A stretch of DNA of 64,000 nt from Branchiostoma floridae (taxonomy: Eukaryota; Chordata; Leptocardii; Amphioxiformes; Branchiostomatidae), in assembly GCF_000003815.2 (NCBI RefSeq), contig NC_049985.1:10514206-10578205 (forward strand), written 5' to 3'. Below are positions 1-64,000 of this stretch, one piece after another; position 1 is the stretch's first letter, and each line of letters opens with the position of its first letter. The notes beneath the pieces were generated by a model. It did no database searches, was not told where the DNA came from, and was given only the letters and a program-made list of their open reading frames with translations. Both the position numbers and the translations under genes were made by a program.

Positions 1-1049
1 ACACGCATAAAGTAACATTGAGGGGCAAAGTTTTCAAGTGTACATCTATGACTTTTAGGTGTATGAATGTACTGTTTTTCTTCATGAGTCACATTTCCAG
101 TTTGTTTTCATATCATAGTACTGTTCTTGTTCCTAGCATACACCTGTATTTATCTGTACTGTGTAGTCTAATGGCTTGCTACTGAGTATCTTGAAATAGA
201 GAAAGGTTGACAAATTAAAAGACAACAGATATTATGTTTGATTTATGGTTTATCTTTTTTATATCTGCAAACATTTGGCACAGCACAGCATGGCATAGAT
301 ATCGTAGCAATCTTTGAATAACGAAAAGTGGCATTACAATCACAGAGAACTCAGATAACATAATATAACAAATGTATAAAATAGCACACTTCATAAATTT
401 CTGTGAATAAAGGCAAGACTTTCAGCAAAAGTTCCACTACCACTTCTTACTGAACCCTATTGCACTTGGTATACAAATTGTAATACATGTACATGTAATA
501 CATGTACATGTAAGTACATCGCCCCAGGAATGAAGTGGGTATAGAGTACTATAGACTTACTAGAAAATATAGAAAAACAGAGAAAATATTCATTGCCAAA
601 ATATAGATTTACCTCTGTATACCTCATGATACATACATTGTACCAGCAAATGTCAGACATTCAGTTTTTCTTATAAAATGGGGATAGTGGCATTTTCCTT
701 TGAACCTTACTTGCATGCACATATTCTGGTAGAAATTAAGGTATGTCAACCTAGATACCTGGAAGTCCCAGACTGTAATTATGTTCTTCTGAGGCATAGC
801 AAACATAGTATAGGAACAGGGACAGAAAATGGAATACCAATTAGGTATGTTTCATGCATGTTGTCTTGAAAGGTGGCAGATGTAGCAACTGTTTTTGACT
901 ATTAAACCCCGTCTAAGCAGTACATGTGTATACACATAATATGTATTTCTATATAAAACTCTTCCATTGAACACCTTGTACAGAGGCCCCAACCAGTAAA
1001 GGTTTGGAATCACATTAGAGAATTACACTATTAAAGACTGTTCCATTTC
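1..1049. other. Flank downstream of the sulfotransferase gene
   Basis: No coding exon is supported here; the short open frames lack splice context and family resemblance. The stretch is AT-rich and should include the 3' UTR of the minus-strand sulfotransferase whose stop codon lies at 1050-1052. A short direct repeat of TACATGTACATGTAA type lies near 478-512. Confidence 0.5.
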
Positions 1050-4000
1050 CTATGGTGCATTCTGTACAGACGTACTATACCCAAACATGGCATAGTCTAA
1101 GCTATACTTAGCCCACAGTTTGCGGAGGTAACTCTCAGCATCAGGCAATCTATCCAGGTGCTCCTTCAGCACCTCACCTGTAGTCCTTTTGTTATAAATC
1201 TGTGCCTGTCGCCTTGGAAACGACACCTTGTTGTCTACCCCAAGCACCTTTAAGACATGTTCTGCGTCTTCCTCCAAGTTCTCGTATGTGCCGATGAAGT
1301 CGTAGTTCACAGCACAAGGCTGGCAGAGTTCGTTAAAGGACTGCCAGTGCTCGTTCAAGTCCCTCCCTTGGGCTTGGATTCCAAACCGTACGTACTCTTC
1401 AAAAGTCACGTCTTGTCCCACGATGTCCACACCCCGCTTCGGTACTCTTCTTGTTCCCTGTTCCGTCCCTCTCCCGAAGTCTCCTCGGGATGCTCCACGA
1501 ACTTGTCCCTGTAGGCGGAGATCAGTCTCTCCAGGGGGTCACGCACGAACATGAACTTGTAGTAATTCTGCAGTCTGTACTGGATCCCTGCCTGGTCATA
1601 GTCCTTCAGGTAGGTCCAATTCTTCCGGTGGATTTCGTAAATATCAATTTCTTGGTCTGTGGAAGCAAGACTGCCTTCTAACGCCTGGAAAAATAGAGGT
1701 TTGGGTGAATATCCAAGGGAAACAATTACAGAAACAATTCGCAAATACTCATTTACAGCATAAAAATAGATAACTTGTAACGCTAGTTCACCTTTATCCG
1801 TGGTGTGACCTTTATCCGTTGTCTTAAAAAACAGCACATTTAGGAGTATTAAGTCTGCGGCCTGTGATTTCAAATTTGCAATATTTTCAAAATGTTCCGA
1901 TTTGAAACCACCGTCCGTCGACTTCATATCCCTAAATACGATTTTTCTTACAAACAACGAATATAGGTTACCCCCGGATAAAGGTGAACCAGTGCTATAT
2001 CTAATGGACATAATATATAATGAAGGATGATGAAAACTAAAACGGTACAAGTCTAACAGATGATTGAAGACTGTCATCTAAGGCCTGAAAAAATAAAGGT
2101 TTGGTGAGCTGCCATCAAGCCCCCACATCTACGTGCAAGCACATCTAACCCCCACATGACGGGGAACAACAGACATTAAACCGGAGAGTGAGTGAGTGTG
2201 AGTGAGTGAATAACCTAGGGAAATGGTTGACAAATGCAGACTACAGCATGGAAATAGATAAAATGTAACTGTCTAATGGACATGATGATTTAAAGATGAA
2301 AGTCTAATAGATGAGCAATACAAAATTGATCATCTTACTTTTATAACTCTTTTCCAGTTGGTGCAGGCTACTTTGGGGACGTAGCAGTAGAGAAACTTGT
2401 ACTTGTCACTAACGATGATGTGATGGTACACGGTGTGAGTCACATCCAGCTGTGTCAGGTTCTGCTGGCACTTACACCACTGGCACACCCCCGCAACGTG
2501 ACTGGTTTTGGAGCCGGGGTGGAGCTGTGGGGGAAAACAAAGGATCAATATAATTGCTGGCTCTAACATTTACAAAGATAATTCTGCAATGGAATGTTCA
2601 AAGAGAGAATAAAAGTGTTGCAAAACTTGTATTATTTACAGTGTATTGCAAATTGGTATTGTTTACAGTACTACAATAGCCAAAACCTGAGTGCCTCTAA
2701 ATGTGATGCTACTGAAAAGGAGGAAATTGGCTGCCCTACTGCAGCCATCAGACATGAGTCTATTTTATCACTGCATATGTAGTAAAACACTCCTGTTGTG
2801 TAGTGTATAAAAGGCCAGTTCTATGTGTTTTATAGTTGGATGGTGCAGAATGATACACTATTTTTCTGCACCCCAAATCGGAGCTGTGCACCTAATTTTT
2901 GAATGCGGGTGCATTGGTGGACCGAGACATTTGTTTAGGGTTAAGTACGTATCATTAACGCACAGTTTGTGCATCAGTAAACAGTATATTCTTCATTGAT
3001 CTTTCTTATCTTCTTCATTTTCATGACGTTATTCTTAATGCTAAGATTAGTAAGAACCCAAAATGTTTTCTATACTACAAAATTTGTAGGGTAGATGCAC
3101 CAGTTCCTAAGAATTTCAAGCCCTGAAAGGCTGTGTAAGGACTTGATTGGTTTGAACTATTGTGCATCATTACATACCTCTTCTATTTCAGACATCTGGG
3201 GGATCTCTAATGTACTCAAGGTGTGGCCTTTGTACCAACTCTGGATCACAACAGGAACTAGAATTGACATTTTAAAGAAGTCACAAGGTGCCCTGTAAAT
3301 ACTGTGTGTTCAGAACAGTCCAGACTGTTTTATATCAAAGTACATGTACCATACCTTTAGAATCAAGGTGGAAAAGGGATGGGGCCTAAAGATGTACAAA
3401 ATGTTTAAGGAGTATGATCAGGATTTAAGTCAAGGGATGTCCCAGAAGATGTCAAACTAAGAGTTGAATCATAGATAAGAAACTAAATGTTCTCCCCCCT
3501 TTCCTGTAGGTATCATTTACAAATATATTTATAGTTATGCTCCTCATTTAAACATATTTTGATGGAAGGGGGTATGGTGCTTACTGAAATTAAGCCTTGT
3601 CTGGATGTCAATGAACTTGAAAATCCGCATCTGGGTATTTGGACAATTTGGTGGGAGGGAAGGGTCTAATTGAGTCAAACTGTTCTTGGGATATCACTGG
3701 ACATGATGAATTCCTGCTCTTGTATCCGGACAAGTTGAAGTTTAGTCTAGTTTAATTCAATTCCTTGGTTCTGGAATTGGACAAAGAAGTATTACTAAAC
3801 CAGAGGATCAACATGAAAGTCAGATCCAAGATTTCCCCCCAGCCCTTGACATCTCATCTGTGTTGAGCAAAACTCTCATTACCCAGGGCTAATATATGAA
3901 GCCTGACCAGTACAAACGGCTGCACCGATGTGTGTTTTTAGCAATGAGAAATTCCCTTTCAGCCAGCCCAACTGATCTCAAACGTTAGATTGGTGAAAGT

Positions 4001-6759
4001 TTTTTTTTTTTAACTGAAGAAATTAGCAGGCAATGTTCGATAGCCATGCACTGTGTTGGAGGTACACAGTACTGGGTTGTGAGGTAGCTCAAAAGCGTCT
4101 GTTGCGGTGCGACACTAAGTGGAATTTTGTAACTGTCATAAAAAAAGTGCATGTATATGTCTAGACGTCATTGGGAATTTTTTTACATAATTTTTTTGAC
4201 AAAGGGTAAATGTGCTCTACAAAGTCAGGGATAATCAGTATCTAACCTCTAAATTTTTACATAATATCTGCATAGTCTAGGAACCAAGGACACAATTTGG
4301 AATGGCTGGAGCACAGGAAAAATTTTTGCATTCCTTCTGGAAATCCCAGCTGCAAGAGCAGAGGGTCAGGGCTACAGTCAGATGAGACAGGTCAGAGTAG
4401 TGAAGTCAAACTGTGATGTGTACATACACACATCTATGCAACCAATGGGATTTTACCTTCCTCAACTCTAATACCCTTAGTAAAATGGTCTTGGGTTGAG
4501 GAAGTAATGCTGGAAGGTTACTGAAACGTCAAAAATCTAATTCTTATTTGTCATGTACCTAAGAACCAAATATAAATGTACATGTACACATGTATATTGA
4601 TCTAAAAACCTGTTGAAACTATTAAGGTATGTATGTGCACATTATTTCAGGATGTTCCAGTCAATTCATCCCAACAATGTTTTGGTACAATTGACGGCAT
4701 ATTCTATCAATAAGAATTTTCGGGAGATATACAATCCACTGACAAAATATTCCTGTCAATAAGAATTTTTTGGCATTATTGATGGAATGTTCCTGTCAAT
4801 AGCCATGCTGATCCTGAATAACTGATATGACAGCCAGCCTTGACACCTTTTGAAAATCTGAGGCTCAGAATACTTAATTTCTGTTTTCTGCAATATAGAA
4901 TTTACATGATGTCAGTCCTACAGTTCCTTAGCCTAACCAAATTGCAAGTTTTTATTTTTCTACAATCTGAGTTTTTCTACAAATTGTAGGTTGCAGGTGT
5001 GTATTTCAGGCTCTGAAAAAGTGGATTATACCCTCAATTGAGTGACAGTTTTGTGTCTTTTGACACAATGATTTATGGTAATGGAATCCCTTATTAGGCG
5101 TGACATTAACTCTTAAGGCAGACATTTGTTTCTTATGGCTTACACCCTGGTGCTAATTAAGTAATTAATCAGTACAACAAAATACTGGGCATGTACTAGT
5201 ACTACTCTGAGGAGACATGATTTTTGCCCAAGGTCATGATGTGACCTAAATTCTCTCTCTCAGTCCTACCCCAGTTCTCCTGATTGTGGACAAGGCTGAT
5301 ATAACAATGTATTCACCAGTTTATAAGACAGAAGCATCATAACCTTGTCAATTAAACTACATATCGGTATTACCTGACCTTTTCATATCCAAACACAGAC
5401 AAACTCAGTCGTAATATAAGTTCTTTAAGATGCTCACTGCAATGATAAAAAGCTGTTATGCATGTAGCAATCAGTAAAGAGTTTATAATCAGCAATAACT
5501 TAAGTATCAATACACTAGTTGTGGAGCCTGCTATGAAGACTATTGGACACTGGACATACTATTATCAAATATCAACAGACATATCTAAAAAAAGTTGTAC
5601 AAGAGGAAGAGACTATCAGTACCTTTCCATGGATAAATGTGATGTATCAAAACATGATATGTTTTGAAAGATACTGCAGGATACTGTACGCAAATGGAGT
5701 TTATGGCATGAAAAAAAAGGTTACTGTAAACAAAGATGCTCTTACTACTACTCTTACTTGGCTTTCAACGGACACTATGTGTACTTCTTGACAGAACAGT
5801 TTGGTAATGTTATCCTTAAGTTGGAGTCAAAAAAACTACTTTTGGTTTTGGTTACTCCAAACAAGATTATGTATTGACTAATACAGATGCAATTTTTCAC
5901 AGAATGGCTATGTGTTGGTTGCAACCTGCAACTGTTTTGCTGCATAACTGGAAGTAGGCCATCCAAATGTTGTGGGCTTTCTTGTCCTCATACCATAACC
6001 TAGACCAGGTGTGGTCAGACAGAGACTGAAAACATTAGACAAAGGTTTGCTCCCTTTTCACATGTGGCAGTGAGGCATGCATTCATTTAGGGTAAAGAGC
6101 AAAGCACGGAAGAGGTATTCGGTACCTTTTATGATGCTATGCAGGAAGGTATAACGTTACCTGTGACCAGGTGACAGGACCATACCACGCAAGCTATGTG
6201 CCAGCGTAACGTTATAATACATACGTCTCTTTTATCACATTGGCAGTTTGGCACCGTTAGAACCCTAAACTTTGGTGCAAACAAAGTGCCTAAACCAAGA
6301 GAAAACAAATGTACAAATAGAAGCGGGGAAAGGGGAGAACCATTGAGAAACTGAAGTGTCCTGGTAACGTTAATCATTTTAACCCGCTCAGCTGTCAACG
6401 TCAAACCACAACAACAACACCCTTAATTTAACGTTACTCATGTTACAGCTATGTTAACCTAATTTTCTCTGGTCTACCTGTAACTGTGGCTGCTTGTTGT
6501 CCCTGACTTTGGCCGCTATCCGTGCGTCTATGGTGTTGTTGACTTTCTCCAGAAACCTCCTCAGTAAAACGTCGTCTGCGGTTCCATCTGTAGGCGGACG
6601 GTTCTCAGATAACACCCGCGTGCCGAGCGACTTCCTGCCGAGCGGCTCGCCCGCCTGCCCCGTCAGAAACATTTTCCTCCAAAACAAGACCATTCCCACA
6701 CATGACAGCACCATAAGGGTCAGGAACAACCACGACGCTCTCCTTAGCGTGCTGAACAT
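1050..6759 (-). CDS. Carbohydrate sulfotransferase, HNK-1ST/CHST8-14 family (frameshifted last exon)
   Basis: Type II Golgi enzyme expected to transfer sulfate from PAPS to glycan chains. Three coding exons are read on the minus strand: 6759-6478 (94 codons), 2524-2339 (62 codons) and 1684-1050. Exon 1 gives a short cytoplasmic end, one membrane anchor at about residues 9-27 and a stem. Exon 2 carries the 5'-phosphosulfate-binding motif [12 protein letters not shown]. Exon 3 carries the 3'-phosphate-binding motif [17 protein letters not shown] and the family tail VTFEEYV, NEHW and [13 protein letters not shown]. Junctions are all phase 0 with GT-AG sites. Within exon 3 the frame breaks by 2 bp at about 1428-1433 (a GTGTG run), separating RDKF from VTFEEYV. 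Either an assembly or sequencing error or a real disabling mutation would explain it. Without the break the protein would be about 366 residues, a normal family length. A small exon missed in the 3.95-kb intron 1 cannot be excluded, and the substrate cannot be told from sequence. Confidence 0.85.
1666..2338. repeat. Tandem duplication in sulfotransferase intron 2 carrying a decoy splice acceptor
   Basis: The stretch 1666-2065 (with the MITE set aside) is repeated in diverged form at 2067-2338. Shared landmarks in the same order are the acceptor-like CCTGGAAAAATAGAGG/CCTGAAAAAATAAAGG, AATAGATAA, and CTAATGGACAT followed by GTCTAACAGATGA/GTCTAATAGATGA. The duplicate includes the last-exon acceptor and about 18 bp of exon start, so a second acceptor-like CAG lies at 2085-2087 on the minus strand. 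Confidence 0.6.
1778..1997. mobile_element. MITE-like foldback element, copy 1
   Basis: About 220 bp bounded by inverted ends reading TTCACCTTTATCCG inward from both sides. It lies in intron 2 of the sulfotransferase gene. A second copy in opposite orientation lies at 51371-51587, with recognisable shared interior sequence, so this is a dispersed family. No transposase is encoded. Confidence 0.75.
2525..6477. other. Long intron 1 of the sulfotransferase gene
   Basis: About 3.95 kb between the anchor exon and the PAPS-binding exon. I found no exon in it with family resemblance. It holds simple A/T-rich sequence and three units of the TTGACAGGAA minisatellite family at about 4680-4800, described separately. 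Confidence 0.5.
4680..4802 (-). repeat. TTGACAGGAA-family tandem units
   Basis: Three diverged units of about 40 bp containing TTCCTGTCAATAAGAATTTT on the plus strand. They are the reverse complement of the unit tandemly repeated in KYL1 intron 7 at 23466-23808, so the same repeat family occurs in two unrelated genes of the window. Confidence 0.6.
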
Positions 6760-7895
6760 ACTGAATACTGCTGAAAGTCTCAGCGCAGAGCTAAAAGAGG
6801 AGGCACACGACTACATCATGACGCTCTCCTGGCTCTCCGTACCGTTCCGCCTCCAGTAACCTTCAGTGACCTTTAACCTGTCGTGACCCAAGGTCAAGAT
6901 GTACGTGAGCCGCCTGATGAAACAATGACTCTCTAAATATTTCAGTCGAAATGTGTCAGCCACGAAACTCTTCAAACAGCGAGGTTACGATTTTTTTTTC
7001 GACAGAGGAATGATTTTACTACTTTTAAAAGCATTTTTCCATAAAGAAATTGCACCCCTAGCCTAAGAAAAGTGCAGGAGCCCAGATCTGATCAGTCCCA
7101 GGCGACGGTAGGTCCTGTCTTTCTTGTTGTTTGTCATCATCTGCTGAATTTTCAACCTTTGACGCCCTGTCGAACATGTTACATGTCATCCTCCCGGGTT
7201 CACGATTCGCTTCCTCTGGTTGTTTGCAGGGCCCAGCAGAGTAACTGAGTACGAGCGCAATTGGGCACACTTGACTAACATCTTGACTCAAAACTCTTTT
7301 GGGGGGCAGCAAAGACCTGTATCTGGCAGCTTTCCAAGGTTCTTCAGACTAGTTTTATGGACGCAGATGTCTGTGTCCTGTTTGTTTTGTTTTCTTTTTT
7401 CATATGTTCGAGCGTTCGGACGATTCCAGATTTGTGCTTTTGGTGCTATTAAACAAAAGTGCGCAATTTAACAAATGAATGACAAACGTATTTCTTTTGT
7501 AGGTAATACCATGACATCTCCTATGCAATTCCGTTCAATTATAATCTATTACAATCAAAACCAACTAATACAAACAACCAGAGATACAATACTTCATGCG
7601 CATCACTGACAGTGAATACAGGAACTGCCACACACACACACATATGTATATACATAAATAAACACAGACAGACGAGCCAAAAGCATTCCTGGGATGAAAT
7701 GATGATTTTAAAAACGCCGTCGCGTACAGAGACGGCTGTGGAGGTCGGCCCCACCAAGGCAACTTCTATCTTTTACTGTTAATAAAGGTCTTCATTCATT
7801 CGTTCATCAAAAAAGAATGAACGACTACAATTAATGTAATGTTTAAAAACTTTTGTGACGCGTCTTTGCGGTCTGCGCAGGTTTTGGCTCTGACT
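6760..7895. other. Intergenic region, sulfotransferase 5' side to the TLC gene 3' side
   Basis: No gene recognised. The sequence just upstream of 6759 is GC-richer than its surroundings and should hold the 5' UTR and promoter of the sulfotransferase. At about 7770-7806 a short AATAAAGGTCTTCATTCATTCGTTC tract resembles the (ATTC)n tail of a LINE-type retrotransposon, but no open frame is attached. Confidence 0.45.
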
Positions 7896-10853
7896 CTACA
7901 GCTTCTTCTTTGTTTCCTTTTCCCCAAAGTAGTCTACGACCCCTTTACATATCAAGCCAAACCAGTAGTAGTTCATGGCATTAAACAACAGTGAACCAAA
8001 GATATAACACGAGGAAACATGCAGCGGCAGCTGACTGAAAGAGTCTTGGAAAATCATGATCTTGGCTAAGTTGACGGTCGCGATGCCGGTGAACAGTATT
8101 CGGGAGATGAAACACGTCACCAGCAAGGTGATACCGTTCCACGTGTAATACTTGGAACCTTTCAACCCCAGCTCCTCAAGGATGACCCTTGTATGGGAGG
8201 AAAACCCAAGAATTACGTATATCAATGTCTGATAATTGTTTTCAGTATCTAGCAATGATTGATCTTGCACTGCTAGATGTAGTTCATGCATTACATCATT
8301 CTATTTCATGGTTTTTGTACCTAAAAAAGCGACGACAAAGGAAATAGAGAAAATCAGACTTTTAGTGAGTTTTAATTTGAAGTGGCAATGAGATGACATT
8401 GAATATCAATGTCTGATAATTGTTTTCAGTATCTAGCAATGATTGATCTTGCACTGCTAGATGTAGTTCATGCATTACATCATTCTATTTCATGGTTTTT
8501 GTACCTAAAAAAGCGACGACAAAGGAAATAGAGAAAATCAGACTTTTAGTGAGTTTTAACTTGAAGTGTCAATGAGATGACGCCAGGTACGAAATGTGAT
8601 ACTTGTGATATGTCGCAATTAGGATTTTACCGTTACAGTTCTGCAAAAAAAACAACCTTTATTCTAAAGTAACGTTACAAGTGTGCCTCGAACAAAAGTA
8701 CCAATATATAGAAGTAAAATTACATGACGTACTCACTATAAAACTGTTAGTTACTAAACGGTTCATACCGGAAAAACGCACTGGGGTTGCTAAGCTGCAT
8801 CATGTGGCAGATGTTGGCGTAGTAAGGCATAGCGGGATAGCTCTGAAATATGAAATGAAAAGACATATAAGTCGATTTAATGTCTATATTAGGATATTCT
8901 CAAAGAAGATATAGGGTCTTGCCCAGTGTTTCCGGGTGATTTTGAGTTGATTTGTACGTCTTTCTTTGCATAACGTTGCAAACCTATTATAGCTGCCGAA
9001 AGTGTTTCAAAAGTCTGAAAACCGTAAGACGCGTACGTGTAATTCACTGAGCCGGGCCCTGTATCTGCTTGAAGATTAGATCGGGATGGCTGCACCTTAG
9101 AAAACCTCGGCAGCCAAAAAACGACTATAGCATGACTTCATGATCCAAGCCTCTCCCTAGCGCTCGAATCTTATCCGATCGGCTATCGGTATTAAAGCTA
9201 AAGGGGGCCCGCCAGAGAGATACTGTGTAAATACACGGGCTAGAAAACTATAGCCTCCAGCAGGCCTTCATTCGGGGGCACGGGGACCGTCGAATTCGCA
9301 AAACAATCGGGAAACTGGTCAGGAGAGTCGCTAAGGTTGGCATTAATTTCTCCCCTCCGGGCCAAATCCTCTGGTAGCAAAAATTTGCTGGCAAATTATT
9401 CTCCCGGTAGTCGCTCTGTTAGAGAGTCTCAGACTAATAAAACTACACCATACCCTGTACCAACAGTTATTTGCAGATTAGACTTACTGCTGCTATAAGG
9501 GAGGAATACAACGACAACACGTGATGTGAGACGAACTCTATGTTGCTGACGTGCGGGTAAATCGCTGTTTGAATCAAGTCTGTAAAAAGAGACGAAAACA
9601 GAATTATTCAAGTTGCTGTCAAATAATGCTGACATGACGATATAACGAAGAGAACTTGACATCAGTTTATGAGAATAGACTCGGACTCTTTGGAAACCCG
9701 TGTTTCAGACTTGAATTGAGGACCCTAGATTCTAAGCAGGTATCATTATGATTGATGTATCTTAATTTGTGTCATACTGGTATATATTTATTCCTAATGT
9801 CTATCAACGCATTTCCACATCTTACCTGATATCAAGTAGCCGAAATAAACCGCAGACTCAAACCTCACAAGTGGCGCATCGAGCCTAGAGTGAGGGGGGA
9901 TGAATTTTGCGTGATTCATTAAATTCATATAAAAGTTTCTTCTGTTAGCTTTGACACTGATATGAAGTATTCTCCATAAGTTTCCTATTTCCCTAACTAC
10001 CTTAGAAAAACCTGTTGACCCTAGACTTGGGTGGGCAGTGAAGTCACATAGCCTCCAGTTAGAATTTTTATTTAGCCTGCTTCCTATTGAAGTAAAAACA
10101 CTGCTTGTTCTATCTAATGAAGGATAAGTGCATCTTTTATGCACAGAATTAAAGTTTGACATTGAAAGACAATTAAGTGTCCTCATGCATTTCAGTTTAC
10201 TTTGTTCAACTGTATTGTAATATTTATCACTTGAGTTTTGGCCAGCCTAAAAAAATAACAAGAATAAAAGATCTTTAAAGATAATCCTTACCTACCGACC
10301 CTATTTGTTCAGGACTGAAACGGGAATAATATAATAATAGAATAGTAGTCGTTTGTAAGTCCGGGGGATTTGTCCAGAGATTTTGCTCTACATGTACTTG
10401 TATCTTACCAAACGCCCTCTGGCGGAACCTCTGTGCAGGTGTAGGCATACCAGGCGAGTGCTGCGACGGCCGTTCCATGCACCACGGTCTTGAAACTGAA
10501 GAACATTTCGAAGACAAGCGACAAGGCTGAATAAAAGACCACATCGTCATGATTGAAAAACTGTGCGTTTGGGCGAAGTCTAAAGAAATCTCCTTGCAAT
10601 TGTGTGAAACCTTGTTGTCTGTGTAACGTTATAAAGTGGCTTGTTTTATCTAACGTTACTCCATGGGAAAGGGGGAGGGCAGTGGGTTATTAGAGGTAAC
10701 TCACTGGTTGTCCACCAGCCGTTGCCTGTCCTTGGGGAGACTCCTATACGCCGAAGACAGCCATGTGAAGAGAACGGGACTGAAGGCGAAGATGGACATC
10801 CAAGTGGCGCACGAAGACGCTGCGGTGACGACAAGAAACGCCTCGAAACTCAT
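7896..10853 (-). CDS. TLC-domain membrane protein, TLCD4 (TMEM56)-like, copy A
   Basis: Multi-pass TRAM-LAG1-CLN8 protein; TLCD4-group proteins are ER/plasma-membrane proteins linked to lipid handling. Six exons on the minus strand: 10853-10705, 10495-10409, 9884-9826, 9579-9488, 8842-8769 and 8187-7896. They total 753 nt and 250 residues, in frame with GT-AG introns throughout. TLC hallmarks are visible: the paired histidines in FVSHHVLSLYSSLIAA (exon 4), MMQLSNPSAFFRVILEELG (exons 5-6) matching the SELSSPFxxxRWF-type segment, and MNYYWFGLICKG near the end. The start MSFEAFLVVT matches the paralogue start MAFQTFLIVV; an in-frame ATG further upstream is less likely. The C-terminus is lysine-rich (KETKKKL), like an ER-retrieval tail. 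Exon sizes match copy B except exon 4 (92 versus 101 nt) and the last exon. Confidence 0.85.
8219..8581. repeat. Recent 184-bp tandem duplication in the last intron of TLC copy A
   Basis: Segments 8219-8397 and 8403-8581 are nearly identical over about 179 bp at a 184-bp period; I see about two substitutions near the right end. The near identity implies a very recent duplication or an assembly artefact. It lies within intron 5 and does not touch an exon. Confidence 0.85.
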
Positions 10854-10967
10854 GTTGTCCTGTGTGAGAAAGGACGTCTTCACTGGTCAAAGGTCATCAG
10901 ATGTAGTGTCTGGTTGCAAAGAAGGTGTGGCCTCGATAGCAGGTGGTCTTTACTAGTACTATAAATG

Positions 10968-11152
10968 CAGAAACTTTCGCGGTGGTTTAATGTTCGCGGT
11001 TTTCGCTGTGGCCGCTTCGCCGCGAACTTAAAACCACTGCGAACATTTTTCCATGGCAGTAAGAGACTTCAGTGCATGGTGCTACCGCGAAATTAAAACC
11101 ACCGCGAAATGTCCCTTTTCCCGCTACCCCGAAATTAAATTTCCATGAAAAA
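10968..11152. mobile_element. Foldback element with TTTCGCGGTGGTTT ends
   Basis: The left edge reads ACTTTCGCGGTGGTTTAATG. Inside and at the right, CGCGAAATTAAAACCACCGCGAAA reads the same motif in reverse, so the stretch can fold on itself. It is a non-coding MITE-type repeat close to the start of TLC copy A. Confidence 0.55.
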
Positions 11153-11248
11153 TGAACATACTAATATTGTTTTAGGCGTGTCTGTTATGTGCAAGTTAGG
11201 CAAATTAGGATTTGATTTGCATACTTAATGAGGAAAATCTATACTTCC

Positions 11249-11348
11249 NNNNNNNNNNNNNNNNNNNNNNNNNNNNNNNNNNNNNNNNNNNNNNNNNNNN
11301 NNNNNNNNNNNNNNNNNNNNNNNNNNNNNNNNNNNNNNNNNNNNNNNN
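11249..11348. other. Assembly gap (100 N)
   Basis: Exactly 100 N, a conventional size for a gap of unknown length. Distances across it are not reliable. Confidence 0.95.
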
Positions 11349-11702
11349 GTTAACATTATGAGCTGTGTAAAGGCTGGGTTTTAGGTGTACATTAGCAAAC
11401 ATGAATTATGCAGATGCACAAGTCATTTGCATAGGCAGTTCATTTCATGGGGATATGAGGTCCTTCAAACTCTTGTTTCTGTCTGTTTAACCTTCACGGA
11501 AGGGAAGCATATTGTTTTTGCTCCGTTTCTTACTACTTCTTCTTCTTCTTCAAACAAATAAGGTCCATGACCTGGACAAGGCGACCGTCACCATGTTTAG
11601 AGTACTGGAGGTATAGCTGACACCCTGTGATGTTCCATCACACTATTCACAGCAAGTAGCAGAACAAAGCTGGAGGGGCTGGACACCTGGTAATGCGTTT
11701 AA

Positions 11703-12063
11703 AGGCAACCTAAGCAATATCACATTGTTAAAAGTGGAAATATTCTGAATAAGGCAGTCTGTATAATATTGACATCTAATGCACTATTTTAGCACATTTA
11801 CATCATTATTTCATAAATTGAGCCGTTAAAAACAGCACGGGAATGAGTTGCACAAAGATTCCAAATCAAGTCCTTATTTTTTGGGGGTACAATAATTATA
11901 ATAAGGAATATCCTCGTACAACTTGTCTCTGGGCTGTTTTTTACTGCTCAAAGTATCAAATTATTCTGTAAATGTGAGAATACAGTGCAGTAGATGTCAA
12001 TATCATGGAGATTGCCTTATTCAGAATATTTCCACTTTGACGCTGTAATATTGCTTAGGTTGC
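11703..12063. mobile_element. MITE-like element with about 54-bp inverted ends
   Basis: The left end GGCAACCTAAGCAATATCAC, continuing through GTGGAAATATTCTGAATAAGG, returns as its reverse complement at the right end (12012-12063). The element is about 360 bp, AT-rich and without an open frame. Confidence 0.75.
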
Positions 12064-12626
12064 CAGCAGTACATGCAGTATATTAGGCTAGACGATATAA
12101 AGACAAACATTATGCATTTGCTTCTAAATATTACTTTCTTGTAGCGCCGTGCTTTCTGGCGTTATTGATAACCACTAAGTTTCCTGTGGCATCAGAAAAA
12201 AGGAACAAATAATGGCAATACCAAAACGCCAACCGTAGCTTTGGTCTGCCACTACATGTATTGTTGTACAACACTGACTACATGCACAAGAGCGTAAAGT
12301 GGCAAGTGGGATTTAGGTATCATATCCTCGGTAAGTTTGGTCATTTGTTACCTAAAGCAACCATATCTATATATATTTACCGCTGCCAAATTCCACTTTT
12401 GGTACAGCGCCATAAAAGGGTCTAAAAGCGCGAAGTAGAAACGTCCAAGACCTTTGTACCCGGAAATGGATATGTCAGTATAGAAAGACACTACACCTTC
12501 CATCGCAATGGTTTAGCCCAAGATTTTAATAACAATGATCCGTGAAAGCAAGAAATTGCAATTTCCAGGCTCGCTGCAACTTCACCAGCACACATTTGTC
12601 CTCTGAGCGGTCAGACCAAATTTAAA

Positions 12627-15073
12627 ATGGCTTTTCAAACGTTCCTTATCGTCGTCACAGCGTCTTCGTGTGCAACCTGGCTGGCCGTCTTCAGACTCAG
12701 TGCCGTGGTTCTCACTTGGCTGTGTTCGACTTACGAGGGTCTCTCCAAGCACAGGCGACATGTAGTGGACGACAGGTGAGTAACCGTTGCCCCTCCCATC
12801 CTCCACATCACTGCACAGACACTTCCAACCAGTCATGATATTCAGCATACAGTTTTAATTCAATCCCATTTTCTACCATTTCATATTAGTTAAATTCGTG
12901 CAATTATCGCTATTTTTCTTACAGAAAACAACAACATTATGAACGAACAAAAAATCGTCTGTCGGGCTGAAGTGTTGTTAAACCGGTCGTATAACCTATA
13001 TATAACGCTTGTTTACACATAAAGATACTGCACAACAATTGCATCGCCATTCAAACATGCACGGACAGAGTGGGACCATTTCCATTCCATACTTTCTGGC
13101 TGCAGCGTGATGCACATACAGTTGAAACAGTTGGACATTGTGCTTGTCTATTTTTGTCTATGTTTTGTCAACAGTTTCAAAGCTGCAGTGTACGGCTGTT
13201 TCGCCGGCCCTCTAGCCTGGTACGCCTACATCTGCACCGAGATTCCGCCAGAGGGCGTCTGGTAAGACCAGCGTTGTTTGTAACCAAATGTTTCATTTTT
13301 TTCTAGCCCTACACAACGTAGACATGGCCACCAAAATAGGGGCTTCTCATTGCCATGGGGGAAATAACCACCTGTTATGCAATTCTATGCAGAATTCTAT
13401 CTGTTATGCAGAATTTTCCGTGAAGTGACAAATTTGTAGAAAGATTGCTAAATATGCTTAGTCACCTCCGTATGATAGTGTATAATCCCAAGCAGTGTCC
13501 GTTGTAAGAAAAAGTATCGGGCTCAAAAACATGTGTTTCGAGCGACCAGATGTTTCGTTTAAAAATGTGCGGTTTCGCTTTTGAAATAATTTTTGAGGAC
13601 CCATTAAATTTTCTTTAACATGAATACCTGCTAAGTTCTGTTTCTTGCTTGACATGCGTCACTCTAGGCTAGATGTGCCACTTGTGAGATTTCTGTCTGC
13701 ACTCTATATGGGCAGCATACTCGCACGTAAGTTTATTGCATTGTTTTGCATGCAAGTTTATTTCATTGTTTTGCGTGTAACTTTATTGCATTGTTTTGCT
13801 CGTGTCGTTGTGTGTACCTTTGTTTGCCTTTTAGATAAGTTTGCTGGGTTCTTTGGCGTATGTGTAAATGTCTAGCCCAGGAACGGTAAACGACCTTTAG
13901 TTTCTGGGCAATCATTTTCAAATTTTCATCGTACATGTATTCATGAATTTCTCCACAGAACTAATCGTGACAATCGGCTTCCCGTACGCCAGCAAAACAG
14001 ACTTCATCTTGTACAAGATGCACCATGCGGTTTCGCTGTATTCCACATACATCGGGGCGGTAAGTCTGCACACAGGGTAACTACCACGGCTCACAACGCG
14101 ACCAGTCGAAAATAATATCATACATAACTCTACTACGGTAGGCGTTTTTATATTGCCGTTTGTGGTAACGAATACGTGTTGCTTTCTGGTGGCGTTGTGT
14201 ACAAAAAGTATCTAAAGTTTTTCAATCTCCTTGGTTACACGTAAGAAAATCAGCGTATTTCCGTCTTACAGAGCTATCCCGCCATGCCCTACTATGCCAA
14301 CGTCTGCTACATGATGCAACTAAGCAACCCTAGTGTGTATTTGCGGTAGGTTCTTTTTTACTTTCTCCTTAAAAGGTGGGTTCACACGTGCGTATATATT
14401 GAAGTCAGTATGAGGTCCGTATGGAGCTCTTCGCCTCTACCAGGCTCCAACGCGCAGGTCATTGTAGAAATAGGACAAATATTGATGCGTAACATGGCAA
14501 AGAAGTTAGGCGAGGAGAATGGTTTGCGACCCCGCTAACTCGTCTGGCATATCATCTGTCTATATTTGACCAATTTCTATTATTTTTCCATCAACCTGCG
14601 GAACCTGGTAGAAGCTAAGACTTCTATACGGACCTCATCTAGACTTCAATATAAACGACTACAATTGACTATATTGCATGCATCAATGCATCGATTTTGT
14701 TTTTTTTTTGTCATTCTAAATGTAAAGAAAAAGAGATCTAATTGTGGATATAATTTCTTGTCATACAAGGGTCATTCTAAAGGAGCTCGGGTACCAGGAC
14801 TCCAAGTACTACATGTGGAACGGTGTTGTCATGTGTGTGACCTTTGCCCTCTGTCGTGTCCTTGTCACAAGCATCGCGACCTTCAACCTTGTCAAGGTCA
14901 TGGTGTTCCAAGACGCCTTCAGTCGGCTGCCCTTACATGTTTCCTTGTGTTACATCTTGGGTGCGCTAGTGTTTAATTCCCTTAACTACTACTGGTTTAG
15001 TTTGATGTGCAAAAGAGCCATAGGCCACTTATGGAGAAATGATAAGCAAACGTCAGAGCCGAAACTGAAGTAA
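12627..15073 (+). CDS. TLC-domain membrane protein, TLCD4 (TMEM56)-like, copy B
   Basis: Paralogue of the minus-strand gene at 7896-10853. Exons are 12627-12775, 13175-13261, 13668-13726, 13959-14059, 14272-14345 and 14770-15073. They sum to 774 nt and 257 residues with a continuous frame. The product begins MAFQTFLIVVTASSCATW, has several hydrophobic helices, the histidine pair in YKMHHAVSLYSTYIGA, the MQLSNPSVYLRVILKELG segment and a closing LNYYWFSLMCKRA helix. The fit to human TLCD4 rests on the order and spacing of these motifs. Intron positions and phases match copy A, so the pair arose by inverted duplication of a complete gene. Copy B lacks copy A's KKKL tail and ends SEPKLK. Confidence 0.87.
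13728..13803. repeat. Short tandem repeat in intron 3 of TLC copy B
   Basis: About 2.5 units of a roughly 33-bp sequence (AAGTTTATTGCATTGTTTTGC) immediately after the exon 3 donor. Confidence 0.7.
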
Positions 15074-17543
15074 ACATATGTTTCAATATATGTTATTGAA
15101 TATTCATATCAGTATGCTTCTTAATACGTATCATCACACACAGTGCCCTATAAAATCTGTCTACGTACGTCTACAAACATTATGTACATCACAAATGTAT
15201 CTGCATTGTTATGGTAACGGTATCTATATAACGTTATATTTTGACGCAAGTCTGTACCCAAGGACAGGTGGTAATACAATGATTTCTTATAAAAAAATTT
15301 TTGTTTTTTTTTTTTTTTGTTTTTTTGTAACGACTAGTAAGGGGAGCAAGAGGAGCGTTTTAGTGCGTAGAATCGGAAGTTCAGGTTAAACCAAGATTCT
15401 TTATTCCACACGAAAGTCCCTTGTCAGGATGTTCATATTGTGTTTGTCATTGGTTACGTTATTGAGCATCCCATGGCATATCATGAGGACACCCTTCACA
15501 TAGGTGTGGTCCCTGTAGCTTACAAATTAATCATTCCATAACAAAGAATCGAAGATCGCATACCTGTGAATTTTTGTGATTTTTTTAATCATTGTGAGAT
15601 ATCTTGTGAATTTTTCGCTCATTCAGTCTACGCACCTTTCCACTGGTCACAGACATGCATACAGACAGGAAATGAAATCTTCAATCCCTCCCTGTCGGCC
15701 TTACGGGAACAACTTTTGGCCCAGGCCAATCCAACCTTTCTATCCTGCCACTCTGTTAACAACATCTTCCACCTTAAACCGTCCCTCTAGAACAACATAC
15801 ACACATGCCAAAAACATTGACAGAAAACAATACCTCCATTTTAACGGAGGTAAAAATTCAGCGGTCATAACGATGAGATAATGATGTGCATTCTGACTTG
15901 TTTTGTTGTACAATTGCCCTTGCCACACGTCATTCGGCTATGTTTTGCATCCACACACCAGAGGGACAGGTTACAAAGTAAACACAATAACACAATGGTG
16001 TTGGCGGGGCAGTGCGTCACGGTACCTGGTGGTATTCAAACAGATAGGTTTCGTACCGAGAACCCACAGGTAACCATATGGCAGTTTTCCACACACACCG
16101 AGAGACTATGTGATCATCGTCAACGTTTCCAGACGTCAGGTAAGGCCCTTGTCACATTCGTCGCATGACCGTGAGGCTTACGGCAGCATCTTGGGGATAG
16201 CCGTTTAATAGCGTGTCTTTCAAAGGTGTCAACAAATTACGCCATAGATCGTTGTCGACTACTGGTTCTTTCAAAGAGTCACTGAAGTCCGTATGAAGTC
16301 GTGCAGAGTATGTGACTGCGACTAGCACTGAATGGCTTTTTGCCGTTTTGCTGCCTTATAGGATTTGACAACATTTAGTCAGTGTTTCTCATTACCGCGA
16401 AGTCCGATTACATTCACCTGTCATTTCTCCGATCTTTCCTGAACAAATTTATTTAGTAGAAACACGGGCACATTCGTAAGGCAGACATTTCGTTCAAATT
16501 GAAATACTAGTAGCCTGAATTCGAGTTGAATCTCAGGCTGGGATTACACAGTACACACGTTCCGAAGTCGGCTCAGGAGCGTTCTGTTTACACACGGACC
16601 CGCGAACCCAGCACAGTCTACGTTAGGAAGTTCAAATGCTGTTCAGTGTCTGTCGGCCATCTTATAGTTCATGTAGGAGCACGTAGCCCACTTCCCTCGG
16701 TATGCGAGACATGCTTCTTAGGTTTCCTAATGAATTGTAGCCTGCTGTCATATGAGTAAAGTCTCGATTGCTCGATTTTAGGGCCCACAATTTTCAGAAA
16801 GGTTAGGACAGAACCTAACGAGACCAAGGGTCTACGCCAACCTCCGTCCAAGGATATTACAAACCAGTGTCATGGATTTTGTGTGAGACAACTGTGTCCG
16901 TCTCAATAATGCCTAAACTTTTGTTGNNNNNNNNNNNNNNNNNNNNNNNNNNNNNNNNNNNNNNNNNNNNNNNNNNNNNNNNNNNNNNNNNNNNNNNNNN
17001 NNNNNNNNNNNNNNNNNNNNNNNNNNNNNNNNNNNNNNNNNNNNNNNNNNNNNNNNNNNNNNNNNNNNNNNNNNNNNNNNNNNNNNNNNNNNNNNNNNNN
17101 NNNNNNNNNNNNNNNNNNNNNNNNNNNNNNNNNNNNNNNNNNNNNNNNNNNNNNNNNNNNNNNNNNNNNNNNNNNNNNNNNNNNNNNNNNNNNNNNNNNN
17201 NNNNNNNNNNNNNNNNNNNNNNNNNNNNNNNNNNNNNNNNNNNNTAGAGTGTTATCTGCGTGACGAGTCTTGGTTTAGGTAACAACAGTAACCGTGTTGC
17301 TGTCATTTGTCTGGACGTCTGCTCTCATAGATCAAGGACGCTATATAGTCCCTGCATAGATATAGTATTGAGACACTTGTTGAAGCGAATTTAACAAACA
17401 TTGCCACAATAACACTGCCAAGTTTACGTACCAACCCAAGCGCACCAGGACGTCGTGGAAAGGTGGATCTCAGGACTCTAAAAATATTTTCAGACACAAT
17501 TTACGTAAACATGTATGTGACAAAATTTGCTTTCCGTTTATAG
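15074..17543. other. Intergenic region upstream of KYL1
   Basis: No gene recognised. It contains a T-rich tract at about 15296-15330 and a 318-N gap at 16927-17244. The short open frames overlap each other on both strands and lack splice signals or family resemblance. The first non-coding exon and the promoter of KYL1 should lie here, possibly partly inside the gap. Confidence 0.45.
16927..17244. other. Assembly gap (318 N)
   Basis: Run of N about 320 bp upstream of the KYL1 start codon. It may hide the transcription start. Confidence 0.95.
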
Positions 17544-17564
17544 ACCACCTCAACTGACATCGCC

Positions 17565-20500
17565 ATGGGATCTGGTTCGTCCTCAACAAAGCAGACAAAC
17601 GTGCCGCCAGTTCACAATCCTGCTCCACCTGTCTACACACCTGTACCTCAGTATGCACAGGTAAGGGTTTTACCGTAACACCTGTACCTCGGTATACACA
17701 GGTAGGAGTTCTACCGTAATACTTCTTTCTTAGTATATATAGGTAAGGGTTCTACACTCCTGTATAGGTAATGATTCTACACACCTGTACCTCAGTATGC
17801 ACAGGTAAGGGTTTTACCGTAACACCTGTACCTCAGTATGCACAGGTAAGGGTTTTACCGTAACACCTGTACCTCAGTATGCACAGGTAAGGGTTTTACC
17901 GTAACACCTGTACCTCAGTATGCACAGGTAAGGGTTTTACCGTAACACCTGTACCTCAGTATGCACAGGTAAGGGTTTTACCGTAACACCTGTACCTCAG
18001 TATGCACAGGTAAGGGTTTTACCGTAACACCTGTACCTCAGTATGCACAGGTAAGGGTTTTACCGTAACACCTGTACCTCGGTATACACTGGTAGGAGTT
18101 CTACCGTAATACTTCTTTCTTAGTATAGGTAAGGGTTCTACACTCCCGTATAGGTAATGATTCTACACACCTGTACCTCAATATGCACAGGTAAGGGTAC
18201 AGATAAGGGTTCTTCACCTGTAGCACGTAAGGCTGGATCATTCTTCTTAAGAAAAAAACTAAGTCACCCTTTGTCCCTTTGTTTGGTACCAAATGGCCAT
18301 TTTTGGGGACCTGGCCCATGGACTAAATAGGGTTTCTTTGTGATATGAAAGTATTTACATGTTATAAGCCTTCGTCTGGACCACTATTCCAATACTGTGG
18401 AGCGGCAAGGGACCATACGGAAAAGAGTATGACTTGTCATCTGACATGTACGTACATGAATTTGTATAATTCTTTCGCTGGCAAAAGGTGCTTTATTTCA
18501 CAGTCATTGTAGTATCAACATTTTAGCATAGGAGACTGTACAAATGATAATTGGTAACTGGACGTTTTCTTTTTTACCATCAGCCCGTCCCCCAGCAGCA
18601 GGTGTACTACATGCACCCGTGGCCGCCGCCTGGGACACCGCCTCACGGGGGGCAGTCAACACCCCCTCCTCCCACACAGGTAACTAATCTCCAACCAGAT
18701 CCACAGTGCGTAATGTATAGTATCGACTCCCTTAGCCGGCTACACTCCTTGGCCCGCTTTGATACTATCTTATGGCACCGTAAGATCTGCTTGGAGATTA
18801 ACAGGTAACGTGATGAACTCAAGCATGAAGTTTAATCTAAAACCCGTTAATGCATCCTACATATCAGAGAATGCTCTTTCCTTTAGATTTGGGTATTTCA
18901 TCGTGTGATACGGGCAAGTATTGCCCGTAGGAATGGAGCGTCTATCGCAATTTGTGGAAGGCAGTTTGTTCAAGCTGTGCTGTATTCTACCATGCCTACA
19001 GTGGACAGACGGTGACCGGTGTCCCCGTGTCCTGGAGGGGCCGGACTACCTGCCCGACGTCCCTGATGACGTAGCCGACAGGTGGAAGCTCACCTGCAGG
19101 ATGTGCAGTTTACACATGAACGACGAGGTACCGGGCATTTTCTTTTTTTTGGCGACGCCTCAAGGACGGAGTCTATGAACAAGTATTGCAATATTCCAAA
19201 ATTGGTCTTTCGGTACAATCGTGTTCACACTTTGTACCGTGTTCACACAGAGCTTGAAAGACCGTTCTTGTTATGAGTACCGAAAACTCTGTCTTGTCTT
19301 TGTGGACTATCACAGCTCTTTGTGCTTTGTGCCATTTAACCCTACAAGAAAGGAAGTATTGTTTTAGGCGTGTGTGTTTGTGTGTGTTGTTCCGAATGTG
19401 TGATCAGCATAGCTTACATTTTTTTATGAGGGTAGGGGCTAGGAAGGCGAAGGTCAAGGTCAAGATTAGGTCCCTTGGCGCGTGACCCTGTTTCAATAAA
19501 GTTCTAAGAATATATAACTTTGTAACAGATAACCCAGCGTGCGCTGCCCACGCCGGAGGGCATGCTGACGTACTCCGTACACCGCCATGGTCACGTGCCC
19601 ATGCACGTCATCCACACGCCAGAACCGTACTCAGACAAGACAGCCTTCACGGAACTGGACAACCACGCCATCAAGGTAGGACAGAAGTCACAGAACAGAG
19701 CAGTAAGAACAGAATATATAATAGAATATGGTAATATTGATCTGCTTTGTTAAACATCATAGCGTTAGTGTACTAGTGGCATCACTTTCAAACTCAGTGC
19801 CACAAGATGATAAATAATAATGGTTTCGAATTCTTGCAACTTCTTGCCCGAGGGCTAAGTACATTTTGTAACATAAAATGGAACGGACAAATCGCGTAGA
19901 ACAATATAGCATGTGTCTACTCTAGTCTAAAAGCTACCTCTAAAAATTGTATCTTTTTTGTTCCGACTTCTTTTTCTGAGACGATGGAAGACGAAGGATC
20001 CCACCTTTTCTATAATGATTCTATAGTGTATGGGTTTTGTGATGTTAGGAGGAGGGTAGCTTTTTTTTGGTATCAAAACTTCTTACGAATCTTAAATGTG
20101 CTATACACCAGGGCGTGTAGTACTAGTATCTTGTGTATTTTTATGCCCTTTCTTGTCCACCAAACACCTCTAGACGCCCACCCACCTGAATGCGGACTTC
20201 AGCCGGCTGGTGACCTACCTGGTGCAGCCGGCGCGCACGGAGCTGCAGAGGGCCCGGGTCCTGTTCCGCTGGGTCTCCGCACAGAACGTCAGCAACATGC
20301 GCCTCCCCGACCAGCCGCAGGAAAACACTCCCGAATGGTACCTCAAGCAGATCCAGCAGAAAAAGACTTACCTGTATCCTGTTCTCTTCCTAAACCTGTG
20401 CAGGTAAATGTAGCAATCAATACGTCGATGCAAGTTATACATCCAGGCCATAAGATACACAACACAAAAGTAATTCAAGCAGCTGTATAGCTTTTGTAAA

Positions 20501-23500
20501 CTCATTGAAAGTTCGCAGACTTATCTACTCCTAACTGTACTGTAACTGCATAAGTTTACAAAAGAGTAGAACTTTGAATTGTGTTGTAGCAATTCATGTT
20601 TTCCATGTACTATGAAACACAAGACGTCCCCCCCTTCCCTTGCTCCTTTTTAGAAATTCCAATAAATAGTCATACAATGCCGTCAACGTCAAGCAAATCT
20701 ACGAGTCTCTTCAGTCAGTATGTTACTTTTTTTTGGTTATAATATGAGGTACTGCTTTTTACCTAATTCCAGACATGCAGGCCTAACGTGCAGCTACGTC
20801 CGTGGATACGCCAAGAGCGCCCGACTCTTCCCCGGTACCAAGTACGTAGGGACCGAGCCGATGGGCACGTGGACCGTGGTGCGCATAGACGGGTGTTGGG
20901 GGTTCGTGGACTCTCACTGGGGATCCTTTTCCGTCATCGACGATGACGACGACAAAGAGTTAGAAGATCTGCAGTCTCAAATCGCTATTGACGAGTTCTA
21001 CTTCCTTCCTAACCCTCTCCACTACCTGAGTTCACACTGCCCCAGCGATCCGAGCTGGCAGCTCATCGACAACCCCATACCGCTTAGCGACTTTGAGGCC
21101 CACGTGAAATGTAACCAGCGGTTCTTCGCACACAAGCTACGGCTGCTAAGTCACCACAACGGTCTTGTAGAGACAGTGGACGGCACAGTGGACCTCTACA
21201 TCGGATATCGACCAGAAGACGAGGACATCCAGTTCTATTATAACCTGAAGACCAAGGAAGAACGGTCACGATGGAGGGGAATCAAACTGGACAGGTTCGT
21301 CACGCAACAGAGAAAGAAGGGCGCAGCCGTCTTCAACATCACCCCTCCGGAGAAAGGAAGGTTTCTGTTCGAGCTCTTCTTTGGGCTGAAGGGACAAAGT
21401 TTCTATCACTACGCGTGCGAGTACATGATCCTGTGTTCCCAGGCGTTGCCTCAGGAAGAAAACGACCCCATACCGGCATGGAAGGGCATCTGGGGACCCG
21501 GGAAGATGGTAGTGGAGAAAGGAATGGTGGCAGTGTCTCACAAATCTCCATACGTACAGTGTCCGAACGGAAAAGCAGAGATAGTCTTCTCCTCACCCGG
21601 AAATCACAACTTTCTCGCGAAGCTGTACGAGACTTCGATGGACGAAACGCACCTGAAGCGTTACGTGGCACACGAGATCATCGACGACCAAGTGAAGTTT
21701 TACGTCAACCTACCAAAAGCGGGCAAGCACGGTCTTGGTATCTTCACGCAAGAAGGTAACGACGAGAATGCGTACGCCCTGCTGTGTAACTACATCACAC
21801 AGTGCCAGGCAGATGAATCTTCTATCAACGAGCAGCCTTTTCCAGCGGTGCCGAGAGGTCGCTTCGGTCCGGTCCTTCCCGACTTCCAAGAACTTGGTCT
21901 CTCCGCAGTCGGCAGCGCGTTCGTAGAGTGTGAAACGGGAGAACTTCAGTTGAGTCTGAAAGGCAGTCACGCGCTGACGTACAGCCACGAACTGTTCTGG
22001 GAGACGCTGAACGAGAAGGTGAACATGAGCGAGTACGTCCAGAGACAAGTCGTGGACGGAAACGTGGAATTCCTCCTCCGTCTTCCCCGTATCGGGATGT
22101 ACCGTCTCGCCGTGTATGCTCAGACAGCGGGAAGCACCGGCGCGCCAAGAAACGTCTACAACTACTGCATCAATTGTACGGGCACGCAACTTGATGTAGA
22201 GCCTTTCCCAGCGGCCAGCGCTACTTTTGTGGAACCGGCACTGAGCCACGAGGACACAGAGGAACGGTTCATCCAATCAGAGCACGGTGACATCAAAATA
22301 GTCTTCGGCAAAGGAACACCAAAAGGCATCGAGCACAAACTAATCTGTCTTATGGACGGCGAGGAAGTAGATGTGTCTTCCTACGCCTTCATCCAAGACA
22401 ATCCTGACAACGGAGAGGAAACCGTCGTGCACTTACGTCTTAAAGAAGCTGGCAAGTACAAGCTGTCGCTGTCCACCAAGGACCCAGACCAAGAAGGACG
22501 AACCACGTTTTCCAGTTACGTCATCCAGACCACGAAGGGTATGGAAGACTGTGTGGAGTTTCCGGAGAGGCTGCTCGGCTGGTGGAGTGACTACCAGATG
22601 CACGAACCGCTGTCCCGTTTCCTCAAGGCGAAGGAGACCTTCACCTTCAAGGGCTGCTTTCCAAGGGCGTCAGAAGTCGCGGTGATGCTGCCGACATCAG
22701 AGTGGATCCAGCTGAAGAAAGGGGATGGCAATGAGTGGGAGGAAGTGGTGACCATGCCGGGGAACAAGTACGTTGGCCAGGCGGTCACCGTCAACGTGCT
22801 TCCCGATACAGAAGACGGAGACTACACGGAGGTCTTGGGATATGTCGTGGAAAAAGGTGTGAATCATATTATCATGTCATATCATATCATATCATATCAT
22901 ATCATATCATATCATATCATATCATATCATATCATATCACCAGAGTTTCTAAAGAGAGAGTCTATGAGAATCTACAATGAGAGTCTATGTTGTGTTAGGC
23001 GCGTACGCTATACCCTCCAGTGACTGTCCAGCTTTGACTTGAAGCTTGACTTTTGGCTTTATCATGGAAACAAGGCGTTTTTTTAGTAATTGTCTTTGTT
23101 GTGTTCATATCAATTCCTTTGTGAATAAATAGAAATTCCTTTGTAACTTTCCCTTCTATATTTTCTTTAACATAAAAAGGCGAAGACACGGGACACGAGG
23201 AGGAGGACCAGATAACGCGTCTAGAAGAAGAAGACACGGAGGAAGACTTGTTTGAGGGACAGATGGAAGAGTACCAGCTCGTCTTGAGACAGCACCGCCG
23301 GACCATCGCGGATGAGATGAACCCGGAGAAGGTCATCCCCAGGTTTGAGGAGAACAGGTTCATTGATGAGGAAGAGGCGCTGGAGCTGACTGAACAACTT
23401 CCTGACAACCCGAACGAGGTCAACAAGCAGCTGCTAAATGTAAGTGGAACCTACAAACGGGGTCTCTATTGACAGGAATGTCCTGTTAATAGTGCAAACA

Positions 23501-26396
23501 TTCTTGACAGGAACATCATGTAGATGTTACAAACATTCGTATTGACAGGAAAATCATGTCAATAGGGCCAAACGTTTTTTTTTAGTATTAGGAACATCTT
23601 GCCAATATTGTCAAATATTCTTGTTGACAGAAACATCCTGTCAATAGTGCAAATAGTTTTATTGATAGGAAAGTGTTACCAATATTGTCAATTGTTCTTA
23701 GCAGCAGAAGCTGGGTGGTAATAGTGCTTATTGACAGGGATATCTTGTAAATGTTGCAAAACAATCTTATTGACAGGAACATTCTGCGAATAATGCAAAA
23801 AACTCTGACAATTGCCTCAGCATTCCTAGATTGTTTAGTTTAGTTGATGTTATCCAAAAGCTGTTTGATGACTAAGGTCTTCTCTTGTTATTTTGTAGGT
23901 GGTGCAGAGAGAGGGAGAAGATGCCTTCGTCACACTCCGTGACGTCATGAAAGAAACGGGACAGGACAAAATCATGGAAGTCATCGAGGATGTGGTGATT
24001 GTGGTACCCAACAATAAATGTAAGCATCATTGCAATCATGAATACAACAAATCCCATATGGTCTAGTGGTTAGGATTTGGCGCTCTCACCGCCAAGGCCC
24101 GGGTTCGATTCCCGGTGTGGGAAAGTATACATTTTTCTACGTTTTATTTATTTCTACGACTATTTCTTTAAATTCACTATTTCTTTAGATTCACTATTTC
24201 TTTAGATTCGCTATTTCTTTACATTCACTATTTCTGTAGATTCATTATTTCTTTATGTGCATGCACCTTATACGCGCCTTATTTTACATGCTTTCTTACT
24301 TGATCTCCGTTATACTCTAGATGACAAGCTGCGGAAGAAGCTTGCTGAGGCGATGCTCGCCAAGAACAAGGGGAGGCTGGAGCAGATCATGGCGGAGTGT
24401 CGCGAGCAGGGGATGGACGAGGAGGACGATGTCTTGAAGGAGGCACAGAGAACTCTGGACCTAATCGAAGCCCGTCAAGGTAAAATTTGAGTTGATGGAT
24501 AAATAGGAGCTTAGATATATTGTGTGGACACAAGTAGATGTTAAGATAGGGTTTTGTGTCGTATCTGATTACAGAAATGGAGACAGTACAAAATCTGTAA
24601 GCACCATTGCAGTATGTTGTGTAACAAATCCCATATAGTCTAGTGGTTAGGATTTGGCGCTCTCACCGCCAAGGCCCGGGTTCGATTCCCGGTGTGGGAA
24701 ACTGTACATTTTTCCAAGTTTATACATTTCATCACATTTATCTAGATTGATCATTTGTTATGATTGGCTATTTTTAGATGATTGCACAAAGATATGATTG
24801 ATTGCATTACTTGTAACTATAGGACTCAAAAAGGCCATCAAAACACGGCACAGAGACCAACTCCAAGCTGCAGTCAAAGCCGCCAAACCGTTCAAGAACG
24901 AGCTCCGGAAGCACATGAACGAAGCAGAAGAAATCCTTGACAAGATCAAACGTCTCGACAAGTTACGTCACGCCATCATGGCCATGAACCAGGCGACCAT
25001 CGCGGAGATCAAGACGTACAACAACCCTCCTCCTGCCGTCTACAAGGTCATGATGGCGACCTTCCTGTTGCTAGGCAACACCATGGCACAGGTCAACGTA
25101 AGTAGCCTGGCAGTTTATGTTTTTGTGTTCTCTTTTAGACTTTTTTTTATTGTACATTGCAACTGAGGTTACGATATGCATTCATTTACACAATTATAGG
25201 AGCGATTAAAGAACTGATGACTTATAAGTTTTAAAACATAAATAACTTATTGAAATGCAAAAAGGCCATTGAGCTGGGATCGGTTACGGGGGGTATCATA
25301 CTTACGCTTCGCTTCGTTCGAGCGACTTGACGGAGTGGTAAACGGATTACAACGATGAAAAAGTTCATTTTGTTTTACACTTTGTGTGTTTTGTTATCAT
25401 TTTATTCATATGTGTACTTTGATATTCCCAGCACATAGTCAAGGGTAACACAAATTCAATTTAGAACCCAGCGGCGTCGCCAACATAACGCAGTCCTGCT
25501 CTAGATAATGTATTACAATGCGGTATGGCAGGAAGGGGTGGTGGTTGTAACCTATGTTTACAAACTTTGTTTGATTATAGATTTTTGATAATGCACTTTC
25601 CAAAATAACACTTTATTCTGGACGTTAAAACTGACTTTAACCCTGTGTCTTACCGTCCACCAGGACTGGGTGTCCCTCCTAGCTCTGATCGGTAAGACGG
25701 GACGGCAGAGCCTGAAGCGGCGGGTGAAGAACTGCGAGCCGGCTAACATCTCATCGGAGACCGCCGAGGAAGCCAAGCAGTGCCTGGGAGACCTCAGTCT
25801 GGATGGCGTCCGGGACCAAAGTTCAGGAGCAGCTACCTTCTATGTCTGGGTAAGCATGAACTCCAAATCAGCCTGTCACTGGCCCCTTTCCACTATACAG
25901 TGGCTGTACAGCGACCAAAACTTGGGATTGTGTGGACCTTGATTTTACAATTTGAATTATGATGCAAGATGTACATGTAGAAGTATGATTTCGAACGTAG
26001 TGTAGAAAAATACGAATTTGATCTTTCTTCTTTATCTATGAAACTAGTCGAGCAACTGTCAAATCTTTATTCGCTCACCGTTAGCAGCATCTACCAGTCA
26101 ATACACAAGGAAGAACCCTGTCCTTGGTGCTGAACACGATACACATGCTAAACGTGAAAATTGTGCCCTCCTGCGCAACAAGTCCCTGTCGTCGATGTTG
26201 ATATCTCGTGCAAACTAGAAATCGTCTCCTGTCACAATAGCTGTATGAATGTAATTATCGCAGTAATGTAGTCACAACCTTGTACTGAATCTCAACCTTG
26301 TTTGTCCGCTTTGCTTTGTAGTCGGTGGGGACGATCAGCGAGGTGGAGGAGATGGCTCTTACCAAGCAAAAGGCAAACTCGAAAGCCACCGGGTGA
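17565..26396 (+). CDS. KYL1: KY/hillarin-type pseudo-transglutaminase with CARD-like and dynein-stalk-like tail
   Basis: Twelve exons: 17565-17660, 18584-18679, 19002-19127, 19529-19675, 20174-20403, 20773-22856, 23180-23439, 23899-24019, 24321-24479, 24823-25097, 25664-25849, 26322-26396. Total 3855 nt, 1284 residues, one frame, GT-AG throughout. Residues 1-6 (MGSGSS) fit N-myristoylation. Residues 13-64 are Pro/Gln-rich with a PPVY motif. Cys96 and Cys99 form a CxxC. Residues 156 to about 300 are the transglutaminase-like core: the Cys position reads T in TYLYPVLFLNLC, the His position reads G in GTWTVV, and Asp stays in VDSHWGS. The FYFLPNP and SWQLIDNP segments are KY/hillarin hallmarks. 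About five KY beta repeats fill one 2084-nt exon. A CARD-like domain spans about 955-1045, followed by two helical hairpins and the dynein-stalk-like end (about 1160-1284). The start is the first ATG after an acceptor at 17543. A possible poly(A) signal is at 27024. Role unknown; scaffold proposed. Confidence 0.85.
17636..18205 (+). repeat. 41-bp minisatellite that repeats the exon-1 end and its splice donor
   Basis: The first unit is the last 20-odd bases of KYL1 exon 1 plus the start of the intron. Seven identical 41-bp units follow (about 17783-18066), with diverged units on both sides. Each perfect unit contains CTCAGTATGCACAG followed by GTAAGG, an intact 5' splice site. A diverged three-unit block (CGGTATAC, TTCTTTCTTAG, CCTGTATAGG types) occurs on each side of the perfect core, giving a symmetrical higher-order layout. 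Confidence 0.9.
18680..18808. mobile_element. Small foldback element abutting the KYL1 exon 2 donor
   Basis: Inverted ends GGTAACTAATCTCCAACCAGAT and, at the right in reverse complement, GTTACCTGTTAATCTCCAAGC, around a core with CCCTTAGCCGGCTACACTCC. The left end coincides with the donor of exon 2 (ACACAG then GTAACT), so the splice site lies at the element edge. Confidence 0.6.
22877..22938 (+). repeat. (ATATC)n pentanucleotide microsatellite
   Basis: About twelve perfect ATATC units starting 20 bp inside KYL1 intron 6. A 5-bp unit read in threes repeats every 15 bp, and this frame has no stop, so the giant exon stays open through the repeat (encoding ...SYHII... units) to a stop near 23021. 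Confidence 0.95.
23266..24001 (+). other. CARD-like domain of KYL1 (two exons)
   Basis: Encoded by the end of exon 7 and by exon 8. The predicted six-helix pattern begins EEYQLVLRQHRRTIADEM, continues through a KVIPRFEENRFIDEEEA segment like the gvlt-xee region of CARDs, and ends LLNVVQREGEDAF and MKETGQDKIMEVI. Spacing and hydrophobic positions resemble CARDs such as that of CRADD. The intron falls after LLN in phase 0, the same place as in KYL2 and KYL3. The call is by eye; another death-fold subtype is possible. Confidence 0.7.
23466..23808 (+). repeat. About 39-bp minisatellite in KYL1 intron 7
   Basis: Roughly nine diverged units of the form TTGACAGGAACATCCTGTCAATAGTGCAAA. Each unit is partly palindromic (TTGACAGGAA...TCCTGTCAA). 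The intron interrupts the CARD-like domain. Confidence 0.8.
24052..24123 (+). tRNA. tRNA-Glu (CTC), copy 1
   Basis: 72 nt, intron-less. Acceptor stem TCCCATA pairs with TGTGGGA (one T-G pair), followed by discriminator A. The D arm reads GGTCTAGTGGTTAGG, the anticodon arm GGCGCTCTCACCGCC with anticodon CTC, and the T arm CCGGGTTCGATTCCCGG, which also forms the B box. It lies in sense orientation in KYL1 intron 8. A nearby pol III terminator is weak (TTTTT at about 24132). Confidence 0.96.
24160..24255 (+). repeat. 17-bp pyrimidine-rich tandem repeat
   Basis: About six units of TCACTATTTCTTTAGAT just downstream of tRNA-Glu copy 1 and about 65 bp before the exon 9 acceptor. The repeat supplies several extra CTTTAG acceptor-like sites. 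Confidence 0.75.
24629..24700 (+). tRNA. tRNA-Glu (CTC), copy 2
   Basis: Differs from copy 1 by one base in the linker before the D stem (CATATAGTC versus CATATGGTC); all stems and anticodon CTC are kept. It sits in KYL1 intron 9, 577 bp downstream of copy 1. Flanks are similar on both sides (TAAGCA-CATTGCA and AACAAATCCCATAT before; GTACATTTTTC or TATACATTTTTC after), so flanking DNA was duplicated with the gene. Confidence 0.96.
24985..26393 (+). other. Dynein-stalk (MTBD)-like C-terminus of KYL1
   Basis: Encoded by the end of exon 10 and by exons 11 and 12. Residue order follows the dynein heavy-chain microtubule-binding domain: ATIAEIKTYNNPPPAV (dynein: D-I-x-E-x-K-x-x-K-x-P-P-x-x-V), VMMATFLLLG, DWVSLLALIGKTGRQSL, a PANIS segment, DGVRDQSSGAATFYVW, then EVEEM. 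The protein ends where the second stalk coiled coil would begin in dynein. Microtubule binding is inferred only. Confidence 0.65.
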
Positions 26397-28509
26397 TTTC
26401 TATGTAATACAGAAGCAAATGTATTAACTATTACAACTAAGGGGACCTTTTGACCCCCTTTTGTATTGCTTATGGGATTAAATGATGCCTGACACGGTGA
26501 CATGGTTGTATAATACCCGGAATGGCAGTATATGATATGCTCTGAATAGCGTAACCACGAAAACGTCACATCTGTTAAGAAGGAATGTTTTGGAAGTCTA
26601 GAAATAACGCTTCGTGTGACCCTTTATCCTTGCAATAGAAAACACTGACAAAGACATGAACCTGTTAGGTTTGTATATTTGAATATGTCACATCTCTAGA
26701 AGTTTAACAAGATTTGCGTTATTTTCTCTTAAATACGTATCTGGCGAAATGTATAAATGTTTGTGTGTACAAAGAAGCATTATTCTAAACACTGTGGGGC
26801 TGAAGTAATCAGAAAATGTGCGTAAAACGTGCTAAAGGGTATACACGTGCCTTGATCAACTCAATGAATACGATCCAATTGCGTTTTGTATAAAATGATG
26901 TCATGTGTAAGATTTCTGTGTAAGATGTAAAAGAAGGAGATATGGTACAGAAATGCAGTATGGCTTTCCGCTCCACGTTGGTAAGAAATGGTTATTTAAA
27001 CGACATGTTATTCTCTCAATACAAATAAACGAGGCTTTTATTAAGCTTATCAGCAAATAGTTTACAGTCTTTTACTTGACAGCTCTGACCAAAAGCCCTT
27101 ATCGGCGTCTCCTGGTAACCTGTTACAGTGTTGTTGTAAGGTTACTGTTCCATTATAATCTCTCTCCAAGGGATGTATTGTTCAGTTTCTTTTCTATATG
27201 TGTTATGTTATAAAGTTTAAACTGGTATCCTAACAAGGCCAAAAGCGGTCATAACATACCCGTGATGGGTTGGTTTTAATCAAATGGAAATATTCCTAAC
27301 GGACGTGTCGAGTAAAACCCAACCAGAGTGGAGTAACAATGACGACAAGGGAAACTTGTAAACATGTTTGTACTTTAGGAAAGGACCTTTGTATAGGAAA
27401 TGCCAACATAAAGGCACTGTTTTAATTTTGTCGTTATGTCAACAAACGTTGCTACAAACATCACGATCGGAGCATTGTCATAGGCACAGTAAGGAAAAAT
27501 AGTTTTCGCCATGAGGATGGGTGGCCTCGGACAAGGAGTTTCACGACTTGATTTCTCTCTGTCAATTTACTTGTTGCCAACTGTGGAGACATCCAGCTAC
27601 TAAAGTAAGTTTGCTGGCATTTATTTAAGTGACTTGTAAAATTGCCACTTACTAACAATGTGAATAGGTGACGGGAAACAAAAGGATGCCGGAAAAGAGT
27701 GAAGAAAATATTGGCGAAAATGTTTGATGTTTACCTTCGTCTTACGTCTTGTATTGTGTCGTATACTATACTGTTTGCCTAATGTTTTCTTTATGAATGA
27801 CATCCACTGGATCCTACACTAATCTTACGATTCAGCAACATGCCTAAATAGAGTTTATATACGCACACAACGCATATTTACCCATCGTACCTTACATTGA
27901 TACATTTATAATTGGTACCTTTAAAAACTTTATTACTATCAACAAAATATATAATTCTTTCAAATTTGACTTTTATCATGAAAAGTTTAAACTGCAAACT
28001 TTCAAGCTGACATTCAAATAGACCTTTCCGTGCTGTTCTGTTTTTTACTTCAAATTTGTAATCAGACTTGTATTCAAACACTTCCTTAGCAACGGCTATT
28101 CAGAAAGCTAAACATTGAAGATTTAATCAAGACAAAATGTCCGAAAGGCTATCATTAACAACTTCGTCACTCTCTCTTTTTCACATTGAGAGCATGATGA
28201 ACAGCAGTTGAATAGAATAATGAATCACACGTTTTTATTTGGTTATTTGCCCTTTTTTGATTTATATCACATGGAGCTGTGAAAATAAATATCATGACCC
28301 GACCATGAGTACAGGAACACGTCCCATGTATTTGTAGGACGCTTGAGAGTCGAAAACAAAGTACTAAACGATTATGTTGGAGAATTCAAAGCCCCAACTG
28401 CCATTGACGTTACGCACAATGTCCTTTAGACTCGCAATTAGCCATATGTCAACTCATTCAACATTCTTGATGTTCATGTAAGTAGCCATACCTTTTCTTT
28501 AATTTGCAG
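26397..28509. other. KYL1-KYL2 intergenic region
   Basis: About 2.1 kb. The first 630 bp are likely KYL1 3' UTR, with AATAAA at 27024-27029. The rest is AT-rich with no supported exon and should hold the KYL2 promoter and leader. Confidence 0.45.
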
Positions 28510-28526
28510 TTGAACGCAAGACCAAC

Positions 28527-31500
28527 ATGGGGTGTGGCACATCGTCTCTCCAACAACAGCAAACACTGGTGGACAAGGTACGGAGGTGGAATCTAGAAGG
28601 CGATGTAACGTACATCGTAATTTTAAACACTATAATTGACTGGTCGTAACCGTAAGAGTTGGTTAAATTCATACACAAATTTACACATGTTAGCACCCTG
28701 CAGGAGAACTTTATCATATGTACCTGCATATGCATGTACATGTATATAACGTTACTCGATAAATAACACTTAGGGTGGCTAGCAAGTAGCATATGAAATA
28801 TTAACAAGGTGCGTTTCTGTCTTTTTTAAAATCCGCGGATACACAAAGAAGCCTGTTCACGAGTGCTGTATGAAGAAAAGATATGGGCAAAACCTATCCA
28901 AGGAATTAGGCTATATATAGTATTTTGGTAACATTGACCAGGAATAGAATTTCTACAATACTATCACAATCTTTCGTTAGCAACATTTTATACATTTATA
29001 GAGAAAAGAAGTATTACCTGACTGGTTACCTACCGTGCCGGAAGAGGAGAGGGAAGATTGGCCAGCCTACTGTCGAGTGTGTGATCTGGTCGATCATGGG
29101 CAGGTGAGAAATACTCCTACTTAACATTTCATGGTTAGCAGCTCTGAACAGAGACAGGCAGAAAAGGTGACCGGCGATAGAACGACTGGGAATTTGGAGA
29201 ATGTTTGAAGTATGTATTGTATGTTCTTCCAAATGTGTCCTATCCCTAATGTGAGAAGTAGAATGTATACACCATTTTTGCGATACTACCTATCAACGGT
29301 TTATCTTAAGCTTAAGCCTATTAAAATTTGAGATTGGACGGCGATATTGGTGAACTTGCTTGCCTGTATTTACTTACCTCCAGGTTGAAGCGCCCACTTC
29401 GCCAACTCCTGAAGGGATGCTCACTTACACAGTACTGTGCAGCGATGACGTCATCACACACGTCATATACAAACCTACCACATTTGGGCACTGTGGCAGA
29501 TTTGACCACCTTGACGACCATGCCGCAAAAGTAAGCAAGAGCTTTGTAGAGCATAACAGCCATGATAATTTTCTTAAGCAAAATAGCTTTGAAATGCAGT
29601 CTGTCTATGTCGTAGTCCTTTAAATCTTGATTTCTGAAAGTAGATTTCCATCACAATGTCAACAACAAGATGTTTGAAACCACCCCATAGTAGAAGGCAA
29701 CATTGTCCATCAACTGCTATCCACAGATGACCATACTCACGACTACCTCCTAGCCATGGTTTGAAGAAGGTCTGGAGGCCATTTGTGACAGGGGCTTAAT
29801 ACATTTATATCTACTGATGACAGAATCATACTGTCACCCAAGCAACACCAGGACATAGCCAGTTTGATACATATATGATATATTCTGGTTCGTTTACAGG
29901 TCCCTTCCTCACTCATCGATGACTTCACGGCGTTAGTAACGTATTTGATCGGGCCGGCACGAACAGAGCTGGATCGGGTCCGCGTACTGTACGCCTGGGT
30001 CACCTGCCAAGACGTGTCGGTCAACACGGAAGGCGCAACGGAAGACACACCTGGCTGGTACCTGCACAAGATGAGGGAAAGTGAAAGTTACTACCATCTG
30101 TTGTTCTCCACTCTCTGCAGGTATCCTTGGGACCTTCCGTTACTTCTTATACTTCTTAGTTTTATCGGTCTTCATTTCATTGTACTCCTATCCATTTGCT
30201 ATGCAACATGATTCATAATACCAACTGAAATGATACACGTTGTACTTAGACTAAAGAAATCATAGCAATGACTTGAAACACCGAATCATTTCATTTTTCA
30301 CTTGTGTAGACGAAAACGTTCCTGACTTTTATGATCCTGGAAACAAATCGTTAGAAGAGACGAATAAGTTTATCTATGTTGGTTAGTACAAATGCTAACC
30401 CTATCCGTTTCTCACAGCCATGCAGGTGTTCGGTGTCAAACCATTCGTGGCTACGCAAAGACTGCTGACAAACCTCCAAACACGCAGTTCGCAGGGACGT
30501 CCCCTATCAAGCAGTGGACAGCTGTCTGTATTGACGGACGATGGGGCATAGTCGATACTCGCTGGGGCAGTCGTGACTCAGCTGAAGACATGACAACATC
30601 GCCATCATCATCTGACGACACAAACCAACACAACACCAACGAGTTTTACTTCTTACCGCACCCCGCGCAGTACCTGAGCACGTGCTTTCCCGAAGACCCG
30701 GATTGGCAACTCGTACTGAGTCCGATCGAAATCTCTGACTTCGAGACTCATGTTCAGTGCTGGCCTCATTTCTTCGCTTTCGGCCTGTCCTTGTTAAGTC
30801 ACCACCGTGGGGAAGTGCAAACGACAAATGGACAAGCGAAGATCTACATCGGCTGCAATGAAGAAGACATTCGGGCGATAAACTTTGCCTACAGTCTGAC
30901 AGAGTCTTCGGGGTCAGACCGTTGGGAAGGGGCTTCATTGGACAGATTCGTGCTGCAACAGAAGAAGAGAGACGCTGTCGTTTTCAGCATTCAACCACCG
31001 CATAGGGGCGAATATCTTCTCGAGATCTTCGTGGGAAGCCATGACGACAAGACGTGTTACACCGCTTGCGAATACTTAATTGTATGCGATGAAACTAGCA
31101 AGGACGTTTGCCCTCTTCCCGACTGGCCGGGCGATTGGGGCCCTGGGAGCGAGGCGGTTGCTATGGGACTCGTCCCGATATCCCACCCTGCATCCTGTGT
31201 GCGTTGTAAAAGCACGCCGGCATCAATAGAGTTCTCATTGTCACGCGAACTGGATTTCCTAGCCAAACTGTTCGAAGTCAACACGAAAGAGACACGACTA
31301 CGACGGTACGTTGCTCACGAGGTAGCCGATGGTACTGCAACCTTCCACGTGATGCCCCCAAAACAGGGAACGTATGGCCTCGCAATCTACGCTAAGGAAC
31401 GTGGACAGGCAGGGGCCTTTGCTGCGATGTGTAGCTACCTGACGATAGCGGAAGACATGGAACAAGATGCAAAGCCGTTCCCGGACGTTCCAAAGGGCTC

Positions 31501-34406
31501 GTTCGGGCCGGTTCAACCGAGCTTTTTGGACCTCGGACTGAGAACAGTGACACATCACAGTGCCTTCGTCGACTGCGAGTCAAGTGAACTGGACCTCAGG
31601 CTGAGTATGTCCAGAACTCTGCAGTTGAGTCACCAGCTTTCGCTGGAAAATGACAATGACTTTGGAAGCTATGTCTTTCGGCAAGTCGTAGACGACGAGG
31701 TCCAGTTCTTAGTCCGCTTCCCGAAGCCGGGAAGATACAGACTGGCCATCTTCGCAGAGGAGGTCTCTCCTGATGAAGACCCTCGGAATGTCTTCAACTA
31801 CTGTATCAGCTGTACTGGTTCTGTGTCTCATGATGTACATCCGTTTCCTGATGTGGCTGGCAATCAGTGGGGAGAACGGTATCCTACATGTAAGGACTAC
31901 GGCATCTTCCCTGCCAGTCACCCAAATGCGTACATAGAGACCACTTCTGGTGAGCTGGAGATCAAGTTGGAATCAGAGACGCACATCGATATTCTCCACT
32001 TATTCCAGCGGTGGAAGGAAGGGGCTCAGCCGGAAGATTTCTCGCAATGCGTGAAAGCAATGGATGGCGAGGATGCGGACAGGGTGGGAGTAAGAGTTTC
32101 ATGTCCCCATGTCGGAGAATACAGCCTAGAACTCTTCGCAAGGATGTCCGAAGAGGAGGAACCAATTAACGTGTTTAACTACTTCATTGGCTACAAGGAA
32201 GAAGCAGCAGCATCAACTGAAGATGATGACCAGGCAACAACAGGAGAGAGTCCAGCAGGGCCATCGACAGAATCGCCCGGGGAAGCCAGTGATACGCTTA
32301 CCCTGCTTGGTTTGTCGAAAAAGAGCCATCCGGAAACGAACATAATGAACAAAACAGGTGAACTTCTCATCACATTTGGAAAAGCTACACCTCTGGTATT
32401 CTCACAAAACCTCAACATGAAGACAGAAACAGGCACTGAAGAAATGGGCGACTACGTTTTCAGACAGGTGCTCAACGACGAAGTCCACTTTCGCCTGCGT
32501 TTTCCTACTGTGGGTGTGTACAACTTTTCCGTGTCTGCAGGTGAAGTAGGTGGGACCCTGGAAGAAGTCATCAAGTACACCATCAACTGTACCGCACCTA
32601 ACCAGAAACTGAGCCCATATCCGGATGTAGACGGCGACCAGTGGGGGCTGAAGCAGCCGGATGCCAGTACCATCACGCTAAAGAGTCACCCTGCCGCATA
32701 CATCAAAGCCTCGCAAAGGCTTGATATCGTAATAGAGTCAACCGCACCGACACAGTTTCAGCAACGTTTTTACTTGCGGACAAGGAAGGAAGGAACGAAG
32801 AAACTCAAGAAGAAAGACGTTGGTGACTTTGGATGCCATAAGACCCTGGACCAGGGCAAGAAAACGGTAGTTGTGCTTCACTTCCCGAGGGAAGGCGACT
32901 ACACATTACAGCTATCGGCCTGCAATTCAGAGAGTCAGAATGTGATCAACTATCTGATCTACTGCGACATGCCAATGGATCCTTGCATACCGTTTCCAAC
33001 GGTTGAAGACAGAAGATGGGGCCCGGTCTATTCCAACTGTGAGTCAAACGGCTTCACTTTGAATAGTCATGAGGACCCCTTCATCACCTCCGACAACGAA
33101 GAGCCAAGGCTCAGCTTTGGTGCACCAAAGTCTACGTGGCTTCGTCACACATTGGTGTATTGCTCCGACAAGGGACAGGAAGAAGACGTGTCGTCGTTTG
33201 CGTTCACACAGGCTGATCATCAAGACACCGGACACGTAGTTGCATGGTTACGTCTGCCGAGTGTCGGCTTCTACAGGCTTACCATACATAGCAGAGCAAA
33301 GAATGAGACAGTTCTGGTCAACTATCTTTTGGACTGCAAAAAGCCGATGAAAGTCTGCCTTCCGTGGCCAGAACAGCCGCATGGCTGGCCCATCGGGTGG
33401 CATCTCTTCGAGCCGCGAATGAAAGTCATCACAGCAGGAAAGGAGGTCAGATTCAGCGGGATCTTCCCCAACGTGTCGGACGTGGCAGTCATATTGCCAA
33501 CAGGAGACCGCGTTCAGCTTAACGAACAAGAAAACAGTAAGTGGAAAGGAACTGTGACAATTCCAGTAGAAGCACAGGCTGGAGACACAGTCACATTAGG
33601 GATTGTAGTAGACAAACAAACTGGCAAGCACCAAGAGGTTCTGAGGTATATCATTGAAGGAGGAGCAAAGGAGGCACCCCATGTTGAAGAGGGTGCAAAG
33701 GAGACATCCCCTGCTGGTGCTGAAGGTGGCGGTAAAGTGGAAACCCCACCAGAGGTAGAACAGCCAGAGGACTACAGAGCAGTCTTGAAGAGACACAAAA
33801 GTTCCATAGCAGAGGTGATGATTCCACGCGAGGTCATCAAGAAGTTTGAAGAAGAGGGGATCATCAACGAATCGGAAGCGAGTGAGATGGACACACAGCT
33901 GCCTGTCAACACGCTGGATGTCAACAAGTCTTTGTTGAAGGTAAGTTATTCCTGGCTTTTGATAAAAAGTTACAGTTGTGTTTATCTTAATATCGTTTAG
34001 TACACTTGTGAGAGGTAAATGACAAGGTAAAGACATTTCTTGATTCTGCAAACTGAATAGGATCAAACACATGTCATTCTTCACCAGGCGGTGATGACAG
34101 AGGGAGAAGACGCGTTCGTGACTTACCGGGACATGATAGAGGAGACCGGGCAGAAGGAAGTGCTGGAGCTCATCAAGGACGTGGTCGTTGAACCTGCCAC
34201 TTCCGATACAGGTACAGCAAATCTAGATACCTATTTTTTCATCACATTCATCTAGTTAGAATAGTAAATGGTAATTCAATCTTAGTATTGTAGGCAATAT
34301 TACATTAATACTGAAGAAATATGATCTTTTAAAAGTATGAGACCGTATTGCTATAGGGTGGGTAAGATACTAACATAAAAAATGGACTTCGTCCCTGGGT
34401 GGGCTC

Positions 34407-34457
<51 letters not shown>

Positions 34458-36617
34458 AGAGACAGCACACCGTTTTCATGGGATACTTTCAGACATATAG
34501 GTTTGACCAGGGTACGATGTGTTTCCAGACAATAAAATAAAGAAGAAGATGAAGGAGGCCATGAAGTCCAGAAACAGGGCAAGGCTGAAGAAGCTGATTG
34601 AAGAGTACAAATCCAACGCACTCGACGAAGAAGATGACGTCTTCAAAGAAGCAGTAGACAGGCTTGAACTTCTCGATGCAAAGCAAGGTACATATCTTAA
34701 ACAACTCAGCGTATCTTTATACTGAATACTTGTCAAAAACAATTGTCAATTTGTCTGCGTATAAATTGTCCTTGCAAACAGGACAGCAGAAAGAATCCTG
34801 GCATTGTGCTGTTTGGTCTTCTTTACTGTAACAGCATCGGATGTTTTCCTATTTTGCTATTCTTCGCAGGTATACTGGACGCCATCAATGAGAGAAAGAT
34901 ACCGGAGCTAGAGCAGACCATCGCCGTTGCTAGTGTGTACGAGGAAGTGCTCCAGTCCGACCTTCAGGAGGCGAGGACACTCCTGGAGAGTCTGAGAACC
35001 CTGGAGAGGCTGCGTCATGACGTCATGAGCATGGACGAGCGGACCCTGTCGGAGATCAAGCGCTACAAAAACCCTCCGCCAGAAGTGCAGACAGTCATGA
35101 AGGCCACCCTAAGACTGCTCGGGGACAGCAAGAAGCAGACAAAGGTATTATAAAGTGTCGCTCATATGGCACCTAAATGTACTTTCAGAACTCTTGTATT
35201 AGATTAGCCGTTAACATAAATCAGCCAACCAGCTGCGCCGTGTGCCTGCGAAGCTGGTGTGTTACACCGAAGGGCGATTATACCGGCTATATAGATACAG
35301 ATACAGATCAAGTCTAAATTGATGTAGTTTGGTTTTGCCTATAGATAAAAAAGACACTTATAAACAAAAACGTAAAGCTCCAAACTATACGATATTAGAG
35401 AGGTTGCTTCATGTAGGAATAACTATATCTTCATTCATATTTGTGTATCTGTGTCTAAATTCATATCTGTACTTAACATATGCTATGTCTTTCTATCTAT
35501 TCATCTATACAGCGCATCCACTATCTACATCTAAATGATCGATCTATTCATATGTACTATAGTGCATCTTTCTTTGTACTAACAATACGTGTCGTTTAAC
35601 AGAACTGGAGGCTAATTCTAATCCACATGGGCAAGACGGGCCTCCAGAGCCTGAACCACCGTGTGGGGCAGTGCGAGCCGGAGAGCATCTCCCCGGAGAC
35701 GGCAGCTCAGGTCAAGAAGATACTACAGGACCTCAGCCTGGAGAGCGTACGTGACGTCAGTACAGGGGCGGCCACGTACTATGTCTGGGTAAGGCAGAGG
35801 CAGACATGTTTTGTCGTTAATGACGTATTGTTTCAGTATGGGGAAACCAAACTGTTTGGCAACTAAAAAATGGACTAATCGAAACCTTCGGCTGGGTAAT
35901 ACCCCTGTCACATTTGGTGAAAATCGATCGGACGACGATTCTGCGGCAACCGCCCGAGCCTCGCTTATCATAACAACTTTATTGCACAACAATTGTACAA
36001 GGTACAAAGTATGGCTTATATGTGACAGGGACGGTTTTCAGGTGAAAAATACGCGTAACCCTTGCTCTGTCGATCTTAAATATGGTCGATTTTCCATCGA
36101 TACGCCCGAAGATCGTGGACAGGGGTATTACTACGTACTCCGCAGTTATCTGTTCCAATTGATATGGGCATGGGGCTTTATACACGTGTGACGTCAGCAA
36201 TGGGTCAAAGGTTGGAAGTCGATATCACCGTCTTGTAACAAAACTAAACTTTCCGTCGATTTAGTCATCGTGTGGCCTTTTTATAACCATATATTCTGTT
36301 TAGCTAAATGCAATTTACTCTATACAACATGATAATGACCAAAGATTTACTTCCGGACGTTTCGAGTGACGCCCATCACTCTTAAGCTTTTTCGGCGTTA
36401 CAAGAGTGATAGACGTTATTCTAAAAATCCTGCAAGTAATTTCTGATTTTTGTCCATTTGTAGAGATTGAATTGCTTCCAGATATAGTTTACCTGGATGT
36501 CTAACCTTCATACTTTTGTCTTATTGTTGACTTGAACAGGCCATGGGGATGATAAAGGAGGTTGAAGGAATGAAAACAAAGGATGCTTCACCCCGGCCGC
36601 CATCTGCTGATTCATGA
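28527..36617 (+). CDS. KYL2: eight-repeat KY/hillarin-type protein with CARD-like and dynein-stalk-like tail
   Basis: Ten exons: 28527-28577, 29002-29103, 29384-29530, 29900-30120, 30418-33940, 34088-34211, 34529-34687, 34870-35144, 35603-35788, 36540-36617. Total 4866 nt, 1621 residues. The N-terminus MGCGTSS suits myristoylation plus Cys3 palmitoylation. A CxxC occurs in YCRVCDL. The transglutaminase-like core has SYYHLLFSTLC where the family Cys is expected, KQWTAV at the His region, and Asp kept in VDTRWGS. The 3523-nt exon runs from the core through about eight KY repeats, an acidic/Thr-rich linker after repeat 4, an Ala/Gly/Glu-rich linker and the first part of the CARD-like domain, with no intron before the CARD (unlike KYL1 and KYL3). 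The tail ends VWAMGMIKEVEGM; WAM there echoes dynein's WVRAM. A possible poly(A) signal is at 37041. A splice acceptor 17 bp upstream of the ATG indicates a non-coding first exon. Confidence 0.86.
33767..34190 (+). other. CARD-like domain of KYL2 (two exons)
   Basis: Residues about 1291-1382: EDYRAVLKRHKSSIAEVM, EEGIINESEASEM, VNKSLLK, then after the intron AVMTEGEDAFVTYRDMIEETG. Of the three, its GIINESEASEM turn is closest to canonical CARDs. Confidence 0.7.
34390..34463 (-). tRNA. tRNA-Asn (GTT)
   Basis: 74 nt on the minus strand. It begins GTCTCTGTGGCGCAATCGGT, has anticodon GTT within the arm TTCGGCTGTTAACCGAA, and T arm GGTGGTTCGAGCCCACC; discriminator G at 34390. It is intron-less and nearly identical to vertebrate tRNA-Asn. 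It lies antisense in KYL2 intron 6, the intron homologous to the one holding tRNA-Glu copy 1 in KYL1. Confidence 0.96.
35026..36614 (+). other. Dynein-stalk (MTBD)-like C-terminus of KYL2
   Basis: TLSEIKRYKNPPPEV, VMKATLRLLG, NWRLILIHMGKTGLQSL, SIS, ESVRDVSTGAATYYVW then AMGMIKEVEGM. It is encoded across three exons at the same junctions and phases as KYL1, KYL3 and KYL4; the middle exon is 186 nt in all four genes. Confidence 0.68.
35222..35312 (-). repeat. Interspersed repeat in KYL2 intron 8
   Basis: About 90 bp with CAGCTGCGCCGTGTGCCTGCG and GGCTATATAGATACAGATAC. Its reverse complement, about 85-90% identical by eye, lies at 47963-48065 in the homologous intron of KYL3. It belongs to a family I associate with lancelet introns. 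Confidence 0.7.
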
Positions 36618-39600
36618 TTCATGACTTTAATTCGTCCAATTTATGACCATTACACAATTTGTTTATAGCGTGACATGTGGTTGTTTTGCATTTAGTCAAA
36701 AGAATACATATTATGTCATCGATCCATCTATTCAAGAAGAAGTTTTAAAGTAATTGTGATTATAAGAGCGGGTCGAAAGATAAAGAATGTTCCATTGTGG
36801 GGTTTAGTAAGCAATAGCACTTTAGAAAGCAGTTTATTGAGAGCGCTTTTGTGTTGATTAATACCCAATGTAACCAGCAACACTGCACAGTGTCAGACAT
36901 CTGGGGTTCTATAAAGTTCAGCGTTACAAAGTCTAAGTCTGCTGTTTGTGTACCAATGAGATGTTATTTGCCCATTGAACATTATTCTTATCTCCTTACA
37001 ATGGTCCGTCACAACGCAACATTTACAAGGGGTAAAAAATAATAAATAAACATAAACCATGGAAAAATGTCATAGGTATGTCATAATCCCCATTTTCCTT
37101 CAACGAAACTGTTAACCTTCTTATATAACTTAACAAGAACCAAGCGTAGAAATAACAGAGATGTTCTTTAAATTCAACTGTTCTGTATGTATGTATTGTA
37201 TGTACATGTTGCCATACACTGTATCCTGTACAGGTGTCATGCAATTAAGTTCTTCTTCTAACAAGTACAATATCATATAATATCATATAAGATACTACTT
37301 AATACTAAAACCTCAAACAAGCTTAAGTACATAATTCCAATCAAATGTGACATGAAACATCTACACTTCACGATGGAATCTCCAAGAACACGGTCATACC
37401 ACAACTCGCCCTGTCAGAAAATGTAATACTAAATGTTAACTTCATTAAGTACTAGAATTTTTTTCTCGATCATAGTTTGTAAGTCCCACACTTAAGTCCG
37501 CATACCAAAGGTCAGCATCTATCAGTACAACATTTCAGATAGGGTATATGTTGCCTAGAGAACCATCACATGACCATGGCACTTGGGCATGAGTACTGTG
37601 GCGTACGTGTTGAATTGCAGATAACGTGCGTCATGGTGGCAAGTGGCGCTAGCGTCAACAACATATATTTGTTAACCTGCCGACTTCAGGCTCAGTACAC
37701 AGTTGTCAGGTGTACTGAGTGGGCGTTCGTTCTGTGGTCGTAGGATGTTTCAGTTAAGGTGTTCAGAGAGCTGTCCATTCACGCACATTCTTCTAGTGAA
37801 AAGGAACGGTGACTGACAGATAACACTTTTACCATGGGAGTACTTGCGGTATCTCTTTGCTGACGACAACTTGTCCACGTTGCCGACACGGTATGCCCGT
37901 GCATTGGAACACAAACCGGTACATGTACACTGTAACCAGACGGCCCCAGCTACCGAGGATCACCGTTGAAAAGTAAAACTCTCCACGTAAACCAGAACTA
38001 TCCCACAGAAAAGGTAGGTCATTGTTATATGAAACGTTCATACTAAGTTAGCGTACAAAAACTCGTCAGTCAATTTGCAAGTCGGATGTCAACCCTCCTG
38101 ATCACTTGTAGCAGGTTTTGTTCACTACTTATTTCGGGCTATCTAGAGTAGTCTTGAAATGTCTAGTACGTGCATATACGACAGACACTTACGTTCGCGT
38201 ACAAAGTATATATATATATATATTATGTATATATATTTTCATGAGAAAATATGAGCCATTTCTTCGAAAAAGCGCCGTAGCAAACCGCCGGTTAGTCGAG
38301 TTTTAGCGTGGACATTTCAGATACGAAAATTCAAAAGTGCTTTCACTTACATTTTCATGTGTACATTACGTGAGTAATTCATTGTGATGCATGGGCATCG
38401 TATTCGTCAGTTTGTCTGGTCTTTAGTGCTCAAAGCGGAACTAACATTACTTTACACAGGGCATTTCCGCTGTTTTGTACGCGCCAGTTGGCGCATATTT
38501 ACCATGAATTCAGGTGCACTGTCCGTAGTCATGTCTGGAAAAAAAGCGAACACGATCCCGAGTCTGTAGGCTTGGTTTCTAATCCCCATTTCACCTACTA
38601 ACATGGCAATGTTTTCAAAGGGATTACGCGTTTTAGTACGTATACCGAACCATGTCCATGGTGGTCGAATTGTCTAAAAGGGTTGGCCGTTAGGTGTACT
38701 CACGGTCGGTCTCTTAAAGCGATGCTGTTCTGAATTTGCACGTTGAATTTTCACTGTGTAGACTTCGCGATTTCTGTGTGAAACTGCGTGGTCTACACAG
38801 TTTTTTTACACAGATTTATGGTACACATTCTTGACCAACTGCCTATTAATTTGCGTTGTCTAAATCCCACCCAGTACTGAGAGCACTTCGGTACAAGTCC
38901 GACATAAAGCTAGACACAAACTTCAAAACTCAAGGCTAATCGTGGGTTAAACTTTAAGTCTAATGGGGTGTTTACCGTTTCCTACACATGCGCGTAACGT
39001 GTTTTCTTACGATGTGGGTACCTACGTGACCGCATACCATTAGTCCTGCTGACAGAGCAAATAGCGCTGTTTGATCACCATGGCAACACACAAACATCTG
39101 ACGATTTCCTGGAAGCGCACCTGTGTACCAGAGAAATACCTGGAAATTTGGCGACAAGTATATTGACAACACAAAAAAGACCTTATCAACAAAGTTTTAG
39201 AGGACATGCTCCCAAGCCTGTGCCCTTAAGAAAGGTGTAAAAATGGGTACCTGACTTCGGTGGGCCTAAAATGTAATGGAAAAAAGGTTTGGGCTCCGCC
39301 TTCCCATACCGTATCCCAGACTTAGTGGAGAACAACATACTAGCCCTACGGTCTCGGTCTCAAAAAAAGGGCTATGGAACTACCTTTCCCTTATCAGGTC
39401 CGTTGTTCTTGATATGTGTTATCGCTAAAACACGTTATCAACTTGAGTGCAGCGCCATATTGTCCGGACTCGTCTGTCCAAAAGTATTTAAAAAAACGCA
39501 CGGACGTTTAACATTAGACTACGGTGTTATTTCACTGATCATATTAGTTTTGTCGACTAGGGAGTGATATATTACATACACATGCTATAACATACTGTAT

Positions 39601-40120
39601 GTGTTTGTACGACAGGAATCACACTTAGCATTGCATTGCTCATATAACAAGGTCACACACAAGGGGGCCCAACATCGACCTTGACCTTCGTCTTCCCCTA
39701 CACACATACCAAATATCATCGTAGTCCAAGAGTTTCTAAAGTTGTGCTGACTACACATATACGGATATCCGGAAACACAGACATACAAACACACACCAAA
39801 AACTATGCCTTTATTTTTCATTGAGGTAACAAGTTCAGTGTAAATGAAAAGGCGTGCCTGAAACATGTTTTTGTACGCTTTAGTGCTTTCATCATTCATG
39901 CGGAGCAAACATCGTTATTTGTTCAAGTCCACAGCAAAGCTGGCGACAAATGAAGTACGCCTTAATCAAAGGCATGTCTTTTTTCTTTGGACCGCGGGGG
40001 CAGTTCGTGTATAACTCTGGTAAAGAACCTGTATGTTTGTCACAGCAACCTGTATTCTAATAGAAAGTATGCGCATGCTGATAAACGGACAACGTGCCCA
40101 ATGATAATGTATTTGTACAG
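36618..40120. other. KYL2-KYL3 intergenic region
   Basis: About 3.5 kb without a supported exon. It includes KYL2 3' UTR (AATAAA at 37041), a (TA)n tract near 38208-38235, and AT-rich DNA. The KYL3 promoter and leader exon should be near its right end. Confidence 0.45.
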
Positions 40121-40142
40121 GTAACCATATCATTGAAACACT

Positions 40143-43100
40143 ATGGGGTGTGGGTCATCGAAAGCCACCGAGACTGTAGTGAACGTACCAACAGTTACAA
40201 GAGCTGAATCCACTAAGAAGGTCAACACGGTAGTTACAGAGTCGCTAGTACAGGTAAGTAACACGAAGTTATAATGAATTTGTATGCATTCATGCTGAAA
40301 TATTTGACATGTAAATGTACTTACATGGCGTTATAACCTTCACAGACACTTGTTTTTTTTTGTTGACGTTCCAAAAGCTTTGTTATAGCAGTATTGTTTG
40401 AAGTATTTTCCATATCAAAAAGGATTTCAAGTTCGCCATTACATTGGCCAGTGTCCTTGCAATGTGTTTGTAGTTCAAAGCCTCAGCGAATGATGAAGAA
40501 CACAACGACGATGCAAATCAGGCCAGTAATGAGAGAACTGAGGAAGAACAGCCCTCAAAGGAACCAATACAGCCTATGCAGGTATGGCAACACTTGATAG
40601 AAATGTAGAATATTACATCTATAGAACGGTATATGTTATGACGTTAGGCATTGCAGAGACCAAAAGAGACAATCTACGGATGTTCTTTTAGAGTGAGAAG
40701 TGTGTTTACTGTATCAACACGTATTTACAGGACCTCGATGCAGCCACTGCCGAGGACCATGACGACTATGCACATCTGTCCAGTGAGACTACGACAGAGG
40801 AACCGCTCACAGAAGAACCACTTCAAACAGATACGCCTGCTGTACAGGTATGGAGTCCAAGCGGACATCTTCTAGCTGAAAGACATTGTTTAGATGTGGA
40901 CAATTACAAGTACTAGTAGAAAGTTACTCTGACATGATAGTGAAATAGTCTTTCTATAAACATTAGAATTTTAGGATGTACACAGGTTTAATCATAACAG
41001 TGTTATAGTTTCCGCATTTCTTAAGCCAAAAATTTCTCAATGCCTTTGTGACGTTTTCTTCAATTACACAAGGATACAGCAAATGCCGAAGAGCAAAGTG
41101 GCGATGATCGACAGTCCAGCGATAAAACGGCTGAAGACAAGACTACCGAAGAACCAGCTCGGAGGATCAAGCAGGTACGACCACTAAATGAATACAATTC
41201 TTCCTAAAAATGTTGACACCATATCAACACGATGTAATTGCCATTCCAGACACTAGACTGCATTTGCACGAAAATTGAACGTGTTAATGGGTTTTTAGTT
41301 GTTTTCCTGTCGTCACAATTATGTTTCATACCTCAGGCGGTACACCAGCATGACTGGCTGGCCCCTGTGTCCGGAGCTGAACGTGAAGGCTGGCTCACCA
41401 CCTGCAGCATGTGTGGGACCAAGGATGACGTCATTGTCGTCCCACAGATGACAATGACGTCAGATGGCCTGATGACGTACGATGTTGAATCAGCTGAGGG
41501 CGAGATCACCCATGTCGTCTGCAAGCCGAAGCCGTACTCAGATGAAGAAACATACGCGCAGCTGGACGCGCACGCCGTAAATGTGAGTATATTTGGATAT
41601 ATCACCAGCAATAGCAAATCAAAACATGCCTAAATACATCTGATCAAAGATGACTTAGTTATCATAATAAACGACTTCAGTCGGGTTTTAGAATTGAGGG
41701 GTCACGTGCATCTAAAAACTGCCGTATCACATTCTAGAGGTAATGTTAATACACCTACACGGCAACGGTCATTGATCATGACGATTCATGTACTTAGGCT
41801 AATCGGTCTCTGAACGGTGACTTCACGACCTTGATGACGTATCTGTTGGAACCCGCCCGGACCGACCTCGAGAAGGCACGAGTCATGTTCCGCTGGGCCA
41901 CGGCACAGGACCTGGTCAACATGGAATTTCCAGGTGAAGCGTAACTTTGCATCTGTAGAAGACATAAATGATGCATTTGATGCAATTGTATCTAAACCAT
42001 CTATGATAGAATAGACATTTGGTCCCACAATTGAGCATGGCCCATCGACAAGTGCCCTGTGTCTGCTTTGATCTGTTCGTCTTGTCATTTGAATTCTGCA
42101 TTCTCAATTTTGCGGTAGTGTGTCACAGGATGACTCTTGGCCTGACTTTGATTCCATCTTACCTTTTCTTTGTCTTAATGGATATATTGTTTTTCACCGG
42201 CAGAGGTTCCAGTGGAGGAAACACCTGATTGGTATTTGCAGGGAATCAAAGAGGAGAGAAACTCGCATGTCACGCTTCTGGCTAAAATGTGCAGGTGATT
42301 CAATAACCCCCCTACGATGTTTTGATGTTACATATGGAGGTTCTGATCAAAATAGATTACCATGCAAAGGGGAATATCACCCCTCTATCACATTATTTCA
42401 CTAATAGACACAGTCTTAATTCACCTTACTAGTGAAATAATGGTTAAATCAATCTATACAGTGATATTCACCTCGTCCAAGGTCTATGACTAAAGGAATA
42501 TGGACGTAAATGACGAATTGACATACCGTTTCAGTATGTTACAAATGTCGGGATTGTTGTTGAGCAAGGCTGCGCTCATGAAACGCCCAGGTGGAGAACG
42601 TACCTCATCTGAACCTCCTTCCGGTGTCTTACCCTCCTAGCTCCGCTCGCGTATTCTCCAAGCAATGGTTGGTTCGCGGGAATTAGAAGTAGCAGGGAAT
42701 TTTCCCGGGTCGCTCCCCTCTCCGGTAAACATCCCTGCCACTACTGATAGGGATGACTATGGGTCAGTACCGGTAAGCTGTTTTTCTTGTTGGACACGTC
42801 CAGGAACTGAACCTGAAAGAAAACCAGTAGACCGGATCTTATAATCGAAAATACAGATTATACAGGCATGCGTCATGTATTTTGGAGCTTTCAGAACGAA
42901 GAAACGAAGAGCGAAATAGTGCAGAGTTAACAGTTTTATTACCGAGTTACTACAATCAAACTAGGTTAAAAATAGAAGCAGTTAGTGTTGCTTAAATGAC
43001 TCGGATAGGACTTTAAAACGTCAATCGATGTTGGGTACTCCAACAAACAGCGTCTTCCGAGCGAAATGGACGATTGTCTTGAGTATCGCCCACAAATTTT

Positions 43101-46100
43101 CCCAGATAAGGTCCAGGTTCAGGTCCGGACCTGGACCGAATCCTCTGGACCTGGACCGTTCCTGGACCTGATTTTTTTGTACCGGTACCCACCCCTACCC
43201 GCGACCCCAACCTCTTCTTCGAGAATATGCTCGCTGACCGGCCGTGCCTTTGGTTACCTTTTTTCGAACTCGCCGACATAACGCTCGACACCCGTTTATC
43301 CCATTATTTCACTAGTAAGAGGAATTAAGATTGTGTCTTTTAGTGAAATAATGTGATAGCACCCCTCTATCTCATTATTTCCCTAGTAAGACTACAAAGA
43401 TTGTGTCTATTAGTGAAATAATGTAATATCATTATGTTAACCACTATTACATGTGAAAGTAGTTAACATGTTTTTCATTCCACTGAACCACTATTTAGAA
43501 CTAAATAAGAATAATGTGATAATAGACAGTCGAATATGTGTTTATGTGGGCAATTGACAACAGACTTGGTATACACATGTCGGTAATTTTTCCGTCTAAT
43601 GTTAGATATATGTACTTTCGTTTCTTATATCCAGCTTTGCCGGGCTACAACACAAAATAGTTCATGGTTATTCAAAAGGCGTGAAATGTTACCCTGGGAC
43701 GAAAATGGAGGGCGGGGGTCACAGAGGGAGCTGGGTTACCGTGCTAACAGACGGTCGCTGGGGCTTCATAGACTCGGCATGGGGATCGCATCACGTCATA
43801 GACGATCTGGACAAGACAGTCAAGGATTTGGAGCAAGTGTATGCCTTCAACGAGTGTTACTTCTTACCCAACCCACGTCACTATCTCAGCGCCCATCTCC
43901 CAGACGACGACAGACATCAACTTATTCCCGCTCCTGCTCCCTTTAATGACTTCGAGCCGCATGTCAACTGCAGGCCACACTTTTTTGTTCATCACCTGAA
44001 ACTGCTGAGTCATCATCATGGGCTGGTTCCTACCGAGAATGGCAAGGCGGTGATCTACATCGGCTTCAAACCAGAGGACTACAGTACCATCAAGTTCACG
44101 TCCCGTATGCAGACCATGGATCGGCAGTCCACGTGGAAGAACATCAAACTGGACAGGTTTGTGCAACAAGACAGGAAGAGAGACGCAGTGGTCTTCACAA
44201 TCAAACCACCTGAGGAAGGGAGATTTCTACTCGATGTTTTCGTCGGCATGGAAGAAGACAAAGGAACGAAGTATGCCTGCGAGTATGCCATAGACTGTGT
44301 AAAAGCAATGGCAGAAGAAGAAAACAAACCGCTTCCAGAATGGCACGGTACCTGGGGACCCGGTGTCGACGTTATGACAAAAGGTATCATACCAGTGTCG
44401 CATCCAACCACTCTTGTTGAGTGCCCTGAGGGTCGAGCGGCTATCCAGTTCAATCTGCCTGAACAAATGGAATTCATCACAACCTTGTTCGAAACAACAA
44501 CTGACGAGAAACACCTGAAGCGGTACGTAGCTCATGAGGTCGTAAATGGTGTGGCCACGTTCAACGTCATCAATCCGTCACTTGGCAACTCAGGATTAAC
44601 GATATACGCCAAGGGTCAAGAGAACGAAGGGAAAACTTTCCGGCCTTTGTGCACCTACCTAGCGTCCACAGACAGTCCTAGTGAAGAGGTGCCCTTCCCA
44701 AGTGTTGCTAATGGTATGTTCGGACCTTGCCTCCCTCACTTTTCGGACATTGGGATGTCAACAATGAGCCATAACAGCGCATTCATTGATTGTGACGACG
44801 GTGAACTAGAGATCAAGATGGGCACCAACAGAATCCTTAGTGTCTCGCAGCACCTGACATGGGAGACGCTCGAGGAAGAAGTCAACATGGACAACTACTG
44901 TTACAGTGAGGTACGAGATGGTGAGGTGTATTTCTGGCTTCATCTTCCTAGACTGGGCAAATACAAGCTAGCAGTTTATGCAGAAGAGGTTGGACACAAG
45001 GGCAGTCTGCGGAACGTGTACAACTACTGTATCAACTGCACAGGAACAAGGGAAGGGGTTAAGCCATTTCCACCAATTCATGGAAATCGTTGGGGGAAAC
45101 AGTTTCCTGAGTGTACAGACCTCGGCCTGACAGCAACAAGTCATCCAACAGGTTTCATCGAGGCAGAGGAAAAACTTGAGATCGTTCTTGATTCCACAAA
45201 GTCATTGGAGTTTGTTCATCACCTAAAGTATTGGGCAACGGAGGAGATTGAGGAACGCATGGAGGATTTCTGCTGTCATAAGGTACTCAACGAAGGAAAG
45301 ACAACAGCAGTGCTTTTACAGTTCCCTCACGAGGGACTTTACATCCTCCAGTTATACGCGAAGGAAACGGGGACAGACGGCGTCTACCATAACGTGGTTA
45401 ACTATTTGATTTCGTGCAAGAAGTCGGCAGCAGGTTGCGTGGGATTTCCAGAAGTGTGGAACAAAAGATGGGGACCGCTTTATCTCCACTTTTCATCCAT
45501 GGGCTTGAGCCTTACAAGTCACAGAGATCCGATGATTCACTGTAGAACCGGAGCTCTGCAGATTTCACTTGAGAGGTCCAAACCAGTCCAGTTCCTGGTC
45601 CACCTGTACCATTGTGAGAACGGTCAGCAGACTGATCTCCGTAACAATGTCTTCATCCACGATGATCTTGGCGACACGGGGAAGATGACGGCTAGGGTTC
45701 TTATGCCACACGCCGGTGACTACAAACTGCAGATATCCGCCAAAGAGGCAGGTGACAATAACTCGTACCCTACGGCAGTCAACTATCTCATACACTGTTC
45801 AAACGCCATGCACGGCTTCCTTGAGTTTCCGGAGTCGTTTTCAAACTGGGGACCGGGCTGCCACGTCCATGAGCCACAGATGAGGGCTCTACCAGCTGGA
45901 AGGGAAACGCACTTCAAAGTCACAATCCCAGATGCTGTTGATGTAGCTATAATATCGCCAGACGGTAATTGGTCACACCTGACGGAACAAGAGGACGGCA
46001 CATGGGAAGGTGACGCAAAAATCCCTGGAGAGGGCTTTGTCGGCAAAATCATCAAACTGTCTGCGAAGATCAACGACGGGAAAGACACCTACTGGACGAT

Positions 46101-48758
46101 TCTGCAGTACGCAGTAGGTAAGAAAAAAAAACGGTTGTTTAAACCATTATTACAGCTTGACTTTGAAGCATATTCTGTCATTTAAGAAAAAGGAAGGGCG
46201 AAGGTGCTTTTTAGGAGTTTATGAATAGATATATTCGCTATCATTTGATAACGCCGGTCTTCTGTTTCTGTCGTTTACAGGAGAAGAGTCGTCTCCGGTA
46301 CCTATCATATGGGAAGGCGAAGACGTCGAAGAAGTTCAAGATGTATCAAAAACTGAAGAGGAGCCAAAGCTTCCAACTGACAGAGAACAAGAGGATTCAA
46401 GAGATGAAGAGGGAACAAAGTCTTCAAGTAACGAAGAAGACGGAACAAGAGATGAACAGGAGGTAAAGTCTCCAACAGACGGAGGACAAGAGGATTCAAG
46501 AGATGATGAGCAGCTGAAGTCTCCAAGTAACGAAGACGACAAATCAAGAGATGAAGAGGAACCAGGGTCTCCGGTAGATGTAGGACAAGGTGATTCAAGA
46601 GATGATAAACAGCCAAACACTCCAAGTAACGGAGAAGACACAAGAGATGAAGAGAAGTCAAAGCCTGCTACTAATGGGGAACAAAATGACACAACAGTTG
46701 ATGAGGACCCAGAGTCTTCAACTAATGAGAGAGAAGATGAGTCAAGAAATAACGAGGATTCGAATCCTTCAAATGGAGGACAAGACGATTCAAGAAATGA
46801 AGAGGAGTTGAAGAATCGTACTGATGGAGAACATAATGAGTCAATAGACCACGAGGAGGCAGAACCTTCAATGGATGGTGAAGTAACGGATGAAGACGAG
46901 ACAGAACTTTCACCTGAAAAACAAGGTGACGTAGGAAATGAAGATGAGCTACATGAGCCAATCGATGGGCAAGAGGAAGACTACAAAATCGTCTTGAGAC
47001 AACACCAGGCCACAATCGAGGAAAAGATGAACCCAACGATGGTCATACAGAGGCTCGAACAGGAGGGATTTGTGGACGATGAGGAGGCAGAAGAGTTACT
47101 TCAGATGGTACCGCAAAACCTCCCGGAAGTGAACAGGAATATCCTGGCGGTACGTGCTATTTCCTCGTCGTTGTTGCAAGTGCCCATCAATGGATGAATT
47201 TCAATACCTATATTCCATGGCATATCTTTTCAAAACTAAGGAGGGCTAAACAGTTTTCTGTACTTGTTATTAAACAATTGACTTGAGCATTTGTATATTT
47301 GCACCTTTAGGTTGTTACTCGTGAAGGAGAGGACGCATTCGTCGTCCTCCGTGACGTTATGGAGGAAACCGGTCAGGTCCAGATTGTAGAGCTGATCCAA
47401 CACGTGGACGTGGAAGCGCCGCCCGACGATTCAGGTTTGTCTCTACAATTAATTAGTGATGGTAAAACATTTTGTTTCTTTCTGCTTTATTTTGAAATGA
47501 GTAAGCTCCAACTTTAACTGGCAATGAGATTATAAGGATTTGAAGGTTTCTGAGGGTAGAAATGTTACATAAATCTACTTTTAAAAATGGTGCAAGAGCA
47601 TACCAGTCGTCTTGTGATATAACTTCTCTTAGCTGCACGGGTGAAGAAGAAGCTGCGAGATGCCATGAAAGCCAGGAACAGCAAAAGACTGCGAAACGCC
47701 ATCGATGAGTATAAGGAACTAGGCCTCAGCCCGAAGGAACCCATCTACAAGGAAGCAAAGAAGAGGTTAGGCGTCCTGGAGGGACTCCTGCAGCACCGGC
47801 ACGCCATTCTGAAGATGGAGCCAAAGACCGTCTCTGAGATCAGAGGATACAAGCGCCCCCCTGCGGCTGTCCAACAGGTCATGACGGCTACATTCCTCCT
47901 TCTTGGTCACAGCAAGAAGGAGACAAAGGTAGGATTTCTTCAAAAGACGAAAGTGTAATCATGTACATATCTGTATCTGTATCTGTATCTATATAGCCGG
48001 TATAACCGCCATTCGGCGTAACACACCAGCTTCGCAGGCACGCGGCGCGGCAGCAGCTGGTTATATTACACTGAACGATCCGTCACACCTAACTTTTGCA
48101 CATCTAACTGCAAGCGTTCTTAGGATATAGATAGCCGTATGGAGATTTATAAAGATAAGGCAAAAGAATACATCTCTGATGTCGATGATGTACATAAGAA
48201 GGAACAGAAATGTCTTTGTGGCATTTTGATCTTAGGTAGCGTCAAAGTGTGCAAGAACGGCAATTTCTTTCATTGAGTGACATTATATTTATATTCTTCT
48301 TCACTACAGGAATGGAAATCCCTGCAGGCACTTATGGGCAGGACAGGCAGGGAGAGTCTTAAACGACTAGTCAAGAAGTTCCAACCAAATGATGTTCCAC
48401 ACGGCAAAGTAAAAGCGGCCAAAGCAGAGCTGAAGGATCTGACGAAACAAGACGTCCATGGCGTCAGTGCAGGGGCGGCAACGTTCTTCGTCTGGGTAAG
48501 TTTCACACAACCATATTATCTTGTCGTTTATGAGAAACAGACTATATCTAAAGGAAGGAACCACCTTCCACTGATAGTACAAAGACTGCCATTCATGGAA
48601 CTACGAACCGGTCGATAAACAATGGTAGGTAGAGGCTGAAAAGTATCTATGATCAAGATAGAGAAACAGAGCCATCAGTAGTTGTTAATGATGTCAATTC
48701 TGTTTTGCAGGTAACAGAAATGATAGCTGATGTCGAGGAGAGGGGCAAATCGGAGTAA
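40143..48758 (+). CDS. KYL3: six-repeat KY/hillarin-type protein with long acidic linker, CARD-like and dynein-stalk-like tail
   Basis: Thirteen exons: 40143-40253, 40474-40581, 40731-40847, 41073-41174, 41337-41582, 41798-41933, 42204-42294, 43635-46117, 46281-47149, 47311-47434, 47633-47928, 48310-48495, 48711-48758. Total 4917 nt, 1638 residues. The start MGCGSSK suits myristoylation and palmitoylation. Exons 2-4 encode an acidic Glu/Thr/Asp-rich N-terminal extension absent from the other copies. Exon 5 (246 nt) equals KYL1 exons 3 and 4 without the intron between them. Exons 6 and 7 split what is one exon elsewhere. The core reads NSHVTLLAKMC at the Cys region and GSWVTV at the His region; Asp is kept in IDSAWGS. 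About six KY repeats are followed by an acidic repeat linker (about residues 1132-1360), the CARD-like domain, one hairpin only (the second is deleted) and the stalk-like end. A possible poly(A) signal is at 49463. Confidence 0.85.
42391..43423. mobile_element. Cluster of 52-bp inverted-repeat elements and insertion in KYL3 intron 7
   Basis: Three short palindromic units occur at 42391-42442, 43302-43353 and 43373-43423, each running from CATTATTTCACTAGTAAGA to its mirror TAGTGAAATAATG. The first and third share the left flank CACCCCTCTATC. The DNA between includes a GGACCTGGACC-type simple repeat (about 43106-43170) and the motif GTACCGGTACCCACCCCTAC. This makes the intron, at 1.34 kb, much longer than its counterparts. 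No open frame of a transposase is seen. Confidence 0.6.
46320..46960 (+). repeat. Coding repeat: acidic linker of KYL3
   Basis: Degenerate repeats within exon 9, with recurring DSRDEE / KSPSN / DGGQ motifs (for example EDSRDDEQLKSPSNEDD). Composition is dominated by E, D, S, N, K and Q, predicted disordered and rich in casein-kinase-2-like S/T-x-x-E/D sites. Confidence 0.85.
46973..47415 (+). other. CARD-like domain of KYL3 (two exons)
   Basis: Residues about 1363-1455: EEDYKIVLRQHQATIEEKM, EQEGFVDDEEAEELL, EVNRNILA, then after the phase-0 intron VVTREGEDAFVVLRDVMEETG. It follows the acidic linker directly. Confidence 0.7.
47815..48755 (+). other. Dynein-stalk (MTBD)-like C-terminus of KYL3
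   Basis: KTVSEIRGYKRPPAAV, VMTATFLLLG, EWKSLQALMGRTGRESL, HGVSAGAATFFVW, then VTEMIADVEE. Only one helical hairpin precedes it, so the run-in to the stalk-like part is about 46 residues shorter than in KYL1 and KYL2. Confidence 0.65.
47963..48075 (+). repeat. Interspersed repeat in KYL3 intron 11
   Basis: Begins with an ATCTGT run, then CTATATAGCCGGTATAACCG and CACACCAGCTTCGCAGGCAC. It is the reverse complement of the repeat at 35222-35312. Confidence 0.7.
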
Positions 48759-51653
48759 ACTATCAGCTATAGGCAGCGCATCAGCTATCATCTTTTTTGA
48801 CGTAGCTCCAATGTTGATTGTTATGTCACAATCTAATATGACAAATACTATTCTAAGTTAGCCTGTCAATTTGGGCAGTTGTTGTGTAATGTCAGTCATA
48901 TGTCCAATTCCCATAGTCAATTCAAATTTAGCCACTGAGTGATTGTTACCCCCTGGGTGATTGTTTTCTTTTGCTCTAATAATGTTTTGAAGCCTTTGTA
49001 ACAATCTAAGATAAGTACGTTGACTTATGTTTGTGTGCCATGAATATATGTCTCACAACAAAAAAGCCAATAATGATAGCTGTAAAATGTAAAACGCAAT
49101 GGTACCAGATTAGCTACTAAGTTCATGGGGTCAATAATCCAAATCTACCATTTAAAAAAATGGGACAAATTGTTAGAACATGTTCTAACATTGGAAAAAA
49201 ACACATTGATATTTGTACAGTTAAATTCATAATGTTTTCAACATATATCAATACTTTCATACATGTTTGAAATGTCGTTTTTAAATGTTGAAGAAGTTTA
49301 TTGTGACTGAAATATTGCTTGATTTAAAACTAAATAGTTTAAACTTATCACAAATATTGTATTCATTTAGAAATCCTCTAAAATCTACTAAATTGATCGC
49401 TGTATATAGCAAATTCACTATGGAGTACGCTTTTGTTGCATTACTTTCTTTTATGCAAATACAATAAATACGGTGACTTTACTTCATAACTCCGACATAG
49501 TGAACATCAGAAACAGAAAGGAAATCGCCAATATGTAAATGCTATTTTTGTTAGTTTATGCATACCTCACATCGATCCTATAGGCTGGTGTAATATGTGG
49601 TATGATATAACAATGAAGGCTAACATTGTCGATATGGTGTAAAAGGTTAAAATATATAGTCTTGTATTCGTGATACAGCTGATTGCACAAGAGGCACGCC
49701 TATATACATGTAGTAAGAAAGCAATGACAAAGTAGAATGACACATTAGTTGTGACTGAGATTGTAAATTTTGTTTGGCTGGCGTCAGTTTAGAACCCACG
49801 ACGCTTGTAAAACTAGCTTTCTAGCCAATCCTTACTTTCCTGTCTTAAGCGTTTTTTCATTGTCTACCTTGTGATGCAGAGATTTAATAAAACGTTGATC
49901 TCATAGTCATGATTCTCAGATATGCACAACAGCTATACGCTATGATAATGAGAAATAGATGTAGATGTAGGTCATCAGAAGCCTTTTTGGCAGACAATGA
50001 TTAGTCTGAAGAGCCCACACCCTTGTAACTTTGCAGCATTAGCTCGGTGACTCCCGGATAAACCTACGGATGAGAAAACTGTCGTCAGTAGCTAAGGCCT
50101 AGCAAACAAAATGTTGTGTTTCAGCTTACGGTCCTGAAATAACCAGGGTCGGTAGGTAGGAATTTTCTTACATCCTCTTTTATTTGTTCTTTTCTTTAAG
50201 ATTTCGGCCAGGGAGACCCGGATATCCAAGAAATACAGTTTATCAATGTAAAACCGAAATGTATCAGGTACTTTCAACACCACAGAAATGCATAGTACAA
50301 GCACAAGTACATGGATAAACATAACAAAGAAGTACAATGTTTATATTCTAACATCAATTGTTCGAAGCTCTATACTCTTAAACAGGATGCATGTTTTGAA
50401 TTTCGTTTGTCCCTTTCCAGCGACCGACAAAAAAGGCTAGGGTCAGCAGGTTTTTGCAAGGGTCGGTCAGGTGATCAGATTGTTTGGAGCAGTTGATATT
50501 AGTTTCTATGGTTAAGGTATCGAGAAAGCAAAGACAAAGTTTCGCTGTCTCCTGGCAATAAAGTTACAATCATATACATACCATAGACAACAGCAGACAA
50601 TCTTTTCAACAGGAATTATAGACTAATTGTTATCTAACAATCGATGATGATCTACGTTGAGCTGGCCAAGATATGGCTGGATATCGGGTAAAACGCTTTA
50701 CTATGCAGTATTTCCTCATGATAGAAACTATAATTCTATGTGGATTACGTGTGCAGTACATAAAGAGGAGAGGATTACATTGATAAAGGAGAATATCTAC
50801 CCAGGGGGTAGGAAAGTGTGGGAAGGTAAGCAGACCCTTCACCGGCCTCAGACAAAGATCAGGCGGTCTCTACAGCCATCACATCGTCATGCTGTACCCG
50901 AAGGAAAGGTATGTCATAACATATTGCTGGCAACAATATGAATATGGTGTGCCCGTACGCCACTACTGTCACGAGAAATTTGTAAACATATAGATATGAC
51001 ATCTACTTTGTACAGTAGTCAAATGCGGAGTCTTTAAGCGTATAACTCCGGCGTACAACTCCGAAGTGAAGTGATATCATCTATGTGCTGTAGCTGCATA
51101 TGAGTACCACACAGATAAATTTTGTTCAGCACAACTTGGCACTATTCGATGGAATTATCGGTGTTAGAATTCAGACCCGTACTTCAAATGTCTCCTTACT
51201 GAAAGCGATCCTATCAAACGATCCTATGCCCCCACCCTCTCTATGATATACACATAAATCATACAGGTCTCGTTGGATCCCATTGAATAGAGTAATGAAG
51301 AATAGACCATTTTCATGTACAACATTAACTCCACCATTGAGGTAGGCGTTAGGGTTCTTTACATCCAATATAACGCTAATTCACCTTTATCCGCAGGGTA
51401 ACCTATATTCGTTGTTTGTAAGACTGCATTAGGGCTATCAGGTCGGACGGCGGTTTCGAACTGCATGATTTGAAAATATAGTACAATTTTAAAGCTCAGT
51501 CTGTCGATTTGATATCCCTAAATATCCTCATTTTAAAGATAAACAACAGATATAGGTCACCCCACGAATAAATGTGAACTAGCGTTACATGTAGTTGATC
51601 GACTCCTTGTCGAAAAAAGACAACATCTTTAAAATTGTCACATTTTGTCATAG
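48759..51653. other. KYL3-KYL4 intergenic region
   Basis: About 2.9 kb. The left part is AT-rich and likely KYL3 3' UTR. An open stretch at 50840-50909 ends in a donor-like AAAGGTATGT and could be a KYL4 leader exon, but nothing else supports it. A MITE copy lies at 51371-51587. Confidence 0.4.
51371..51587. mobile_element. MITE-like foldback element, copy 2
   Basis: 217 bp with 23-bp inverted ends: TAACGCTAATTCACCTTTAT at the left, and TAACGCTAGTTCACATTTAT read inward from the right. It ends about 107 bp upstream of the KYL4 start codon and about 65 bp before the likely leader-exon acceptor. It is inverted relative to copy 1. Confidence 0.8.
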
Positions 51654-51693
51654 ATTACTACCATAAGCGGGAAGCTGGTATTCACCCGCCATC

Positions 51694-54600
51694 ATGGGAG
51701 GTGGAGCTTCAGTTCAATGGAACAACACCCAGGTAACAAACTCACCTGCTTAAACCTGTCTCCTTAGATAATACGTTTAATCTTTACTGATCTTCAAAGC
51801 GCTTATGCGTCAATTGGTCACTAGGAAAAACGTTCTGCAATGTGTCTACATAAACCCTACCCTATTGTATCACCAAGACTAGTGTGCTTCATCCTAATTC
51901 CACTGACTGCTACTTATTTACGTTTTAAATGTTGAGAAAACAACTAACAGGTATATCTCCTCCAAACAATGCCATTGGGGCCATTTTGTATATATTGCTT
52001 CCTGCATGTGGATAATAATCTATGACTCTCGTTCCAGTGGACGGAGGGTGTTCGGCAGCCCAAGCCTGACCTGGCCACCATGACCCCTGACCCGCCATGG
52101 CAAGCGAACGTACCAGCTGAGCGCATGGAGAAGTGGAGGAAAACTTGCAGAATGTGTGGCGTCTACAATAATGAAAATGTAGGACTTTTCACTTCAAGAC
52201 AGATTTTTCATGAAAATCCCCATACTGCCAAGGAAAATGTTGAAAGTTTTCTCTCATTCTCAGAAAATATAGAGTGAACGCTTACCAAATATGATATAAA
52301 TGCGCACGTCCCTAAATGCTATTCATCCTCAAATAAAACCACCCTCAAATAAAACTACCCTTTCGTGGCAAAGGTGATAAGATTATGAACTCACCACTTG
52401 AACATCTTTCTTTCTTAAAGGTGATCCTTGAAACTACTGAAGAACCAGGAGGTATGCTAACGCGCCCCTTACATCAAACCATTAAAGGGAAGCCTGCTAA
52501 AGTCATCTTCAAACCAAAACCTTACATAGACCACACTGCATTCGAACGCCTGGACCAGTTTGCTCTATCGGTAAGCAAGCATCAAATGCACATTACGCTG
52601 TATGATTCTAGACAGACCGAAAAATATGTTGTTGCATATCCATTCCCCCTCCCTTTATACTCTCTATCATGTTAGCTCAAGTTGTTAGCTAGTGGATTAC
52701 ATTATGGAAAAAACACTGTTCTGTAACTCATGCTCAAGAAATTGGACTCACCTGAATAAAAGGGGGTGTCTACATTAGGGCACATTAGGTTGCCGGGACG
52801 GGAAACGATAAAACTTTTGACCCATTGCTGACGTCATACGTGCAAGTCTCGTATCCAGAACATTTAGATCCAGTATCTGAAAATCCCAGGCTGCGACTCA
52901 AATTTCCTATTGGGATAATTGGCCATAATGTGTCACTCCGCTGTTGTTTCCCAGGCACCACGGTCACTCTACGACGACTTCAGGAAGCTGGCGGCCTTCC
53001 TCACGAAGCCGGCAGCGACAGAGTTGGGGAAGGTTCGAGCCATGTTCTGTTGGGTCGCAGGGCAAGACGTCAACAACATGACCTTTCCAGAGAAAGTTCG
53101 AGACGGCTCGCCAGACTGGTTCTTAAAGGAGATGAAGGAGAAGAAGACGACGGATCTATACTCTGGTCTCTTTAACAAGCTCTGCCGGTACGGTACTGTT
53201 GTTTACCTTTATCAATAGCCTAGATATTATACTTAAAGGTGTCCCTTGGATAAAGGTCGGTAGCAACAGCCAGCTTTCTTGTACATGTATCTACCAAGTG
53301 ATCTATATGTGGACCGACAACCACGATAAGCCCTAAAAATGACAACTTAATCAAAGACACCAGTACACGTTTCTAATGATAATCAATCACTCAATAAATT
53401 GACCAATCGTTGTATTATCTATTGTCTCAGACTCGCAGGAATAAAGTGTCACGTGGTAGACGGGTACGTGAAGACCATACAGCAGCCTCCCGGAACCCGC
53501 TTCCAGGACACCACACCGAACGGGAAGTGGAACGTCGTACTCATCGACGGCTGTTGGGGAATCATTGACGCCCACTGGGGATCCATTCATACACTTGACA
53601 CAAACCTTCAAGAACCTGCCCGGGAAAATACTGGCAACCCCTTTAATGATTTCTACTTTCTGCCTGACCCGCTCCACTACCTCAGCGGGCACTATCCCCA
53701 AGACCCCGTCTGGCAGCTGATAGATTCGCCGGTACCGCTAGAGAACTTTGAACGTCACCTTCACTGTAGGGAGAATTTCTCCACTAATCAATTGACACTG
53801 CTGAGTCACCACAGAGCGGTAGCGTCAACAAAGGAGGGCGAGGCCAACATCTACATCGGTGTTAACAATGACAAGGTGAAGTTGCACTGCAGTCTAAAGA
53901 ACGCAACAGGTGAATCGACCTGGAAGACCATCAAGTTGAGCAGATTTGTGAAACAAGAAGCAAGGAATGGAGCGGCAGTTTTCACCGTCCGCCCGCCAAC
54001 AAGCGGAGACTTCATCCTTGAGTTGTACTCGTCCCCAGATGGAGGCGACAAACAACGGGTTTGTGAGTATCTCATCAGGTGCCTCCGACCGATGAAGGAC
54101 AACAAGCCTTTCCCGTGCTGGGGAGGCCGCTGGGGGCCCGGTAGCGAACTGGAGGCATTTCGTCTAACTCCAACAACACACAAAGGCGCTTACGTCGACT
54201 GCAGGAAAGGGAAGGCTACGATAGAGTTCATCATGGCGCGTGACTTGTCCTTTCGCACGAAGCTTTTTCAAACTTCGTCCGCAGACTCTACTTTCAGCCG
54301 CTATGTTGCTCACGAGATTGTGAACAGCGTCGTCCAATTCAAGATCAGCGCACCGGATGTAGGAATGTTTGGTCTGGGCATCTTTGTCAAGGAACCTGAT
54401 ACCAGCGAGCATTTTCGCCTTGTTTGTAGTTACATTGTGTCAGCTGAGCAACGCGCAGTCGATCCGTCGCCTTTCCCGTCGGTTGGAAACGGTCTTTTCG
54501 GCCCGGTGCAACCTCTGTTTGCGGTTTTAGGCTTGTCCACTAAAAGTCATCACAACGCTTTTATTGAATGTGACACGGGAGAAGTTGAGATCAGAATCAG

Positions 54601-57600
54601 CACGAAAGACGTCCTAAACGTAGCACACGATTTATTTTGGGAGGATTCACAAAAGAAATTAGATCTAGAAATCTTCGTGTACAGAGAGGTCTTAGACAGG
54701 GAGGTGCGCTTATTGATCCGCTTGCCACGCCTCGGAAAATATCGCTTAGCCGTCTACGCCGAAGGGCTGGATCACGAAGGTGATCTTCCAATCGTTTACA
54801 ACTATTGCATCGTTTGCAAGGATAGGACCACACGAAAAGGGCCTTTTCCACCTGTCAGTGGCACCCAATGGGGACGTAGGTTTCCTGCCGCACAGGAATT
54901 GTCACTGGTACCCAAAAGCCATCCAAAATCCGACATTGATGTTGCCGAAGCTCTTGACATAGAGATGCAATTGGAGAATCCCGTCGACCTCAAGTGTTGC
55001 CTGTACATATGGAAAGCTGGCATCAAACCTGAGTACGCTCAACAGTTCATTAAGCATCACACTAAGAACGGAGGGATGCAAACCGTTGTACAGATGACGT
55101 TTCCTCAGGCTGGTAACTACAGCTTAGAGCTCTTTGCCGCCTCCACCGGTTCTCACTACCGAAACGTCATGAACTACTACATACGCTGCCACCAGCCGTC
55201 GGAGGTCTCCCGTCCCATCGGCAAAGGCACAGAAATACATGAAGACAAACTCGATAACATCGGATCAAGCGTCTGGGCTACTACTGGGAGCGAAGAGGAC
55301 AAACCGGAAGACGATTTCCAAGCTAAGTTGGAAAGAGAGATAGAAGAGGAATCCGACGACACTGAAGACAAAGGAGACGTCGATAAGCCAGAAACAAGAG
55401 AATCAGCCGATGATGGGAGATTTGACAACACAGTGGAGAAAGAAAATCTCACTACCGTTAAGGAATTTCTGCCTGTAGATTCGGAGGAAGATGGTGTAAA
55501 TGGCAAAGATCTTGAGAATCACACAGTGCAAAGTAAGAGCACAAAAGAAGACAAATTCAGGAAGACATGTACAGAAGGTCCAACTACAACAACAGAAGAA
55601 GACGACATCATGAAAAAAGCAGATCAAACTACAACAGACGAGATAGACAGCATGAATAACGCAGAGCAAACTACAACGGAAGAAGACGACATCGTGAAGA
55701 CAGCAGGTCAAACTGCAACAAAAGAGGTCGAAAATGTATCGACCGAAGAGGAGCACGACCTAGCTGTCAAGAAACACCAAACTACTAGTATCGCCTTAAA
55801 CCCTGAAATGTATGTCAAACAGCTAATCCCCAGGCTAACGGCTGCCATCAGCTCCAAAAACAGAAACCAACTTGAGAAGCTGCTAGAAGAGCTGAAAGGT
55901 TTACAAGTCGACAAGGAGGACGAACCTATCGTCAGAGAAGCAGAAACCTTGCTGCAGCAGATGGACGTCAGGCAAGGTGGGCCTTTATTTAATGTACTAC
56001 TTTATTACATCAAGATGCCAGTGGTGTTAAATGTGGTAGTAAGCAACCCATGGTGCAGACATGCTCGTTAATGCAACGGCTCATGACATGGACAAATATT
56101 AGAAGGAAATGGTATTGCTTAGTATTGCTAAATGCCAGAAGTGCAAGATAAATTCATCTTCAATATTAATAATAATCTTTATTGCAAATTCATGCCCGAG
56201 GGCTAATTGCATACAAAGTAAAGTAGTAGTGGTATACATAAACATAATTAACAAGAAGGGAAATGATATTCATAGAATGATATTCAAATGATATTCATAC
56301 TTCAATAAGCCCTTGCTAATTGCATACGGTCTGTGCTCGTTTGCGACACATATTTTGTTTCAGAATAGCAGATGCACTTACTTTAAATTCCTTTCCAACA
56401 TTCCTATTAACTTTATTTGCAGCTCTGCGTGATGCGATCTCTTCCAAACTCAAGGAAACCCTGGAGAAAGCCATAGCCAGTGCCGAGCCGTTTAAACGTG
56501 ACGTACAGGAGGACATGCAAGAGGCGAAAATGACTGTCAGCCTCATTGACCTAACGGCCGCCATCAGCGCACAAAACACTAGTCAACTCGAGAAGTTGCT
56601 GGAAGAGCTAAAAGATCAAGAGGTCGACGATGAGGGCGAAACCATCATTAGAGAGGCAAAGATTTTGCTGAAGCGACTGGAAGTCGTGCAAGGTGGGGTT
56701 TTGTTTAATTTTTTTTGTTGCAACCCGTGGTTTAAAATAAAACCGTCAGTATGGCTAATGGGTGGGTACTTGGTATTGGAATGATAGGGTATTACTCAAT
56801 GCCACCAATAGTTAATGTTGAATGTTTTTTGTGCAAGATGTTTTGTATCCGTCCGCTGCAGACATTTTGTCTTCTACAACATATAATGTTACATTTTTTC
56901 ACAAATAGATGCGCACATCCTTCAATACTATCATTATATTTGATATAATTTTCAGCTCTACGTGATGCTATCACTTCTAAACACATAGAGGACCTGGAGA
57001 AGGCCATATACAGTGCCGAGCCCTTTGCACTGGACCTGGAGGACGACCTTCAAGAGGCGAAACGGATTCTCCATCACATCAAGCGTCTGGAGAAACTGCG
57101 TCAGGGTATCCAACAGCTGAACCTGAAGACTCTAGCGGAGATCAGGGGGTACGCGCGACCTCCTCAGGCGGTCCTGAAGGTCATGACCGCGACGCTTATT
57201 CTGCTGGGAAACATCAATGGCAACGGACAGGTAACAAGAACACTGCACTATGCGTCATGTTATGCCTTCACCAGTCCTCAATGGTTCCAAAGTTTGTGTA
57301 AAATTATTAGCATTGCTATGTGTACAGTTATGTCTCATGTTATCAATTATAAACGTGCTTCCTTTATTATTAATTTTTACATGAGATTCTTTACGTTAAG
57401 CTTAGGGCATAAACGCAACAGTTGTACCACTCAATTTCTAACACAACGTCGTCACACAGAGGTAAACATATTGTACTTTCCGTGACTTACACTGTTCACT
57501 CCCGTACAGGGCTGGTCGTCAGTCAAGACTCTGATGGGAGGAAATGGCCGAGGGACTCTGATACGCCGGGTCAACGAACTCAACCCGGTAGGCATCACAC

Positions 57601-58123
57601 TTGCGATGGCATCAGAGGCTGAAAAACAGCTGAAGGACCTCACCTTGGACGATGTGACAGCCGTAAGCACGGGAGCGGCAGCTTTCTATATCTGGGTATG
57701 TGTTATCTATGTCTTATGTATGATTAGAGGTATACACGCTGGTGTCTGTTTATAAGGTTGGTTTAAGTTAAGGGTCCTAGAGACCAATATTTGCGTGTAA
57801 AGCGGAGGGGAGTAGAAGACCGTGGCAGTTCAGTACCAAGGACAGGTCTGATGTGTCCACAGCACGGACACTATCTAAAATTACTTCAAGATTCAACAGC
57901 AACTTAATTGGTTTGATACAGTTAAAAGAATAAAATATAAAGAACAATGTATTCTCTGTATCGGCTAAAACGTGTGATAAACAAATGTTAATGTTTCCAG
58001 ACTTCCGCGTCTGTGTGAATGACAAGTTTATCTTTCTTCCAGGCGAAGGGCATGATTGAAGAAGTTCAGAAGGAAGCACATGTACCACCTTTGGGGTTAA
58101 AGAGCGCAGTTGCTGTGACCTGA
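51694..58123 (+). CDS. KYL4: four-repeat KY/hillarin-type protein with truncated CARD, duplicated hairpins and dynein-stalk-like tail
   Basis: Nine exons: 51694-51732, 52038-52178, 52421-52570, 52955-53187, 53431-55976, 56423-56692, 56956-57230, 57510-57695, 58043-58123. Total 3921 nt, 1306 residues. The start MGGGAS fits myristoylation without the extra Cys. A CxxC occurs in TCRMCGV. The core has TDLYSGLFNKLC at the Cys region and GKWNVV at the His region; Asp is kept in IDAHWGS. Four KY repeats are present and the terminal HEP-type KY domain of the other copies is missing. A linker carries 14-residue repeats (QTTTEEDDIMKKAD type). At residues about 961-990 only the first CARD helices remain (EEHDLAVKKH through KQLIPRL), joined directly to hairpin A. 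The hairpin pair is then duplicated (A-B-A'-B'). The gene is open and splices cleanly, so it is not a pseudogene on this evidence. A possible poly(A) signal is at 58990. Confidence 0.85.
55567..55745 (+). repeat. 14-residue coding repeat in the KYL4 linker
   Basis: Three to four units of 42 nt encoding QTTTDEIDSMNNAE, QTTTEEDDIVKTAG and related peptides, immediately before the CARD remnant. It differs in sequence and period from the acidic repeat at the equivalent place in KYL3. Confidence 0.8.
57120..58120 (+). other. Dynein-stalk (MTBD)-like C-terminus of KYL4
   Basis: KTLAEIRGYARPPQAV, VMTATLILLG, GWSSVKTLMGGNGRGTL, a PVGIT segment, DDVTAVSTGAAAFYIW, then AKGMIEEVQ. The first exon is 275 nt as in KYL1 and KYL2, although the upstream CARD is lost, so this end is maintained independently of the CARD. 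Confidence 0.65.
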
Positions 58124-59126
58124 GGCAGGGAAATCTCTTGCGAGAAGACTAGCACTGTATAATGCAAACTATGTTTCAAGTGAAAAGTTCTTGGCAAATA
58201 CTGATTGTGCACGAAACGTCGGTTAGCTGTTAGCTGTGCCATGAGAAATGTAATGTATAATGGTGTGAAAAGCACGGATGGTTTATATACATAGTTGGGG
58301 TAGGTTTCTGTTTTCGTTGCGAATCCTGCAAGATCTGTGGTGTAAACTGTCAAAGAGGTACATACCTGGCTTTCCGTGTGTCATGATAAGATCACGTTAC
58401 GACATTTGGCTGTGTTTGGTTTGAGTAACTTCGTCATTCGCAATCTGTAAGCACAATGAATGGCAAAACGTATTTATCACTGTCTTTTAGGTCAAGTTTA
58501 AAACAAAATTTCTTCTCCCACAGAATAATTGTTTTGATATTTCTTAAAAGCCAAGCTACAGTGAGGCTGAGTTGTTTTGACTACACGATGTTTTGAAATG
58601 TTGTGTCTCCTAGACTGTAGTCCAGCCTTGTTAGGCTTTGGTCCACTCCTATCGGTTGACCAAAGCTACCAGGGCAGGACTTCAGGCTATATACATTTGT
58701 ATATACTTGCCTGGTTGTGCGAACACTGCGTGCTGGCTGTTATCTCTTATTGAATGATCCTCAACCTACCCAGAGAGCCGACGACAAGTTGTGGCGACTT
58801 CGCAAGTGACCCCCTCCCCCAAGCGGATTATACCAAGTCTATTGGGCGACAGATTCTCAGCACTGTAGCTCTGCACCTTCACCCTCCATTCTCTATTTTC
58901 TCCATTCCTAACCTATGTTGTTAGAATTAAATCCTTTATAGATGAAGATTGTTATGTGTCATTGCACCATTATTTGTTGATAAGTGTTGAAATAAAAGTC
59001 TTACCCCTCCGGCCTGTCTCAGATGGTCCATCTCTGTACCTGATGACCTAGATAGTATAAGTATTTCCATATTAGAGCGCGATCAGAGCTGAATCTGGAG
59101 CGCGATGATAAAGCACACAATAAATG

Positions 59127-60447
59127 AGGGTCTGCATGGGGGGGTCTTGGTAACGCTTAACGGTGAATTCAGGAGGCCCGGTAACGCTTAACGGTAAATT
59201 CAGGAGGCCCGGTAACGCTTAACGGTAAATTCAGAAGGAGTTACAAAGCATAACACTAAAGTAACATTGACGTGCATTCCTATCCATACAACGCTAGAGT
59301 AGTTATATCAATTGGTCAAAATATCCAACTATAAATGACATTGTGAGAAGCAAAAGGTGCCCAGAACCCGGAGGAATGACAGGGACAATGTCCATGTCAT
59401 CTGTACATTGACGGAGGCAGAGTTCCCGGCCCGCCACAGAGACGGCGACAGCACATATCTTATGGGGGGATTTAACTATTGTTTCAGCACATGGAGCGCC
59501 GAAGGCGCGACGCATTCCAGGGGGGTCCGGGGGTATGCTCCCCCGGGAAAATTTTAAAATCAAGTCCCTATCAAATGCTATTTCCTGCATTTTTCGGCAA
59601 ATTTTGCCGACCGACTAAGCTAGGTTGATTTTGACATTTTCATCAAATTACACATGGTTATAGCTTTGGCCTCCACCCCCAGAGCCCCCGACATAGTTTA
59701 CTATTTCGAGCTCGGAAAGCACGAGACGTTGCAATATAAGTCGCGTAAAATTTCAAAATCTGGACCGCCTGAAACGCCATTTACTGCATTTTGAAGAACA
59801 GATTTTGCTGTAAGACGAAGCAAAATTAAATCACACTATAGAGAGAAAACGTNNNNNNNNNNNNNNNNNNNNNNNNNNNNNNNNNNNNNNNNNNNNNNNN
59901 NNNNNNNNNNNNNNNNNNNNNNNNNNNNNNNNNNNNNNNNNNNNNNNNNNNNGTGCGAAAACCCACGCCCCAAACATATTTTCGCCATGTCGTCGTGAGC
60001 GCCAAAGGCGCAAGCCGTGCCAAGGGAGGACCGGAGAAACCTCATTTTCTGCATTCTAGGAGTAACGTTACTTTTTGACCGAAAATAAGCAAAGTTTGAC
60101 ACTGAAATCTGTATGAGTGATAAATGAGTGAGGGCGACGCTTCCACAACATATTTTACCCTGTCCAGAGCCGAAGGTAGGGAGGCTCGGAGAGTAGGGAG
60201 GCTCGGGTTCCATCTGATAATCTGGTATTTGAATTCGTGTGTATAACGAGTTACGAAGAATTTCTTGGTAACGCTTAACGGTGAATTCGGGATAACAAAT
60301 AACGATTAACGTTGAATTAAAACGACCAATAACGCTTCACGAAGAATATACCGGTAACGTTTAACGGTGAATTAGAGAAGGTCGGTAACGATTAACGGTG
60401 AATTAAAATGGCTCATAACGCTTAACGGAAAAAGGCATGCAGACCCT
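59127..60447. mobile_element. Candidate non-autonomous transposon with 12-bp inverted ends and internal iterons
   Basis: The ends are AGGGTCTGCATG (59127-59138) and its reverse complement CATGCAGACCCT (60436-60447). Just inside each end lie tandem copies of GGTAACGCTTAACGGTGAAT: three at about 59149-59234 and about six, more diverged, at 60268-60430, in the same orientation on both sides. The interior has GGGGGTCCGGGGGTATGCTC-type sequence and a 100-N gap. No transposase frame is visible. Confidence 0.6.
59853..59952. other. Assembly gap (100 N)
   Basis: 100 N inside the repeat element; the true size is unknown, so a missing coding part of the element cannot be excluded. Confidence 0.95.
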
Positions 60448-60599
60448 GATAAATGTGCAGCTCTAAAATAGGCGAGCTCTTTCTGAGAAATAAGAGTTAC
60501 ATCTGCCACCTATGTACATGTGCAACGTAATACGTTAGCAGTATATTTTATGGACATATAAAAGTAGGACAAATTGTCGCCTCTGGGTGAAATTAGGGT

Positions 60600-60796
60600 G
60601 TGACTAAAATTTCGCGCGAAAAATCCAGCCGACCAATCAGGACTCGTGCTGTGGGAGATGTTTGGGGTCACGGCGGGAGGAGGTCACGAGGACTTCAGCT
60701 GGCTCACGTGTCGGGTAGGACCACTCTCTTCTCCCCGCGACTTTTATCTCCGTCTTATCTGCAAAATACACAACAAACAAGCTTCTTACAATTAAG
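60600..60796 (+). promoter_or_regulatory. Candidate GNPDA promoter and non-coding first exon
   Basis: A palindromic E2F-like TTTCGCGCGAAA lies at 60610-60621 and a CCAAT box at 60633-60637. A pyrimidine-rich stretch follows, and the sequence ends in a strong splice donor (AATTAAG then GTAAGTCAG) at 60796/60797. The next coding exon on this strand is GNPDA at 62735, which would give a roughly 1.9-kb leader intron. No transcript evidence. Confidence 0.35.
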
Positions 60797-62734
60797 GTAA
60801 GTCAGTGCAGCTTTAAACTACGTGTTAGCAGAGTCAGTACAAGCTACAAATGGTGAATATGCAGTTTTACCTTTTGGCAAATGGAGAGATTTTTCATTGG
60901 CAACATGGCGGCCGGATATCAGTAATCTAGTGAAGTCTGCTTTTGGTTCTTTGAAACTGATTGACACTTACGGACTGTCACGACAATTATGGAGTAGTGA
61001 TAGTCTTGGCCACGCTGTGAATTATTTAGTAGTAGTTTGAAGAGCAAGCCTGTTTAAGAAAATGTCAGTAGCAGTGACGAATAAGTGATCGTTATAATGC
61101 CGAAAAAATTATGGTAGGCCTCCGCTACATAATTTCTTGGTCTCTTGGCTCCTGTCCAAAAATCGTACACACCAAGGTCATGAGAGGGTTCGTAAATGTC
61201 TTATTAGGGAAGAGGGAGGGGAGTAGTTTCAGAAATTGTGGTGTGATTGTGAACAACAGGTGGAGGTTGGCACCAACAAGTATTGACTCTGCATTGAGAG
61301 TACGGCAGCACAATATGGTGCTCATATTTGACCACCTGTGCAAGTAGAACAATGGAAAGGGAAGTGGGGGAAGTTCAGCTCTGCGTGTCAACAGACTGGG
61401 GACCTTTTCTGCTACTGGTGTTTTATATGACTGTGGCGTGACTGGTAGAGTAGTTTATGTTGAATAGTTAGAATAGAAGAGTTAAATCAGTTTCTACTTG
61501 TATATCATATAAAATATAAAGCACAGTGTGAAGACTATCCGACTGCTGCCTACCCCTGTGACAGGGATCCCAGCAGCAGTATAATAAAAAATGGATATGA
61601 CGATACGAACGACAACGTGTGTGGGTGAGGATCTAAAGTTTGAGAGTTTGAATCCCAACCATTGTTGCTATTATTGCTTGCTATTGGAAAGGGTAGCAGT
61701 CCTTCAGATGGGATGTTCAGCTCAATGTTGTGTATATGAGACGACCCATACCTCAGGCATATTCTGAAGCCTGCCCAAGGGCGCACCCGGGGTAGTCACG
61801 ACTTCAAATATCAACACATATTCGCACACACCGACATCTACAAACACTCTTTTTTCCCACGCACAATTCCCGAGTGGAATGCCCTGCCTGGCACGGTTGT
61901 AAGCGCTCCCAACGTTGAGCACTTCCGTGCCAGGCAGGCGGCCTGCCCGCCCTAACCCGGGAGCCTCAGCTCCCCCCCCTACTTTTGCCCCTCGCGGGGT
62001 CATTTGGGGGTATATATGCAGATGCAGATGTTTAAGAACCAACGTTGTACCACGCTAATCAATTAGAGTATGCATGGATGAGTTGGGTCATCTGCAGCCT
62101 ATACTTTAGAGGCACAAAACTGGTATTTTATACCCTGAGGCAAACAATCAAACAATCATTTCAATGAATGCAATTGTTTGAAGCATAGAAGCCGAGGGTT
62201 TGAAGAATACCTGCTGTCATCACAGTCTCTACCAGGGAAAGTTGTACCAAGAGTAGTCTGCAGGCTTAGTGTGAGTACTTTTGTCTGGTTATTATGCAGT
62301 GCCAAATATTAGCTTTAGACAGTCTGAATAGGTAGCTGTGTTGACAAGTGAAATTGAGCCACGTCACACACGCCCAGACATTGTGAGATATTGCACCTGA
62401 CTTGGGGAACTGAGGTAATATTTTCAGTAGACATGTCGCTGCAACATTCCTTTTTATAAACTTCTCCCTTCTTGTAACTGACACAAATCTGGTACAAAGT
62501 TCTGTTGCCACCTCAGGAGGGAGGAGGTTAGGCAGTACTTTAAGCATTGCCAGGAACCCCCATGCAGACCCTCGTTTTGGACTAGACAGGGTTTTCCACA
62601 CCATTCCCCTGTCTGGACCGGACAGGGTTTTCCGAAAAAACAAGTATGATTTCTATGGTATAATTCAACATTCATACTGTGACCTTGTTTTCTGGTATTT
62701 CCCTTTGCTACAGTGCTAACTGCAGTGGCTCAAG
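60797..62734. other. Presumed 5' intron of GNPDA
   Basis: Holds a truncated LINE tail (61806-61955) and otherwise no recognisable exon. A pyrimidine-rich acceptor region (TTTGCTACAG, then CTAACTGCAG) precedes the GNPDA start codon. Confidence 0.4.
61806..61955 (+). mobile_element. Non-LTR retrotransposon fragment (reverse transcriptase C-terminus)
   Basis: Forty-nine codons and a stop encode HSFFPRTIPEWNALPGTVV followed by EHFRARQAA, the familiar end of LINE (CR1/Jockey-group style) ORF2 proteins, where S-F-F-P-R-T-I/V-x-x-W-N-x-L-P is common. The rest of the element is absent to the left, which fits 5' truncation. Confidence 0.75.
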
Positions 62735-62858
62735 ATGCGTTTGGTTATCCTTGATGACTATGACAAGGCCAGTGACTGGGCGGCCAGGTATATCATGAAC
62801 AGGATCCTCCAGTTCAACCCTGGTCCTGACAATTACTTTGTCTTGGGGCTACCAACAG
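62735..62858 (+). CDS. GNPDA: Glucosamine-6-phosphate isomerase (deaminase), first coding exon
   Basis: Cytosolic enzyme that converts glucosamine 6-phosphate to fructose 6-phosphate and ammonia, opposing the hexosamine pathway. The exon encodes the first 41 residues plus one base: MRLVILDDYDKASDWAARY, then an IQFNPG-like segment (LQFNPGPDNYF), then LGLPTG, which starts the phosphate-binding P-T-G loop. It follows human GNPDA1/2 residue for residue in most positions. The donor is ACAG|GTGAGG in phase 1, and the expected next residues (STPLG) would begin the next exon, which is not found before the window ends. The gene is therefore partial. Confidence 0.93.
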
Positions 62859-64000
62859 GTGAGGCAGTCCTTTGTCAAGAAACATTATCTATCCTTTTTT
62901 AGAATTACAATGTACCAGGAATATTAATCTTTGTTGGCAGAAGTTATTATGACACAGATTTTAAACTGTAATTTCCAACACAGTAGAAATTGGACCAGGG
63001 CTCGAAGTTAACTATGTCCTGATGTCCCGGGGCCACTAAAATTTAGGCCGGGACAACTGAAAAATCTTTTTGGGACACTTTTGGGACAATAGGAAAATAA
63101 TCAACGAATCAACATCAGAATGTCCGATCTCCTCGCGCCCCGCGGTTGTCAGGCGTGCGTACTCTGACTTACAGTTGTTGTAATACATAATTTCTGAAAT
63201 AGGGTTGGGACAGTCCATCCTCACTTCGGGACAGTTGAAATTTATTTTTGGGACAATGCTGGGACAGTAGGGAAAAAAGTTAATTTTGAGGCCTGTTGGA
63301 CTAATTACACTATAAAGTCAAAAGGTGAAAGACCTACACATTATTATATGTACATTGTATACGTATAGCAACCATTTAATGATTTTGATGCTGTAGGGGC
63401 AATGGGTTGTTATCCCCTGTGACTAGGGTATGGTATTAGAAGATGGACTCCAAGCCTATCCTCCTACATCCTTTTACCCATTTTACGCCTGGATGGAGTG
63501 AGCAAAGTCGTGTTAAGTACCTTTCCTAAAGACACAATGTCTAGCCAGGAATGCCAGGAATCCAACCTGTGACCGTCTGGTAGCTTAGGCTGAGGCCGCT
63601 CATAGCCATTCAACACCACAACTTCACAGAAGTTATATAACTTTTCATTGCATGGAAACCAACAAGCTTGTTGTGTGCTAAACAGGGCAGGTAGAATTCC
63701 AAACTCACACTTTGTCATCATAAATGTGATAACAACTCATATCTAGCTTGCAATAAAATGATATGAGCCAACCAGCTGTAACTTGATATGAGAATGTTAT
63801 CTTAGGTAAACATAGCCTTTGGCAATGGAACAACCTTCACATTGTTAATAAGGACAAGTTTGTAGCATGTAAGTACATCTAAACTACAATATGACCTTAA
63901 ATATGAATGCATAGTGTCACCTGATAATGGATGACTGAACTGACAACTGACATATGAATGCAATCATAATAGAATTATGCCATCTAAAACCTTTTACAAA
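62859..64000. other. GNPDA intron 1 (to window edge)
   Basis: No further GNPDA exon was found up to 64000. It contains a candidate repeat element at 62997-63294; the remainder is AT-rich. Confidence 0.5.
62997..63294. mobile_element. Candidate foldback element rich in GGGACA motifs
   Basis: The left edge AGGGCTCGAAGTTAACT is mirrored by AGTTAATTTTGAGGCCT at the right. The interior repeatedly carries GGGACA (for example TTTTTGGGACA near both ends). Non-coding. Confidence 0.5.

Follow-up and report, generated by a model that had tools for sequence, protein, structure and literature searches.

The window, meaning the whole stretch of 64,000 nucleotides analysed (C7:10514206-10578205 of the 513 Mb genome), contains a real array of four genes on the plus strand, A (17565-26396), B (28527-36617), C (40143-48758), and D (51694-58123), whose models share one domain order: an MGxxxS start, a CxxC segment, a KY/hillarin transglutaminase-like core, four to seven Ig-like_KY repeats, a CARD, helical hairpins, and an end resembling the dynein microtubule-binding domain (MTBD). 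As judged from the gene models, the domain fusion is real; the architecture of the family is well supported, and its function is what we infer from it. Four same-strand genes between positions 17565 and 58123 had been proposed in an initial sequence-only reading, and all of them were found there, each running in frame from ATG to stop through GT-AG introns. That reading had missed the size of the family, which comprises at least six genes with related architecture, the additional ones being E (minus strand) and F (plus strand) at C7:12.60-12.63 Mb, about 2 Mb away and with the same whole domain order. Both were read from open frames and exons, with candidate MG starts chosen as for A-D.

The models were built from four sets of matching exons, obtained by an all-against-all comparison of the open frames of the window, using splice-site scoring and agreement between paralogues. 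The complete GT-AG models comprise 12 (A), 10 (B), 10 (C), and 9 (D) exons with common intron phases, encode proteins of 1284, 1621, 1529, and 1306 aa, respectively, with pairwise identities of 33-44%, and contain a single stop each, at the end. For the big exon of B (1174 codons), the chance of being free of stops is about 2e-25, and 0 of 2000 shuffles stayed open. The earlier claim that all four models splice in frame holds for these complete models, although in gene A three front junctions (exons 1 to 4), missed by splice scoring, were placed manually, guided by the sequence and the paralogues, the donor of exon 3 being weak. Intron 1 of gene A holds a tandem repeat of 41 bases (17637-18109) that copies the end of exon 1, including the splice donor, so several donors are possible for this exon. 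The start exons of A-D were chosen by a search for ATGGG with a phase-0 donor, so it is the concordance of the paralogues that supports their MG end. Upstream of the array, two similar TLC-domain frames were seen, one just under the Pfam cut-off (7899-8300, minus strand) and one over it (14726-15070, plus strand), together with a Sulfotransferase family frame over its Pfam cut-off (1053-1538, minus strand).

Exon 1 carries the candidate starts MGSGSSST in A (17565-17660), MGCGTSS in B (28527-28577), MGCGSSK in C (40143-40253), and MGGGASVQ in D (51694-51732), which follow the motif MGxGxS in A-C and MGGGAS in D and are compatible with N-myristoylation. The CxxC segment and the N-terminal KY region come next, encoded in gene A by exon 3 (19002-19127) and exon 4 (19529-19675), after a proline-rich exon 2 (18584-18679); in B by exons 2-3 (29002-29103 and 29384-29530); in C by exon 2 (41337-41582); and in D by exons 2-3 (52038-52178 and 52421-52570). 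The first half of the core is found in exon 5 of A (20174-20403), exon 4 of B (29900-30120), exons 3-4 of C (41798-41933 and 42204-42294), and exon 4 of D (52955-53187). The second half is followed within the same exon by the repeats, of which Pfam detected four stretches in A (exon 6, 20773-22856), seven in B (exon 5, uninterrupted at 30418-33940; repeats at 30734-33370), five in C (exon 5, 43635-46117; repeats at 43945-45819, plus a less certain extra beta domain), and four in D (exon 5, 53431-55976; repeats at 53738-55216), at 237 to 448 bits against a cut-off of 27. A KY-like core was recognised by alignment in the four genes; in the two scanned with Pfam Transglut_core (cut-off 23), it was over the cut-off in B (28.3 bits) and under it in A (20.1). 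The N-myristoylation-type end, the CxxC segment, the KY/hillarin-type core, and the beta repeats of the sequence-only reading (four to seven, against four to eight proposed) were all recovered, the first of them as candidate starts.

What that reading had overlooked is the loss of catalytic residues in the core. Other residues occupy the sites of the catalytic Cys and His, with Asp kept, in A-D, E, F, and a related gene on C4, and all three residues are kept in the three C18 KY genes read (3/3); the triad positions are those of the transglutaminase fold, read off the C18 genes. Because of this replacement of Cys and His, the core of A-D, and with it that of the family, is probably a pseudoenzyme. 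Even for vertebrate KY, direct proof that it acts on an endogenous substrate was still lacking in 2018 (PMC6078408). A PDB sequence search with the front of B (305 aa, covering the core) gave no match at E<=1, and no transmembrane-like stretch was found in A-D.

An AlphaFold model of the big exon of gene C reached a mean pLDDT of 70.6, with the first 109 residues (half of the core) below 50, and its strands could be read as five units of Ig-like type plus one more beta domain of lower certainty. Foldseek matched this model to Ig strings such as those of titin I-band, of axonemal central-pair chains, and of cell-adhesion chains, at low TM scores over the whole chain, the figures for titin-like Ig strings being E 8.5e-19 and a whole-chain TM of only 0.08. 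Such a likeness is also what would be expected of a mechanical cytoskeletal linker tying membranes or actin-linked partners to microtubules, in which the CARD would serve for oligomerisation only, with no immune or cell-death role. This explanation, which we regard as possible but on the unlikely side, gains from the placement of vertebrate KY with filamin C at the muscle Z-disc (PMC6078408), and the evidence on the CARD bears on it from both directions.

The CARD is encoded by two exons in A, B, and C, split at one common place in phase 0: exons 7 (23180-23439, CARD from 23260) and 8 (23899-24019) in A; the end of exon 5 (from 33761) and exon 6 (34088-34211) in B; and exons 6 (46281-47149, CARD from 46970) and 7 (47311-47434) in C. 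Pfam CARD (PF00619, cut-off 23.9) was exceeded in A (31.5 bits), C (25.0), E (32.2), and F (28.1), supporting the domain, while gene B gave no match to this family and only a weak one to CARD_2 (E 0.11). A PDB search with a profile of the A, B, and C CARDs returned 16 sequences at E<=1, all of them chains of CED-3, CARD11, RIG-I, Apaf-1, or MDA5, with weak matches (best E 0.17). In D, the domain is reduced, by alignment, to about 25 residues ahead of the hairpin start, a remnant that lies after the repeats and a linker in exon 5. The CARD-like domain once claimed for all four genes thus stands in three of them, with B weak, and is mostly lost in D. The retention of everything except the CARD in D, and the empty CARD search near the loci where the C-terminal cassette occurs without KY, would suit the mechanical linker; against it stands the retention of the CARD in five of the six family copies, four of them over the cut-off. 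No caspase, NACHT, or helicase domain was detected in the family parts scanned with Pfam.

Exon 6 of C begins with a long acidic linker, encoded by a 99-base tandem repeat (46354-46663) in which no Pfam family was found. Transfer RNA genes were also seen in introns, namely two near-identical tRNA-Glu genes in A (24052-24123 and 24629-24700, plus strand) and a tRNA-Asn in B (34389-34464, minus strand); one of the tRNA-Glu genes and the tRNA-Asn occupy the corresponding intron after the CARD.

The hairpins and the MTBD-like end were present in the four genes, as had been proposed. In A, they are encoded by exon 9 (24321-24479, hairpin 1), exon 10 (24823-25097, hairpin 2 and first half of the head), exon 11 (25664-25849, second half), and exon 12 (26322-26396, short end and stop); in B, by the equivalent exons 7 (34529-34687), 8 (34870-35144), 9 (35603-35788), and 10 (36540-36617). 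Gene C has one hairpin with the first half of the head in exon 8 (47633-47928), the second half in exon 9 (48310-48495), and the end and stop in exon 10 (48711-48758). Gene D has a hairpin in exon 5, further hairpins in exon 6 (56423-56692), a hairpin with the first half of the head in exon 7 (56956-57230), the second half in exon 8 (57510-57695), and the end and stop in exon 9 (58043-58123).

The similarity of this tail to dynein was detected by several profile searches. With the A-D tail profile, 51 PDB rows were obtained at E<=1, the first 34 of them dynein heavy chains and the other 17 mixed and weak, including two more dynein constructs. A profile of the head (A5; 10 copies from the same genome, leaving out gene F and the L048 locus on C10) matched 49 PDB sequences at E<=0.1, and every one of the 49 was a dynein heavy chain or construct; a few of them, named otherwise by the depositor (AAA+ ATPase domain-containing protein, DHC2, IDAf-alpha, Heavy chain alpha, MKIAA0325, and one radial spoke name), were counted as dyneins from their length and entry. 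An HMM of eight tails scored 30.4 and 28.3 bits against two dynein heads of the same genome, compared with at most 4.7 in 400 shuffles. Pfam MT (PF12777) matched 8 of the 10 head members at E<=1, but the best score in the window tails was 21.9 bits, so that none passes the cut-off of 24, and no window exon appeared among the matches of a genome-wide search with the MT profile. Dynein-head similarity was seen by profiles without any window tail exceeding the MT cut-off. In single-exon Pfam scans, CARD was not matched and MT was weak or absent, because both domains are split by introns; the matches came with joined exons. Taken together, profile searches found both the death-fold and the dynein-MTBD similarity on which the sequence-only reading depended.

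The alignment to dynein heavy chains covers the end of CC1 and the head. After the head, only 15-26 residues remain in the A-D models, leaving almost no CC2 and no long stalk, and no AAA+ family was detected in the exons scanned with Pfam. A predicted model of the first head exon of gene A, which is a half-domain, showed a long helix followed by a short one, then a Pro-Pro turn and one more helix (pLDDT 79.6), an order that would fit that of dynein, and a structure search with this half-head alone gave no significant match. The head might have lost microtubule binding and bind another partner, within an otherwise unchanged scaffold; its distance from dynein in sequence, below the Pfam cut-off in the window genes, its low net charge in two of them, A and D, and the missing long stalk would fit this version. 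We consider it improbable in view of the head core, conserved across 10 copies found in the genome and including the motifs T-x-x-E-[IL]-x-x-Y and S-x-G-A-A.

Could neighbouring genes, or errors of prediction, have been joined by hand into one, an objection raised against many domain combinations of lancelets? A published warning to this effect exists (PMC4967905). In the family, one exon of B and one 604-codon open frame of E each hold the KY repeats along with one CARD half; the repeats and a hairpin share one exon in D, bridging KY to hairpin directly; and a hairpin shares an exon with half of the MTBD-like head in each of A, B, C, and D. Further junctions fall within the CARD and the head; each of these domains is split by an intron, so that splicing has to unite its two halves. 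Considered across all copies, the CARD-to-hairpin join is the sole one of the rear half bridged by no single exon; the front exons (start, CxxC, and first half of the core) are joined by splicing. With joins inside single exons of B, D, and E, the identical order in the further copies E and F, and domains whose intron-split halves need one another, wrong joining is very improbable.

Other relatives of these genes were searched for in the same genome, with searches that detect exons only and whose counts are consequently lower bounds. The PF23265 profile gave 54 matches, on C7, C4, C18, and C2. In a tree of the core end and first repeat (10 rows, midpoint root, with C2 and a second C4 gene left out), the six genes cluster (87/90) and the C4 gene joins them (100/100), with the three C18 genes outside. 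This C4 gene has the candidate start MGSGSSKK and a front like that of A-D, and it is shorter, with a stop right after the last beta domain, where the CARD would begin; CARD and tail profile searches of the genome found nothing on C4. In the upstream part of gene E (L051), an extra transglutaminase-like exon was seen after the candidate MG start and ahead of the remaining gene.

The tail turned out to be a cassette common to other genes of the genome, another point missed by the sequence-only reading. Head matches with no KY nearby were found on C3, C18 (only the second half seen in both), C10 (twice), C204, C14, C5, and C2. In the six loci of this kind that were read through (C10 twice, C204, C14, C5, and C2), the introns of the hairpin-MTBD cassette match those of A-D in all cases, lying before a Trp and after the final Trp at the same place and phase, as judged from the sequence. 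Of 20 selected open frames of L048-L050 and L054-L056, cassette exons included, none was over a Pfam cut-off; a weak CD20-like membrane frame was seen upstream of the cassette on C2 (L055, 3649-3927; E 9.4e-4, under cut-off). None of the three dynein genes read from their open frames fits as the direct source of the tail exons: the A-D head has an intron directly before the conserved Trp, and the corresponding intron lies about 11-12 residues later in those three. We infer an origin in a short KY gene lacking the triad, which acquired a CARD as well as a ready-made hairpin-MTBD cassette and then multiplied.

The C3 locus (L047, 482-1909) contains fragments that match the end of gene C at 69-86% identity; C3 itself gave no KY match, and the fragments were perhaps moved recently. 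Since it carries only such fragments, and D has lost its CARD, decay into pseudogenes might be suspected for the array as well; the four long open models, none with a frame break, make this scarcely credible.

The reading we favour, tentatively and at somewhat less than an even chance, is that the family would be a cytosolic, myristoylated pseudoenzyme scaffold coupling CARD assembly to a microtubule-docking head, most likely in immunity or cell death. A short KY/hillarin-type gene (MGxxxS, triad-less core, and string of Ig-like KY repeats) would have been extended 3' by a CARD and the mobile C-terminal cassette, made of helical hairpins and a dynein-type microtubule-binding head with no motor. 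The protein would be cytosolic and anchored to membranes through N-myristoylation, with the KY core and repeats acting as a binding arm and not as an enzyme. Like-to-like CARD-CARD joining could nucleate assembly with a CARD partner (a caspase, an adaptor, or another family member), which the MTBD-like head would dock on microtubules; the product of gene D, deprived of its CARD, could be a spacer or a brake. As to the process, we hypothesise a role in innate immunity or cell death as the most likely one and consider a mechanical role alone, comparable to that of vertebrate KY, less likely, although a mechanical role fits the data nearly as well. A broader and rather doubtful proposal is that the dynein tip left its motor to become a mobile C-terminal docking cassette, here bringing a membrane-anchored CARD platform to microtubules, so that the microtubule network would steer death-fold assembly via one built-in polypeptide.

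KY proteins, CARDs, and dynein heads are each known; it is their combination, within the KY kind, that is new. The genes resemble KY (kyphoscoliosis peptidase) and hillarin in having a transglutaminase-like core followed by Ig-like_KY repeats (PF23265), and differ from them in that A-D lack the catalytic Cys and His, have four to seven repeats, and add a CARD and a dynein-type tail. Neither vertebrate KY nor hillarin is known to have a CARD or a dynein-type tail. Like CARD proteins (PF00619), A, C, E, and F exceed the curated cut-off, but here the CARD sits mid-protein, with no caspase, NACHT, or helicase domain in the parts scanned. The tail aligns with the dynein heavy chain stalk and MTBD (PF12777), unlike which it has no AAA+ motor in the parts scanned, almost no CC2, and the head intron elsewhere than in three dynein genes. 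Novel death-fold domain combinations have been described in lancelets (PMC2575513), including CARD+AIG1+HINT (PMC12373286), and the family resembles them in its domain shuffling around a death-fold domain; the main texts of both contain no word beginning with "transglut" or "dynein". A description of the KY-CARD-dynein-head order was not found in the literature searched, in which subscription papers are thinly covered.

If true, this family would represent a direct, one-protein link from death-fold signalling to microtubules, in a lineage from which the immune system of the ancestral chordate is inferred. It also shows a dynein head reused with no motor, and its parts can be traced in one genome, through the triad-bearing KY genes, the short triad-less form, and the cassette carriers devoid of KY.
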